Source of the DNA: Asparagopsis taxiformis
Taxonomy: Eukaryota > Rhodophyta > Florideophyceae > Bonnemaisoniales > Bonnemaisoniaceae
Reading direction: 5' to 3'
Length of the DNA: 64,000 bases
NCBI GenBank assembly: GCA_030407315.1
Contig: JALQPE010001029.1
Location: forward strand, 1-64,000
Notes under the pieces: model-generated
The model's database searches: none
What the model was told of the DNA's origin: nothing
The model's input: only the letters and a program-made list of their open reading frames with translations
Part shown: positions 1 to 64,000 of the stretch, piece after piece
Layout: each line of letters starts with the position of its first letter
How positions within the stretch are numbered: the first letter of the stretch is position 1
Position numbers and translations under genes: made by a program

Positions 1-700
1 TCCTCTTATCGAACAACTTAACGAACAACTCCCTACTATACAGTGCTATACAGCTATATCGTGCTCCCTTTATCACTTGACGTACTTTGACAACAACCGT
101 CAAAAACGAGATCACCGATTATCTTCACACCGAGCGCAGAGACTGACAAAATCTCTCCCGTACGCACTGTGTGCACTTGAAGACCCCATACTTGACACAT
201 AATTTTATTTTACACGATTGTAATTTACACAATACGACCAGTACTTGACATTCGTCGTCCGTCGACCTCACATCAAAAACTCAATGAACAGAGTTCTTTC
301 CACTGCTTTCAAGGATAGTAGAGGGTTTTGGAAAAAAACCGATGTAGGATTTTTTCGGTTTTTTGTAGCTCAGCGATTTAGTAGGCACCGCATATTCCAA
401 GAATAGTATCCAGGGGTTAAGTTATAAACAATTCTGTTCTGGTTCAAATGTGAAATGTTTCTGAAAAGTAGCGCCGGCGTGAGGTTTTGCTGTAGAAATC
501 GTTTTGTGTATGTTCGACTTAAGAAGTGTGACGGAACAGAACTAACCGTGACAGAAATGAGAATAGGACACTTGTCCTAGGAAACACACAAAATGAAAAG
601 CTTTTCTACCTGGCTGGCAAGTTGAGATGAGACAAACTGACATGCTCCACATCGACGTGTGGAAACAAAGTTACACCTCATGGCTAGACTTCCCAGCAGA
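1..700. other. No recognisable gene
   Basis: Stops interrupt all frames and nothing resembles a known protein or RNA. The stretch could be old element flank; I see no terminal repeat that recurs elsewhere in the window. Confidence 0.4.
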
Positions 701-724
701 CAGAGAGACCAAACATGAGAAAGG

Positions 725-1880
725 GTGATTGATCGGAACACAAGAAATATTATTTTCCTCGTGAGGTGTAGGTTGATGAACGCGTCGAGACCGTTGGGAA
801 TGTACTTCCTCAATGAGGCCCAGAGAGAGTACATGGACTTGCAATTGAAACAAGAGCTTCGTTACAGTGTATTCGAGAATCGTTCGATCTTGAAAAGCTG
901 GGCGATCAAGAATGTCTCATACGCTTCGCTTCCGATTCCGAAAAAAAGACGTCGTGCGATTGGTTTCACTTCTAGAGTGGGGGAAGAATTGTTTTTTTAA
1001 CTTCAAGAAGGGGATATCGTGCGAGCGGTATTGAAGCGTTCTGCATAATTGCAAGGAGACTCATTACTCCATGTGTATGGAGAGATTTAGAGAAAGAGTT
1101 CGGGAGGTCTGGATCGGCACTATGTGAGAGACATTCTACGAGACAATGGAACAACTATACAAGGAAAAAAGTCATTTGGTGGAGGATTTCAAAGCAGGGC
1201 TCATAATTGAAAGATGTGAAGAGTATGCGACAAAGGTGTTCGAATCAGGGCTCCCTTGGACAGTTTTGTTGGTTTGTGGATGGAACTAATTTTTTTATCG
1301 CATGACCGGGTGGGGATTATGCAGAGAGAAGCGTACAACGGTCACAAAAAGCGCCACTGTATCACATTTCAGGCTCTAACTACGCCGGACGGAATTATAT
1401 TACACCTGAGTGGTCCAGTAGAAGGATGTAGACATGACATGACCATGTTCAGACATTCGAATCTCATCATCATTTAAACATGCATATGAAAATTTCTGGG
1501 CGGCAGTTCTATGTATATGCGGACTCAGCCTACCATTGCAGCCGTACATGATGGTGGAATATAGAGGCAGCAATTTATCCACTCAACAGAGAGCATTCAA
1601 TAGACGCATGTCGAAGGCTCGTATATCTGTTGAGTGGACATTCAAGGAGATTAGAAGTACTACACACATGTCTATGTAACGCGAAAGATGGTTATGGTTG
1701 TGGGTAAGTCTCCAGTCGGTTTGTGTTCTGCGCAGCTGCAATACTTCTAAATTTTAGAACATGTTTACACGGCTCCCAGACACACGATATTTTCATTGCC
1801 ACCCACCTTCGTTAGAATCGTACATGAATCTTCCATTTTCTGCAACTGAAAGTACAGAACTAGGAACCAATGGGAGAGCT
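725..1880 (+). pseudogene. Decayed PIF/Harbinger DDE transposase
   Basis: Pieces of a PIF/Harbinger transposase can be read in order across several frames. Around 1027-1140 comes GIEAFCIIARRLITPCVW followed by RDLEKEFGRSGSAL, the usual segment upstream of the catalytic core. At 1140-1260 comes a helical segment ending in a degenerate CxGF. Near 1270 FVDGTNFFIA carries the first catalytic Asp and is followed by an in-frame stop. At 1322-1470 YNGHKKRHCITFQALTTPDG and PVEGCRHDMTMF carry the second. ADSAY at about 1520 and FNRRMSKARISVEWTF at about 1590-1640 carry the third acidic region. A last piece, LLNFRTCLHGSQT, ends near 1790. At least four frameshifts and stops make it non-functional. Family assignment is firm from the motif order; terminal inverted repeats were not found. 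Confidence 0.8.
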
Positions 1881-1889
1881 GAAATATGA

Positions 1890-2455
1890 ATGCACTAGTA
1901 GAGTTTATTAGGACAGTTGATACTTGCCACTGAGCTACTTCCCGAGATGTTGCGTGGCGCGCGCGGAACAGCAGCGCCAGTTAACCCCATAGGATGTGCC
2001 AGCAGTCCTGATAGACAAAAAAGAAACTCTTTGAGAAGCTATGTTCTTTGAAGTCTGACACAATGTTGCACGGTACCACAGCTCAATCATGTGAGAAGCA
2101 TTACATGCTGATGTTTGGAGCCTTTCTGACGAGCAAGGGCAGAGAAGAGGGAAGATGACATTCGGAGATCTAGAGAAACGGCCATTTGTTCAGCTTGGGC
2201 CTTGCCAATAGAAAAGTGTTCTGCCTCCACTCAATGAACAATAAGAGCTTGCAGATAACGGCGGCACCCCATTCACGCCACCACCATTGTCACCCTCATT
2301 GTAGACTTCCTGCCCACCGTTCGCATATTCCGCACTATTTCCTTCTAGATTTCCAACATTTTCTTATCTCAACCGACCCTCGGTGTTCAAAGATACACCG
2401 AATTCGATTCGTTGTACTCATTCCATCCCCTCCGCACCATGCTTCCTCTCCTCCA
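1890..2455. other. No gene recognised
   Basis: A reading frame without stops covers 2186-2509, but its His/Pro/Ser-rich translation looks like pyrimidine-rich noncoding DNA. It may hold a lost N-terminal part of the RRM gene that follows. Confidence 0.3.
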
Positions 2456-2459
2456 CTTC

Positions 2460-3180
2460 GTCACGCACCTCTATATCGGCTCTGTGCCATTTCACCTCAC
2501 AGAGATTGATCTGCAAGCAATTTTCGGGCCGCTTGGAGACATTTGTGTCGTTACAGCTTCAGCGCGAAGCGGGCACTGCAAGGTCTAGAGCTATGGCTTT
2601 GTAGAATTCGCAAATCATGAATCTGCTAAGGAAGATTTGAAATTAGATGGATATGTAATTGCAGACAGAACGCTGAAGATTGCGCCTGCGAGTCAGGAGC
2701 AGAAGCCAAACCAGTTGCAGGACGATTGTCGGACATGAATTCCGCTTCCGTAGTGCCTCTTCCTGTTCCTGTTGGACATTCTGGTGTTGCGCATGCCAAC
2801 AACGCGCGACGTCATGGGAGAATTGGATGAGGGACGTGGTGGCGGGCTGGCGATGAATGCATCTCAGAGAGCACTGCTGAAGCAGCAGTTGTCACGAGGG
2901 GGAGCAACGGAAACAAACCAAACAATAGCGAGAACAGGTTGCCAGTACAGGTTGCCAGAATATTCATTGCCATCAAAGTCGCTGATACTTTGCAATATGT
3001 TTGGTAATGATGGATGAGGCAAATGCGACTAGAGCTGGCCATTGTGTTGGATAGGACGGGAAGTAGAGCCAAGAAAGTTTACCAATTTTGTGAAAGTTGA
3101 AGACTTCGCGGTTTGGTGGTTCCACACTAAAAGCTAAGTAATTCGAGCCATTGGAGAAATTGCAACACATGAAAAAGAGG
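2460..3180 (+). pseudogene. RRM protein resembling RBM39/CAPER splicing factor, decayed
   Basis: From 2469 one frame reads LYIGSVPFHLTEIDLQAIFG (RNP2 and first helix of an RRM), then SYGFVEFANHESAKEDLKLD (RNP1) and RTLKIAPAS, a complete RRM fold of about 75 residues. An in-frame TAG at 2586-2588 falls where the Gly/Lys before RNP1 is expected. In the same frame, after further stops, comes LDEGRGGGLAMNASQRALLK (about 2822-2885), as in the linker of RBM39-type proteins. Then SKSLILCNMFGNDG (about 2974-3014) resembles the start of their third RRM (UHM, usual motif NMFDP). Order and spacing fit RBM39/CAPER, a U2AF-related splicing factor. I infer a pseudogene or strongly damaged copy; unrecognised introns could explain some of the stops. 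Confidence 0.6.
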
Positions 3181-3207
3181 TGCGGTTACTCGAGCTGGGT
3201 GCCACCC

Positions 3208-3252
3208 AAAAAGTAGTCTTTGCATACCAGTGGTATGCAAAGACTACTTTTT
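3208..3252. repeat. Perfect 45-bp palindrome (22-bp arms, 1-nt centre)
   Basis: Positions 3208-3229 are the exact reverse complement of 3231-3252, with a single G at 3230. The arms end in A5 and T5 runs. It lies just downstream of the RRM pseudogene and just upstream of the 3' end of the convergent Myb/SANT-like pseudogene. It could be a relic of a miniature foldback element or a transcript-end structure. Confidence 0.9.
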
Positions 3253-3325
3253 ATTGCTCTGGTTGTCTCATTCTGAGACTATGAAATGAATTTAGATTTC
3301 TAAATTTAGTTCTGGAACTTGTGTA

Positions 3326-4319
3326 TCATTGTATTGACGGGTTCATCATGGACTCCTGTGTTTTGAAGAATGCTTCGCGTGCAGTAGCTTCTCTCTCTTC
3401 TTTCTGAGCCTCCCGCTTTTCCCTTTCCTCCTCTCGCCGCTCTCTTTTTCTTCTCTCTCATCCCTTCTTTCTCCCGCTCTTCTTTATCTCCCTTACAGTA
3501 ACCATATCCTCTCCGACCTGAACTTTCCTCGTGCCCAAGTCCAGTCTCCGGCTAATCGCGTCCTTTTCAATACCAGACGAGCAGCTTCTATTTCCAATCT
3601 TTTATTTCACGGATCTCAGTTCGATCCGCAAAAGCTGTCGCATATGCTTCACAGTTTTGCAGCATATGGATTGCTTGCTGATTTGCTTCCAGTGGGCTGT
3701 ACCGATCACCGCCACGGAGAGAACTGTCACTCCCACGATTTACGCTGTCATTGGCGTACTTGGTGATATTTTCTCTTCATCTCTAGACAGTATATTTGTG
3801 ACAGGTGTAATCCTAGACATCGCCCTATCCCGCAAATCCGACGCAATTTCTTGCCTCCTAGCCTGTCCTTCACTTCTCTTCCTTCTCTCTTCATAGACCC
3901 TTTCATCTCCCTCTTTTTCTTCCAGCATTCTGGAGCACAAATTGAAAAGTGTCAGAGCAGATCCCCTTCGACGAATCCGCAAACTCCTCTTGATCTTGTG
4001 CTTGTCAATTATGACCTTCACTCTCTAATACAGTGCTTGCTATCGGTCCTCCACGGAAGACGGCCAGATTGGTTCAGTAACTCCGCCACTCTTTCAAACC
4101 ATTCTCTCCTGTTCCCTCTTCTACTTAAATGCAAGTTTGTATCCAGAATATGCTTTACAAGCATGATGTCCAGTTCAGAGTTAAAAGTTCTCTTCTTGCC
4201 CTTCCGAGACCCTCCTCCTCTCCACTTGAATCATCTTCTACGTCAGAACTCTGTGTTCCTTGTCGATTTTTGCCAGTTCTCATCACCCCTTCTATGTTTT
4301 CCATTGCTCCATAAGACAT
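3326..4319 (-). pseudogene. Myb/SANT-like domain protein with C-terminal coiled coil, frameshifted
   Basis: On the minus strand, from an ATG at 4319, an acidic Ser-rich segment (DVEDDSSGEEEG) is followed after a frameshift by KKRTFNSELDIMLVKHIL and RREWFERVAELLNQ. This is a Myb/SANT-like DNA-binding domain with its Trp in the second helix. A stop and frameshift precede the third helix and linker (VKVIIDKHKIKRSL). Glu/Arg-rich coiled-coil segments follow (DRTEIREIKD; RREEEREKREAQKEEREATA), ending at a stop at 3326-3328. At least three frame changes are needed, so the copy is decayed. Such proteins occur as stand-alone regulators and as the second ORF of PIF/Harbinger transposons. A Harbinger transposase remnant lies 1.4 kb away in convergent orientation, so a shared transposon origin is possible. 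Confidence 0.6.
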
Positions 4320-4663
4320 TTCCTGTCTCCAAACATCTCCACACTTCCAAGGTCGATGGATATGTTCCCTGTATCATAATTATCGTCCCCAACGAACTGA
4401 GAAACGAGGAAGATATATGTATCCGGGAGGTGTTGTCACCGGATGACATACTGATGAAAATTGTTGCGGATCTAGGAGTTACTGACGACGTCCTGGCCGA
4501 TCTTGTCAACTGACTTGTGTCTATGTTTGTGTATTTGAACAGGAATCCGTCGTGTGAGAATTGTGAGACCGGATCAGAATCCTGGACAGCTGTCTGCGTG
4601 ACGAGGTGAAGCTCTCGACGACTTCCGTGACGTAACGGAAGGGCGAGTTTTTGAATACAACAC

Positions 4664-4818
4664 TGTCAGGGCGCTAACTCATCTGACGCAATAAGAACTG
4701 CACCTTACAGAGACCATTACACTAACAAGAGGACAGATCTGTCAAACAGTTAATATTTAAGATAGAACACCGTGATCTCAGTAAACGGCCGACAGTAAGG
4801 AAGAATCTCCTTCTAACC
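4664..4818 (+). repeat. 5' LTR of copia element A
   Basis: Starts TGTCAGGGCG and ends close to TCTAACC just before the putative primer site. It matches 10578-10663 plus 11865-11927, the two halves of the 3' LTR. Length about 155 bp, short for copia elements. Confidence 0.85.
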
Positions 4819-4832
4819 GGTTACCGGCCCTT
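4819..4832 (+). other. Putative primer binding site of copia A
   Basis: GGTTACCGGCCCTT directly follows the 5' LTR. Element B has GGTTATCGGCCCTT in the same place, and elements C and D have (G)GTTATGGGCCCAGA. The last is complementary to the anticodon arm of initiator tRNA-Met, the half-tRNA primer type known from Drosophila copia. The A/B version differs at the anticodon-equivalent position. Confidence 0.5.
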
Positions 4833-4857
4833 CTTCGCCTCCGCTGCGCAATTCCCC

Positions 4858-5700
4858 ATGATGACCACTCCAGCGCTACCGCCACTCGAACTCGACAACG
4901 TACCGTACTGGCATCGCATGTTCCAGGCTATCGCACTGGACATGAACCTAGACCACTTCCTTGATGCCTCCCACACAGCCCCGACTGAACCTACGGAATA
5001 CAACGACTACAAGCGTCAACAGGAGCGCCTCACGATGATAATTTTGGCCAGCCTCCCCAAAAAAATTACCTCCGACCTCACGACAGATCAGCTCAAGCTG
5101 TCACCGTACCTACTCACGCGCCTCGTCCTTAACGCCTTCAATGACCACACAGCAATAGACCACTCCATCCTGTAAGCAAATGCCCGTAACCTTCGATTCA
5201 CCTCCCTCCACGACGCCCCGGAGTACATCGAAAAGCACAAAAACTTACGCCGCACGATGCGTAATGCGAATTACCCCAACATACAAGATAAGACCACCAC
5301 CGTCAACGTCATGATCCACGGCATACAAGACGTCACTGCACTCCATAACACACACGAAACATTGATACTCCACCCCCTCCAACAATCTCTGCCTTCTCCA
5401 CCAGACTTCAACGTGTCGTCAACAGCATTCTATCCCGCCAATGTGAAGCCCCACCACCCTCCATACGTCACAAGAACACAGAGAAACCCCGCACGACATA
5501 CCAACATCACAAAAATCGCCCCACGCCGCACTGGCGGCGCAATCGAGCCCCTAAGCCTGGAACCCCACGCATGTGTTGCGATTTCCACAACCCAACAACC
5601 CACACAAACAAAGACTGTCGCGCACAGCACAAATCCGGACACCCCTACAAACAAGCTTACGAAACTATAAACCTCTACCAAGAGCTTGACGACACATCCA
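4858..5700 (+). pseudogene. gag remnant of copia A
   Basis: From ATG 4858 the product (PYWHRMFQAIALDMNLDHFL, then EYNDYKRQQERLTMIILASL) aligns with the gag of element B (DYWHRTLEAF, then EYKRKQERLTLIILSSLPKR). It stops at a TAA near 5173. The following frame continues the homology (MRNANYPNI, VMIHGIQ). A zinc-finger-like motif of type C-x2-H-x4-H-x4-C (CDFHNPTTHTNKDC) lies at about 5577-5620 in yet another frame. The gene is broken by stops and frameshifts. Confidence 0.8.
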
Positions 5701-8700
5701 CTACAGTCTCCGATGACACGGAACTCAACCGTAAGTCCTTCATATTAGATTCCGGAGCACACCCCACACACCCTAATCCGCACCCCTCTCCAACGCCGCT
5801 AACATCACCTCAATACACCCACACTGCTGCGAACCACCGACACACCGTCACCCACTCGGGTCCAATACAGATCAAGACACCGTCTATGCCACTCGACATT
5901 AAGCACGCGATCGTCACTCCAGACCTCCGACACAATCTCGTCTCTGTGCATTCCCTGTCAAACCACCACGGTCCGGTCACCTTCACCCCGTCCAAAGCAT
6001 TCATCACCTCGCGCGGCCGTCGCACGCCCCGGAAAATAGCTACTTGCAAACGCGGCCTATATGTTGTTGACAATAAACCGCCAGGATTCCCTCCCCTACC
6101 ACACGTGTGCTATACCACTATGCCAAACTCCGCTCGCTCTCGGAGCACTCCTCCCGTCACGGCGTCGACACGTTCCCGCTCTCAAACCCGAAATACATCC
6201 GCCATGCACCGCAACGCACACCAGCCTCCTCCCGACGCACCATCTCAAAAAACCAGATCCAAAAAAGGGAACGCCTAAGTGGGATAGACCATGGCGCACT
6301 TCCACGCCTAGCCCCAAGTCGACGAACACACCTACACAGGTGACCACAACACCTAACCAACCCAAGAACAAGCCGAGCCACAGACCGGCCCCATGCCCCC
6401 ACAAAAAAGCAACTCCGCAACCCCACAACACTACACTATCACATCGGAGTACCACCCACGCCACACCCGCAAAATCCACAACAGCTGAGACCAAAGCCTT
6501 GTAGGACCTTAGCCCTTTTAGATAGATTGTACCTCCGAGGAGGATTAGTAGATAGGGATAAGGCTTCGAACTCACGAGTGAGAGCGCCGATTCCACGAGG
6601 CTGACGCCTCGGGCGATCCTAGTAGCCCGAGGGCTGTGTCGGGTGGATCGATCCCTCGGAGCCCGGACACCTGTCTCCCAACCTGGTAGCAGGTGGTAGA
6701 GCGGGGTCCGGGAGGGCTGGATCTAACCTGCCGGAGGGATCTATCGGCCGTGGCCGTCCTCAACCCACTTAAGGGTTAACTAGGCACTTAGCGCGATGGA
6801 TCCCCGCGGGGAATTGTGGTCGCCTCCAGGCGTGGCTGCCCACACAGCGGATTCCGCAACTGTGATACCGCCGGCGGCTGCGGTCGAGACCGATTGAGAA
6901 GCCCACGGGCGTTGGCTCGGTTTACCGGCTGGGAGTGCCGAACCGACAGCGCTCCCAGTCGGTAGCCTTGTCCCGGTGGGCGGAAGGCCACTCCCAGTCG
7001 CCTGACGGCGTTAAAAGAATCGGGAAGGTGGTCCACTACCGCGGAGACGAAATGCCCTAGGGCAATCCACGTGCACTCCCGCCGGAGGAGGCTCGCGGCG
7101 GGCAATTGGGGACGAATGCGAGCGGTTCCCAATTGGAGATCGAAACGGAGCGGCTGGTATCCTGTGAAGGAATTGCCGCCGCCGTTTAGTTTTAAGTTAA
7201 ACGACCACGGTCGAATGATTTGGAACCGAAACGATCTGCCTTTATTGTAGCTTAGTGGTCAGTCCGTTGACCTTAAATGGTCAACGAGACTGCCGGGACC
7301 GGACGAGGACCAATGGTCCCGGTCCGGCGTCAAATGGACCTTGTGGGGTGTTTATGCGGCCCAGGGGCCTTACAGAGTAATCTGCTACGTTGCTACGTGT
7401 AAACTAATAGAAACGGCCAGACGTAACGTACACGTGCACAGTCGTAACGGGAGAATCTTCCCGCTCGCACACGTGTGCAACTAATCGCGCCTATATCGCT
7501 ACACGTTGCACACTCGCCGAAGGGTCCCGCGCAAGCAATGTGGCCCGGTGCCAATCCAAGGCGGCACGCGCCCATTCGCCCTTGGGCGACAATTCCTTTG
7601 CCACGTCACCACGGCTAGCGATTAGCAACGCGGCTCTTCGCGGCTGATTCCTTACCGAACGCCCACTCACGCTCGCGAGCGTACCGCTTAAGCGACCCCT
7701 CCTGGCGCCCTTTCCAGACGCCTGGAATTATCCTCCCGCGACCGCTCGCAGCGCAATACGGGACGAGTCCCACAAGCCTCCAACCCGAAACAATCCGCTC
7801 CCCTCTTGACCTTCTACAAACTCACCACGCACCCCAAGTCAACATCCCCCAGTCCGCAACTAACGCTCCCATACGACAAGCCACGTATCTGCGATCCCCT
7901 CTACAACCCACACCCCGACGACACGCCAAATACTGCACATGACCTACACCTCCAGCTTGGTCACCCAAACGCACAAACCATGCGCCGCATGTACCGCCAC
8001 AAACACATACCTGCACTCGCACCATATAAACATCTCGTCATCCCTGACGTGACATGCAGTGCATGTGCGATCGCCAAAATCAAAATCTTCCCCACACAAG
8101 CCCACGACACAGTCTCCAAATTGGGAATCACATATCCTCCGACGTATGCGGACCCATGTCCACCGCATCATCCCAAGGCATCCGTTAATTTGTCACATTC
8201 ATTGACACCAAGACACGATTCATAACGGTCTACTTCCTACACAATCGTGCCGCCATACCGGACGTCACAATTCGACACACGTAATAAATCCATACCGCGC
8301 ACGGAAAAATACCCCCGCTTCTTCTGATCAGACAATGCGCGCGAATACACATCCTCCACGCTACAAAAAGTGCTGTCAACAAGGGGAACTACACACATAA
8401 CGACAGCTCCTTACACACCGCAACAGAACAGTCTTGCTGAACGGATTAACTTGACATTAATGGACACGGTCCGCGCTAACCTCACTCACAGCAACCTCTC
8501 CGACAATATCTGGCAATTCGCATTGATGGATGCTGTTTTCAAGCGCAACATCACTCTCCACAGTACAACAAACAAAATACCCTACACCGAATGGTATGGG
8601 ATGAAGCCCAACATAAAACGGCTCTTCGCATTCGGCCAAATCAGCCACATACCCATTCCCAACCGAACCACAAAACTGGAAGACCAAGTCACTCTCGTCC

Positions 8701-10500
8701 GATACCTGGCCGCAACAGATCAGGACAACATACTCGTTGCCAAGACCAAAACAAACCAAAACCCTCAAGATACTCGCACTCGACTTCCACCCATACACGA
8801 CAATGACTGACCCCACCGCCACCACACCATTCGCATTCCACACAACGAAGGCCACCCCAAAACGCTACACTGTCCCCCAACACATCACGCCGCACACACC
8901 AGCCCCACCTAACCACTGTCTCGCTCGCCAATATCCAGATGCCCATCTATGGTCAGTCGCACACGACAGCTAACTTGCTAAAATTGACCAAAATGCAAGC
9001 CATTGACTAGATCCCACGCTCCTTAACCCCGCCCAAAATCCAAACCCATCCCACTTACCATGACATACCGATACAAGCGTGACGCCACCGGCCGCATAGA
9101 GGAAAGAAAGACACGGTGTGCTGTACGAGGCGACGTAATGAAACCAAATATGCACTTTGACCCCAAGAACACCGCCACATTCGCTGCTGACAAAACCTCT
9201 ATCCGACTCTTACTAGCACATGCCGCCGCTCACCGTCTACACACAGAGCACATAGATAATTCAACCTTCCTCCACGAGGAATTTGACCACTCCAAACCTG
9301 TGTACGTCAAACAACACCGTTCATTCGACGGCACATTTCGTCACGATGCCCACATCGGGCACCTCCGCGGCAACTTGTACGGGACAAGACAAGCCGGCCG
9401 CATATTCACCGATGGTATACGCCAATTCCTCCAATCATTGGGATACACACAACTACGATCCGACCCATGCCTCTTCCACAAGACCAACAGAATAGGCCAA
9501 ACAAAACTATCCACCACCATCGACGACTTTCTTGCCAGTTCCACCAGTCCCCAGCTCATCTCGGACTTCTTCAGCCTCCTCACAACCAAATACAAGGCTA
9601 ACGCCTCGGAAACCCCACCAAATACCTTAACTGGAACATTACACACCACAACAGTGTAACACACATTTCCCAACCCCACACCATTTCATCCATAATATCC
9701 AAGACCAAAATGGACGACGCTAAGGCGATCCCAAACCTATACTCTGATTGAATTGACCTCTTTCCACCCAAAGATTCGGATGAGACAGACACCACCACAG
9801 CCACAATATATCGAGAGACCTTAGGCGAGCTCCGATACTTAACGGACCCAACTCGCCGAGATATTCACTTCTACACTAATGCACTTTCCCGTGCCAACCA
9901 CAGACCCACGACGCGTCACTGGAAGCTACTCAAACGCTTAGTGCACTTCCTCAAACATACCCCCAACACCGGAATCACCATGCCCAACAATCCCACAACT
10001 GAAGCCCTCGTCACGTACACAGACGCAGACTTCGCGAATGACACCACCACTATAAAATCAATATCTGTATCGGTACCCACGTTATACGGCTTCCCCATCC
10101 ATTGGACATCGCAACGACAATCACTAGTGGCCACAAGCACATGTGAAGCCGAAACCATCGCTGCATCAGAGGCCGTCCGCCAAGCTAATTGGCTCGGCGA
10201 CCTCCTCAAAGAACTCCACATAATTGACCCCCAGCAAGCAATCCTCACATATATAGATTCCCAGTCGGCTCTAACTATCGCAAAGAACAGTGCACCAACC
10301 AAGAGACGAAAATTTATAGACATCCGGCATCACACCTCATGGACAATGTCCAGTCCGGTCGTATCAACCTGCAATACCTCCCTTCCAACGCCATGCTTGC
10401 CGACATTTTTACCAAACCACTGACCAAACAACGCTTCCAATCTATAACAGCTGCCCTGCGAATAACGCCACACACTACAACTACCACACCGTCGCTCCCC
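5571..10500 (+). pseudogene. pol remnant of copia A (PR-IN-RT-RH)
   Basis: Protease: FILDSGAHPTHP at about 5740, with NLVSVHSLSNHHGPVTFTP downstream. After the GC-rich insertion come the integrase zinc region (LQLGHPNAQTMRRMYRHKHI; TCSACAIAKIK, about 7950-8085) and part of the integrase core (APYTPQQNSLAERINLTLMD, about 8408). RT pieces are at 9060-9659 (HLRGNLYGTRQAGRIF; STTIDDFLAS in place of the YVDD box). RNase H pieces are at about 10015-10420 (TYTDADFANDTTT; ATSTCEAETIAASEAVRQAN). Frameshifts and stops occur throughout, and the second integrase Asp region is damaged (about 8150-8345). A polypurine tract (GACAGGGGGAG) sits at 10511-10521. Confidence 0.85.
6511..7807. other. GC-rich insertion of unknown nature inside copia A
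   Basis: Comparison with element B shows that the region between the protease C-terminus and the integrase (SKSKTTHWERPWR ... QLPIPKFFTRQP in B) is interrupted here. The insert is clearly GC-richer than its surroundings, has no ORF I can recognise on either strand, and contains many short inverted repeats (for example CCCCGCGGGG near 6804 and GGGAGAATCTTCCC near 7450). The hexamer GACCTT occurs at both edges (6505-6510 and 7808-7813) and may be a target duplication. It could be a non-autonomous mobile element. Confidence 0.5.
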
Positions 10501-10521
10501 GCCCCTCGGCGACAGGGGGAG

Positions 10522-10577
10522 TGTCAGGGCGCTAACTCACTCTATATGTCGCCCAGCGACGACTCGCTCACAAATCA
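10522..10577 (+). repeat. Copy of the LTR head between polypurine tract and 3' LTR of element A
   Basis: TGTCAGGGCGCTAACTCA, identical to the start of the 5' LTR, directly follows the polypurine tract but is followed by unrelated sequence (GTCGCCCAGCGACGACTCGC). The LTR head is then repeated at 10578. Element B has the same arrangement with different sequence. Confidence 0.7.
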
Positions 10578-10663
10578 TCAGGGCGCTAACTCATCGGACG
10601 CAATAAGAACTGCACCTTACAGAGACCATTACACTAACAAGAGGTCAGATCTGTCAGACAGTA

Positions 10664-11862
10664 CAGTGCGCGACACTTCTATAAATCACCCCCACGTTTT
10701 GCGAATGCTCACCCAAAACGAACAGCAACGCGCATTTAGACTGCGTCCTATGAATGAGTATGACAAAGTCATTATGAGGCACGTTCCATTCCTCCTCAAA
10801 GAGCCGTTCAAGCGAGTTCATCGGGACATTAGTTTAAAGTCCGTGCGACATTTCTATAAATCAGGTCCAAAAAAACGGTCATCATCCAAGAATGAACGGA
10901 TCATTTGGCATGGAACTTCGAGGATAGATAAACAGAGGTCGGTTGGTAAGACTCACTATCCCAACTGGGTGTATTTTCGATTTCAAAATGCCCCGAGGTG
11001 TGGTTCTCACTGAGAAAGAGAGGGGTGAGATACTTGGAATGTGGTGGTGTGGGAAGTCAAAATCTTTCATTGCAAAAGTGCTGGGACGATCTAGGGGTGT
11101 AGTGACAAGCTTTTTAAAGAATACAGAGGGGTACGGAACGATAATGAGGCGCCCAAAACCGAAAAATGTCGAGGAGGACAATGATGCAGGTTTTGAGGCA
11201 AGCTTCATTAGGAAATGACACATCTAGCTCGCTCAAAAAAGTCTTCAACCTGACCTGTAGCGTTCGTACTGTACAACGCTTATTGCACAATGAACTCAAT
11301 CTGCAATATAGAAAGATGAAATGCGCACCAATGCTTCAGGAAAGACATATTGCTAGCAGAATTTCTTTTGCATCGCAATTCGTCCATTGGAGGGGAGAAG
11401 AATGGGGAAAAGTGATATTCAGCGATGAAAAAAGTTCAATCTAGATGGTCCAGATGGTTTTGCCTACTATTGGCATGATTTGCGCAAAGAGGAACGGGTT
11501 TTTTCGAAAAGGCAACAAGGGGGTAAGTCTGTCATGGTTTGGGGAGCATTTTCGTCAAGAGGTACCATGCAAAAACGCATGATAAAAGTGCTGAAGGGAA
11601 GGGGACAGACGACGAAGTATTGACATAACTCCATCTGGCGTTTGGAATGTATTCAATGCTCCTGATTTATAGAAATGTCGCACTGACAATAAATTAACGT
11701 CCCGCTGCACTCGCCTGAACAGCTCTTTTTGGAGGAATAGAACGTGCGTCGTAATGGATTTGGCCTACTCATTCATTGGACGCAGTCGGAATGTGAGTTG
11801 CTGTTCATGTTGAGTGAGCAATCGCAAAAATGTGGGGGTGATTTATAGAAGTGTCGCGCCTG
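10664..11862 (+). mobile_element. Tc1/mariner element with IR/DR termini (1199 bp)
   Basis: Flanked by TA on both sides (10662-10663, 11863-11864), the classical target of the superfamily. Outer terminal repeats of about 41 bp begin CAG and share GCGACACTTCTATAAATC (10664-10704; reverse complement at 11822-11862). An inner pair, GTGCGACATTTCTATAAATC, lies about 175 nt inside each end (about 10845; reverse complement near 11663-11685). The DNA between inner and outer repeats is also inverted-repeat related, giving arms of roughly 205 bp with two direct repeats each. This is the IR/DR layout known from Sleeping Beauty-type Tc1 elements. The centre is a deleted transposase gene. Confidence 0.9.
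10988..11640 (+). pseudogene. Tc1/mariner transposase, internally deleted
   Basis: The N-terminal DNA-binding part reads from MPRGVVLTEKERGEILGMWW through GKSKSFIAKVLGRS (helix-turn-helix). The catalytic start continues in other frames: RISFASQFVHWRGEEWGKVI, FSDEKS (first Asp), then LDGPDGFAYYWHDLRKEERV and GGKSVMVWGAFSSRG. Frameshifts lie near 11170 and 11440. After GTMQKRMIKVL the sequence jumps to the inner terminal repeat. The second Asp region and the final Asp/Glu are absent, so the gene cannot encode an active enzyme. Confidence 0.85.
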
Positions 11863-11932
11863 TAGTATTTAAGATAGAATACCGTGATCTCAGTAAACGG
11901 CCGACGGTAAGGAAGAATCTCCTAACAAACAC

Positions 11933-12688
11933 GATTTGTTGAAAAGTGTTTGCTAATTGAAGCTGTTTTAGAAAGGTTTTTACATCCAGAACTTTCGTAC
12001 ACAACTACTCCCCTCAAACGCTTACAGGATCAGCCTTCTTATTAATAGAAAAACGCCCCCCCTAAAATCCTACAAACTTCCTGCTTATAGGATTCCAAGA
12101 CCCTCTAGTATCTCCAAGAACATTTCGACTGCCCAATAATATTTCTCGAAAGGTGAACAACGCTCTTGTATCGGCCCAAGTGTTTAGGAGAACCGGGCAA
12201 TCCTGTTGGCTACTGTATATCAATGGCACGTATACATCAACTCTCATTTCACACTCCTCACACGGTGTCGATTGAGCCTTTGCGCAGAAACTCGCCGTCA
12301 GGATTTCCGACACCCTGTAATGGCTACTCTTAGGGTACCACCAATACAGACGATGGAAAAAAATTTTCAACATATCTCAGTCCACACCATCATACAGGAG
12401 GTAATGAAAATTAGACTCTGACGTTTTGACGCTTTCAAGAGTTGATTACCTACAGCCACCACCTGTGTCGCCAGGTTGCGTCATTCAACATCCTACAGTG
12501 CAACGACTCATTACCGCGGATAAACATTTTTCCAACCAATGCCCGACCAGGCAATAATAATGGCGAGCTCCTGATTTGTTTCATACATTTGCATATCGTG
12601 TTATCAGATACTTGCAGAGCATCAGTCAGGCAGAACCGGTGGATTCAATCCGTCGGCCTGCCCACTCTATTTACTTCTCAAACATGCC
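11933..12688. other. No gene recognised; 5' flank of the 477-aa gene
   Basis: No protein similarity is seen in six frames. A 103-codon open frame on the minus strand (12062-12373) has no recognisable motif. The last 100 bases form the promoter of the next gene. Confidence 0.35.
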
Positions 12689-12696
12689 TATATATA
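12689..12696 (+). promoter_or_regulatory. TATA box of the 477-aa gene
   Basis: TATATATA within CCTATATATAGCGGC, about 80 nt upstream of the ATG at 12773; it is followed by a C-rich leader with no other ATG. Confidence 0.6.
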
Positions 12697-12772
12697 GCGG
12701 CTAGACCTGAGGATTGCCCCCGTCCGCTGTTACTCCAGCCGACGAACCACAGCAACATAGCCGCACATCACC

Positions 12773-14206
12773 ATGGAATCCTATTCCCCGCACATCACTC
12801 CCTATCTGATGGAAGTCGCCGAAGGCACGTTGTTCGGTGAACTCTTCCGTCCCAATCACACTGCCCCATGGATTGATCTCTTCACCAATGAATTCATACG
12901 GTACCCACTCGATAACGAAAAAGTGCGGGACAGGTGGGATGGCAATCAATCCGCCATTATGGCTTCGACACCCCAAGTTTGGGAAAGCATGCTCGGTTTC
13001 TTGAGAGCTACCACTGTTGAAGATGCAAAAAAGTTTCAAGCACAATCTGCAAAGGGAATTAAGGAGACTCTAAGTTTCTTTCTAAAAACTGATGACGCTT
13101 TTGCGGCAGAGTTCTCCGACACATGTGCTTCCTCTGACACCATTGAGCAGGCTCGATCTTATGCATTAAACACTGCCGAGAAGAAGGACACAGCCAACTT
13201 TTCTGTGAACGCTGCAGTTAGAGGACTAGGCGCTGCCATCTGGCGATTCAGACTCTACAACGAACTGCACATCGCGTACTTGGCTGCCGAAGGCGAACAA
13301 GAAAATCTTCTGTCACAGACATTTGAGATAATACAGAAAATTGCGACATCGCCTGAACGTGTGTTGGAGATTTACGCAGTCGTTTCGTGGCCGGCTAGAA
13401 TGGTCCTGCATGATCTACTTGATCTGGAGAAGGGCGTTGATGCTATCAAGCATCTGTCAAGCAAGGCACGTAATCGCATCCTACTGCAGTGTGAAGGATA
13501 CGGTGGATTTCAGTTTGAAAAGTTTGGCCGAACACTCGAAATATCCACAATGTTCGAAGGAGCTTCCGGCATCTTTCTACGTGCAATTCCGAATCCCACG
13601 CAGAAGGACGGCAAGTACGAGGATCTGAAAACGAAAAAGGTGGCAGGTTTATACCGAGGAAAGCTCACATTTGGCGCGGCAAAGGAGCTGAAGGAGCGCA
13701 AGATTCTCGGGTGGATTTCGAATAGCACGAATGCACCGTTGAACTATACGCGGGTGAAAAACAAGACATTCCTGGATCATCTATCGCCTGGCGCGGGCAA
13801 CGTGTCCAAGCTGATCCTGTACATGAACTGGTACTTTGGCGGAATGACGTCATGGTACAGCGGGGTCGCGAACGACACGTCGGGGAGCTTGATGCGACAG
13901 GAAGCGACGAAACATGATGTTGTGAATTACGCGGACGCGATCAAGATTGATTCGCATTTCAGTATTGGCAATATCGTTGCGTGCAGTAAGCTGCCTAGCG
14001 ATGGGTCGATTCACAATTTGATTCACCACACGCTGGCGTATCGGATGGGCGATATCGCTGTGTACCAAAGGAAGAGGACGGCTGGTTTGGCGGTGATCGG
14101 TGGGTTCGCGCCGGAGGATTGTCAGTTTGATATGGTCAACTCGCTAGTCGGAGAACAAGACGTGCTGGAGGAGGTTGTGAACGGAGCCTACCCGTGGACA
14201 TGCTGA
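12773..14206 (+). CDS. Orphan protein, 477 aa, intronless
   Basis: The longest non-transposon ORF of the window. It starts with ATG in good context (ATCACCATGG) and runs without stops to TGA. I do not recognise the family. The product looks soluble: no signal peptide, no clear membrane segment, many Trp/Tyr/Phe. Its first 120 residues contain the acidic/helical stretch ATTVEDAKKFQAQSAKGIKE. The centre has RGLGAAIWRFRLYNELHIAY and the C-terminal part SPGAGNVSKLILYMNWYFGG. It ends in NGAYPWTC. Codon use is balanced, and both a TATA box and a leader are present, so I consider it a real host gene. Short Gly/Asp/Glu-rich segments give no clue to activity. Confidence 0.8.
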   Translation: MESYSPHITPYLMEVAEGTLFGELFRPNHTAPWIDLFTNEFIRYPLDNEKVRDRWDGNQSAIMASTPQVWESMLGFLRATTVEDAKKFQAQSAKGIKETLSFFLKTDDAFAAEFSDTCASSDTIEQARSYALNTAEKKDTANFSVNAAVRGLGAAIWRFRLYNELHIAYLAAEGEQENLLSQTFEIIQKIATSPERVLEIYAVVSWPARMVLHDLLDLEKGVDAIKHLSSKARNRILLQCEGYGGFQFEKFGRTLEISTMFEGASGIFLRAIPNPTQKDGKYEDLKTKKVAGLYRGKLTFGAAKELKERKILGWISNSTNAPLNYTRVKNKTFLDHLSPGAGNVSKLILYMNWYFGGMTSWYSGVANDTSGSLMRQEATKHDVVNYADAIKIDSHFSIGNIVACSKLPSDGSIHNLIHHTLAYRMGDIAVYQRKRTAGLAVIGGFAPEDCQFDMVNSLVGEQDVLEEVVNGAYPWTC

Positions 14207-15293
14207 ATGGGCTTATCATAGTTGCACCACTTGTGATCGGAATATTGCGTCATGACATGTGAGTGTTGAAAATTACTGGCACCTTACAGTTGTGTTGTGA
14301 AGATCTGATAAGTTGTACTCGCGCTGTAGTCGTTTCCATTTGTCAAGTTCTCTTGCGACCGCGGCGGCCGCCGCCGAGTACAGTCGTGAGGACAGTCTGT
14401 CCGACAGCACAGAGAGTGGAGTAGCAATATTGGATCATATTTAGCAGTCTTGAGTTAGGTAGCCTGGGTAGCCTCAGAGATGTTCCAGCGCTTCGACCGA
14501 ATGAACTGAAGAATACAGGGCGTTCATGTTGATAATGGGTTGGATCATCGTAAACAAATGCTCGTATGTGCAGAGAGAGAGTGAGGGAGCTCAATACATA
14601 GCGGAACACGATGATTGATGAAAATAAAAATGAGTTGTGCCATCCACAGCGAAGCGCATCGTCCAATGACCAATCAAACATGCTCCACGCAAACTGACGT
14701 AGTGCGTCGCACAGCAAGGTGATTCCATCAAGTACAGCAACGCTGGTGTCTTGATGCATTGCGCAACGACGATAGCTAGCAGATCAGGTCACGGAGGGGG
14801 ATCGACATGGCCTCGATTTGTGAAGTGCTGATGACTCTACTCACGCGAAGAGGACGGGACAGATATTCCACGCTTCCACCACACACGTAACATGGAAACA
14901 TGTTTCTTTGATTGCCAAGCGTGCAATAGAAAACACATCGACAGTGAAGTAGGGTGGGTGCTTAGAATCAGGAGATAGATCCCTTTGCATAAGTTTGATT
15001 GGTTTGGATTTGAAAAATGTAGTTTTTTTATTTAATCGGTCGAACATTTTACATTTTCGAATTTGATGTGCTTGTTAGAACAGTGTCTCTTGCGAGTACC
15101 TCCTTCAGTTTATTCAGTTTGCTCAGTTGGTTAAGTATAATCTTCTATCTCGTGACCGGCAGCGGTCTCTACGACAGGCTGCCTCTTATTAGCATCCTGA
15201 CAGTGCTTCGCCACTATACGTTGGGATGCTCCAAGTCGCGCTGTGTCCAGTTCATCGTCGATATCAGTCCAGAGTTGTGTTGAATTTGGGACT
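14207..15293. other. Intergenic, nothing firm
   Basis: A 138-codon open frame on the minus strand (14343-14759) lacks a TATA box and any known motif. I treat it as chance. Confidence 0.3.
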
Positions 15294-15428
15294 CTAGGCA
15301 GCCTGCGTTGCATTGGAAGTATTCTTGTCCTTCTTTTCCTTGTTGTCGGCAAAATCGACAATCGAGTCGATAAATTCGGATGAAGAACGCGAAAGAAAGG
15401 GTCGGGCAAACGTCACAAAACAGTTCAT
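15294..15428 (-). CDS. Tail-family micropeptide 1 (44 aa)
   Basis: The minus-strand ORF starts with ATG at 15428 (MNCFVTFARPFLSRSSSEFI) and ends DFADNKEKKDKNTSNATQAA then TAG. The last 12 residues are the signature shared with five other small ORFs in this window. The first half is Ser/Phe/Arg-rich and unlike the others. A TATA box lies about 95 nt upstream. Codons of the shared tail (AAT ACT TCC AAT GCA ACG CAG GCT GCC) differ at many third positions from the other copies, which supports translation. The function is unknown. The protein is too short for an enzyme, has no strong hydrophobic signal, and the highly charged linker before the tail suggests an exposed C-terminus. Confidence 0.7.
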   Translation of the reverse strand: MNCFVTFARPFLSRSSSEFIDSIVDFADNKEKKDKNTSNATQAA

Positions 15429-15519
15429 GTCGAAGAGCGCTAGCTTTTTTGAGTGATGGGATTGAAATTTGGGTTGTCTGAATGTCGGATGATGCTAAAC
15501 CTGCAAGTATGCGACGGGG

Positions 15520-15526
15520 TTTTATA
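15520..15526 (-). promoter_or_regulatory. TATA box of micropeptide gene 1
   Basis: Minus-strand TATAAAA within CTATAAAACCCC, about 95 nt upstream of the ATG. Confidence 0.5.
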
Positions 15527-15809
15527 GAGAACGACTGACAAATGTCAAAAGCAAAGATCACGTCTAGAGAGGACTGTGAATAGAAGAGACCATTTCTCCA
15601 GCCAGAGTGATAGAAGCGACATCGGGTTGGAGCCTACTCCTGGAGAGGACGCATTGTTGAAACAGTTGGCTGGATGAGCAGAAAGCATGTCCTCGCAGCC
15701 AGTGAGATGAGCTTTTCTGATGACAGCAGATGCAAATAAAGATAGCGGCGAGTTGAAGGGGAACGCAGACGTTACATTCGGAGAACTGTGAGAAGAATTG
15801 AGCTATGGA

Positions 15810-16139
15810 TTTGAATTGTTGGGAAGTGTGAGAGCGTTATTGAGCGGTGCAATGAGAACGAACAAATGTGTGTTTAGATAGGAGCGGAGAGCAGAGAACA
15901 AGAGCGTGCAGAGCTTGTCTATCTAACTGTCTTTCTATCGTAAGTAGCTACTAGAGCAGTATTTATAGCTGTAGCTGTGCCACCAAACATCGATGTAATT
16001 ATTACAGCTTGCAACCAAACGGGAGAGCATTCTCCTGGAGAGTATACAAAGTGTGATTAATATTGAGTCAGAGCTGTACGTAGTTTCGTGTCGATCTGTT
16101 GGTACATGAGTCACAATATTTCATACACAATATTTCATA
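15810..16139 (-). repeat. 3' LTR of copia D (330 bp)
   Basis: Matches 20678-21007 base for base by eye. On the minus strand it begins TATGAAATATTG and ends CAATTCAAA, so the usual TG/CA ends are slightly internal. Confidence 0.9.
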
Positions 16140-16165
16140 CTCCCTCACTTTTTGCTGGATGGATT

Positions 16166-19100
16166 TCATCCAGTGAATCCATCAGAGACACGGACTTGTA
16201 TCTCTGTGAAATCACACGGTAATGCACCAGTGAACATCATGAGCTGGAGGGCGGAGCTGATTGGGCTGTTCATCTTTGTTAAGGGATCAGATAGGTTATA
16301 CTTTCCCGGAAGCCATATCATTCTTGAAACAGTGCGTGTTTCGAATTCATATCTGATAAGAGCTACATCACCACGGATAGATCGGTCTGTTGCCATGCGG
16401 CATGAAGAGATAGTGTCAAACAGATCCTTGGAGTCGAGAACACATAGCAAGGAAATTTCCATATTCAGCAGAATTTCATATGCTTTCTTGAGTAATTTAG
16501 CTTCATCAATCGCTGATCCAGTTGCAAGCACTTCTGCTGATGCAACTGACTTGACAGGGCGTTTAGATTTAGATGAGTGCCAAGATAATGTGTGCACAGT
16601 TGATCCATTAGTCAAGTCACCAATTAACAACACAGCTATGTATCCAAGCTGTCCATGATCTTCTTTTCTGCTTGCATCGGCAAAGGATAATATGGAGAGT
16701 GTGTACTTTTGTCCTGTTTTCGGTCTCTTGAAGCGTATGATACTCCCAAGTTTCTTGACAGTCTTGAGGATATTGATCTGTGTAATTAGATCGTGCACTG
16801 TGGAATTTGGCGCTCGCTGCTGTAGGTAACTGGACATGAATGAGCAAAATGGAGACGCAGCGACACCTATCCATCCTAGAGAGCTGTTGACAGACCGAAA
16901 TGTCGATAACTCAAGATCATTGAGCTTGGATTCGTTTTGTTTGCGTCTCAATCGGTCTATTGGATGACCTTCAAGAGCAGCAAGCTTTTCATCACCATGA
17001 ATGGTGATGCTTAGGTCTGATTCCTGACATATTGTGAGACCATAAAACTTGAAAGAACCCGGGCCGTATACTATGGTGCCGAGATTGTAGCAACTGGATA
17101 TATTGTTGATCACATCTTCCAGTATACTGAGCGGTGCAGCAAACAATATGTCATCAACTACCTTCACGGCAATTATGGAGAGCTGACCATTCACTTTCTT
17201 GTAGAAGAGTTGTGGAATGTAATGCAGTTGAAAGAATCCAATACTACTCAGAAACATGTCACTCACAGCTTGCCACTTGGCATTTGCGTTCACTAAGCCA
17301 TAAGCAGCTGTAAGTAGTAGCCAGTAAAAACGTGTTCGAGTGGAGCATTCACGGGGTGGGACAACGTAAACGTCCCTCAGCGCTTCTCCGGTCTGGAGGA
17401 ACGCAGACGAGAAATCAACCTTAGCCAAGTTCCACTTGTACATTGCAGCAATCGATAACAGCATCCGAATTCCGACAGGTGGACACGTCGCTGAATCAGT
17501 TTTGAGATTGTCACGGTCCAGATCCTTGTTGCCATGAGGAGCTATTCTGGCTTTGACGAGGCGCTTGCCGTCGTCTGTAGTCTTCACTTTGTATATCACA
17601 TGACTTGTTATAATGTTCGCATCTTTTGGAACCTGGGTAATGGGTACTTCACGGACAGTCTTCTTGAAGGACGCTTCTTCGCGTTCATAAGCATTTTGCG
17701 TAACGAAGGAAGGTAACCCTTGAGCGTAGTGAAGTGAGAATTCTTTGTCGTGGAAGACATTGAAGTACTCATCAGTTGCATTTCTTTCCACACTAGAAAG
17801 CTCAGCGCCAGGTAGCATAGTGATCTTGTTGCTGGAAACAGTTTTTTCAGGAGCAGCAGCAGAAAGAAATCTCCAACGTTCATTGGAGAGATCAAGATCC
17901 TCTGCATCACCGTCATCGTAAAATATGTGATACTTGCCAGTTTCTTCATTAAGTTCTGATACAGTTCCAGGATAGTATGTCCTATCCTCTGGCCAATAAA
18001 CTTCAATCAAATCTCCTGTAGAGGGTAACATCTTTTCATCGTTACTATTGGCTGTATCATTGCTGGATGAAGTTGAAAAATTAGTGTGATTGGCTTGATC
18101 GGATGTCAGATCAAAATCCGCATTGTTTCCGAGAGAGGGAGCGGTATCAGGGTATCGCGTAGTTGCAGGTTTTTGAGTATGCAACACATCTTGTATGGAA
18201 TTTTCCAGTTCATCTATGGCCTCTTGGATACTTATTGCAAGTGGATTATCACATACAGCTGCTCGGACATCTTCAATTGCAGCACGAACGACATGTCCAT
18301 TCTTTCCTGGTACTGTGATACAGTGTGTACTAGGATCAAAACTTAGTACTGGTTTGGGAGAAGTCCATTTGCCTCTCTTTTCATGCTGTCGTTTGATGAA
18401 GATTTGAACTAAGTCACCGACACATACAGGTGACGTTGAAGTCGATTTAGACCTCAGTATTAAATTGAGTTTGCGCTTTGCAATGAGCATCTCATGGGCA
18501 GTATACAACTCGTTCGGTATCTCCACAGGAGTGGAACCAGGTAATATAGGTCTTGAGTAACCTTTTGCCAATTCATGGGATGAGATGACGTCATTTCCGT
18601 ACAGGTCATTGGAAATGCGAAAGGTTTGTTGGACTATAATATCATCAGTGATTGAGCTGTCATTATCATTACATTCTTTGAGACGTAGGAATATGTCACG
18701 TAGTATCTTGTGTTTTGATTCCAAAACGTTTTTGTTGTGACGACGAGGTGGGAGTGGTATAGGGTCAATGCCACATTTTCTGAGGTATGATATAAATGAA
18801 GAGTTGTCAAACGCAGCATCAAATATAACACCACCAGGTGTCCAAAATTGTGACACCCACTGTGCCTCAAAAACACAAATAGCGTGTTTCATTCCAGTGT
18901 CATGGACAATGGAACCAGCAGAGTATCTCACACTTGAGTCCATGATATGGAAAACAGCGTGTTCATTCAAGAATAAGTGATCAATGCAAACTTTTTCATT
19001 AAATGATCTGTTCATAGAGCTGAGCGAGACTTTGCGGGGCGTCTTCGGGACTGAAGTAGTCTTGCAGTTGATGCAGTTTTCAATAGTATCACTCAGGTAT

Positions 19101-20674
19101 TTTGATACACATTCATCCCATATGCCATTTCTCTGCAGTAGCAGCTTCATGTCAGAGAAATTAGAATGTCCGCAGACATGTAAGTGCACTTTGTCAATGA
19201 TGTGCTTTGTATCCTTCCAGGATAAATCACCGTCTACACCATTCAGAACAGATGTTGCGCAGAACAGCGTCATCTTGTCAACAGTTTGTATGGATTTTCC
19301 ATAGTTGTAGAATACAGAATGTGGGATGTATGAGTGTAGATCATAGTCCACCAATGAAATCGAGAGATGCTGTGTACCTCCATCCAATGCTGGTATCTGT
19401 AGCAAATTATTCTTGATGTGTACAATGTCACAGTACCTGGTGACATTGCGACCAATTACCCACTGAGAGGATCCTTCAATAATTAAATGTCTTATTCGTA
19501 CAGAAACTCCTTCATCAGTGGTAGCATTTAGGTAGACAGATCCAAGTATCCTTCGTACTTCACTTGAATGAGCTCCAGATCCATACTTCCAGAATGGACG
19601 ATCAGCAATTGTGTCTGGCAATTTGTGGAGCTTGCCGCTCCAATTAGGTAGAACCATTGGTTGGATCGCCCGGAATTCACTCATGCCCATTCCACTATAC
19701 GGAGCTCCATCGTCCAGAAGTGGACCAATTGAGCAGAACAGGTTATTATCGGCAGATGGCAACGAAGCCATGTGAAAAGTGACGGCCTTTTTTGTATCAG
19801 ATCCAGAATCTCTTGTGTTTCGTTGGCTGGGTTCAGGTGTTGATGTGACTCCCGGTTTTAAAGAGCCGTCAGGGTTGTGATCGGATGCCCAATGGCCATA
19901 GCTAGAGCATAGATTACACTTACAGCGTGATTTGAGGTCGGCAAGCTGAGCTGGGTTTAGCTTACGTCGGATCTTCGTTCCAGAACGGTGCCTCGTATGT
20001 GTCGCAGTAGCAGAGTGTGTGTGAATCGAACTCGTATCAGTGTTACTGGAAGCATCACATTGCCTGAGAACTGAGGCGATAGAATCGTAAGAAACTGCAG
20101 ACAAGAAGTCATCTGTTTTAGACTTTCGTGTAGGCTTGAAATCTCGGGGGGCTGACGCAGCAAGTATAGAGATACGTTGATTACTGTCGACATTGGAATT
20201 TGATAGCAACATAAATGATACTAGAGCATCTGGGAGCTTGCAGAGCGAGGATTGCGAGTTAAACTTGGATACTTTTGCCAAAAAGCGGGACTCGAAGTTC
20301 TTAAATGTCTCTGTAGTCCCCCTTCTTGTGTTCAGTAGGCTGTTGAAGTCATGATAGACTTCACTAACAACTGCTAGTGGGTCACGTTTGTGCAGAGCAT
20401 TGACAATTGCATCAACGCCTTCTTCAGATTGGATCACTTTTTCGTCAATGAGCTTGACAATATCACGTGCACGGCCAAAAAGCTGCGATTGGAGCATGAT
20501 GCCCTGTAATTCGGTAGGAATCTTGCTGCCATGGTTATCTGGGAGTTTCTCATGGAATGCACGCCAAAGCGAAACAGAGTCTGCGTATTCTTCTTGATCA
20601 CCCTTCCCGTCAGTCCATGGGACGGTCTTTGAGTCCCAAGCAAACCGAGGGCGACTGGGTAGATCTGGGCCCAT
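16166..20674 (-). CDS. Copia D Gag-Pol polyprotein (1502 aa) with Tudor-like domain
   Basis: A single ORF carries all functions in copia order. Gag: residues 1-250. A CCHH knuckle (CNLCSSYGHWASDH) is at 253-266. The protease active site is LLDDGAPYSG at about 319-328. The integrase zinc domain spans about 497-537 (HVCGHSNF ... CINC) and its acidic core is CIDHLF, VIFDAAFD and NVLESKH (about 563-655). A Tudor-like segment lies at about 887-938 (DLIEVYWPEDRTYYPGTV; YHIFYDDGDAEDLDLSNERW). RT spans about 1015-1230 (AKVDFSSAFL; KVVDDIL in place of YVDD). RNase H follows (LSFADASRKEDHGQLGYIAV; LDSKDLFD). The atypical protease and VVDD motifs place it in a divergent copia lineage. The ATG at 20672-20674 lies inside the primer binding site. 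It is likely competent. Confidence 0.95.
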   Translation of the reverse strand: MGPDLPSRPRFAWDSKTVPWTDGKGDQEEYADSVSLWRAFHEKLPDNHGSKIPTELQGIMLQSQLFGRARDIVKLIDEKVIQSEEGVDAIVNALHKRDPLAVVSEVYHDFNSLLNTRRGTTETFKNFESRFLAKVSKFNSQSSLCKLPDALVSFMLLSNSNVDSNQRISILAASAPRDFKPTRKSKTDDFLSAVSYDSIASVLRQCDASSNTDTSSIHTHSATATHTRHRSGTKIRRKLNPAQLADLKSRCKCNLCSSYGHWASDHNPDGSLKPGVTSTPEPSQRNTRDSGSDTKKAVTFHMASLPSADNNLFCSIGPLLDDGAPYSGMGMSEFRAIQPMVLPNWSGKLHKLPDTIADRPFWKYGSGAHSSEVRRILGSVYLNATTDEGVSVRIRHLIIEGSSQWVIGRNVTRYCDIVHIKNNLLQIPALDGGTQHLSISLVDYDLHSYIPHSVFYNYGKSIQTVDKMTLFCATSVLNGVDGDLSWKDTKHIIDKVHLHVCGHSNFSDMKLLLQRNGIWDECVSKYLSDTIENCINCKTTSVPKTPRKVSLSSMNRSFNEKVCIDHLFLNEHAVFHIMDSSVRYSAGSIVHDTGMKHAICVFEAQWVSQFWTPGGVIFDAAFDNSSFISYLRKCGIDPIPLPPRRHNKNVLESKHKILRDIFLRLKECNDNDSSITDDIIVQQTFRISNDLYGNDVISSHELAKGYSRPILPGSTPVEIPNELYTAHEMLIAKRKLNLILRSKSTSTSPVCVGDLVQIFIKRQHEKRGKWTSPKPVLSFDPSTHCITVPGKNGHVVRAAIEDVRAAVCDNPLAISIQEAIDELENSIQDVLHTQKPATTRYPDTAPSLGNNADFDLTSDQANHTNFSTSSSNDTANSNDEKMLPSTGDLIEVYWPEDRTYYPGTVSELNEETGKYHIFYDDGDAEDLDLSNERWRFLSAAAPEKTVSSNKITMLPGAELSSVERNATDEYFNVFHDKEFSLHYAQGLPSFVTQNAYEREEASFKKTVREVPITQVPKDANIITSHVIYKVKTTDDGKRLVKARIAPHGNKDLDRDNLKTDSATCPPVGIRMLLSIAAMYKWNLAKVDFSSAFLQTGEALRDVYVVPPRECSTRTRFYWLLLTAAYGLVNANAKWQAVSDMFLSSIGFFQLHYIPQLFYKKVNGQLSIIAVKVVDDILFAAPLSILEDVINNISSCYNLGTIVYGPGSFKFYGLTICQESDLSITIHGDEKLAALEGHPIDRLRRKQNESKLNDLELSTFRSVNSSLGWIGVAASPFCSFMSSYLQQRAPNSTVHDLITQINILKTVKKLGSIIRFKRPKTGQKYTLSILSFADASRKEDHGQLGYIAVLLIGDLTNGSTVHTLSWHSSKSKRPVKSVASAEVLATGSAIDEAKLLKKAYEILLNMEISLLCVLDSKDLFDTISSCRMATDRSIRGDVALIRYEFETRTVSRMIWLPGKYNLSDPLTKMNSPISSALQLMMFTGALPCDFTEIQVRVSDGFTG

Positions 20675-20677
20675 AAC
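20662..20677 (-). other. Primer binding site of copia D overlapping the start codon
   Basis: Minus strand GTTATGGGCCCAGATC directly after the 5' LTR. It is complementary to a CAT-anticodon arm of the type TCTGGGCCCATAAC, i.e. initiator tRNA-Met. The polyprotein ATG is bases 4-6 of this site. Confidence 0.7.
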
Positions 20678-21007
20678 TTTGAATTGTTGGGAAGTGTGAG
20701 AGCGTTATTGAGCGGTGCAATGAGAACGAACAAATGTGTGTTTAGATAGGAGCGGAGAGCAGAGAACAAGAGCGTGCAGAGCTTGTCTATCTAACTGTCT
20801 TTCTATCGTAAGTAGCTACTAGAGCAGTATTTATAGCTGTAGCTGTGCCACCAAACATCGATGTAATTATTACAGCTTGCAACCAAACGGGAGAGCATTC
20901 TCCTGGAGAGTATACAAAGTGTGATTAATATTGAGTCAGAGCTGTACGTAGTTTCGTGTCGATCTGTTGGTACATGAGTCACAATATTTCATACACAATA
21001 TTTCATA
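20678..21007 (-). repeat. 5' LTR of copia D (330 bp)
   Basis: Apparently identical to the other LTR. It would contain promoter and poly(A) signals of the element. Confidence 0.9.
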
Positions 21008-21012
21008 ATGGA

Positions 21013-22069
21013 GCACTTTGCAGGGAGAATGGTCGATAAGATGTCAATGCAGAGTTTACTATGGATAGGGTTGGAAAACAGAAATCTGCGAGAAAGAATA
21101 TGGACGTGTGGTGCGGAAGATGATCAGCTGATGGAGTGAAGGATGTGAACAGGCTCGCACTGTATCACGATATCCGTACTGAGACACTGAAAAAAGAGCG
21201 GATGAGCCATCGATCATTTCCGAATAGCAATTATGGTACTTACTGGAACGCTGACGTCAGTACTGAGATAAGCAAAGTTGGAAAATATGGCGTTGCTGGA
21301 GTTGGAGCAGCCACTATGAAACATTTTAGTGTTGCTGGGTACTACGACAACTGTTTGGTCAAAAGGGGAGCTATCTGAACGCTACGCACGAGTAAATTTG
21401 GCATATTTTTCAAAATCGTTCCGCGTCAGACCACATGGACTGCTCTACGAATTATCGTCAAGGAGGCTCCCTCGCGAGGTCAGCTATTATCATGTCATGG
21501 CGGTGAGCTCGCGCCACGCAACGGATTAGAATTGTTTGACTTGCAACAGAGCGGCCTGGAGTTCCGCTCGTAGCCAATGCGCCAAGCATGAATCGAATCA
21601 TGCCTGCTGTGCGCCACCATCCCAAGCAATGAAAATCTCTCAGCGTCGATATCGATGAATAGCGGTAACTGGCCAAGCATCTTCGAAACCAACGCATCGG
21701 CCACGCCAAAACAGACAGTTACATGTCTGTTGCATCCCTAACGATTCCGTTGGACGCGATTGGAGTCACTGCAGTGATTGGACTCTGCATCTTGCGTCTT
21801 TGATTCCAACCCATGGATTAAAATTGATAAAATGTTTTTTGGTATATTTCAACACTGGCCAATGGATTCTCTCTCATGTAATTTAGTTTTCCGTGCGCCG
21901 CTAATTTGGTCCTCATGCCGTGAAGCATTCGCGCCTTCAAGGACCATTTGAGGCTGAATCGTGCGTTGACGTGGCATGTGTAAATATCATGCCAACATGG
22001 TGGCAACGCGTATGACGCATTTGACTGACAAACTCGTTCATTTTGTTCACTGGATTTGATGTGTGCTTC
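21013..22069. other. Flank between copia elements D and B
   Basis: Directly at the insertion site of D an ATG (21008, inside the target duplication) opens a 42-codon frame beginning MEHFAGRMVDKMSMQSLLW. Without D it would be preceded by the sequence left of 15810. Other short open frames (21136-21378; 21458-21709 minus) have no recognisable motif. No RNA gene was seen. Confidence 0.3.
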
Positions 22070-22074
22070 CTCTC

Positions 22075-22193
22075 TGTTATGGATGAAGTTCACCTTACCA
22101 CCGTTTACTTCGTCGACGGCGGTACAGTCTATTAAATATTATCTTAAGGTGTAAATACTGTAATTATGAAGTTAAATGTTTGGCATCTTGACA
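22075..22193 (-). repeat. 3' LTR of copia B (119 bp)
   Basis: Matches the reassembled 5' LTR over its full 119 bp with two differences. Between it and the polypurine tract (22242-22253) lie 48 bp that repeat the LTR head (TGTCAGGATGCCAAACA on the minus strand), as in element A. Confidence 0.85.
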
Positions 22194-25100
22194 GGTGAGC
22201 GACCTGCCGATTGGCGACTTGTGTTGTTTGGCATCCTGACACTCCCCCTGTCGCCGAGGGGCGGGGAGTGATTGAGGCGTGTTGTTGTGGAAGGGGGCAC
22301 TGGTTATGCGGAGTTGGAGGTTGAGCTTGTTGAATTGTGTGTTTCCAATGGGCTTGGTGAATATGTCGGCTAGGTTGTCGTTAGTAGGTAGATAGCGGAG
22401 GTCGATACGTCCAGCTTGGATGTTGTCCATCAAGTGGTGGTATCGGATGTCAATAAATTTTCTCCTTTTTGTTGGTGCTGAGCTAGTGGCCACCTGTAGA
22501 GCCGATTGCGAGTCGGTGTACATTGTGATGGGTTGTGCGGCATTGATGAGTTTTAACTCTTTTAGCATGTCACCGAGCCAATTGGTTTGTCTTGTGGCGT
22601 CTGATGCTGATATTTTTTCCGCTTCGCAGGTACTTAGGGCAACAATGGATTGACGTTGTGATGTCCAGTGAATTGGTGCGCCATGTAGCGTGATGACGGA
22701 GCCTGATATTGATTTGCGCGTGGTTGTATCGTTGGCGAAGTCAGCGTCACAGTATGTGGCCAGTGTGGCTTTCCCGGGTCTTGGAGCGTAGCATATTCCT
22801 GCTGTGGCGGTATGTTTGAGGTAGCGGATAAGCCGTTTCATTAGTTTCCAATGCCGAGTTGTTGGTTTGTGATTGGCGCGGGCTAAGGAGTTGGTAAAGA
22901 ACTGTATGTCCGGGCGCGTTGAGTCTGTTAAGTATCGGAGCTCGCCGAGTGTTTCGCGGTATATTGTGGCGATGGTTGTGTCAAGTTCGTCCTTCTCGGT
23001 TGGGGGAGAGAGATCAATGCCGTCCGAATATAGCTTTTCGAGGGGTTTGGCGTTGTGCATGTTGGTATTGGTTATAATTGAGTCGATTATGTGTGGTTGA
23101 GAAATATGGGTGCCGTCAGGGGTGTATCGTATGTGCCAGTTTAGGTATTTGGTCGGTTTGCCAAGGCGTTTTACGCGGTATTTCGTGGCGAGGGTCTCGT
23201 AAAGGTCAGTGAGGAGATGGGGATGTGTGGCGCATACAAAGAAATCATCGATTGTGACGGCTACTATGGTTTGTTGGTCGGCATGAGTTTTGCTGAATAG
23301 ACATGGGTCTGACTTGAGCTGGATAAATCCGTGTTTGGTGAGGAAGTCACGGGCTCCATTGCAGAATAGGCGCCCAGCTTGCTTGGTGCCATACAAGTTG
23401 CCTTTTAGTTGGCCGATGTGCTGACTGTGTTTGAAAGATCCATCAAACATGGGGTGTTGTCTAATATATACCGGTCTGGAGTGGTGGAATTTTTCATGTA
23501 GGAAGGCCGAAGAGATGTCCAAGTGTTCTGTTGGTAGGTTATTTGCAGCGGCGTGGCTTATAAGTAGGCGAATAGTTGTTTTGTCAGCCGTGTAAGTGGA
23601 TATTTCATCAGGGTTGTAGTGTATTGTGGGTAGCATCATATCTCCACGTACTGCACATCTGGCTATGCGTTCTTCGATGTTTCCTTCTGCATCTCGTTTG
23701 TAGCGATACGTCATGGTGAGTGGAAGGGGTTTTGCGTTCGTGGGTGTGCTGCTGATGTCAAGCCAGGTTATAGCTTCCATGTCGTCGATTTTGTTCAGCT
23801 CATCGTTATGTGCTGTTTCCCATAATTGTGCGTCAGGGTATTGTTTCGCCATTCGGTGCGTTTTGGGAGCGGGTGTATGTTTTGTGATTGTTTGTGGTGG
23901 AGTGATGGGGGTTGGAGATTGGGTACGGGTTTGAAATGCAATGTAGGTGGTCGCTGTTGGGTCAGAAGATGTTTGGTAAGGGTGAAAGTCAAGTGCGGAA
24001 ATTTGCGCAAATTGGTTTGTAAGCGTGTTCTGTACGTAGATTGTGTCTTGGTCAATGCCAAATAGGTATCTGACGAGAGCTCCTTTCGGTTGAAGTTTTG
24101 TTCTAGGGCTGAGTATCGGTGCGTGTCCAAGTTGGCCAAAAGCGAATAGCCGTTTGATGTGGGGTGTGGATCGGTACCATTCGATGTATGGTATTTTGTT
24201 TGTCGTCGCGTGCACCAGGAGGTTGCGTTTGAATGCAGCGTCCATGAGAGCGTCTTGCCAATGTGTGTCGTTTAGGTTGCTGTGTGCGAGGTTGGCTCGC
24301 ACGATTCCTAATAATGTTTGATTAACGCGTTCGGCGATGCTGTTTTGTTGTGGAGTGTATGGGGCGGATGTAATGTGTGTGATTCCACGGGCGGCCAATT
24401 GTTTGCGTAGTGATTCTGATGTGTATTCTTTTGCGTTGTCTGAGCGAAAGAATCGGGGATACTTGCCTTGAATGTTGTACACATATTCCATGTGATGGAC
24501 GGTTAATTGTGGGATCGAAGAGCGATCACGTATGCAATGCACACTTAGATGGCGAGTTTTAGTGTCTACGAAGGTGAAAAAGTATCTGTTTCCCTGGTGT
24601 GATGTTGTGGGGAACGGACCGCAGACATCTGAAGATATGTGTTGTCCAGATTGGTGGTCATGTGTTGTGGGCTTGTGTGATGATGCCTTGAGCTTGGCGA
24701 TTGCACATGCGCTACAGGTCATGTCCGGTATTGGCATGTTGGAGAATTGGTGTAGGGGCGGTATCGAGTTGTGGCGACATGTGTTACGTAATGTTTGGGT
24801 GTTGGGATGCCCAAGCGTGATGTGGATATCATGTGCATCAGATGGGTGGTCATCCTGGGTGGGTTCAGTCAGAGGGTTGCGCATGCGTTTGGGCAGGGGT
24901 GCGCGAATGGTGGATGGGTGTTGGTTTGAATCTGGGGAGGTGGGTTGGCGCGTAAAGAATTTGGGGATTGGGAGTTGAGTTGGTGGTTGGGGAAATTCAG
25001 TTATCTTGCCAGTATTATTGTCAGTGCGTTTTGTTGGCTTGGAGGCGTGGATTTTGCTGGTCTGAGATGATGATCGAGTAGGTTTTGATTGGGGTCTTTG

Positions 25101-26060
25101 TGTCCGTTTGGGATTTTTAGTTGGCTGTGTTGTTCTGGATGAGGTAGGTTGGTGGGTGGACGTTCGTGGCATCGGGGGTGGAGACCGTTGCTTTGCGTTT
25201 GATTGTGTAGATTGAGAGCGAGTGGTTCTCCAAGGGCGTTCCCAGTGTGTTGTTTTCGATTTGGATCGCGTGTTGTGTGCTGGTGCATCTGGGTTGCCTG
25301 TATTGGAGCTAGGGTGTTTGGATGATGTGGTGGATGTTGATATGGTTTCCGGGGTGGTTGATGGTGTAGTAGAGGAGCGTGTGTTATAGCAGGATGTGGG
25401 AGGTGCATTAAGTTCGGGAGTTTTATTGTCGATGACGTATAGTCCCTGGCGGAATGACGCTATTTTACGTGATGCACGGTTGTTCCATGGGCGTACAAAC
25501 GCTTGGTTTGGGGTGAAGGTGACGGGTCCATGGTTTTTGGCCAGGGTGTGTACGGAGATGAGGTTTGTGTTGATGTCAGGGGAAACGACTGCATCAGTAA
25601 TGTTGAGTGTAAGGGTTGGTGTGCGGATCTGCGTGTTCCCGGTATGAGTTATGGAGTGGCGTTGGTTAGCTGCCGTTTTTGTGAAGAGCGGTTTGGTGAC
25701 CGGTGTGCATGTGCGGGTAGGTGTGGTTAGATGGGATGGCGATGCGCCTGAATCCAGGATGAAACACTTACGATCCTCATTGTTAGTCTGATCAGCCTTG
25801 CTGAGCTGGTGCATTTCGAGATGGAGGTCATGTGGTTCATCGTCTGCTTGTGAGATTCGGTGGTCAGGTGTCATGTAGGTTGGATGTGCTTGTGGTGTAG
25901 TGGTTTTGTGACGTTGTGATTTGCATTCTGCATTGCTGTGTGTTTGTGAGTTGTGGAAGCTACACCATTTGCGTTGGGAGCGTGTGGGATTGGCGTTCGT
26001 TTTGGTTGGTCGCCAGGTGCGGTAGTGTGTGGGGTATTGGATTATTTGACGCGGTTGGTG
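22164..26060 (-). CDS. Copia B Pol (PR-IN-RT-RH)
   Basis: The open frame runs from about 26060 to a stop at 22164, inside the 3' LTR; the first ATG is at 25874. It begins with a zinc-like motif CSFHNSQTHSNAEC (C-x2-H-x4-H-x4-C). Next is the protease FILDSGASPSHLTTP. The integrase has LGHPNTQTLRNTCRHN with CSACAIAK, then HISSDVCGPF (first Asp), FRSDNAKEYTS (second Asp) and QQNSIAERVNQTL (Glu). RT has HLDISSAFLHEKFHHSRP, NLYGTKQAGRLF and VTIDDFFV (the YVDD-box equivalent). RNase H has TYCDADFANDTTTRKSISGS and ALSTCEAEKISASDATRQ. All catalytic residues look intact. It is in the +1 frame relative to gag. Confidence 0.92.
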   Translation of the reverse strand, partial: HQPRQIIQYPTHYRTWRPTKTNANPTRSQRKWCSFHNSQTHSNAECKSQRHKTTTPQAHPTYMTPDHRISQADDEPHDLHLEMHQLSKADQTNNEDRKCFILDSGASPSHLTTPTRTCTPVTKPLFTKTAANQRHSITHTGNTQIRTPTLTLNITDAVVSPDINTNLISVHTLAKNHGPVTFTPNQAFVRPWNNRASRKIASFRQGLYVIDNKTPELNAPPTSCYNTRSSTTPSTTPETISTSTTSSKHPSSNTGNPDAPAHNTRSKSKTTHWERPWRTTRSQSTQSNAKQRSPPPMPRTSTHQPTSSRTTQPTKNPKRTQRPQSKPTRSSSQTSKIHASKPTKRTDNNTGKITEFPQPPTQLPIPKFFTRQPTSPDSNQHPSTIRAPLPKRMRNPLTEPTQDDHPSDAHDIHITLGHPNTQTLRNTCRHNSIPPLHQFSNMPIPDMTCSACAIAKLKASSHKPTTHDHQSGQHISSDVCGPFPTTSHQGNRYFFTFVDTKTRHLSVHCIRDRSSIPQLTVHHMEYVYNIQGKYPRFFRSDNAKEYTSESLRKQLAARGITHITSAPYTPQQNSIAERVNQTLLGIVRANLAHSNLNDTHWQDALMDAAFKRNLLVHATTNKIPYIEWYRSTPHIKRLFAFGQLGHAPILSPRTKLQPKGALVRYLFGIDQDTIYVQNTLTNQFAQISALDFHPYQTSSDPTATTYIAFQTRTQSPTPITPPQTITKHTPAPKTHRMAKQYPDAQLWETAHNDELNKIDDMEAITWLDISSTPTNAKPLPLTMTYRYKRDAEGNIEERIARCAVRGDMMLPTIHYNPDEISTYTADKTTIRLLISHAAANNLPTEHLDISSAFLHEKFHHSRPVYIRQHPMFDGSFKHSQHIGQLKGNLYGTKQAGRLFCNGARDFLTKHGFIQLKSDPCLFSKTHADQQTIVAVTIDDFFVCATHPHLLTDLYETLATKYRVKRLGKPTKYLNWHIRYTPDGTHISQPHIIDSIITNTNMHNAKPLEKLYSDGIDLSPPTEKDELDTTIATIYRETLGELRYLTDSTRPDIQFFTNSLARANHKPTTRHWKLMKRLIRYLKHTATAGICYAPRPGKATLATYCDADFANDTTTRKSISGSVITLHGAPIHWTSQRQSIVALSTCEAEKISASDATRQTNWLGDMLKELKLINAAQPITMYTDSQSALQVATSSAPTKRRKFIDIRYHHLMDNIQAGRIDLRYLPTNDNLADIFTKPIGNTQFNKLNLQLRITSAPFHNNTPQSLPAPRRQGECQDAKQHKSPIGRSLTCQDAKHLTS

Positions 26061-26664
26061 GCTTGGCGGGGGGGGCGGTTAAAGATCTGGCCTGGATGTT
26101 GTTTACGGCTCGTTGCAGTCTGGTGCAGAATTCGTGGATGCTTGACGGAGGCGTTTGTGTCATGATCTCGTGTGTGGTGTGTAGCTCCGGAAGCGATTGT
26201 ATGCCGTGTACCATGAATTGGATGGATGTCTGTTCTTTGTCGATGTTAGGGTATTTGGCATTGCGCATCGCAATGCGTATGTTTTCGTGTTTGTTGATGT
26301 ATGAATGAATGTCATCAATGGATGTCAGCCAGATGTTGCGTGCGTTCTCTTCGAGTAGGCTGTGATCTGTGGCTGTTAATTCCCGGACGGTGTCGATTAT
26401 CTGTTGCGTGAGCAGTGAGGGAGGAAGACGTAAGTTGGCAGCTGTGAGACGTGTGGATATGCGCTTGGGCAGGCTGGATAGAATGATTAGCGTGAGGCGT
26501 TCCTGTTTGCGCTTGTATTCTGTGAATTCAGCTGGGTCTTCTGGTGCTGTGTTTGCGGGGTTGAGGATGTGATCAAGTCTTGCGTCGTTGGCGAAGGCTT
26601 CGAGTGTGCGGTGCCAGTAATCGAGATTGTCTATGTCCAGGGTGGGGAGGATGTGTGATGACAT
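25960..26664 (-). CDS. Copia B Gag (234 aa)
   Basis: ATG at 26664; product MSSHILPTLDIDNLDYWHRT onward, similar to the gag of element A. It contains FTEYKRKQERLTLIILSSLP and EFCTRLQRAVNNIQARS, the usual copia gag helices. The frame ends at a TAG at 25960-25962 just after entering the zinc-motif region in the wrong frame. Pol continues in the +1 frame from upstream. A run of eight C (26068-26075 on the plus strand as G) lies in the overlap and is either a +1 frameshift site or a recent one-base insertion. Confidence 0.85.
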   Translation of the reverse strand: MSSHILPTLDIDNLDYWHRTLEAFANDARLDHILNPANTAPEDPAEFTEYKRKQERLTLIILSSLPKRISTRLTAANLRLPPSLLTQQIIDTVRELTATDHSLLEENARNIWLTSIDDIHSYINKHENIRIAMRNAKYPNIDKEQTSIQFMVHGIQSLPELHTTHEIMTQTPPSSIHEFCTRLQRAVNNIQARSLTAPPAKPPTASNNPIPHTLPHLATNQNERQSHTLPTQMV

Positions 26665-26689
26665 GATGTGATCGTTGCGCTGGAGCGTT

Positions 26690-26704
26690 GAAGGGCCGAT
26701 AACC
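26690..26704 (-). other. Putative primer binding site of copia B
   Basis: Minus strand GGTTATCGGCCCTTC immediately follows the 5' LTR end (CATAACA). It is like the site of element A and differs from the initiator-tRNA complement of C and D at the anticodon-equivalent base. Confidence 0.5.
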
Positions 26705-26769
26705 TGTTATGGATGAAGTTCACCTTACCACCGTTTACTTCGTCGACGGCGGTACAGTCTATTAAATAC

Positions 26770-27084
26770 TGCTAGAACCCTAGAAAAAAGATGATAGTCG
26801 TCGCAGCAGTGTACCACTTTGCTGACTTGATTTACTGAAAGTAGTGCAGACCAAATGTGTACTTATAGCAAGGCAAGATACATCGTAGAAAGGATAAAGG
26901 GAAAGTAGAGAATAGAATTGTATCGAATAAAGGAAGGAAAGTAGTGAATAGAACTGTACCGAACAATTCCTCCGACCAAATTGTTTCCGCAACGGAACGG
27001 TCACTGAACAAATTGGGAAGGTAGGAATCAATGTTGGAATAGTTGTAATCCTCAGTGCGCCGTGATGATGTTTCGTCTACGACA
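26770..27084 (-). repeat. 3' LTR of copia C (315 bp)
   Basis: Minus strand begins TGTCGTAGACG and ends GGTTCTAGCA; it matches 31507-31821 with two substitutions seen. Confidence 0.92.
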
Positions 27085-27091
27085 CGCCCCC

Positions 27092-27988
27092 TCACGGAGC
27101 ATTCGGTTGTATACAGAGTGTGTCTCTGTGTCGCATGAATATATTGCTGCTCAGTGCCTTTGTGAACGAGTCAGCTTTGTTCGCCTCCGACGGGACATAT
27201 GTGACTTTAAGCTCCTTTTTCTGTATATTTTCTTTCACAAAATGGTAACGAATACAAATGTGTTTCACGTTGCGCATGCCTTGTACCTCTTCAGTCCATG
27301 ATATTGCTCCCAAGTTATCCTGGTAGACAGTAGTGACCTTCTGCGGTATTGTAATCTCTTTGAGGAATCTTCGTATCCACACTACTTCGCGAACACATTC
27401 AGATAGTGCAGTGAACTCTGCCTCGGCTGTTGAGAGTGATGTAGACTTCTGGAGGCGCGATGCCCAAACAACCGGAACTGAATTAAGTGTAATAACAATA
27501 CCTGTCCTTGAACGTCTCTTGTGCAGATCACGCGCCCAGTCTGAATCCGACCATGCCTCCAAAGATGTATTTCCAATTCCCTTCTTGATCAATATACCCA
27601 ATGTCTTTGTACCAATAAGGTATCTAACGACATGTTTCATTACCTTCCAGTGTCTCGGGGCTGGCGCAGCTTGAAATTTTCCGAGCATGGAGACTGCAGC
27701 TGATAGATCCGGGCGTGTATGCGTTGCCAGATATAGAAGAGCTCCTAGTACAGGGGTGTAGGGAACATTACTCATTTCAGCATTCTCATTCTCCGTGAGA
27801 TCTTGTTTGGCTTCATAGAGAATATGTCCTAGAGGTAGTGGAATATTTGTGGATTTGGCGGTATACATATTACACAAGCTTATAACCTTTTCTGCAAGTG
27901 CTTGCTGTGAAATGTGTATAGAATCTGAGTTCTCCTTGATCCTCACACCGAGGAAAAAACTCGCTTCTGCCCAGATCTGTTGTATCAA
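27092..27988 (-). pseudogene. Copia C Pol, C-terminal part (RNase H) after frameshift
   Basis: The frame continues the polyprotein after the RT: EASFFLGVRIKENSDSIHIS, then ALLYLATHTRPDLSAAVSML and the RNase H domain (LEAWSDSDWARDLHKRRSRT; SLSTAEAEFTALSECVREVV; VYQDNLGAISW). It is joined to the upstream ORF by homology at about 27975: LGRSEFFPRC in the upstream frame corresponds to EASFFLGV in this one. One extra base separates the two frames. Confidence 0.88.
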
Positions 27989-30900
27989 ATACGGAAGAAA
28001 GCCTCTTTTTCACCTCCTCAACCATCTTTTGATCTCCAAATAGGGCGAGATCATCAACATAGGCTAGCAGTAAGACCATTCCTTTCGATGTAGACAATAT
28101 AAACATACATTCGTTTGACTTCAGTGGCGTGAATCCGAGAGATCGCAGAACTTTCGTTAATTCTTGATACCATAGCTTCGGTGCTTGTCGCAAACCGTAT
28201 AATGATTTGATCAGAATCACTGTATCTCCATTAGCTCTCATTATTCCATCAATGGAAGGGAGCTTGAGCAATATTTTCATTGTACTTGGTAGTTTTGCAT
28301 AGAGAAATGCAGACTTGATGTCAATATGACAACGCGTCCACCCGAATTCAGCACTAAGAACCAGTAGTATACGGAAGAGATCAAAGCATGCAACCGGCGC
28401 ATATAGCTCAGCGTATTCTCCACCGATTAGTCTTTGCAGATTCCCTCGTGCCACTAGTCTGGCTTTAAATCGAGACGGGCTGCCACGTTCATCTCTCTTC
28501 ATCTTCAATATTATTCCGGATGGAAGTGTCTTAGTGGTAGGATCAATTGCAGACGATTGATCCAATTCAGTATAGCTTCCACTCTTTTCCAATGAATCAA
28601 ATTCCTCCTCTATAGCCCTCAACCAATGGTCCCGCTCGGGAGATTGTAGAGCCGACTTGATACTCGGCTCATCAGAGGTACTAATTGTCTTGGGTAAAGC
28701 CGGCGTTGCTCTGTATTGATCACTGTTCTGGAAATCCTGAGTCGAATTGCTCTCAGTGTCATCATTTGATTCTGGAAACAGCCCAGTAATTGTAACTGTA
28801 TCATCTTCAATGGAGTTGATATCATCATAGCATTCATTTTCTTCTTGCTCTGTGCTCAAGCGTCCACTGCCATCTTGATATTCTGCAGTGCCAATGGAAG
28901 CTTCTGTGTCACTTTCATTAGAATCTGAATATTCTAAAGTTACAGGGGCTATGAACTGTGAATTTAGTTCATCATCATCCTTGGATACAACGTGCGATAG
29001 TTCATTCCTGGTTTTTCTGTCTTGCAATGGTCTCTCTGTATCGAACAGAGACAGGCCAGAGAATACTTCCTCATTGAAGCGTACATGCTTTGTAATTATG
29101 ACTGATTCCTTTGTCAGTATCTTGTATAAGCCTCCTCGAATATGCCCTAGGTTTATTCCGTCAATAGAGCGAGTTGCAAACTTCTTGAACGACTTCTTGT
29201 TTGGCAATACAATTACATTGCAGCCAAATGGGCGTATATGTTTCAAGTCATTGTTCTTCTTGCGATACAAACGTTCGTGAGGTATTTCCTTAGTGGAAGA
29301 ATGTGTCACTGCATTTTTGCATTGAGTGACATGCTTAATTGCATCGATCCAAAACGTTAGAGGGAGCTTTGATTCTGACAGAACAGATCTGGCTCCTGTG
29401 AGCAATGATCCTTGTGAGCGCTCGGCAAGTCCGTTAGAGGGCGGTGTGTATGGCGTTGTTGTTGTAATGATTACTCCTTTGTCCTTCAATTCCTTCTGTG
29501 CTCTTTTAAACTCTGTGCCTCCATCGGAGTGGAGTGCGAGAACAGATGTTCCAGTTTGACGCTCAAAGAATGCAACATATTGAATTATTCCAGTCGATGC
29601 TTCGTCTTTAGACTTGAGCAGTTTGACATCAATAAATCGAGAGTATTCGTCGACTATTGTAAGGAAGTATCGATGACCAGCGTCACTTGCAGGATCAATC
29701 GGACCGACAACGTCCGTATGTAGATAGCCTGGACATAAAGCTCTGGTCAAACTTCCTTCATATTTGCGTCGAAACTTACCCTTATCACAAGGAGTACATC
29801 CAAGCGAGCTTCTATTCGGTGAAGGAAGCTTTCCGTCCGAGATCATTCGTTCAATGATACGATGTGATCCGAAATGCGACAATCGGCGATGCCATAGACT
29901 CGATAAACTTCCCTTTTCACCAATTCCGCTTCGCTCTATGTGCTTAATATTTCCAAGATCGATCATCTCTGGATAAACTTGTGTGTTGTAATCGGGATTG
30001 AAAGGCTGAGTGCCTGCTAAAGAACTAGATTCTTCGTCACTCATACCAAATTCATTAATTCTGCTTTTCTTATAATTGTTCGACCCTCCTGAAGTGTTTC
30101 GATCGGAATCTTGACGAGTTACTATTGCCATACATGTTTCGACAGCACAGCGTTCGCTTTCATTGATATCTTGAGGGAGAGGCTCAGTTTCATTAGTTCC
30201 AATGTAGTATAAATCACTACTATCACGGTAGGCAGTACCTATTATTGAATTCTTATTCTCTGAATCAATCATGAATGCCTTCTGTGGGGTAAATAGCACA
30301 CATATTCCCTTTTGGGCAAGAGCAGGCACTGACAGTAGGTCCATGGCAAGCTCATCTGATTCAAGCACGTTTGGAAGCCTCACTGTTGATGTTCCGGACG
30401 AATTACTCCAGTTAACATCGCGTGACCCTTTGTGTTTTGCAGTTATTGTTGAATCATCACCAAGTGCAATAGGGATATTGCAACTAACTATATCATCAAG
30501 AGAGTTAATGCTCTGTGTCATGTGGGATGTTGTGCCAGAGTCTAACATCAATGAGGAATTGTTCGTAGTCTTTGCTGCCATTGATCTGGCGACAGCAGCA
30601 CGAATGTCCTTCTTATATGTCTTCTTCTCCTTGATTCGTTTGTCTGGTTTTGTTGGATTTTCTGATATATTGGCCGATGTGGTATGATTATGAGATTCAT
30701 TTGATATATTCAGACGATTGTTCGGATTCTTAGGGTTCAGGTAACATCTAGATGTCTTATGGCCTCGGCGATTACATATGTCACAGACATTGTGTTGCTT
30801 ACCAGCAGCATTGGATCGCTCTTGTCTCGTTTTCTGACTTGCAGCACGTTGTTCTTCGATTAAACGCTGTGTTACATCATCCCAGATTGCTCTGTCATCA

Positions 30901-31418
30901 GATAATGTCTTGATAGCAGCTGTGACAGCCGATAGTTCTGGTGTTTCAATAGATGCAACCAGCAAGGCGACGGCAAGTTCCTCTTGTATTTTTGTATCCA
31001 TTGATTCCAATTGCTCCAGAATGCTTGCCATTTGATCAACGTGTGTACCCATGTCCATGTGTATAGAATTGTAACGAAGTGATACAAGCTCACTCATTTT
31101 CGATATGCGCGAAGCAGTTGTTTTTGAGTCATAGCGCTCATCTAGTTTCTTCAACATCCTGTATGGATTTCCGACTTCAGATCTCACTACACGGAGAGGT
31201 TTGTCATTCAATGCATGGATGATAATGAAGCTTGCCTTTCGTTGGGCCGTCTGGAACGCGGCATACTTGGGGCTGTCTGATTCATACGGATTAGCTTCAG
31301 TGAATAATGATTCCGTGAGGTCTTTTGCATCACAAGCCGCTTCGATTCGTATTTTCCAAAGACGATAATCTCCCCTCTCGTCTAAAGGCTTTATGCGGAT
31401 CTTGTCATCATCAGCCAT
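27870..31418 (-). pseudogene. Copia C Gag-Pol (Gag, PR, IN, RT), 3' end frameshifted
   Basis: The best start is the ATG at 31418 (ACCATGGCT, product MADDDKIRIKPL). Gag contains the copia-type DERGDYRLWKIRIEAACDAK and a CCHC knuckle, CDICNRRGHKTSRC. Protease: LMLDSGTTSHMTQ. Integrase: HRRLSHFGSHRIIERM with CTPCDKGK, LHTDVVGPI (first Asp), LHSDGGTEFKRAQ (second Asp) and SNGLAERSQGSLL (Glu). RT: CHIDIKSAFLYAKLP, KSLYGLRQAPKLWYQE and LLAYVDDLALFGDQ (the canonical YVDD box). The frame goes off near 27975 and stops at 27870. The element is otherwise young, so the frameshift is probably a single recent mutation or sequencing error. A programmed shift is less likely this far downstream. Confidence 0.92.
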
Positions 31419-31490
31419 GGTCTGTTTCAATAAAAATCCGCAGGAGATCTTTCAATGCGTTTCAGTGAACAAAGGATACAAGCGACTAGG

Positions 31491-31506
31491 CTCTGGGCCC
31501 ATAACC
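31491..31506 (-). other. Primer binding site of copia C
   Basis: Minus strand GGTTATGGGCCCAGAG follows the 5' LTR directly. It is complementary to the anticodon stem-loop of an initiator-type tRNA (TCTGGGCCCATAACC), the half-tRNA primer known from Drosophila copia. Confidence 0.7.
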
Positions 31507-31821
31507 TGCTAGAACCCGAGAAAAAAGATGATAGTCGTCGCAGCAGTGTACCACTTTGCTGACTTGATTTACTGAAAGTAGTGCAGACCAAATGTGTACT
31601 TATAGCAAGGCAAGATACATCGTAGAAAGGATAAAGGGAAAGTAGAGAATAGAATTGTATCGAATAAAGGAAGGAAAGTAGTGAATAGAACTGTACCGAA
31701 CAATTCCTCCGACCAAATTGTTTCCGCAACGGAACGGTCACTGAACAAATTGGGAAGGTAGGAATCAATGTTGGAATAGTTGTAATCCTCAGTGCGCAGT
31801 GATGATGTTTCGTCTACGACA
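31507..31821 (-). repeat. 5' LTR of copia C (315 bp)
   Basis: Pairs with 26770-27084. Confidence 0.92.
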
Positions 31822-31885
31822 AATACTATCTTAAGGTGTAAATACTGTAATTATGAAGTTAAATGTTTGGCATCCTGACACTCTC

Positions 31886-32418
31886 TGTTATGAGATGGCG
31901 TGGAACACACCTGCCAATAATAGCATCCTCGCATTTTGCCGCCAAATAGCCTAGTTAATCATAATCATTTCAGCAGTGAACGCTTATCCAAATGATAGAG
32001 GTGGTGATCGATTGATTCTCGTCACAGTTCTAAGGCACGTCGGTTCTTTCAGTCACAAATTTTGGCAATATCAAATCCTGTTGAAACATCATCGCTGCGC
32101 ATGTGATCGTTGTTGTACACCCGATTTCAGACCACACATGACCGACTTTCTTTACTTTTCATCAGTGAACGACAGTTTGGTGCTCCCAACAACTCTCACA
32201 TATTTCACCAATGGAGAAGAGAACGGCTATTCTAACTAAAATCACACCATCTCATAGATTCATGTCCGGTGACAAACATGAAACCATATCTTCAACCGTG
32301 ACCTCAATTTCCCTTCTACTATCCTAGAATATTCTGCAGAACCCAGGATGATGAACGCAATGCGAACAAAGCTTCCGCCTCGCTGTCGGCGAGAAGCATT
32401 CTGTCTCATACCACTCCA
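31886..32418. other. Intergenic, no gene recognised
   Basis: An 87-codon plus-strand frame (31976-32239) has no known motif or TATA box. Confidence 0.3.
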
Positions 32419-32562
32419 TTATACAGCCGGAGTGGCATCAGAGGTGCTCTTGTTCGGACCTCCACTGAAATCCATGGGTTTGACTTTCAATTTCCACACA
32501 ATAACAGGCTTTGACGGCCCGGGACGTTTGTCTCCTGAACCTTTGTTCTTGACAGGCGGCAT
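32419..32562 (-). CDS. Tail-family micropeptide 2 (47 aa, divergent tail)
   Basis: ATG at 32562 (MPPVKNKGSGDKRPGPSKPV), then IVWKLKVKPMDFSGGP, ending NKSTSDATPAV and TAA. The end matches the family pattern T-S-(N/D)-A-T-x-A-(A/V)-stop, and the MDF before it recalls the (V/I)DF or VNF of copies 1, 3 and 6. This copy is very basic (many Lys) and lacks the KDK run, so membership is less certain than for the others. No clear TATA box; CTATAGCTTAA lies about 85 nt upstream. Confidence 0.5.
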   Translation of the reverse strand: MPPVKNKGSGDKRPGPSKPVIVWKLKVKPMDFSGGPNKSTSDATPAV

Positions 32563-32699
32563 AGTTTGTCGCTCAGCTTACGGATAAGAAAAGTTGTAGA
32601 AGTTGTAGTGCAGAAAGATAGCTGCGAATCAATGGGTCGGTTTAAGCTATAGATTTGCCCATAGGAGATATTAAAACGTATATGTACTACTCATAGGGA

Positions 32700-33940
32700 G
32701 CTGTTTGATATTATGGCAAGAATAACTTTGCCACGAATGTGCTGAAGAATGGATTCCAGAGGACGAGGAGGGAAGGGCAAATGTCCAGCAGACCGCTTCG
32801 ATGGCATTCTTCTGCTCTCCTCTGAACACCGTGGCAATATGAAAGTTTCCGATTGAATGACAATACTAGTCAGGATTGAAAGAAAGCTTGGATTTTATTC
32901 TAGATATGCTGTTAAATTGTCCTCTACATATTCACGTTAGAAAGCAAAGCAAAAGCAAAGCGTAGACAGTATAATAAATTCATCATACTATGCTACACGG
33001 AAAATAGTTTCTCTACAAAGAAACAGCAGCACAATAGGATATTACAGACTCATAGACGTGAGAAAAGTCTCTAAAAAAAGAATTGCTTGCTGACTCTTGT
33101 TTACCACCAAGATGATTCACCTTTTTTGGGACACAATGTGATGACACGTCACTCGTGATTGGTTTTTTCCATGAAATGTTCACGGTGTGCTCTCGATGAA
33201 TCGCTGACATTCCATGAAGGTGGAATTTCGAGCACGATTTGATCTTGGTAGTGTGGAAACAATGGGTGTCTGGTCCAGACTGCCTCCGAAGAAAAACTTC
33301 AACGTAAACAACGCTCATCCGCAAGAGAGAAAACGCGCATTGTCATCCACTTGTAATGGTCTAGTCTGAATGTTCTAACATCATAGTGTTATTGAGTATT
33401 GCCGATGTCTGCAGTTTCGCAAGCTTTCCGAGGAACGAGAACTAGTGAAATGGTTTTTATTCTTGAAATCTACAATCGACCCTACATCGCTCGAAAGTTC
33501 CGGTAAGACTGAACTGGATGACTGATATCCTCTCGGATCAGTAAAGAATCAAACTAAACTTGTTTGATATGAAAATCTTGGCGAGGAGTGTTGGTCCTTT
33601 ACGGCCAAGATAGTCCCGCATATATGTCGAAATATTTTGGATTCGCAGCAAGGAAAGAACAATAATGCGTGAGAGCAGCGTGCTCTACGATAACGAATGA
33701 TAATTGCGAAGTGAATTCCGGTTTGAGGTAGGACAGACGCCTAACTAGAGCCCAGGGTATGCTGTCGCATCATTTAATTTTGAACGTGACGCCGATACAC
33801 ATAGCTTGATATGTGTGGGGTGAGAAGGTATTTCTTGTGGCGGATATGTACACATTGGAGCTTGGAGCCAATTACATTGCAATAATACAGGTGAACTCGT
33901 TTGCGAATGTTAATCGCAAACAATGCCGGTGGAAGGCCGA
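32700..33940. other. Intergenic, no gene recognised
   Basis: A 103-codon minus-strand frame (33013-33324) has no identifiable domain. Low-complexity A/G-rich stretches occur near 32940. Confidence 0.3.
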
Positions 33941-33942
33941 TA

Positions 33943-34068
33943 TTACGCAGCCTGTGTTGCGTTAGAAGTGTTCCTATCTTTTGATCTTCGGAAATCAATG
34001 AGCCCATGCTCGAAGGTGAAGCGGGACACACGCCCGTGTCGCGAGGATGAAGAAGTGAACGTAATCAT
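33943..34068 (-). CDS. Tail-family micropeptide 3 (41 aa)
   Basis: The preferred start is the ATG at 34068 (MITFTSSSSRHGRVSRFTFE); the frame is also open further upstream. It ends LIDFRRSKDRNTSNATQAA then TAA. The segment from the aromatic residue to the stop is nearly the same as in copy 6 (VNFRRSKDKNTSNATQAA) although codons differ (AAC ACT TCT AAC GCA ACA CAG GCT GCG here). A TATA box lies about 150 nt upstream. The N-terminal half is Ser/Arg-rich and unlike the other copies. Confidence 0.7.
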   Translation of the reverse strand: MITFTSSSSRHGRVSRFTFEHGLIDFRRSKDRNTSNATQAA

Positions 34069-34215
34069 TTCGAAAGTGCAGAGTTGTGGTAAATGGTCTT
34101 GAAGTGTTTGCAGCGGGGTTTGTGAAACAGTTGCTGGAGGGTCTGCTGAGACAGATAGAACAGGTGCGGGAGCTAATGGTGGCAAGGTCGCAAAACCGGG
34201 AAGGAAAGCGCTTCA

Positions 34216-34221
34216 TATATA
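34216..34221 (-). promoter_or_regulatory. TATA box of micropeptide gene 3
   Basis: Minus-strand TATATA in CAGTATATATGAAG, about 150 nt upstream of the ATG. Confidence 0.45.
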
Positions 34222-34229
34222 CTGTTTTC

Positions 34230-36400
34230 GACAAGGGCGCGTATTTCTGTACAGATCATCATATATTCAAGAGCAATTTCGCTTTACATCACAGCAGAGA
34301 AACTTCCTCCTCCAACGAAGCGTATAATACTTCTCTCAGCGCGTCACAAAGATAGTGTTTTCTGGAACCACCAGTGCGTGTAGGATTTGTGGATACGGGG
34401 CGAAAGCATCTAGATGTCGCGTTGGAACTTACAAATGTATTACGTCAGAAGACCTGGAATGTTTCAAGCACATGACGACATAGATGTTACTTTCCTTGCT
34501 GTGCATGAGCTGGATGGGTGGAAGAGATTGGAAAATACTTGCAAGACAATAAAGTAGATCGAAAGGATCAAAACATCAGCAGGGAAAGGACCTCTCACTC
34601 GTCGAGCTTGCAGAGCTGTGCTATGCCATATTCCGTTTTGAGAGGTTGTCGGGCTGCACGGCGCGTCAACGAGGAACGATGCGTTTCTTCTCGAAATGAA
34701 AACTCAAGCCATACACGCGAGACTGGAAGGTGGTGTGTGGATGCCCTGCGTAACGGCTGACGGACTCGATGGCACGATCATATGCAGCCATACTCGAAAG
34801 GGATGTACATGTACAGCAAGATAGCCACCAGGCGGCACGGGTATTGCTTGCACTGGCGCAATGCGCCAGTGTAACCAACTGCTGTGGTCCCGACGTGTCC
34901 TTAATCGACACGTGTACAACAACAATGTAGCAATCAAACATGATTCGCCCGATCTAGTTTGAAATTCGGCTGATTTGTGGATGAATTACAGAATCAAAGA
35001 ACTGTAATTCAGGTCTTCTGTAGTGCACACGTGTATCCACCGTGTCGATGGGGACTTTGCCGTCGGCAAGGGCTCGAAAGGACCATGGCTGAAGTTCATC
35101 AGTACAGAACGTCAATTACAAATGAACTAAAGTGAAACAACTCTATTGCAATTATGGAACCTGCCGGCAGTACCAATGCAGTGTAACTACGAGAAGTGTC
35201 TACCCCACGTGGAACTTGAAGTCACAGGATCCTTGTGTGACGGCAATAATGACGGAAACAATCTGTGCAAAGCATGCGAGAGATGAGATGAAGATTTGGT
35301 TTGGTCATATCAATGGAATGATGTAGTCAACACCGGCAACGTCAAATTGCCCCGCCAACGTGCGATGAGAGGTCTTGTCCATATTTTTTTCAATGGTGAA
35401 TTGCTGAAGTCAGCTCGAAATCAGTTGTGATTCATGGAATCGAAAGCAGGAGATTGAATATTCTACTTATAATTTCGCAGCTTCTTCAATGCCTCGAGCT
35501 GATAGGACTGCTGAGCTAGTCGATTTGAAAATCACACGTTTCGTATGCCATATACGGCCCATTTCCGATATTATTCCTTCTATTTTTCCTCTGCCCATAT
35601 CTGTGTTATGATAATTCCCTCAAAGCCAGAACGAGGAGGTGCCCCCTATTCTCGAAAATGCTGAGACAACTAGTGGATTATGGAGTATTCTCTCCCGGCC
35701 AACTTATTTCTTCGCTGGAAACTGTAGCATGCGGTCTAGAACGATGCCCACAGAGGATTTTGCCTGCACAATGTGCACCGCGCCCATTGTTTTCTGCCCG
35801 CAATCACATTGTCTTGCAAGGTTAGTTCAAGAAATAGGACTCCAATTTCCTTCATGAGTATCAGCCATACAGTTGAATAGCTGTTCTTTGCGTGCGCGTA
35901 GGCACAAGATTTCTGAGATGGCGATATTGAACCTACCAGGTAGTAGCGTATGACATGTTCATGCCGAAATTAGGCACACACAATCCTAAGCTGCTGATGT
36001 AATCTGACTGCCGACGTGGCTTTGTGAATAATGGTACCTCATACAAATTAGGCGAATCACGAAGTGCGCATTGTTCCCCTTCTTGAAATGCGTGACTACA
36101 GTTGTAACACCCTCGAAAAGTGACGGAGAATTCCACGCGTGAGACGCAAAGTAAATTGCTATATCTTCGAGTGTGATCGCATACTTTCAAGTCTCGATTA
36201 TTCTTGGAGCTCGTTTCAGCTTTTCTTCACTCCATGTGCAAGATAAAGTGAACCTTCGAACCGGGAACAAGTTCCAAAGTCAGAGTCAGGCAAGACAATA
36301 TTTCAGGACTATCCTCATGAGTACATTTACCACCGCCAGAGCAGTCTGCCGTTGAGTTTCATTCTTGATATTCGTACGCCCCTTCATCAAGCAAGGAAAG
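34230..36400. other. Intergenic, no gene recognised
   Basis: Only short open frames without motifs. A GTAAGT on the minus strand near 34425 could be a splice donor, but I found no convincing exons around it. Confidence 0.3.
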
Positions 36401-36408
36401 TGATAACC

Positions 36409-36678
36409 ATGGTGGAATATTGGCGGCTTTATCTCCGTGAAGAACGAACGCGATTCGAGAAATTGTTGTCCACGGGGGCGTCTCGTATGCTTGGAGAAGC
36501 TATGACCATGACGAAAATTTCAAGAGGCACGACGGGTAGAGACAGTTGGGCTTCTTTGCTCAATTCGACGAAAGGGTGTGTGAATACCAGGGAGGAAAGT
36601 GAACAGCAGGCTGTTATGGAGGCGGTGAATGTGGTCATGGTGATTGCTTTTGTATGCTTTGTTTCGGACCGATTTTGA
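36409..36678 (+). CDS. Possible small ORF, 89 aa, C-terminal membrane segment
   Basis: ATG at 36409 in strong context (ACCATGG). Product MVEYWRLYLREERTRFEKLL, then a Thr/Ser-rich middle, ending VNVVMVIAFVCFVSDRF, which looks like a single C-terminal hydrophobic segment. No TATA box, no known family; it may be a chance frame. Confidence 0.25.
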   Translation: MVEYWRLYLREERTRFEKLLSTGASRMLGEAMTMTKISRGTTGRDSWASLLNSTKGCVNTREESEQQAVMEAVNVVMVIAFVCFVSDRF

Positions 36679-36679
36679 G

Positions 36680-37770
36680 TATGGAAACTTTTGTTTCTGC
36701 TTAACTAAAGCCAAGGTTTAGGAGATACGTTATTAAACTTGCAAAGAAGAAGAGTTTGCGTTTGTTCTAAAAGATATTCCACCTTTTCCAAACGGCCAGT
36801 CCCGTTGGGTCTGGGTTTGCCTTGCTATGTCTTGTACAATTGAATAAACAATAAAATCAAATCTGAATTTTTCTTCACTTTATGGTATGTTTAGAAATGA
36901 AAAGTTGAATGTTATGAATATCTGAAACGACCTCCCTCCACACATTCGCTGTCTAAAAGATAATTCTTTTTTTCGGTAAGTATCGAAGGTGACATCAGCA
37001 TCCGCATAACCCAGGGTTATCTCCGTGGAAAAGTCGTCGTAATTCACGTCTGCACCTGCAAACGAAGCATATCCATCCACACCAAGTTGCGCGCTGCGTA
37101 CAAATGGTGTGTTCGACGGTGAGCTGAGAGGACGGCTATGTTTGTAGACGAGATTGAGCGGTTTTACCGTACGGTATGTTCGCAACGCGTCTACTTGCGT
37201 AACGCTCATTCGCCTGCTCCTCCGACATAGGGACGTCAGCCTTTTCGTGTGGACAACAATGAACTCTAGTGGTATGTCTCAAACCAAACGGTGCTCGCGC
37301 TTCTTGGATACTATTTGTTTGTTTTTCGTATATAACAGCCGATGCTGAGTGGTGAGCTCACGCGGTTATCTTGTTATCATTGTCAGAAAATGTAGGCCAC
37401 GTTTATACAGAAAGCTTACGATTTTGATCAAGATTCAGAATGCTCTAACACTTCGCGCGTCGCACGAATGAAATGCACTGTATTCATCGCATCTATGTCA
37501 TTCCGTTTCAATCTCACGAAACGCATAGCGCTGGCCTGCTCACGTCCTTTTGATACTCGATCGTCTACTCTTGCATCAGCGACAAAATGAGTAGTGTGAA
37601 ATTGTGCAGTTTCATCCATGAACTACAGCAATGAACTAAACTCTATCAGCACAATACGAAGCCTCTTTCTCAATGCTCGGATATTGCCTTTCCTGTTCAG
37701 CATGTACCACACGAGCCGCCCTCGTGGAAAAAAGCGGCGTGGTGAGCGCAAGCATGCGGGAATATTTCCA
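36680..37770. other. Intergenic, no gene recognised
   Basis: Open frames on both strands (for example 36880-37209 minus, 109 codons) show no motif. A/T-rich near 36850-36900. Confidence 0.3.
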
Positions 37771-37771
37771 G

Positions 37772-37792
37772 CATAAAAAGGAAGCTATATAC
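37772..37792 (+). promoter_or_regulatory. TATA-like promoter sequence
   Basis: CATAAAAAG (37772-37780) and CTATATAC (37785-37792) lie 50-70 nt upstream of two overlapping ORFs. Confidence 0.4.
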
Positions 37793-37839
37793 ATACGCCA
37801 CCTGAATGCGAAACGGTCTAGAAAGTGTTAAAGTACTGC

Positions 37840-38223
37840 ATGCACGTCAACAAGCATGCCACATGGCAAGCGCAGAGCCCGGAAAACGCATTGTACGCCT
37901 GCTCACTGTATCACCATGCTGCAATCGTCTGCTCTCCCACCGTGGGCATTCTTGCTGCGAAATGTGATCTTGAGTGGGCGATTCTCTGCGCTGCAGAAAG
38001 CGAGTGCCCTGAAGGAGTGTATGAGCATCACCTCAATGGTTTGGCAGTGTTTATCGGAACGAACAATTGCGAGAAAGCTGTGTGGGGAGCTAAGCTTACA
38101 TCTGTGTTATTTACACCAGAAAGAGGGTTTGCATGCCTTCTTTCAGATGGCAGTAATTGGATCTGGAGAGCGTGCACGTCGCATGTCTATTCACAAGCAT
38201 TCTACAGCAAACAGTTGGCTTGA
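37840..38223 (+). CDS. Possible Cys-rich small protein, 127 aa (overlapping alternative frame)
   Basis: From ATG 37840 (MHVNKHATWQAQSPENALYA) the frame is open to TGA at 38221-38223. It has nine Cys and no signal peptide. A second frame from ATG 37856 (MPHGKRRARKTHCTPAHCIT) is open for 136 codons over the same DNA. At most one is likely to be the gene, and the TATA-like sequence upstream serves both. I do not recognise either product. Confidence 0.3.
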   Translation: MHVNKHATWQAQSPENALYACSLYHHAAIVCSPTVGILAAKCDLEWAILCAAESECPEGVYEHHLNGLAVFIGTNNCEKAVWGAKLTSVLFTPERGFACLLSDGSNWIWRACTSHVYSQAFYSKQLA

Positions 38224-38706
38224 AATGGGTGCTGTCCGTCGCCATTGTAGATATATACGGCGCTGAAACAGTTTCCACGTCAACGTGTGCTCTTCTGCTC
38301 TCGTAGCATAGAGAAGCAACGAGATTGACGTTGAGCCAACTAGTGAATTGAACGCTGACATCATGTTACGTGCCCTGCTTTCCCAACATGTGAAGATTTA
38401 TATCTGGTATATGAGCACAACAAAGGACGTCATCGTCGAGGAAGCTGTGAGGTGAGCCGAAGCATACATCCATGTTGTCATTGTTGATGGGAGGGTATGC
38501 ATGCTACGTCTACAATGAAAGGATACGATGTGAAAGCCAAGAATGCGTACATATACAGCAAACATTATGGTGTAGGGCATGGTTTAAGGGAACAAAGGTT
38601 GTGCGCGTCCGAATCTCGCGACTCAGTCTCCGCTGATTTTACCATCATCACAATTAGGTTTGAGACCTTTGAAGGTGTGCATCATTTGAGAAGGGAATTG
38701 AATGGA

Positions 38707-38847
38707 ATGGAGTGCATGATCACGCAAGGTGCCTCCATGAAGTGTTCACGAGTTTCCTCGTGGCATTATACAGGCCCAGAATTTGCAGATTGGAACAAGG
38801 ACAAAGACAAGGACAAAGATACATCTAATGCGACGAGTGCTGCATAA
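38707..38847 (+). CDS. Tail-family micropeptide 4 (46 aa or shorter)
   Basis: Possible starts are the ATGs at 38707 (MECMITQGASMKCSRVSSWH), 38716 and 38737. All end EFADWNKDKDKDKDTSNATSAA, here with four KD repeats before the tail and Ser for Gln. Tail codons (GAT ACA TCT AAT GCG ACG AGT GCT GCA) differ from those of copies 1, 3 and 5. The frame is also open upstream to 38497, so the start is uncertain. The 3' flank shows no similarity to the other copies. Confidence 0.6.
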   Translation: MECMITQGASMKCSRVSSWHYTGPEFADWNKDKDKDKDTSNATSAA

Positions 38848-38849
38848 AG

Positions 38850-40009
38850 ACGTTTGGTGTTGATGCGTCGTACGCATGTGTTCCAATATAACACACGCTG
38901 AGGTGGGCTAGTCTTCTTCACATGGGATCACGATTCTTCTTGTCGACAGACGGCACGCTTCAACGACTTGGCTGTTCAAAAAAATCGCCATTTTCGAAGG
39001 CTATTTGGAATCCATGTGGATGTATATCATTTGCTGCTCAAATGGACAAGTCCTTGTCACAAAGATATTTATTTGCGAGTTACATTATTAATTATTTTTT
39101 CCAAATGCTAAAATGTAAACGTGTCACTTTTCGATAGTGTAATGAAGATATAGTGTAGCGAGCGGAAATAGGCGTCAATATGAGATAAAAAACATCAACT
39201 GTAAGCCTACTTTTGTCAATAATTTGTAGAGGATGTGCCGGTTTCGAGTCCTGCACGCGCGCGTGTGTTCATCTATTTTAGAGAAGAAATTAGAAACGCA
39301 TTGCACTCTTGAATTGTACTCGTAGACGACGTTTTCAATACTCGACCCAATGCCGGCAATTCGTTCCAAGCCTAAATCCCCCTGTCCGCGTTGATGATGA
39401 CATCAGTAGTCCAACCATAGATGCGCCAATTACTGTCTTCCCTTCATAGACAGCGCACAGTAGATGTGCTTGATACAGAAATAGCTGCGCTGTTTCCACA
39501 AGTGTATGTGTTCGTCCGCAAAACAATTTTCTTTCCGCAGTCGTATCAATCGACACCTTCCATTCCTTCTACTTAATTTTAGACGATTCTGCAACACAGA
39601 TCCAGGGTGTAATTCGTTCATAGGCTCGCGAAGAGTCCGTCCATTGATATAGTAAAGCAACGTTCGCGTTCGAAAAAGTCATCTGGGAATTCAGATCATG
39701 TTTTATTCGCATAGCAAATCAAACTCAAGGTATCATCCTGTCTCGTTGCGTACACACACGTTTAACGAAGACTTATTTCTTTCGAGCCCGTTCCATCCTT
39801 ACCATCCGTACTTTCTGCTTCCCTTACGTAACATTGCCCAAAGAATGCGAATGAAACGTGCTGAATGAGTGGTGTATGCGAACTGAGGCATCAAGATGAT
39901 TTGTTCACATCCCGGGAGGTCCTCCATGAGCCAATCTTCTCTACTGGGTTTCCACAAAGTAAAGCGTGGGAATTTCGAAAGAGCACATTTCTTGGTGAAC
40001 TCTTTCACA
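38850..40009. other. Intergenic, no gene recognised
   Basis: No motif in six frames; A/T-rich around 39060-39110. Confidence 0.3.
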
Positions 40010-40017
40010 TATATATA
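40010..40017 (+). promoter_or_regulatory. TATA box of micropeptide gene 5
   Basis: TATATATA in CACATATATATACTC, about 85 nt upstream of the ATG. Confidence 0.5.
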
Positions 40018-40099
40018 CTCGGCAAATTTATTGAAAACTCGCATAACCCCAGGCCCAGTCTCAGCAGACATGCGTCCGAATCCCACTTTGGACAAACGA

Positions 40100-40252
40100 A
40101 TGATGTATTCATGCCAATCTTACGTGAACGAGATCTCCATTTCTATTCCATATCTTCAATCCGCTTCTTCACCAACAATAGCTCTCGTTGGTGCCGTTGA
40201 CTGTGGAAAATCAAAAGACGAAGATACGTCGGATGCGACTCAAGCCGCATAA
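40100..40252 (+). CDS. Tail-family micropeptide 5 (49-50 aa)
   Basis: ATG at 40100 or 40103 (MMYSCQSYVNEISISIPYLQ). The middle (SASSPTIALVGAV) is mildly hydrophobic, then DCGKSKDEDTSDATQAA and TAA. Here the tail has Asp in both variable positions and its own codon set (GAT ACG TCG GAT GCG ACT CAA GCC GCA). The frame extends further upstream, but the TATA box at 40010-40017 favours the start near 40100. Confidence 0.65.
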   Translation: MMYSCQSYVNEISISIPYLQSASSPTIALVGAVDCGKSKDEDTSDATQAA

Positions 40253-40253
40253 T

Positions 40254-40660
40254 ACGTTTGTCTGGAATCACGAAAATGGGGAATGCGGTCCAGTTTATGC
40301 TGAGAAGGTCAACATGCAAATTTAGCTCGGTTATTCCGATTTCAGAACGGATCATGTAAAATATAAGTTATCTCCCCATTTTGCATCGTCCTTGTAAAAC
40401 CAGATACACCACGTATCCGGTGTGATGTCTGCTGCAGGCATGGTTGCAGAAGATATGCTGTCACAGTCCTTGACACTCTACCTGGATCCTTGCTTTTCCG
40501 TACTTAACCTTCAGAAAATATCTCGTAATGGCTGCTAAAGTACCTTTGATTTAATGAAAATAAAATTGGTTCATCTTGAGCTGTTGGTAAGGTCAGTCTT
40601 CAGTTTGCGCATTTGAGATAATTTGAATTCCAGCACGACGCAGCGCCGTCTACAGAATTA
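40254..40660. other. Intergenic, nothing seen
   Basis: No ORF or RNA structure recognised before the tRNA. Confidence 0.3.
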
Positions 40661-40664
40661 ATCG

Positions 40665-40758
40665 GCCTCCCTAGCTCAGTCGGTAGAGCGACAGACTCTT
40701 ACCTGGCCTGTCGGCGAGTGGCATCTGTTGGTCGCGGGTTCGAGCCCCGCGGGAGGTG
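40665..40758 (+). tRNA. tRNA-Lys (anticodon CTT) with 21-nt intron
   Basis: All arms pair. The acceptor is GCCTCCC with GGGAGGT (terminal G-U pair), the D-arm GCTC...GAGC, the anticodon stem ACAGA with TCTGT, and the T-arm GCGGG-TTCGAGC-CCCGC, with discriminator G. The loop is CTCTTA + A with anticodon CTT. The 21 nt at 40702-40722 interrupt it one base 3' of the anticodon, the canonical position of nuclear tRNA introns. A box (TAGCTCAGTCGG) and B box (GGTTCGAGCCC) are perfect. CCA is not encoded. Confidence 0.95.
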
Positions 40759-40763
40759 GGAAA

Positions 40764-40768
40764 TTTTT
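40764..40768 (+). terminator. Pol III terminator of tRNA-Lys
   Basis: Run of five T six bases after the tRNA. Confidence 0.8.
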
Positions 40769-40769
40769 G

Positions 40770-42219
40770 GACACCACTCTTTGACGAGTGTATCGCTATT
40801 AATTTTGTTTGGGTATCACAATTCTCCCTGACCAGTCCACTCCGCTCCAACCATGTATCTAGATATATGTCTTGAGGACTGATCAGAACTTATCGGCTCG
40901 GACGAACACTACAAAATTATAGTTCAGCAATTATGAACATAAGTTTTTTCTCACTCTATCTGTGACTCTGTGACGTGTGTAGCAAATCTTTGTTCCTCTC
41001 TTCGCAATATCCTGTGACCTTTCTTGACAATGTTCGATACACTGTGGAGTTAGTTTAATTTTTGTTTATGACCAGAGTTTTTGATCCTGGTCAAAGTTGA
41101 TCATTTCAGATGATGATCTGATATTGTCTCCTCTGATGATGGCTCTCTCTCTATTAGAGGGCATTTCATCTCCACTTAAATGTTGTTTGTGGAGTCAATG
41201 TTGATTGTTATCAACATTATCTATCCGTTTGTGATATGTCTGAAGTATTCTATCTAATTATTTCAACGGTAGTTCAAGTTGTCTGTTATTTGCATTCTGC
41301 AAATATTTTGTAGCTTGTATCGCTTCAAGCCACAAATGGCTACACGTGTACAATCCTAATTCCATCTCCGACACGTATCGGCCTAGATGGAAACATATGA
41401 AATCGACATCATCTTCCCCGGAGTAGCACACCTCTACCTTTCTGTAGCACCGCCTCTCACAACGATGTATTCGTCTCGTTTTATCGTTGGACACATCCAA
41501 GATATATCTCAACACAATGTGACTTTTCCCTTCCCGTCAACTCGACATCTGCCGTTTCCTTCAAGAGCTGTCACAAAAATAAATTGTATTCATACCGCAT
41601 ACGTAGCCGAACATCAAAATCCATTATACGGATCAACAGCGCAGTCCTCTATTTCCTCCTGATGGACTCCGTAAGACACCCCATTGGCAACAAAGCGGAT
41701 AAACACTTTCGTTTATGTGACTCACTCTGAAAACATTCTAAAGTATGGTTTTAGATTCCCCCTGCAACCCTCCGTCCTGCTTTGTTGATTCCTGCCCTTC
41801 ATGCTAGCTCAGAACAGCATCTGCCAAATACAAACACTCTACTCCTCTCGCCAAATATCCCGTATTCATGTCATAGTGGGAATATCATAACAGCAAATGA
41901 TTGGTTTCACTAGCATGGATATCACCGTGACTTGAAAGTCATGCTTCAGGTCTAAACAATGCATTGAAGTATGAATCCTCTGTTTGATTTCACATCGTCT
42001 TTAACCCCCAGATGAAATTCTTTATTTCGATCTCTGCTGAACTTCCACACAGCGAGAGACTGCTATCTACTGTTATCCTCGCTGTCATTTCACGATCATA
42101 TCGAGCAGACGGCAGCTTGCATTGAAATTGTTCATACAGAGTTGACCACAGTATACTTCTATTTTTTCTGCAGCTAGCAGCTTTTTAGGAGATATATCGC
42201 ACCTGTAGCTACTTTATAT
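40770..42219. other. Intergenic, no gene recognised
   Basis: A 91-codon plus-strand frame (41387-41662) is open but without motifs. The DNA is pyrimidine-rich towards 42200. Confidence 0.3.
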
Positions 42220-42271
42220 CTCACATCCTCCTCTCATTTCAAATTCATCTGCACTGTTCATTCATCATCGC

Positions 42272-42790
42272 CTATCCACTCGCATCAACCTCACCACTCC
42301 CCAACACAGAATCCGCAATCGAGTCCATATCGTCCCCACTCATGTCCATGTTATCCACATTCCCATCATCATCCTCTTCACGTTCGCTGATCTCATCCAT
42401 CTCTGTCCTCGGAATCAACATCCGGGACGCAGACCGACGCAGACACACTCGGAGCGTGAATTGGATTCCAGCCACTGCACGGGGTATACTGATGATTCTA
42501 GGTCGTACAAAGTATGGCCTGCAGTTGAGTCCGAGTCGATTCAAACTGATCGGCGCGAACGTCCTGATGCAGGCCCTCACGAGGCCGATAGGATCGTTGG
42601 TCGGGAACAGGCCGCGATTGGCTAGGAAGCACAAACAGGCAAGGTCTCGTGCAACTCGGCGGCGAGAGCAGCGTGCGGACTGGTGCTCAGATGTGGAGAC
42701 TTGTGTGGCGGCTTGTTTTGCTGGAGTAGCAGAACAGAGCAGTGCTGAGCAGAGGAGGGCGAGGAGCAGGGTGAAGAATGTGGTCTTCAT
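42272..42790 (-). CDS. Secreted six-cysteine protein, 172 aa, left copy
   Basis: ATG at 42790 in good context (ATCACCATGAAG). The N-terminus MKTTFFTLLLALLCSALLCS is a clear signal peptide with likely cleavage after ATPA (residue 24). The mature part is strongly basic (SARCSRRRVARDLACLCFLA; LVRACIRTFAPISLNRLG) with six Cys at about 41, 52, 54, 74, 90 and 116. The last 45 residues are acidic (EISEREEDDDGNVDNMDMSG). This is the layout of a small extracellular disulfide protein with an acidic C-terminal extension. I recognise no family. A TATA box and a long CT-rich leader support expression. The right-arm copy is identical in protein sequence. Confidence 0.85.
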   Translation of the reverse strand: MKTTFFTLLLALLCSALLCSATPAKQAATQVSTSEHQSARCSRRRVARDLACLCFLANRGLFPTNDPIGLVRACIRTFAPISLNRLGLNCRPYFVRPRIISIPRAVAGIQFTLRVCLRRSASRMLIPRTEMDEISEREEDDDGNVDNMDMSGDDMDSIADSVLGSGEVDASG

Positions 42791-42921
42791 GGTGATTTGA
42801 GATGGGTGTGTGTAGAAGGTAGGATTGGTTGTATTGCGGAGAGGATTTGTTGAGAGAGAGTGTGTGTTGTTTGTTGAGTGTGGGGTGTGTGGAGAGGTGA
42901 TGAAGGGGGATGGGTGAGGAA

Positions 42922-42927
42922 TTTATA
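42922..42927 (-). promoter_or_regulatory. TATA box of the left secreted-protein gene
   Basis: Minus-strand TATAAA (CCTATAAATTCC), about 130 nt upstream of the ATG, followed by a C/A/T-rich leader. Confidence 0.6.
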
Positions 42928-43027
42928 GGAAAGGGGAAGGGTGAATCTGTGATATCGGACGGGGGTGGGGTGAGTGTATGAAGTGTATGGAGGGGAAGTT
43001 TAGGATGTGAGGAGAGTATTGGAGGAA

Positions 43028-43160
43028 GAATGACGCACATGCACAAGTATGAGCACGTGTGTGAATATGTGTATGTGTATGGGTGTGAGCAAGTTTGTGA
43101 GAAAGTGTGCATGTGTGTGCGAGTTTGCGTGTGTATATGGGTGTGTGCGTGTATATGAAG
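43028..43160. repeat. Imperfect GT/CA-rich simple repeat, left arm
   Basis: GTGTGTGCGAGTTTGCGTG and related units upstream of the secreted-protein promoter; mirrored at about 47136-47268. Confidence 0.6.
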
Positions 43161-44239
43161 AGTTGGATTGGGTCAGAAAGACATAGTGACTGTTACTGTT
43201 GTCGCTGTTGAGATTGAGGATGGGAATAGAATGGAAAGAGATGTGGAAAGTGAGTGATGCGAGTGGGAAGAGCGGTGATGGACTGAAGGGATGGGAGAAA
43301 AGGAGACGAAATGGACAGCAATGGAGGGTTTTCTGAGTGGGGGAGGGGGAATTGGCGCAGGGAGATATGGAAGAAGAGGAGGAATGAGACAATTACAACT
43401 ACTGAATGACTGATCAGGTAGAGAAGGCAAAGAAATTAGATGGGATAGAGGGAGCAATCATGTTTGACTGGTATATGGTTGGAACAGGAGTACTGACGAA
43501 ACTGTGTAGGAACTAAATTAATTTAGGTTTGCGTCATACTACTGAAGGATGAGATGAATTTATATGAAAGGTTCCGACAGAGTTGCGGCTTGCTGGTAAC
43601 ACTTGGTTAGATGATGGCAATTTTTACTCGTATTCTAAGCTTATTCTATCATTGCTGCCATCCACTGGCATTTTTGTAGCCCTCTGCAAAACAAATATAC
43701 CATCTGGCAGAAGTTTCACCATGTTTCCGGTCACGAAACTACGGAACTGCACTGATCTAAAGAAATATTTTTGGCCCACAAGCGGAGAGGCCCGTAGACA
43801 GGTTCTCTTTGTTTCATCTCTTATCATGCACGTAATGTGTAGTATTTTGTACGTCATTTAGACCACAGCATAGAGTCCTTTTCCTGCCAACTAAGAGTCT
43901 CTAGTACTGACTACCACTGATTTTATCCGCTTTCTCTGATTTACCTTGAGAAGGCAGGAAAAGTTAACAAAACGAAGAGTCGAAACTCTATCGAGTTGCA
44001 CCATGTCTTGCAGTTGCTGACTGTCGCTTACACAACTGAAGATAAGTCACTGACAAATGCCCGAACGGATAAACAGCTCGACAGGACAATTGCGTTTCCT
44101 CTTTTGCAACCCGCTCGAGTACAGGAAGAAACATGTTTCTGGTATAACGAGGACAGCGTTAATAGGGTGACTGCCGTGGCACTCTCGATGCGTAAAACGC
44201 AATCCAGATATAGAAAACAATAATCCTGAAATATAAAGC

Positions 44240-44658
44240 TTACAAGATCTTCCTCTCAGCGCGTGACATGTGTCGTTCGTCTGTAAGTCTATGTCGAAAA
44301 GGGTATCTACACTTGATGTAAGTCAGAAGTGTGGAAGGCTTCCACCACATATCAACCGGGCGCTGCTCGGTGAAGGGTTTCTCTTGTTCAGAACCCTGAA
44401 ATTAGTGCATGCCAACTTGGTAAATCAAAAGACAACCTAAATTTATCGCGCAACCTACACGACAAGGAATGTGTGTATTATGCTCACCAGAACAAAATAT
44501 ATCCTGTACGAACCACACGAAATTGTGTTTCCGTATGTCTCTGCACTTGTATATCTCTGATAGCCAATATCTATCGGCGCTGAACGCTCGCGCGAAGTAA
44601 TTGTTGCCTTTTCCCTATCATCACCAGCAACAATGAGAGTGCTGTCCTCTCCCCACAC
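44240..44658 (-). CDS. Possible two-exon ORF in the left arm
   Basis: Mirror of 45638-46056, see there. Confidence 0.2.
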
Positions 44659-44677
44659 TGACCAATGGGTGCGAATT

Positions 44678-45618
44678 AGTCATTGCTATCTGAAAAGGTC
44701 CATAGGACTCAGCCATTTCATATAGTTTGTTCTGTATTCAAGAAACCCCACAAAAGGGTGTGCTCAATGTCCTCCCCTCATGGCTGTCTAGGATTCATTT
44801 ATATCATGAATCTGGGCTCTTTCTGTTTCTGGCCAATTTCTCAAGTTCCGCTCGGGCAACGATGTCACCCCTCTCAGAAATGATGTCATTTCAAGAGTAT
44901 GGAGCCCATTTCATTCCTGTCAGTACCCGAAATCATACGTTTAGTATATCTGGATTCACGTTTAAAACTTACTGTTTTTTACGTAATATATATTGTATTT
45001 CTTGACCAAACTGCACTCAGCCAAGAGGATGGGACGTCCAGCTTCAACCTGAATTTTCTTCATGAAAACCAAATACCCTACACCTGCAAAATAGCTGTAA
45101 AGACAATCATTTCCACTGGACTCTTTCATCTTTTCACAAGTTGGAGTGTGGTATGTGACCTCAAAAAGCCGGGACCAACTGATCCAAATTCTCCATATTA
45201 AGCCACTATTCCTGAGGCGATTTTATACTAGGACGTATTCGGAATTCTATAGTATCCGCACTCGTCACATGGGACCTGTAGGCGAGAGGTATCACTTCTC
45301 AGAATCTTTACGAAAATGGCCACATCACAATACAAACATCTATAGGTAAAACTGAGAATGGCATCTTCTCCGTCCTCCATACTATTTCAATGTCACTTGC
45401 ACACACCTCCAATTTTATTTCTACAAGCTCACCACTCTCTCTGTCCAGAGCTCAAAGCCTCACTCTGCCATGGGTTCATTCTGAGATATCTATTTCACAC
45501 ACATGCACACAGATACACGGAAATTCTCCCAGACCAGAGGAAAAACCCTTGTTTTCATTTTCTTTCCATTATTACTCGATCAGTTATTCAGAAGTTGTAA
45601 TTGTCTCATTCCATGACC
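44678..45618. other. Spacer of the inverted repeat (941 bp)
   Basis: Unique DNA without a recognised gene; open frames of up to 111 codons show no motif. At its right end (about 45560-45612) it carries a diverged copy of a segment that also occurs inside the right arm at about 46862-46915 (shared GTTGTAATTGTCTCATTCC). Confidence 0.6.
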
Positions 45619-45637
45619 AATTCGCACCCATTGGTCA

Positions 45638-46056
45638 GTGTGGGGAGAGGACAGCACTCTCATTGTTGCTGGTGATGATAGGGAAAAGGCAACAATTACT
45701 TCGCGCGAGCGTTCAGCGCCGATAGATATTGGCTATCAGAGATATACAAGTGCAGAGACATACGGAAACACAATTTCGTGTGGTTCGTACAGGATATATT
45801 TTGTTCTGGTGAGCATAATACACACATTCCTTGTCGTGTAGGTTGCGCGATAAATTTAGGTTGTCTTTTGATTTACCAAGTTGGCATGCACTAATTTCAG
45901 GGTTCTGAACAAGAGAAACCCTTCACCGAGCAGCGCCCGGTTGATATGTGGTGGAAGCCTTCCACACTTCTGACTTACATCAAGTGTAGATACCCTTTTC
46001 GACATAGACTTACAGACGAACGACACATGTCACGCGCTGAGAGGAAGATCTTGTAA
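45638..46056 (+). CDS. Possible two-exon ORF in the right arm
   Basis: An open frame ends at 45808 (SGSYRIYFVL-type end, codon boundary) before GTGAGC. A 92-nt candidate intron ends in ACTAATTTCAG at 45900 with a CTAAT branch-like sequence. The next frame continues in phase (GSEQEKPFTEQRPVDMWWKP; RYPFRHRLTDERHMSRAERK) to TAA at 46054-46056. No ATG starts the first exon, so an upstream exon or a false call is possible. Unknown product. Confidence 0.25.
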
Positions 46057-47135
46057 GCTTTATATTTCAGGATTATTGTTTTCTATATCTGGATTGCGTT
46101 TTACGCATCGAGAGTGCCACGGCAGTCACCCTATTAACGCTGTCCTCGTTATACCAGAAACATGTTTCTTCCTGTACTCGAGCGGGTTGCAAAAGAGGAA
46201 ACGCAATTGTCCTGTCGAGCTGTTTATCCGTTCGGGCATTTGTCAGTGACTTATCTTCAGTTGTGTAAGCGACAGTCAGCAACTGCAAGACATGGTGCAA
46301 CTCGATAGAGTTTCGACTCTTCGTTTTGTTAACTTTTCCTGCCTTCTCAAGGTAAATCAGAGAAAGCGGATAAAATCAGTGGTAGTCAGTACTAGAGACT
46401 CTTAGTTGGCAGGAAAAGGACTCTATGCTGTGGTCTAAATGACGTACAAAATACTACACATTACGTGCATGATAAGAGATGAAACAAAGAGAACCTGTCT
46501 ACGGGCCTCTCCGCTTGTGGGCCAAAAATATTTCTTTAGATCAGTGCAGTTCCGTAGTTTCGTGACCGGAAACATGGTGAAACTTCTGCCAGATGGTATA
46601 TTTGTTTTGCAGAGGGCTACAAAAATGCCAGTGGATGGCAGCAATGATAGAATAAGCTTAGAATACGAGTAAAAATTGCCATCATCTAACCAAGTGTTAC
46701 CAGCAAGCCGCAACTCTGTCGGAACCTTTCATATAAATTCATCTCATCCTTCAGTAGTATGACGCAAACCTAAATTAATTTAGTTCCTACACAGTTTCGT
46801 CAGTACTCCTGTTCCAACCATATACCAGTCAAACATGATTGCTCCCTCTATCCCATCTAATTTCTTTGCCTTCTCTACCTGATCAGTCATTCAGTAGTTG
46901 TAATTGTCTCATTCCTCCTCTTCTTCCATATCTCCCTGCGCCAATTCCCCCTCCCCCACTCAGAAAACCCTCCATTGCTGTCCATTTCGTCTCCTTTTCT
47001 CCCATCCCTTCAGTCCATCACCGCTCTTCCCACTCGCATCACTCACTTTCCACATCTCTTTCCATTCTATTCCCATCCTCAATCTCAACAGTGACAACAG
47101 TAACAGTCACTATGTCTTTCTGACCCAATCCAACT

Positions 47136-47268
47136 CTTCATATACACGCACACACCCATATACACACGCAAACTCGCACACACATGCACACTTTCTCACA
47201 AACTTGCTCACACCCATACACATACACATATTCACACACGTGCTCATACTTGTGCATGTGCGTCATTC
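47136..47268. repeat. Imperfect CA-rich simple repeat, right arm
   Basis: Mirror of the GT-rich tract at 43028-43160. Confidence 0.6.
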
Positions 47269-47368
47269 TTCCTCCAATACTCTCCTCACATCCTAAACTT
47301 CCCCTCCATACACTTCATACACTCACCCCACCCCCGTCCGATATCACAGATTCACCCTTCCCCTTTCC

Positions 47369-47374
47369 TATAAA
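47369..47374 (+). promoter_or_regulatory. TATA box of the right secreted-protein gene
   Basis: TATAAA in TTCCTATAAATTCC, about 130 nt upstream of the ATG. Confidence 0.6.
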
Positions 47375-47505
47375 TTCCTCACCCATCCCCCTTCATCACC
47401 TCTCCACACACCCCACACTCAACAAACAACACACACTCTCTCTCAACAAATCCTCTCCGCAATACAACCAATCCTACCTTCTACACACACCCATCTCAAA
47501 TCACC

Positions 47506-48024
47506 ATGAAGACCACATTCTTCACCCTGCTCCTCGCCCTCCTCTGCTCAGCACTGCTCTGTTCTGCTACTCCAGCAAAACAAGCCGCCACACAAGTCTC
47601 CACATCTGAGCACCAGTCCGCACGCTGCTCTCGCCGCCGAGTTGCACGAGACCTTGCCTGTTTGTGCTTCCTAGCCAATCGCGGCCTGTTCCCGACCAAC
47701 GATCCTATCGGCCTCGTGAGGGCCTGCATCAGGACGTTCGCGCCGATCAGTTTGAATCGACTCGGACTCAACTGCAGGCCATACTTTGTACGACCTAGAA
47801 TCATCAGTATACCCCGTGCAGTGGCTGGAATCCAATTCACGCTCCGAGTGTGTCTGCGTCGGTCTGCGTCCCGGATGTTGATTCCGAGGACAGAGATGGA
47901 TGAGATCAGCGAACGTGAAGAGGATGATGATGGGAATGTGGATAACATGGACATGAGTGGGGACGATATGGACTCGATTGCGGATTCTGTGTTGGGGAGT
48001 GGTGAGGTTGATGCGAGTGGATAG
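47506..48024 (+). CDS. Secreted six-cysteine protein, 172 aa, right copy
   Basis: Identical protein to the left-arm copy, transcribed outward. Promoter, leader and coding sequence are all inside the duplicated arm, so both copies should be regulated alike. The 3' flank diverges about 30 nt after the stop codon, where the arm ends. Confidence 0.85.
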   Translation: MKTTFFTLLLALLCSALLCSATPAKQAATQVSTSEHQSARCSRRRVARDLACLCFLANRGLFPTNDPIGLVRACIRTFAPISLNRLGLNCRPYFVRPRIISIPRAVAGIQFTLRVCLRRSASRMLIPRTEMDEISEREEDDDGNVDNMDMSGDDMDSIADSVLGSGEVDASG

Positions 48025-48059
48025 GCGATGATGAATGAACAGTGCAGATGAAGTTGAAA

Positions 48060-48635
48060 TGAGTGAAGAATGTGAGGTTGAGTGTAGATAGGAGTATGGG
48101 CATGTTTTTTCCAGTCCAAAATCATCCACTTGATCTCAAAATGATAGCAGAGTTGTATCTTTAGTTATTACATCTGTTTTGAAGAGCTGCTCGCAGCAGC
48201 AGATATTACTTGAGGGGTAAAGCATTACGATCGGAGCTAAACAAATCTATGTTTATCCAATTGCTTGAAAATGAGTTTGAGTAGATAGCGCCCCAATTCC
48301 AAGAGAATGATGAATTGATCTTGGACAACCCCCTTTTGTCATAGAACTACTTAAGTCATTGTGGAAAAGTGGTCTAATGGATTAAGTTTTGAAATGTGAA
48401 CTGCGAAACAGTAAGTATCGATTGAAGTGTTTATGATGGTTCTAGCGCGATAGGATACGGGGTTTCCTCCGCTTCAATTGCGGATCTCGCCATAGAATCT
48501 TGGCAATCCTGCCAGAGTGCGTCTATTGGTGATTTTATCAGACCACAGAGCTGGTGTGGTGCAGTTTTGCAAGTCTCAGGGAGCTGGTAGATTCGGTCAG
48601 GATGGTAACTCATGCGACGAAATAATTGCAACCAA
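48060..48635. other. Flank between the inverted repeat and element E
   Basis: A 60-codon minus-strand ORF (48431-48613, MSYHPDRIYQLPETCKTAPH) starts with ATG just beside the insertion site of element E. It has no TATA box or known family and could be a small gene separated from its promoter. Confidence 0.3.
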
Positions 48636-48640
48636 CAGTG

Positions 48641-49065
48641 TGTAGCGTATTATAGAACTACTATCATACTTGAGCAACCAGCGACAATAATGGTGTCATC
48701 GGTCAAACGCTCCCCAAGGAGAATGTCAGGAACAGCGAGTGATGTTCTTGATGACGAGTTGTCACATCGGCGACACCGATTAAGTTAGTTGTTACGGATG
48801 CTGGAAATAGCACTGTCTCGCGGAGACAGTGCCACACGTTGCAACAGAGCGACATATACTAGGCTTAGATTAACTTTCGATCAGAGACAGTATTGACAGA
48901 GCCAATAGATGCTTCGTCTCGTCGCCAACTAGGTCAAATCATTGACGACGGCAACGACCGCATAGCCATGCCCTGATTAGTATTTAGTCCGCAAGTAACT
49001 TTGCTATTCAGTAAAAAGGTATGGAACATCCACCATCAACACAACGCTCTACCAAGACAACCACA
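48641..49065 (+). repeat. 5' LTR of gypsy E (425 bp)
   Basis: Begins TGTAGCGTATTATAG and ends CAACCACA; it contains the inverted repeat CACTGTCTCGCGGAGACAGTG. Confidence 0.92.
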
Positions 49066-49214
49066 GTGATCACTTCATCTGCCTTTGAAGAGCGAAACAC
49101 GCCGTTGGAAGCCGAGCGGTAAGACTATCACGCGTATACGTACCAACATACTGGAAAGGACATTCAGAACTTTCAGTGTGGGACAGTTCACGCATCGATA
49201 TTGTGTGATATTAC

Positions 49215-52200
49215 ATGTCAGCCGAATCTGGAGCCACGGGCAGAGATACACGAAAAAACGTCACTATGTCTGCTACTGTTGATCACCCGCGCTTGGTGAA
49301 ACAAGACCCAAATTCGATACGTATTTTCCTACGGTTATACGACCAATACACCAACGAAGTATTGGCCAGAGCTTTACAGCTATCCGGTTCTGAACAACCA
49401 GCGGAAGCAGGAAATCCTGTTGACTTAAAATTTTGCGTAGAACCAGAATACCTGGAGTCTGCCATCGCCTTGGGATTTATCCCAGGTGTCTTGTCATACA
49501 GACAATTGGATGATACCACTTTGCGTGCTTTTCTAGACAAAAAAGCAGAAGAATGCAAAGAATCAGCAACGTTGTCTTCGCTGGACAACTTTGTGTCCAA
49601 AAATCTAAAAATGGACATGCAAGACTCATCTGCGGTATCGCGGATGCAATCGTTGTTTGTGTCGTATCACACTTTATTACGACAAAATGGCTTATTGTGG
49701 GTGATGGATACGTCACCAAAGGTGGCAGTACATCATGTATTGTCAGCCATTCGGCCTAAAACTATGCAGAGCCGTCTAAAAGACGACCTGTCTTTTGCGC
49801 ACTGCCGGCTTAAGAAAGACTTTAAAGGATTTATGGAACACGCATTGCGATTAGCGGAAGCATTCCAACTTATCGATACTGGCCGCAGCTCGCCGATTAA
49901 CGAGCAGGATACACCTGTCTCTAAAAAGTCAAACAAAGCAGCAGAAAAGGGGAAAGAGAGCAAGACAGCGTCAAAAGCGAGCAAGCTTGCGCGATTTGTC
50001 CCTCTATGCCCATTCAAACTGTGTGTGCCCCACGGGAAACGTCACTACATACAATACTGCCCTGCGTCCAACGCAGAACAAAAACAAGAAATGCGTCGCG
50101 AATTGGCTGAGCGAAAGGCTCGAGACGGGCCTGCACAGTCAACAAGAGCTCGCAATGCATCAAGAGAACAAGATAGAAAAGCTGTGTCGGGACGTCTTAG
50201 CAACCGGCTTGAGTCAAAACCACGAGATAGGACAGGATGCCGAATTACCATTTCCAACGGAATCTCATCGATAGAAACCCGAGGACGCTGCGATGATGGT
50301 AGTGACGACAGCCTGGCTTCTCGCAGCGTTGCAGAGAGAGCGGTAGCGATAGGAATTGGTACATTCCTGGACATCAAGCCCGTCACACTGCAGGTCGCTT
50401 TACGAAAAGGAAAGCGTGCCGCGACATTCAAGTTTTTAAAAATATGGAAAGTGCCGCGAACGGTTCTAAACCTTTCCTCAGGCCCACTTGCACTACTTAA
50501 CACATCTTTTTTGGTGCCAGATGATGAGTTAGCCTGTGAGGAGCTGTTGCTTGGACAGCCCATTCTACGCCACTTGCGCATAGATTCTCAAACATTGCTT
50601 GAAATGCACCGCACCGCGCTTGACGGAGCAGATTGCGCGCCCGTTGGGAATCCAACGATCCCGAAAGGTGGCGGCAAGCTCAGCCGCCTAATGGTGGCAC
50701 GGATCAATCAAGTTCATAACTCAGAGATTGCTGAAGATGCACGCAAGCCTACAGCACAACCTGTTGATAATAGGAAAAGGCTCGACTACTTTAACCTCAA
50801 GAATGAGTCCGACCCTTTTCCGGATCCATCCTTGTTGGATCCAACAGACAGCGAGCAGCAGAGTGACATAGAAAAATCTGTTTCCGACATGCTTACTCGC
50901 GCTCACAATTCCGGTCTTCCTGAAAAATACCACCGGAAACTACAGTCAATCGTGTATTCAAACTTTGACATTTTTCGCACTGGCCTGTCCTCTGGACCTC
51001 CGGCGGACTTGCCACCCCTGCGAATTGCCCTCACGAAGGACGCCCGGCCGACGAAGATAAAACTGCGCAACTACTCGCAAGCGCAGCGTGAATTCTTGAC
51101 GGAATTTGTGCAGAAGTTAGTCCAAAACGGATTAGCATACCCAAATCCGACTGCAGCTTGGGCGGCGGCTCCCCTTCTTGTGCCAAAACCGGGCCCTGCA
51201 AGATTCAGATTCACAGTTGATTTACGACCTGTGAACAAATTCACGGTGAAACACCAGTTTCCTATGCCGAACCTAGAACACGCGATGTCTAAGTTGGTCA
51301 ATTCAAAGTTCTATGCTACATTCGATCTGTCTACAGGATATTGGCAACTTCCTTTACATCCTGACAGCCAAGAATGTCAGTCATTCTTGACTCCAGATAA
51401 TGTTTACTCTCCTACTAGAGTGCTGCACGGCACCACAAACGCTGTCGCGCATCTGCAGTCAGCTCTCACTTCCACCATTCCAACCAACCTCCATTCTCAT
51501 GTTCTCATATGGCTTGACGATATATTAAGCCATCACACATCGGTCGAGTCATTATTGGACACGATTGAAGACATATTTACAATGTTTAAGAAGCACCGCA
51601 TTCACTTGCACCCGGGCAAGTGCAACTTGTTTGCAACATCAATCACTTGGTGCGGCCGTCTCATCTCAAAACACGGCATACGCTTTGACCCGCGACGATT
51701 GGATGCACTTCGCACCATGGCTCCGCCTACCACCGGCGCGCATCTGCAACAATTCCTTTGCGCAATGCAATGGGTGAAATGTTGCATACCGTGTTTTTCT
51801 ACTATTACGAAGTCACTGCATGACTTCTTACAGAAAGTATACTCACACGCCCCAAAACGCACCAAATCTTCTCTCTCGCGAATCACACTGGCTTCTCTCG
51901 GATGGGGAGAAGATATGCACAGAGCTTTTGAACACTGCAAGCAAGCACTGGCATCGCAAGTCACCGTCAGCCATAGAGATTCGCAGAAACGCTTGTGCGT
52001 TTACACCGACGCGTCTGACGAACTTTGGTCAGGCATCATCACACAAGTTCACCACTCTGAAATGTGGAAACCACACGCGGAACAGCAGCACGAACCCCTC
52101 GCATTCCTCTCTGGACGTTTCAATGATACTCAATTGAGATGGTCTACTCTAGAAAAAGAGTCATTCGCGATTCTTGCAACACTCGAACGGATGCACTGGC

Positions 52201-53942
52201 TCGTTGCTACACCCGCTGGATTTGATCTCTACACCGATCACAACAACATAATATTCATCTTTGACCCCCTGTCACTTCTTCCAGACCTCGCTCAAAGCTC
52301 TATCAAGAAAGTTCTGCGATGGGCAGTACGGATGAGTATGTACAACTATGTATGTATTCACATCAAGGGTGAGGATAACGTATGGGCCGATCTATTAGGC
52401 AGATGGTCTGCCCCACCGACACTTCGCCGCCTAATCCATATACCGCCTCTAGTTTCTAGTCAAGACTCGGAATTTGACTGGCCTTCGGACTCTGAAATCA
52501 TGCGTCTACAACAGAAGCATGCAGATTCACGACCAGCTGGCGTAAGGTGCGTAGAAGGAATATGGAAGAATAAGGATGGGATCATATGGATACCGGATGA
52601 CGTGGATGACCTCCACCTCCGCATATGCATAGCAGCTCACACCAGTTGTGGTGGCCATCGTGGCCGAGATGCAACCGAAAGAGCCATCCGTCGGCATTTC
52701 TTCTGGTCCACAATGAAAGCCGATATCAAGACGTTTGTCCAGTCTTGTATTCATTGCATCTCCACAACCAAGGGAGACAAACAGCCACGCCCATTAGGTG
52801 CTGCCCTCCATGGCACCGCACCGAACGACTTACTACAGTTCGACTACTTGGAGATGGCGCCGAGCAAAAGTGGATGCAAGTATATTCTTCTCCTTCGTGA
52901 TGACTTTTCGTCATACTGCTGGCTCATACCATTCGCTTCCGCCAACGCGGAGAATGCCGCTGACGCTGTCATAGAATGGGCCAGTACATTTACTATTCCA
53001 AAGGGACTGATGTCTGACGGGGGTAGTCATTTTAAGAACGAAACAATTCGTCGGGTATGCAAAGGTCTGAAGGCTCCACACCATTTCACACTCCCCTACA
53101 CACCTTGGAGTAATGGGAGTGTTGAGAGGCTTGGGAAAGAAGTCCTGCGAGCTTTTCGATCCATACTATCGGAACTTCGTCTACGGCCTGAAGAATGGCC
53201 AGACCTAGCTCCAATTGTACAGAGTGCTCTAAACAACGCTCCCTCGCCACAACGTCACAACATGGCCCCAATTACTATTTTCTGCGGCTTAAATCCGACT
53301 ACACCAGTCTGCACATTCAAGAGTTCGTCTACCGGAGCGATCATTACGTTAAGAAACGCTCAAGAGGAGCTGCAAAGAAGCCTTTCGTCCGTGCAAGAGA
53401 AGCTCTTTGAGTTGCACCCACTTGTTCATGATTATTTAATGTCAAATCGGCAGCGTGCCCGCATAGCAGTTTCAAAAGGAAAACTTCCTAACTTTTCTGA
53501 AGGAGATTACGTGCTCGTCGCTAGGGAAGAATTCCCTGCTGGCGAGAAACTAAGCTTGCGTTGGAGAGGTCCCCGACGCATAGTGAAAGCACTATCTGAT
53601 TATGTTTACAAAGTTGAAGATCTACGGAATGGCGTCTGTGAAGATGTACACGCATGCAGACTTCGATTCTATTCGGATTCCGCTTTGGACACTACTGCAG
53701 TCTTTCCACACGTCCTGAGTTCAGAGACAGGCATGCAGGTTGCAAGACTGATGGGTCTCGAAAAGACTAAGGATGGGTTAATGGTGCATGTCCGATGGAA
53801 AGGCCTATCACCTAACGACGACACTTTAGAGCCTTTACAAAAGGCCTACGAAGACGTGCCGAGACTTGTTGAGCGACTGCTTGCTCGAGCTTCGGTACCC
53901 CGTGGGTTGGTAGCAGAGGCAAAGGAAGCGCTTGACCTCTGA
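49215..53942 (+). CDS. Gypsy E Gag-Pol polyprotein (1575 aa) with C-terminal chromodomain
   Basis: ATG at 49215 (a second at 49266 is possible). Gag: residues 20-225, with MQDSSAVSRMQSLFVSYHTL. A Cys/His cluster (CPFKLCVPHGKRHYIQYC) is at about 265-282. The protease active site is CDDGSDDSL at about 359. RT has FRFTVDLRPVNKFTV, FYATFDLSTGYWQLPL and LIWLDDILSHH (at about 767). RNase H has LCVYTDASDELWSGI, LEKESFAILATLER and LYTDHNNI. Integrase has HTSCGGHRGR with CIHC, then LQFDYLEMAP (first Asp), GLMSDGGSHFKNE (second) and SNGSVERLGKEV (Glu). A chromodomain, VHVRWKGLSPNDDTLEP, lies at about 1515-1560. The frame is intact and probably competent. The chromodomain places it with chromovirus-like Ty3 elements, where it guides integration to chromatin marks. 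Confidence 0.95.
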   Translation: MSAESGATGRDTRKNVTMSATVDHPRLVKQDPNSIRIFLRLYDQYTNEVLARALQLSGSEQPAEAGNPVDLKFCVEPEYLESAIALGFIPGVLSYRQLDDTTLRAFLDKKAEECKESATLSSLDNFVSKNLKMDMQDSSAVSRMQSLFVSYHTLLRQNGLLWVMDTSPKVAVHHVLSAIRPKTMQSRLKDDLSFAHCRLKKDFKGFMEHALRLAEAFQLIDTGRSSPINEQDTPVSKKSNKAAEKGKESKTASKASKLARFVPLCPFKLCVPHGKRHYIQYCPASNAEQKQEMRRELAERKARDGPAQSTRARNASREQDRKAVSGRLSNRLESKPRDRTGCRITISNGISSIETRGRCDDGSDDSLASRSVAERAVAIGIGTFLDIKPVTLQVALRKGKRAATFKFLKIWKVPRTVLNLSSGPLALLNTSFLVPDDELACEELLLGQPILRHLRIDSQTLLEMHRTALDGADCAPVGNPTIPKGGGKLSRLMVARINQVHNSEIAEDARKPTAQPVDNRKRLDYFNLKNESDPFPDPSLLDPTDSEQQSDIEKSVSDMLTRAHNSGLPEKYHRKLQSIVYSNFDIFRTGLSSGPPADLPPLRIALTKDARPTKIKLRNYSQAQREFLTEFVQKLVQNGLAYPNPTAAWAAAPLLVPKPGPARFRFTVDLRPVNKFTVKHQFPMPNLEHAMSKLVNSKFYATFDLSTGYWQLPLHPDSQECQSFLTPDNVYSPTRVLHGTTNAVAHLQSALTSTIPTNLHSHVLIWLDDILSHHTSVESLLDTIEDIFTMFKKHRIHLHPGKCNLFATSITWCGRLISKHGIRFDPRRLDALRTMAPPTTGAHLQQFLCAMQWVKCCIPCFSTITKSLHDFLQKVYSHAPKRTKSSLSRITLASLGWGEDMHRAFEHCKQALASQVTVSHRDSQKRLCVYTDASDELWSGIITQVHHSEMWKPHAEQQHEPLAFLSGRFNDTQLRWSTLEKESFAILATLERMHWLVATPAGFDLYTDHNNIIFIFDPLSLLPDLAQSSIKKVLRWAVRMSMYNYVCIHIKGEDNVWADLLGRWSAPPTLRRLIHIPPLVSSQDSEFDWPSDSEIMRLQQKHADSRPAGVRCVEGIWKNKDGIIWIPDDVDDLHLRICIAAHTSCGGHRGRDATERAIRRHFFWSTMKADIKTFVQSCIHCISTTKGDKQPRPLGAALHGTAPNDLLQFDYLEMAPSKSGCKYILLLRDDFSSYCWLIPFASANAENAADAVIEWASTFTIPKGLMSDGGSHFKNETIRRVCKGLKAPHHFTLPYTPWSNGSVERLGKEVLRAFRSILSELRLRPEEWPDLAPIVQSALNNAPSPQRHNMAPITIFCGLNPTTPVCTFKSSSTGAIITLRNAQEELQRSLSSVQEKLFELHPLVHDYLMSNRQRARIAVSKGKLPNFSEGDYVLVAREEFPAGEKLSLRWRGPRRIVKALSDYVYKVEDLRNGVCEDVHACRLRFYSDSALDTTAVFPHVLSSETGMQVARLMGLEKTKDGLMVHVRWKGLSPNDDTLEPLQKAYEDVPRLVERLLARASVPRGLVAEAKEALDL

Positions 53943-53952
53943 GAAAGGGGTG

Positions 53953-54379
53953 TGTAGCGTATTATAGAACTACTATCATACTTGAGCAACCAGCGACAAT
54001 AATGGTGTCATCGGTCAAACGCTCCCCCAAGGAGAATGTCAGGAACAGCGAGTGATGTTCTTGATGACGAGTTGTCACATCGGCGACACCGATGTAAGTT
54101 AGTTGTTACGGATGCTGGAAATAGCACTGTCTCGCGGAGACAGTGCCACACGTTGCAACAGAGCGACATATACTAGGCTTAGATTAACTTTCGATCAGAG
54201 ACAGTATTGACAGAGCCAATAGATGCTTCGTCTCGTCGCCAACTAGGTCAAATCATTGACGACGGCAACGACCGCATAGCCATGCCCTGATTAGTATTTA
54301 GTCCGCAAGTAACTTTGCTATTCAGTAAAAAGGTATGGAACATCCACCATCAACACAACGCTCTACCAAGACAACCACA
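53953..54379 (+). repeat. 3' LTR of gypsy E (427 bp)
   Basis: Differs from the 5' LTR by an extra C near 54027 and an extra G near 54093. Confidence 0.92.
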
Positions 54380-54384
54380 CAGTG

Positions 54385-54965
54385 TCAGCAAAACCTACAG
54401 CAACAACACCAATAGTGAACAATAGACTTTAACATCCTTACCAATACCGTTCTCGGCCCAGAACACCACTTGACACATTGAGACGAAGGAATTAAAGAAT
54501 GCAGTTTTACTGCAAGGTTTGCGGGAAATTCACCTAGCCAAACCTGGAGGGTAGGAGTGCTGTAGTCCTTCAGGTGTAACCCTGCCTGCGCATGTAGAAA
54601 ATGGAATTCTACAAGGTCAGCGGGATGGAGGGAGGGTTTTCAACGGAAACGGAGACTGATGTATGGGGGAAAGTGCGATGCAGTCTGGTTCGTTGGAGCT
54701 GGGAGGCGAGTCTGCTTGCTCCTTGACCTGGCGTTAGTGATCGGGCGCTGCTTGGCGATTGCCTCAGTCCTGTTATGTCGCCGTCGGTAATTGGCACTGC
54801 AGCGTCAGCCGTGATTGAATCAATCCCAACCTAGCCCCGGTACAGGGGATGCTCCTCCAATTTTGGGTTGCATACTGTACCCGATATAGAAAGAGGCCCC
54901 GCCAGCTACTCATCGTGCCTGCACTATCGTTTTCATGTTAAAAATATTTTCTGCGCGTCTTGAAA
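54385..54965. other. Flank of element E, no gene recognised
   Basis: No motif in six frames; a 62-codon minus-strand frame at 54609-54797 is unremarkable. Confidence 0.3.
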
Positions 54966-54968
54966 TTC

Positions 54969-54975
54969 TATAAAA
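54969..54975 (+). promoter_or_regulatory. TATA box of the 61-aa ORF
   Basis: TATAAAA in TTCTATAAAAGTAG, 80 nt upstream of the ATG. Confidence 0.55.
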
Positions 54976-55049
54976 GTAGAGGAGGTAGGCGATCCTCATC
55001 GTTCCGACAGATTCCGATATTTGTTTAAAAGCTGTACTTTTTCAAAAAA

Positions 55050-55235
55050 ATGTATACTGTTCTGAAATTAATTGAATTGTTGCGGAACGCTCAGGTCACG
55101 TTGGATTACAATTCACAACGAGGAAAACAAATTGACACTACACAGCGGTTAATGAACAATTTGGCGACGTCCTTGAACATGCGATACCAAAACGACCGTG
55201 ATTCGAGGCAGTCTGTCCTTGCTCTAGAGACTTGA
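55050..55235 (+). CDS. Small helical protein, 61 aa
   Basis: ATG at 55050 preceded by an A run. Product MYTVLKLIELLRNAQVTLDY, then a polar middle, RLMNNLATSLNMRYQNDRDS and end SVLALET. It appears mostly helical and soluble. A good TATA box at the expected distance and a clean ATG make it a plausible real gene. The tail is not that of the micropeptide family. No known family recognised. Confidence 0.4.
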   Translation: MYTVLKLIELLRNAQVTLDYNSQRGKQIDTTQRLMNNLATSLNMRYQNDRDSRQSVLALET

Positions 55236-55344
55236 TATTTTCCACAATGTGTCTTTGTCATTCGAACAACCAAGTTCAGTAAGGCAACTTGTGCCCATTT
55301 TGGTGACTCTATCCATCTCACGAACATCTGCCGACACTAGCACG

Positions 55345-55676
55345 TGTTACGTGGGAGCAGAGAATGGTACCAAGCCAGGTAACCAAAAAGCCGACACTTA
55401 ACATCAGTTGATAGTGTATTGCACCGCAGTGCAGCGTATTGCGTTGACATGCAATGCAGTGCCATCATGTGGAAATAATTTACAGAATGCAAAGGAGACA
55501 AACCAAAGATTTCAGGAGAGTATGGGAGAAAGTAATTATCAACACTGGAACCACTGACAGTATAAATAGGTAGCAATGAAGAGTAGAAAGGGGAGATCAG
55601 GAATGGAGAACGGAGGAAGAGAGAGCAATGAAAGAATAAAGGAGAGGGAGTTTTACTTTCATACCGGTATCTAACA
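55345..55676 (+). repeat. 5' LTR of gypsy F (332 bp)
   Basis: Pairs with 60451-60782; contains TATAAATAGG near 55560 as a likely promoter. The sequence after it (ATAAGTTTAAAC) gave no obvious tRNA match. Confidence 0.92.
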
Positions 55677-55864
55677 ATAAGTTTAAACTTTTTGTGCTTG
55701 TGGACAGGTCTGCAGTGATTGAAATTCATTGTATTGGCTGGAAGACAGTGTGCTCTAATAGGTTGACGCTCGGTGACCAATTCCTGAGCGGCGATAACAG
55801 TTGGCAAGTGGGAAGCGTAAGTGAGGGCGACAATAACATTCAGTGAAACAAGTTTGATAACACG

Positions 55865-56944
55865 ATGGTGAATCCGACTAATACGGAAAGAATCAGTGGA
55901 GTGGAACATAGACTCAATGTACTTGACAATACTGTCGAAGCATTAGTGAATGGAATGGAAGGACTGGAGGGCCGCGTGTTGAAGATAGAGAATTGTATTG
56001 CGGATATTGAAAAGGGCATGACTGCGAACCATAACGAATTGATGAGTATTTTAAGGAGGCAGGGAGCAGCAGAGAATGCGCAATCTGGAATTCGTACCAC
56101 AGTTGTGAAGGAAGAACAAGAGTTTCCATCACAGGTTTTGCCCGAAACACCCTCCAAAGCAAGCAAAGATGAGGCTGTGAGGCTGTCCATATCTGACAAG
56201 ATGAAGATATGGGAGCGAAAAATGACACAGAACAAAGTTTCAGCAGCAGGAGACTACAACTTCCCTTCTGCAAGGCAGGATTTTCACAGGCTGCATGAGA
56301 AGTTTCCGCTCACAGATGACACTGAGCGCGAAATGTCACTTTTGTCATTTGACAAAGCTGCACTGAAAATAGCCAATGCCACCTCAAGAGAATTCCCATC
56401 TATCACATGTTCGGAACTGTGGAATATACTGGAAGACAAGTTGTTCAATGAAACACAAAAGAAGTCTAAAAATACGGCTTTCCTCAATATGAAGTGGGAC
56501 GAGAAACGAGAATCGACGAGTCAGTTTGGCGAGAGAGTTAATGTGCTAGGAACTTCATTGGGACTAGACAAGGACATGATTCAGGCTACTTTTATTAAGG
56601 GTCTACCGAACAGGTTGCAATCATATGCATATACTATCCAAGGAGGATTTGACGAGTTGGTAGCAGCAATGACACATATATCAGCGAACCAGACGCGCTC
56701 AGAGGCTGTGAGGGAAGTTGTCGAAACAAGTATGGGTAGTGCTGTCAAGAGTGACATCAGCCATCAACAGTCTAAGAAATCGACATACAGATGCTTCAGA
56801 TGTAATGATATTGGGCATATGTCATGGGAAAAGGACAAGTGTAAGGCATATACCAGTAGGCTAACCAAAAGTGGACATATGAATAATGGTCAGTTGTCGG
56901 GAAACTGGAATGGGAGAGGTCCACAGCAAAGTATGCGGGATTAG
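55865..56944 (+). CDS. Gypsy F Gag (359 aa)
   Basis: ATG at 55865. An N-terminal coiled-coil region (EHRLNVLDNTVEALVNGMEG) is followed by a capsid-like region with MKWDEKRESTSQFGERVNVL and FIKGLPNRLQSYAYTIQGGF. The C-terminal knuckle is CFRCNDIGHMSWEKDKC, with seven instead of four residues between His and the last Cys. It ends QQSMRD then TAG. The last 57 nt overlap pol in the -1 frame and contain a slippery heptamer. Confidence 0.9.
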   Translation: MVNPTNTERISGVEHRLNVLDNTVEALVNGMEGLEGRVLKIENCIADIEKGMTANHNELMSILRRQGAAENAQSGIRTTVVKEEQEFPSQVLPETPSKASKDEAVRLSISDKMKIWERKMTQNKVSAAGDYNFPSARQDFHRLHEKFPLTDDTEREMSLLSFDKAALKIANATSREFPSITCSELWNILEDKLFNETQKKSKNTAFLNMKWDEKRESTSQFGERVNVLGTSLGLDKDMIQATFIKGLPNRLQSYAYTIQGGFDELVAAMTHISANQTRSEAVREVVETSMGSAVKSDISHQQSKKSTYRCFRCNDIGHMSWEKDKCKAYTSRLTKSGHMNNGQLSGNWNGRGPQQSMRD

Positions 56945-59900
56945 CTCCCGAAGTCAACATAGAGACATTGTGTCATTGTCAGGACACCACAATTAATGAC
57001 TTCCCTGAGATGATATACGACGATACAATGGAAGAGATGTCTGACATTGTTATAGAAGTGCGATTTGATGTGAATGGAACAGAAGTGAGAAAGGTTGCGG
57101 TGGTGGATACAGGTGCATTCTCTATATGGATGGATAAAACCATGTTTAAGTCATTGAATGGAACGTTAATTGAAGATGGTTGTGCTGCATTTGGCGCAGA
57201 TGGAAAGAAGCTAGACATAGCTGGGAAAGGTTATATTGACTTTTCAATATGGGGCTGCAAGATGAGCCAAGAGCCAATTAGGGTGATGAGGAAACTAGCA
57301 AGTGGTCTGCTATTCGGTAGAAGGTTCTGGATGCGGTATATGTTTAAGATGGATCTGGAAACAATGAAAGGATGTATTATGGTTGGTAGCACAAGATATG
57401 AAGGGAGTTTAAGAAGGAAATACATCGAAGATGAAGAAATAAGGGCTGTAATTGAAGATGCTGACGTGGATGCAGAGATAAGAGGAATGGACTTGACACA
57501 ATTCCACAGCACCACGGAGATGCAGGAGAGATTGCGTGGCGTCATTTGGAAACATCGTATGATATTCAAGGAAGTTGGTTGTATCAAAGGGTACAAACAT
57601 GAGATAAAATTGGTGAAGGATGCAGAACCGGTGGTTGTACCAATCAGAAGACGCTCACCGGCCGAACAAGCTGTCGAAGAGAAAATGATGGAGAAACTAT
57701 TACAAAAGGGTATTTTGGAACACTCTGAATCGGAGTGGGCAGCCAACAATGTCTTTGTACCAAAGCGGGACGGTAGCATGAGGTGTACAACAGATTTCAG
57801 AGCATTGAACAGCAGGACTGTCAGCGATCAGCACCCAATGGAATCTGTTAGAGAAACGTTGGATTGGTTGGCTAGTAAGAAAGTATTTACTGCTTTCGAT
57901 CTGAAGGATGGGTATTTCCAAGTACAGCTTGATGAATCTTCTAAGCCTTACACGGCAGTACGAACTGTCAAAGGATTACTGCAGTACACGAGATTGCCCC
58001 AAGGGCTAAAGAACAGTCCTGCAGTGTTTCAGCGATTGGTGAATTTAGTACTGGGAAAATACAAGGGAAGGAGCGTATGGGCCTTTATGGATGATGGTAA
58101 TATTGGTACGATAGACGAGGAGTCACATTTGGAGGAGCTGGATGAGATTCTCACGTGCATGTGGAATGCAGGAATGCGTCTCAAGATCAGTAAGTGTCGT
58201 TTTGGAGTGCAGGAAGTGGAAGTTCTGGGTCATAGAGTAACCGCCAATGGCCTGAAGCCATCTGAAACTCATATTACGGCAATTAGGAATCTGAAGGAAC
58301 CACAGACGCTGACAGAATTACTAAGATTCCTAGGTTTGGTGAATTACTTTGCAACCTTTTTGCCTAACTTCACAAATAGAGCCAAACCTCTGTATGACGT
58401 TTTGAAGGACTCTGGTTGTAATAGGAAGAAACGATGGAGGAATGATTCCCATAACATCATTGATTGGGATAAAAAATGGGGAGATAAGCAGAGGAATGCA
58501 TGGCAAGATCTTAAAGAAGGTTTGTGTGACCCACATGAACTTGCATCACCGGACTGTAAGAAACAAAAGGTGGTGATGACCGACGCGAGTGATTATGGTA
58601 TTGGTGGGGTTCTATTACAGGAGTCTAATAAGGACGAATGGAGGCCAATTGCCTTTACATCACGAAAGCTGAAGGGAGCGGAGCAAAGGTATACTGTAGC
58701 CGAGAAAGAGTGTTTGGCAGTAGTACATGCACTTAAAAAATGGAGGCATCATCTTCATGGAGGCATGCAGTTTACGGTGAAATCGGACCATCAAGCCTTG
58801 AAGTGGCTCATTTCATTAAAGGAGCCTAAAGGAAGACTGGCGAGGTGGATGATTGAGGTGCAGGACTATGATTTTGTGGTAGAGTATGCTCCAGGCCAGT
58901 CATTGGCAGTTGCAGATACGCTGAGTCGTGATTCAGTAACTAATACACGCTGTCCAAGATGCAATGAGCTCATCATGATGATGACAGAGCGGGAAAGGTC
59001 ATTACCTACAGTGGAACAAATCAAAGAAGGCCAACGAACTGAGTTTGAAGACTTGGAAAGACTGATTACGGAAAGAAGCAATTACGTACTGGATGGGGAT
59101 GGACTATTGTGTTTAGCTGAGGGTTCTAGTATGCGCATTATAGTTCCAAAACTACTTATTCCTCAAGTGCTTGATTACGCCCATGGTGCAAGGCCTAATG
59201 GTCATCAAGGTGTATGGAAAACAATGCAATGGGTGGAAAGGAGGTTTTGGTGGAAAGGTTGGAGAAATGATGTATCGGAACGGGTTAGAAAATGCGTTAA
59301 CTGCTCATTACATAGACTGGGTAAGCCAGGTGTGCAGGGAAATATGAAGAAGTGGCACCCGCTGAGAAGATTTCAAGTCGTTGCAGTTGATGTATTGGAG
59401 GTATCTACATCCAATATGAGAGGTACATCAAAAGCTGTTGTAATGGGAGATTTATTCACGAGATTTGTGTGGGCTACTGCAGTGAAGGATGAGCGGGCAG
59501 AGACTATTTCTCAGGTGTTGCTCGATGAGTGGATATTAAGGTTTGGGCCACCAGAAAAGCTGCTGAGTGACAGGGGAAAGACATTTATGAGCGAGATGGT
59601 GCAACATTTGTGTACATGTGTCGGGGCAAAAAAGATATTTACCAGTCCCTATCACCCACAAACTGATGGTTTTATCGAGAGATTTAACCGTACTCTGATG
59701 AAGGACATTCGTGCATATGTGTCAGTAGAGGAAAACGATTGGGTGCAGCATTTGCCAATGGCATGTTTCAGGTACAATACAGCAGTGAACAGTGCCACGG
59801 GAATGACTCCATACAAGGCTGTTTTCGGAGTGGATGCATTTGATTTTGATGCTGAAGCAGGTAGGCGAATGGCCATCGACCAAGAACCAGAAAGTAATGA

Positions 59901-60429
59901 GGAGTTAGCAAGGAGGCTTGCAGAGTTACATTGGCAATTAATACAGAGGGGGAGCAAGGCACGTACAGATGCAGCTAAGCAGTACAATAAGCTAGCAAAT
60001 GCTGTGGAGTTTGAAAAGGGTGATCGTGTTATGGTGTATAATCCTCGCCACCACATGGAGAAAGGGAGAAAACTGCGTACACCATGGATGGGGCCGTATA
60101 TAGTGCAGGAGGTGCTAACTAATGTTTCATATATTGTCAAGTCTGAAGTTGGACTGGATGTCGCTCGGGTGCATGTCAATAGACTTCAGAAGTATGATGA
60201 GGATATATGTGAGACTGGGGATCCTATCGATGGGGTCTTCCCAGACAGTCGAAGAATTATCAAAAGTATAATTGGGGAAAAGATCAGGGATGGCAAACGG
60301 TGGTTCAAGGTGAAACACACCTATGCAAATGGAGCAGAATGGGTCAGTGAGGCAGATCTACCTACGTTAATTGTTGCAGAGTATGACACAATAGTCGCAT
60401 CGAAGGCCATACGCTCTGTGGCAAAGTGA
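56887..60429 (+). CDS. Gypsy F Pol (PR-RT-RH-IN), expressed by -1 frameshift
   Basis: The frame opens after a TAA at 56884-56886 and has no ATG before the protease, so translation must enter from gag. Protease: VAVVDTGAFSIWMDK. RT: MRCTTDFRALNSRTVS, FTAFDLKDGYFQVQLDES and VWAFMDDGNIG (FMDD in place of YxDD). RNase H: VVMTDASDYGIGGVLL, AEKECLAVVHALKKWRHH and VKSDHQALKWL. Integrase: HGARPNGHQGVW with CVNCSLHR, VAVDVLEV (first Asp), KLLSDRGKTF (second) and DGFIERFNRTL (Glu). The C-terminus (GKRWFKVKHTYANGAEWV) is weakly chromodomain-like. All catalytic residues are present, so the element is probably competent. Confidence 0.93.
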   Translation, partial: WSVVGKLEWERSTAKYAGLAPEVNIETLCHCQDTTINDFPEMIYDDTMEEMSDIVIEVRFDVNGTEVRKVAVVDTGAFSIWMDKTMFKSLNGTLIEDGCAAFGADGKKLDIAGKGYIDFSIWGCKMSQEPIRVMRKLASGLLFGRRFWMRYMFKMDLETMKGCIMVGSTRYEGSLRRKYIEDEEIRAVIEDADVDAEIRGMDLTQFHSTTEMQERLRGVIWKHRMIFKEVGCIKGYKHEIKLVKDAEPVVVPIRRRSPAEQAVEEKMMEKLLQKGILEHSESEWAANNVFVPKRDGSMRCTTDFRALNSRTVSDQHPMESVRETLDWLASKKVFTAFDLKDGYFQVQLDESSKPYTAVRTVKGLLQYTRLPQGLKNSPAVFQRLVNLVLGKYKGRSVWAFMDDGNIGTIDEESHLEELDEILTCMWNAGMRLKISKCRFGVQEVEVLGHRVTANGLKPSETHITAIRNLKEPQTLTELLRFLGLVNYFATFLPNFTNRAKPLYDVLKDSGCNRKKRWRNDSHNIIDWDKKWGDKQRNAWQDLKEGLCDPHELASPDCKKQKVVMTDASDYGIGGVLLQESNKDEWRPIAFTSRKLKGAEQRYTVAEKECLAVVHALKKWRHHLHGGMQFTVKSDHQALKWLISLKEPKGRLARWMIEVQDYDFVVEYAPGQSLAVADTLSRDSVTNTRCPRCNELIMMMTERERSLPTVEQIKEGQRTEFEDLERLITERSNYVLDGDGLLCLAEGSSMRIIVPKLLIPQVLDYAHGARPNGHQGVWKTMQWVERRFWWKGWRNDVSERVRKCVNCSLHRLGKPGVQGNMKKWHPLRRFQVVAVDVLEVSTSNMRGTSKAVVMGDLFTRFVWATAVKDERAETISQVLLDEWILRFGPPEKLLSDRGKTFMSEMVQHLCTCVGAKKIFTSPYHPQTDGFIERFNRTLMKDIRAYVSVEENDWVQHLPMACFRYNTAVNSATGMTPYKAVFGVDAFDFDAEAGRRMAIDQEPESNEELARRLAELHWQLIQRGSKARTDAAKQYNKLANAVEFEKGDRVMVYNPRHHMEKGRKLRTPWMGPYIVQEVLTNVSYIVKSEVGLDVARVHVNRLQKYDEDICETGDPIDGVFPDSRRIIKSIIGEKIRDGKRWFKVKHTYANGAEWVSEADLPTLIVAEYDTIVASKAIRSVAK
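56899..56905 (+). promoter_or_regulatory. -1 ribosomal frameshift site (GGGAAAC) of gypsy F
   Basis: In the gag frame it is read as tcG GGA AAC, the exact X-XXY-YYZ phase. It lies inside the gag/pol overlap. After a 6-nt spacer, GGGAG (56912-56916) can pair with CTCCC (56945-56949). The same heptamer is used by some plant luteo/poleroviruses. Confidence 0.7.
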
Positions 60430-60450
60430 GGATAAGCGAGTGAGGCCGAG

Positions 60451-60782
60451 TGTTACGTGGGAGCAGAGAATGGTACCAAGCCAGGTAACCAAAAAGCCGA
60501 CACTTAACATCAGTTGATAGTGTATTGCACCGCAGTGCAGCGTATTGCGTTGACATGCAATGCAGTGCCATCATGTGGAAATAATTTACAGAATGCAAAG
60601 GAGACAAACCAAAGATTTCAGGAGAGTATGGGAGAAAGTAATTATCAACACTGGAACCACTGACAGTATAAATAGGTAGCAATGAAGAGTAGAAAGGGGA
60701 GATCAGGAATGGAGAACGGAGGAAGAGAGAGCAATGAAAGAATAAAGGAGAGGGAGTTTTACTTTCATACCGGTATCTAACA
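60451..60782 (+). repeat. 3' LTR of gypsy F (332 bp)
   Basis: No difference from the 5' LTR seen. Confidence 0.92.
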
Positions 60783-60786
60783 CACG

Positions 60787-61388
60787 CCATCGCCGTCACC
60801 AAGCTTGATGAACTGCTGACAACAACGGCACTCATGGGTGGCATCGGTTTCAGAAATACAAGCGGCAATTCGACACAGCGCAAGGAATGGGAAAGGAAGT
60901 TTGGGATCAAATTTGCTTTTCCAGAGTCAACAACAAAGTAGACGACAACATTGTGAGCATACTCATGCGTGATTCTCATCTGTAATTAAGTAAACTGATC
61001 AGCTCAACGTGCCCGAGCCTCCTCAAGAACAAAACCTTACTTGAATCAGACATACGTCCGTGTCCTATTGAAACGATGTACCCGCGTGGAATATCTGACG
61101 TGTACGCATATTGTCTGCATCAAATTACACAAAAACTAAATTCCCAAATTTTCATTAGATAAGTAGCCTGGTTAGCACTACCGAGTCCTATTTTATTGAA
61201 AACAACTTTATGGTTCTAGGACATAACGAGCACAATTTGTCGTAGCCAGTGTTCTCTTCCAATAGAGCAAGGAAAGATGATGAGTAACAGCGCAGCTTCA
61301 TCTGCATGACTGGGCAGATAAAAGTTACTTCTTGCCCATGCTTTGCTGGGCAAGCCCGCGACGCACTTGATGAATGTAACATTCCCTC
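60787..61388. other. Intergenic, no gene recognised
   Basis: No motif found; an 88-codon minus-strand frame (61188-61454) overlaps the promoter of the next gene and is probably chance. Confidence 0.3.
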
Positions 61389-61390
61389 GG

Positions 61391-61397
61391 TATATAA
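61391..61397 (+). promoter_or_regulatory. TATA box of micropeptide gene 6
   Basis: TATATAA in CGGTATATAAGCC, about 150 nt upstream of the ATG, followed by a pyrimidine-rich leader without another ATG. Confidence 0.6.
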
Positions 61398-61543
61398 GCC
61401 ATCACTTACCTCACTCTTTTCCCATTTCTTTGGGACAGGCATCAAGCGACACACCTCTTCTCTCTACATCTTCAGGACCTTCAAGCACTCTTCACTGATT
61501 CTCAAAGTTTCTCAATTTCATCCGTCGAGCCACACTTCCTGAA

Positions 61544-61681
61544 ATGGTCTCCTTCAACAACGAACTTTCTTCCCCTTTTTTGGACTGCAGAGCAGTTTCT
61601 TCCCATCAATTCTCAGACGTTTCTGTCAACTTCCGCAGATCGAAGGACAAGAATACATCTAATGCGACCCAAGCTGCATAA
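61544..61681 (+). CDS. Tail-family micropeptide 6 (45 aa)
   Basis: ATG at 61544 is the first after the TATA box (MVSFNNELSSPFLDCRAVSS). The product ends DVSVNFRRSKDKNTSNATQAA then TAA. This is the clearest member: promoter, leader, single short ORF and a full tail. The last 18 residues match copy 3 except at two positions, but nucleotides differ at many third positions (AAT ACA TCT AAT GCG ACC CAA GCT GCA). No signal peptide or membrane segment. Function unknown. Confidence 0.75.
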   Translation: MVSFNNELSSPFLDCRAVSSHQFSDVSVNFRRSKDKNTSNATQAA

Positions 61682-64000
61682 GGCAAGCCGACACAGGCAC
61701 TAACTGATCGATCACATGGTTTTTGTATTCTGCCAGTATACCTAACTCATGACACTTGTTCCATCTAATAACAGCTAACAGTTGAGCTAATCCAAAATAA
61801 AGAATTGAACATGGCATGGTCCTTCCAAAATTAATCATTGACCCGTTCTCAGACTTTTGCTACGAGACTTTATTTTTAGGGTATCTGCTTACTCACCGGC
61901 TCGAATAGATTCTGGATGGTTACAATGCTATCGGAACACCCACCTCTAATGGTCAATTGGGAAAGTTAGGAAGCTCGCACTTCATGAAATGGCATACAAT
62001 AGCATTTGGTAGGTTTTAGAAATGTGATAGTGGATACGGTTTGCTGGGACAGTGCTACCAGTGTGGGGCATTGTAATTTGGTCGCTCGCACATTAACTTT
62101 CCACCATACAAATGTGTCTAGAGCGAGTTCATTTCCTGTTTGTTTTCGAGATTAGATGGTTGCTCTGTGAGGTGTGCAGAAGATTGAATATAGAAAAGTA
62201 GATGTGATGAGCAACTGGCTGAGGGTGAGCCTGCATTACCATCTCCATCAATGAATAGATGATTTCTCTCTCATAAACATCCATCGACAACAGACTCCGA
62301 AAGGAATGGATTGATAGGAGAAGACTATTTCTGGAGAACGGTGGAATCAACTCGAATATCCAACAAGTTCAATTGCCAGAATCTCAGATGAATGAGCACT
62401 GGACCAGACGGATTTGTGCTTAGCTGTTCAATGCCACGTTGAGAAAGATTCCAGTACAACTACAACGTGATACCATCTATATGAACGATACACCGATGAA
62501 TACTTGTGTATGAAGAGAGAATGTTTTGTTGGACATGAGCCCCTTTCTTTGCGCCCATCATCACTGGAACGTCGTTCATCGTTGTATATAAAACCAACAG
62601 AGCAGAACGATCTGGTGAGCGTGAACTATTCTGGCTGGGAACAAGTGTGACGATGAAGCACGGGAACAGCATGGTGAGATACTGGCTAGCAGTCCAACAC
62701 GAGGCTTTGAATGCTGAGTTGGCATGGAGTGTGAGTGGGCATTTACGGTGAACGACACGTTCAAACAAAGCAGTATCGAATGATGCAGTTTGTCCCAAGT
62801 ATGAAAGGTGTGAATTGGGCTCAATTTTTGGGGCAACCCGGCGGCAAGCCACCGCATATGAACCAATGCGTGGAAAGAGATGTAGCACAGACAATACTCA
62901 TCATGATTGTAATTCGCCGAGCTGTTTCTTGGAGAGCAGAGACGAGTGAGGAACGTGCATCGCTCGAGAGGTATGCTCCCAGTCGTGTCCCAGAGCTCGC
63001 CAGTTGCGAGTACGCGCAAAATATTTTTAAATTAACGGAAAATCTTGGCGTCTCGTGTTTCCACACCAAAGGGGATTTCTCCATACTGGGCGCGGGAATA
63101 GCAGGCACCGTCTAGCCGACAGGACAAGCGCCATCAAGCTGGGATGTGGCTCACTAAAAACCGATGGCAACCCGACAAGAAGCACCGCGAATACAAAACC
63201 AGCCATGCGCGCGTGCATGGAGATGACATAACGTAGCGCATGCGGGTATAGTGTCACGGAGAAGAATTGTCAGATAGATTTAGAGATATCGTGATGTGGT
63301 GCAAATAGGAGAGGCCACTTCACATCGTTGCGACAATGAGAGCGAATTGCACAACAAGGTATGGGTGTGCGGAGGTGTCTATCGTCGTGCCGACCATCGA
63401 CGTCAAGTCGTTGCAAGTTTTCGAACGACTTATCAATCTGAATTCAGTCCATTTTTTCCTACTCCATTCGGCGCGTCCGATTGGTCCACGTCGTACTGTC
63501 TAAAACATTGCTGGCAGGAGTCGCGCGGATTAAAGTTTTCTCGAAATTGTTGATTTATCGGAATATTCCAAAATATTTGAAGTTTTGAAAAATATTTTTC
63601 ATCATGCCAGATTATATCGACAAAACTGCCTTCCCCAGCAGTAGTCAGGCACCACCAAATCTTCGCCATATCGAGATACACACCGAGTTGCGATGTGTAC
63701 TATCAAGGTCCTCACCGGTGTGCTCGTATCCATTTCGTAAGGGGAAAACACGCCGAGCTACCAGCGTCCAGCTATGCAATGCGCAGACATGCAAATTTAA
63801 CACGCCTACCGGAACGAGCATAGCGTTCCGTCCATGTCCGATTGGAGAGATAGCGAGCAAGTTGGCAGATTTTGTGCATAACAGTCATGCCTCCGCGATT
63901 TACAGCTGCTTGACAAGTTTGAAAAGCACCATTCCTCGTCGTTCATTCTTTCCATGCAGAACAGCAATGCTGCCGCTCTTGTAATTCCTGACTTGTGGTG
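61682..64000. other. Intergenic to window end, no firm gene
   Basis: The best ORF is 63604-63984 (ATG; MPDYIDKTAFPSSSQAPPNL onward, 126 aa, seven Cys) with an A/T-rich upstream but no clear TATA box. Overlapping frames at 62460-63115 look like chance. No RNA gene seen. Confidence 0.3.

Follow-up and report, generated by a model that had tools for sequence, protein, structure and literature searches.

The window analysed here, 64,000 nt of a contig (C1028) of the red alga Asparagopsis taxiformis, contains six small open reading frames (ORFs) with a similar C-terminal end, all of them found where an earlier note on this DNA had placed them and with the endings it had described. Three lie on the minus strand: p15294 (15294-15428, 44 residues, tail EKKDKNTSNATQAA); p32419 (32419-32562, 47 residues, tail GGPNKSTSDATPAV), a divergent and doubtful member; and a gene of 41 residues at 33943-34068 (tail RSKDRNTSNATQAA). 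The plus strand carries p38847 (38707-38847, 46 residues, tail KDKDKDTSNATSAA), p40252 (40070-40252, 60 residues, tail KSKDEDTSDATQAA) and p61681 (61544-61681, 45 residues, tail RSKDKNTSNATQAA). The frame of p40252 had been described as starting at 40100 and encoding 50 residues; it is present, but an in-frame ATG lies earlier, at 40070, and this is the first ATG 3' of the TATA box of the gene. The start of p38847 is less certain, with two out-of-frame ATGs upstream. A 22-residue open frame on the minus strand (14455-14523), which lacks an ATG and ends in RSKRWNISEATQAT, is probably the remnant of a further member; it scores 22.3 bits with the tail profile described below, against a shuffle maximum of 14.7.

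Whole-genome searches, proposed in the earlier note, added five genes to the six of the window, making 11 with the doubtful p32419 included, all with ORFs of 41-60 residues. The genes form two clusters, each with allelic contigs. Seven are on C1028, where the genome search placed the seventh, p64465, just beyond the window (C1028:64462-64590, minus strand), and four are on contig C106 (c62100, c84780, c86933 and c88409), where c84780 and c86933 are a near-identical pair. The allele of p15294 on contig C2333 is 100% identical across the 44 residues, and two haplotype contigs differ by one amino acid in p32419. On contig C2925, p61681 has an allele with a frameshift in its first half; this is taken as a sequencing error, because the 1000-nt flanks align to the window without a mismatch, gap columns (8 and 6) being the sole differences. 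Judged by sequence, the tiny ORFs of these two small clusters appear to be genuine genes, of a family not described before. Protein-database searches found no homologue, and no Pfam match was obtained for the three members tested; the conservation thus appears to be confined to paralogues of one genome. Searches of the literature for strings of the tail letters found no occurrence.

The genes are apparently intronless and would each have a promoter of their own. A TATA box lies upstream in nine of the 11, and those claimed earlier for four window genes were confirmed. Six genes, two of which are the near-identical pair, have a full 8/8 match (background P 0.012 each). Within the window the boxes are TATATATG and TATATAAG, each 153 nt upstream of the ATG, for the 33943-34068 gene and p61681, and TATATATA at 40010-40017 for p40252, whose box lies outside the stretch scanned for the scores. 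TATAAA at 15521-15526 (minus strand) is 98 nt upstream of the p15294 ATG, and TACATATA occurs 124 nt upstream of p32419 and 159 nt upstream of p38847; the TATA-like scores of these three genes and of p64465 are individually not significant (background P 0.175 each). Between 30 nt past the TATA box and the start codon, ATGs are depleted, with 2 observed and 9.5 expected from shuffles (P 0.002; 10 genes, c84780 left out). Any one shared upstream word of seven or eight letters occurs in at most four of 10 genes, and some of these words are TATA-like.

The tail was scored with a leave-one-out profile 14 residues long, derived in each case from nine further genes, some of whose tails are identical. 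Five window members score 34-47 bits among the 2642 ORF ends of the window, whereas 30 dinucleotide shuffles reach 16.3 at most. The p32419 tail reaches 11.8 bits (shuffle mean 6.5, maximum 14.7) and is therefore not proof of membership by itself; used as a genome query, this gene matches only itself and its allele. Thus the six-member family proposed for the window stands for five firm genes and is doubtful for the sixth. A genome search with the tail alone recovered six of the 10 firm genes, missing p15294, p38847, c88409 and c62100, and the same incomplete search, which could have overlooked such a case too, saw the tail on no larger protein.

The substitution pattern supports selection on the C-terminal end of the peptide, rather than a DNA repeat: 45 pairwise comparisons among 10 members (all but p32419) show saturated synonymous change in the tail (pS 0.821) and little nonsynonymous change (pN 0.151), and DNA identity, 0.73 before the stop codon, is 0.24 beyond it. 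All five 15-nt bins past the stop have an identity of 0.24-0.26 (44 pairs, the c84780/c86933 pair left out), with no run-on of the similarity. The earlier note had argued that third positions vary while residues stay, that the 3' flanks are unrelated and that selection, not a recent repeat, is responsible; these measurements bear it out on all three points. Two of the findings that it named as refuting its view, a lack of further members in the genome and tail similarity carried into the 3' flanks, were looked for and did not occur. On sequence grounds, then, the family is established in its layout of ORF and TATA box, in purifying selection on the tail, in its boundary at the stop codon, in its two clusters and in one pair whose similarity breaks off within the tail.

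The first halves, by contrast with what had been claimed, do share something in six members: a middle block of the form SSxxF...(I/V)DF, whose identity is 0.38, where shuffles give 0.12 and at most 0.23, after removal of a 3-residue insertion of p15294 for register. The picture of one tail on unrelated bodies accordingly holds for the tail and fails, for these six, for the bodies. Hydropathy is modest in all 11 genes: for stretches that begin within residues 1-25, the 10-residue means peak at 0.37-1.68, with the largest value in c62100. A model of one member, predicted without an alignment, has no confident fold (mean pLDDT 67.5, pTM 0.18) and says nothing about function.

The likeliest of the readings considered, which we put forward tentatively, is that the genes encode leaderless precursors from which a protease releases the C-terminal tail, in analogy with the plant Pep and systemin precursors. 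Each gene would yield a leaderless micropeptide of 41-60 residues, in which the functional element would be the conserved last 14-18 or so residues, running right up to the free carboxyl terminus, and the body a fast-evolving carrier. A protease cutting after Arg or Lys, for example a metacaspase, would act immediately ahead of the (R/K)-S-K-D-K-N-T-S-N-A-T-Q-A-A tail, or inside it, and free a hydrophilic peptide, to be read by a partner that needs a free C-terminus. We infer transcription, translation, release, a receptor and a signalling role. Counted in favor of such a precursor are the pN/pS of the tail, the drop in identity, the TATA boxes, the scarcity of upstream ATGs, the modest hydropathy, the basic residue at the start of the tail and the lack of a confident fold in the modelled member. 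By the codon table that residue is present in nine of 10 members, which is no more than compatible with an Arg-directed cleavage site. Counted against the reading are the E (followed by K) that p15294 has at this position and the G of p32419, a gene outside those 10, as well as the fact that conservation is seen among paralogues of one genome only. The middle block counts against a pure carrier, which would not need it.

Among known systems, PROPEP/Pep and systemin precursors lack a classical secretion signal and are largely unstructured (PMC4526913, PMC13157962). The modest hydropathy of the algal peptides, highest in c62100, may agree with the first trait, and the lack of a confident fold in the modelled member would agree with the second; Pep further combines a divergent body with a C-terminal peptide whose last residue is important. 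A conserved peptide at the extreme C-terminus of a divergent body is also what the algal genes have, with the body partly conserved in six members. According to PMC4526913, a Pep comprises roughly 23 residues at the C-terminal end of its PROPEP, the final 10 of which closely contact the receptor. PMC13157962 describes Propep1 as a metacaspase substrate, cleaved after Arg and predicted to be largely unstructured, and prosystemin as devoid of a secretion signal. The differences are that the sequence is another one, that the putative precursors here are only 41-60 residues long, and that the host is a red alga, whereas Peps are spread over the angiosperms and systemin is confined to the Solanaceae (PMC13157962). 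Plant Peps also vary more than the algal tail, AtPep1 and ZmPep1 being 20.8% identical (PMC4526913), and this counts against the precursor reading. Since neither the protein-database searches nor, for the three members tested, Pfam revealed homology to known Peps, the family is not classed as Pep. A survey that reports LRR receptor-kinase homologues in lineages including Rhodophyta (PMC13091385) makes that class of receptor conceivable. Among the papers listed in literature searches, titles and abstract openings describe no peptide signal in red algae, which is no proof of absence.

Release of the tail may not be needed at all. An intact intracellular micropeptide could act as a regulator whose free tail docks on a partner or serves as a C-degron, a tentative reading, slightly less likely than release, and one that the tail selection and modest hydropathy fit equally well, and that the middle block suits better than it does a cut protein. 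Human KLHDC proteins read C-degrons, and the C106 trio has, about 7.6 kb away, the end of a kelch-repeat gene (Pfam KLHDC2/KLHL20/DRC7 kelch domain); the kelch protein has a Cys-rich N-terminal region and may not belong to a ubiquitin ligase at all, and one adjacent gene is a weak argument. Import into an organelle is rather improbable; the variable half would then be a targeting peptide for the plastid (or mitochondrion), and the tail most of the mature peptide. Transit peptides are fast-evolving and rich in Ser and Thr, an F occurs among residues 1-12 of seven of the 11 members, and two phycobilisome linkers encoded in this genome begin with MAFVAAAP and MVAFVGAN when translation is taken from the first Met of the frame. 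Yet four members lack the early F, in p32419 the N-terminal half contains 8 basic residues and has a Ser/Thr content of 7%, and the N-terminal parts, 23-29 residues in 10 of 11 members, are probably short for a transit peptide.

Conserved-peptide upstream ORFs, of which the arginine attenuator peptide is an example, have as their hallmark C-terminal conservation up to the stop in the first ORF of an mRNA. The algal genes resemble them in both respects, as far as the transcript can be presumed, so that a nascent chain might act in the ribosome tunnel to control a downstream main ORF. This is very unlikely: a comparison of unspliced frames of at least 25 residues in the 1.4 kb 3' of 10 genes (c62100 not among them) found no shared downstream ORF, with one match at E 0.001 inside a single flank and otherwise nothing under E 0.16; a spliced main ORF would escape this comparison. 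The longest downstream ATG ORFs have 53-138 residues, among them the next family gene (117) and the start of a copia frame (133). Moreover, c84780 and c86933 keep promoter and peptide despite unrelated 3' sequence. A repeat or mobile-element fragment open by chance is scarcely credible and already contradicted by the codon pattern, with third positions saturated, residues held and identity ending at the stop. Retrotransposons do make up 33.4 of the window's 64 kb, about half, if long repeat pairs are read as LTRs, and copia frames lie close to the C106 genes as well, but neither the remnant nor any of the six ORFs of the window lies within an LTR-bounded interval.

Similarity between c84780 and c86933, the latter left out of one comparison as identical, breaks within the tail, and the pair looks like a chimera joined there. 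A broader proposal, which is unlikely, is a peptide signalling specific to red algae, in which leaderless precursors would free the tail for a receptor and recombination within the tail would shuffle promoters and bodies among copies, the C106 pair being the example; one signal would then be issued under many different controls. Red algae gained multicellularity independently of plants and animals. A near-invariant C-terminus among synonymously saturated paralogues offers a concrete candidate, open to test, for such a signal or else for a novel recognition motif at the C-terminus, and genes of about 45 codons can be found by tail conservation in repeat-rich seaweed DNA.

Basidiomycete pheromone precursors are encoded by clusters of very short ORFs and end in a CaaX box. 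The algal genes are likewise very short and clustered on both strands, amid repeat-rich DNA; unlike the pheromones, they belong to a red alga and no member has a C-terminal CaaX box, and a reading as a mushroom mating locus was rejected. The genome has 13 phycobilisome-linker (PF00427) matches, as in a red alga, and a 5.8S sequence that we take to be non-fungal from its appearance. A search for STE3 gave no match, its 14 controls being silent as well. The 481-residue ORF at 12761-14206 was rejected as a partner gene, since its family, besides C1028 and C106/C175, occurs on six contigs without micropeptide matches (C2322, C172, C2561, C689, C922 and C2593). It has no Pfam match and no PDB sequence match, and the model predicted for it has low confidence (mean pLDDT 35.9). 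The protein set contains one relative, 96% identical over 56%. Among RNA families, the window holds one tRNA.

The tail of these small proteins, the last 14 residues before the stop codon, is conserved in a pattern that can be explained by selection on the peptide end. In the five firm members of the window it scores 34–47 bits (leave-one-out); the best score in 30 shuffled windows is 16.3. When the 10 firm genes are compared in all 45 pairs, pS is 0.821 and pN 0.151 in the tail, and the 14 preceding codons give 0.737 and 0.570. Mean nucleotide identity (15-nt bins, 44 pairs) is 0.63, 0.73 and 0.73 across the final 45 nt, then falls to 0.24 in the bin that follows the stop codon. Family alignments in blastn comparisons of flanked genes end at the stop codon or a few bases from it; longer matches are stretches common to neighbouring genes. 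The earlier note's view, that the 3′ flanks are unrelated and that selection on a C-terminal peptide rather than a repeat is at work, is thus borne out. Both the codon pattern and the drop in identity at the stop would be hard to obtain from a repeat at the DNA level, which is very unlikely as the source of the likeness. The claim that the first halves share nothing obvious fails for six members, which carry a middle block, SSxxF...(I/V)DF (identity 0.38 vs 0.12 in 5000 shuffles, shuffle maximum 0.23).

All six ORFs claimed for the window are present as described. Genome searches also recover those with stops at 15294 and 33943 (−) and at 38847, 40252 and 61681 (+). The sixth, at 32419 (−), is missed by every search with five members or a 21-residue tail piece and, as query, matches only itself and its allele; it is counted as doubtful, giving a family of 10 firm genes and one doubtful one. 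Further members, which the earlier note had proposed to seek, do exist: past the window at C1028:64462 (−), and on C106 at 62097 (−) and in a plus-strand trio ending near 84905, 87058 and 88528. A tail remnant at 14455–14523 (−) emerged when the window was scanned with a profile.

Those protein searches used the five members and the tail piece against the 141.5-Mb assembly (3156 contigs; C1028 has 66,745 bases, of which the window is 1–64000). Matches are restricted to C1028 (allelic contigs C2333 and C2925) and C106 (allelic contigs C154 and C175). Each haplotype holds seven genes in cluster 1 (C1028) and four in cluster 2 (C106), counts that are lower bounds. Any one search can overlook members: with the tail alone as query, 6 of the 10 firm genes were recovered. 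The assembly has 13 matches to PF00427, the phycobilisome linker domain, all over cut-off; four are on C469, which we take to be the plastid, and the other nine lie elsewhere. Among 14 control genomes only a cyanobacterium matched. The source organism is taken for a red alga.

We read each member as a separate gene that lacks introns and has a predicted promoter of its own. A TATA(A/T/G)(A/T) box lies within 300 nt of the stop in 8 of 10 genes examined and also in the minus-strand C106 member (9 of 11); the remaining two carry TACATATA at a similar position, which is not significant alone. From TATA+30 to the chosen start the 10 genes hold two ATGs, both in the 38847 gene, where shuffles expect 9.46 (P 0.002), a low count favoured by setting the 40252 gene's start at its first ATG (40070). 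Two members of the trio, c84780 and c86933, differ at only two sites from −310 to −20, counted from the stop codon's end. Their last 19 nt show four differences, all synonymous (AAC/AAT, GCT/GCA, ACG/ACA, GCT/GCC), whereas the sequences 3′ of the two genes are unrelated (29/100 identical). The simplest account would be that one member acquired the promoter and body of another in place of its own, with the junction within the conserved tail; the chimera's peptide would be unchanged because both parents already had the same tail peptide.

Selection reaches the last residue and halts at the stop codon, which points to recognition of the carboxyl terminus itself. By a simple hydropathy measure the members have no strong hydrophobic leader, the one member modelled gave no confident fold, and in 9 of 10 genes the tail opens with a basic residue. 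Plant Pep precursors have a similar plan (PMC4526913, PMC13157962). By analogy, a peptide might be released from the C terminus of the precursor and its free end then recognised, a tentative proposal. No homology to Peps was found, and the family is not a Pep by membership. A close rival, itself doubtful, is that the protein stays intact and its tail serves as a docking or degron signal. Organelle import, another close rival, is unlikely. That these are upstream ORFs is very improbable, as no downstream ORF common to the 10 genes compared was found.

The micropeptide family is new. A 5.8-billion protein set, searched twice (23 and 1288 candidates), yielded no relative with E up to 10. Pfam matched none of the three members tested, and the tail letters turned up in no paper in a full-text literature search. 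Collections of this sort probably lack many small proteins because these are under-predicted, and the protein-set result does not show absence from other organisms. As a type, short proteins that end in a conserved peptide have known parallels.

Repeat pairs read as LTRs, of gypsy and copia types, enclose about 33 kb of the window, and all six ORFs fall outside the LTR-bounded intervals. One copia-type frame (16166–20704, −, 1512 codons) has a Tudor-like domain (PF21743, E 8.9e-07) ahead of its reverse transcriptase domain; the repeats at its ends, 15810–16109 and 20678–20977, are 100% identical. Copia frames also lie near the C106 trio. Between the minus-strand member and the trio are an animal-type haem peroxidase, chromate-transporter-like, GRDP-like and glucose/sorbosone dehydrogenase-like genes, and a kelch-repeat protein whose N-terminal region is rich in Cys (C106 ~75.7–77.2 kb; L043:674–2191, −). 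A 481-aa ORF at 12761–14206 (+), with neither a Pfam nor a PDB sequence match, belongs to a small gene family (15 genome matches, some with stops), copies of which flank cluster 2 on either side (C106 at 52.7, 54.7 and 95.8 kb).

The window also contains a perfect 2478-bp inverted repeat (42206–44683 and 45613–48090, 929-nt spacer), either a recent palindrome or an assembly artefact, with an ORF in each arm carrying MKTTFFTLLLALLCSALLCSATPA, signal-peptide-like in look. The tRNA-Val (TAC) at 40665–40758 (+) is 94 nt, longer than a usual tRNA, and probably contains an intron. On contig C2536, 5.8S copies at 14545, 31840, 49197 and 66412, spaced 17.2–17.4 kb apart, suggest a long rDNA repeat unit.
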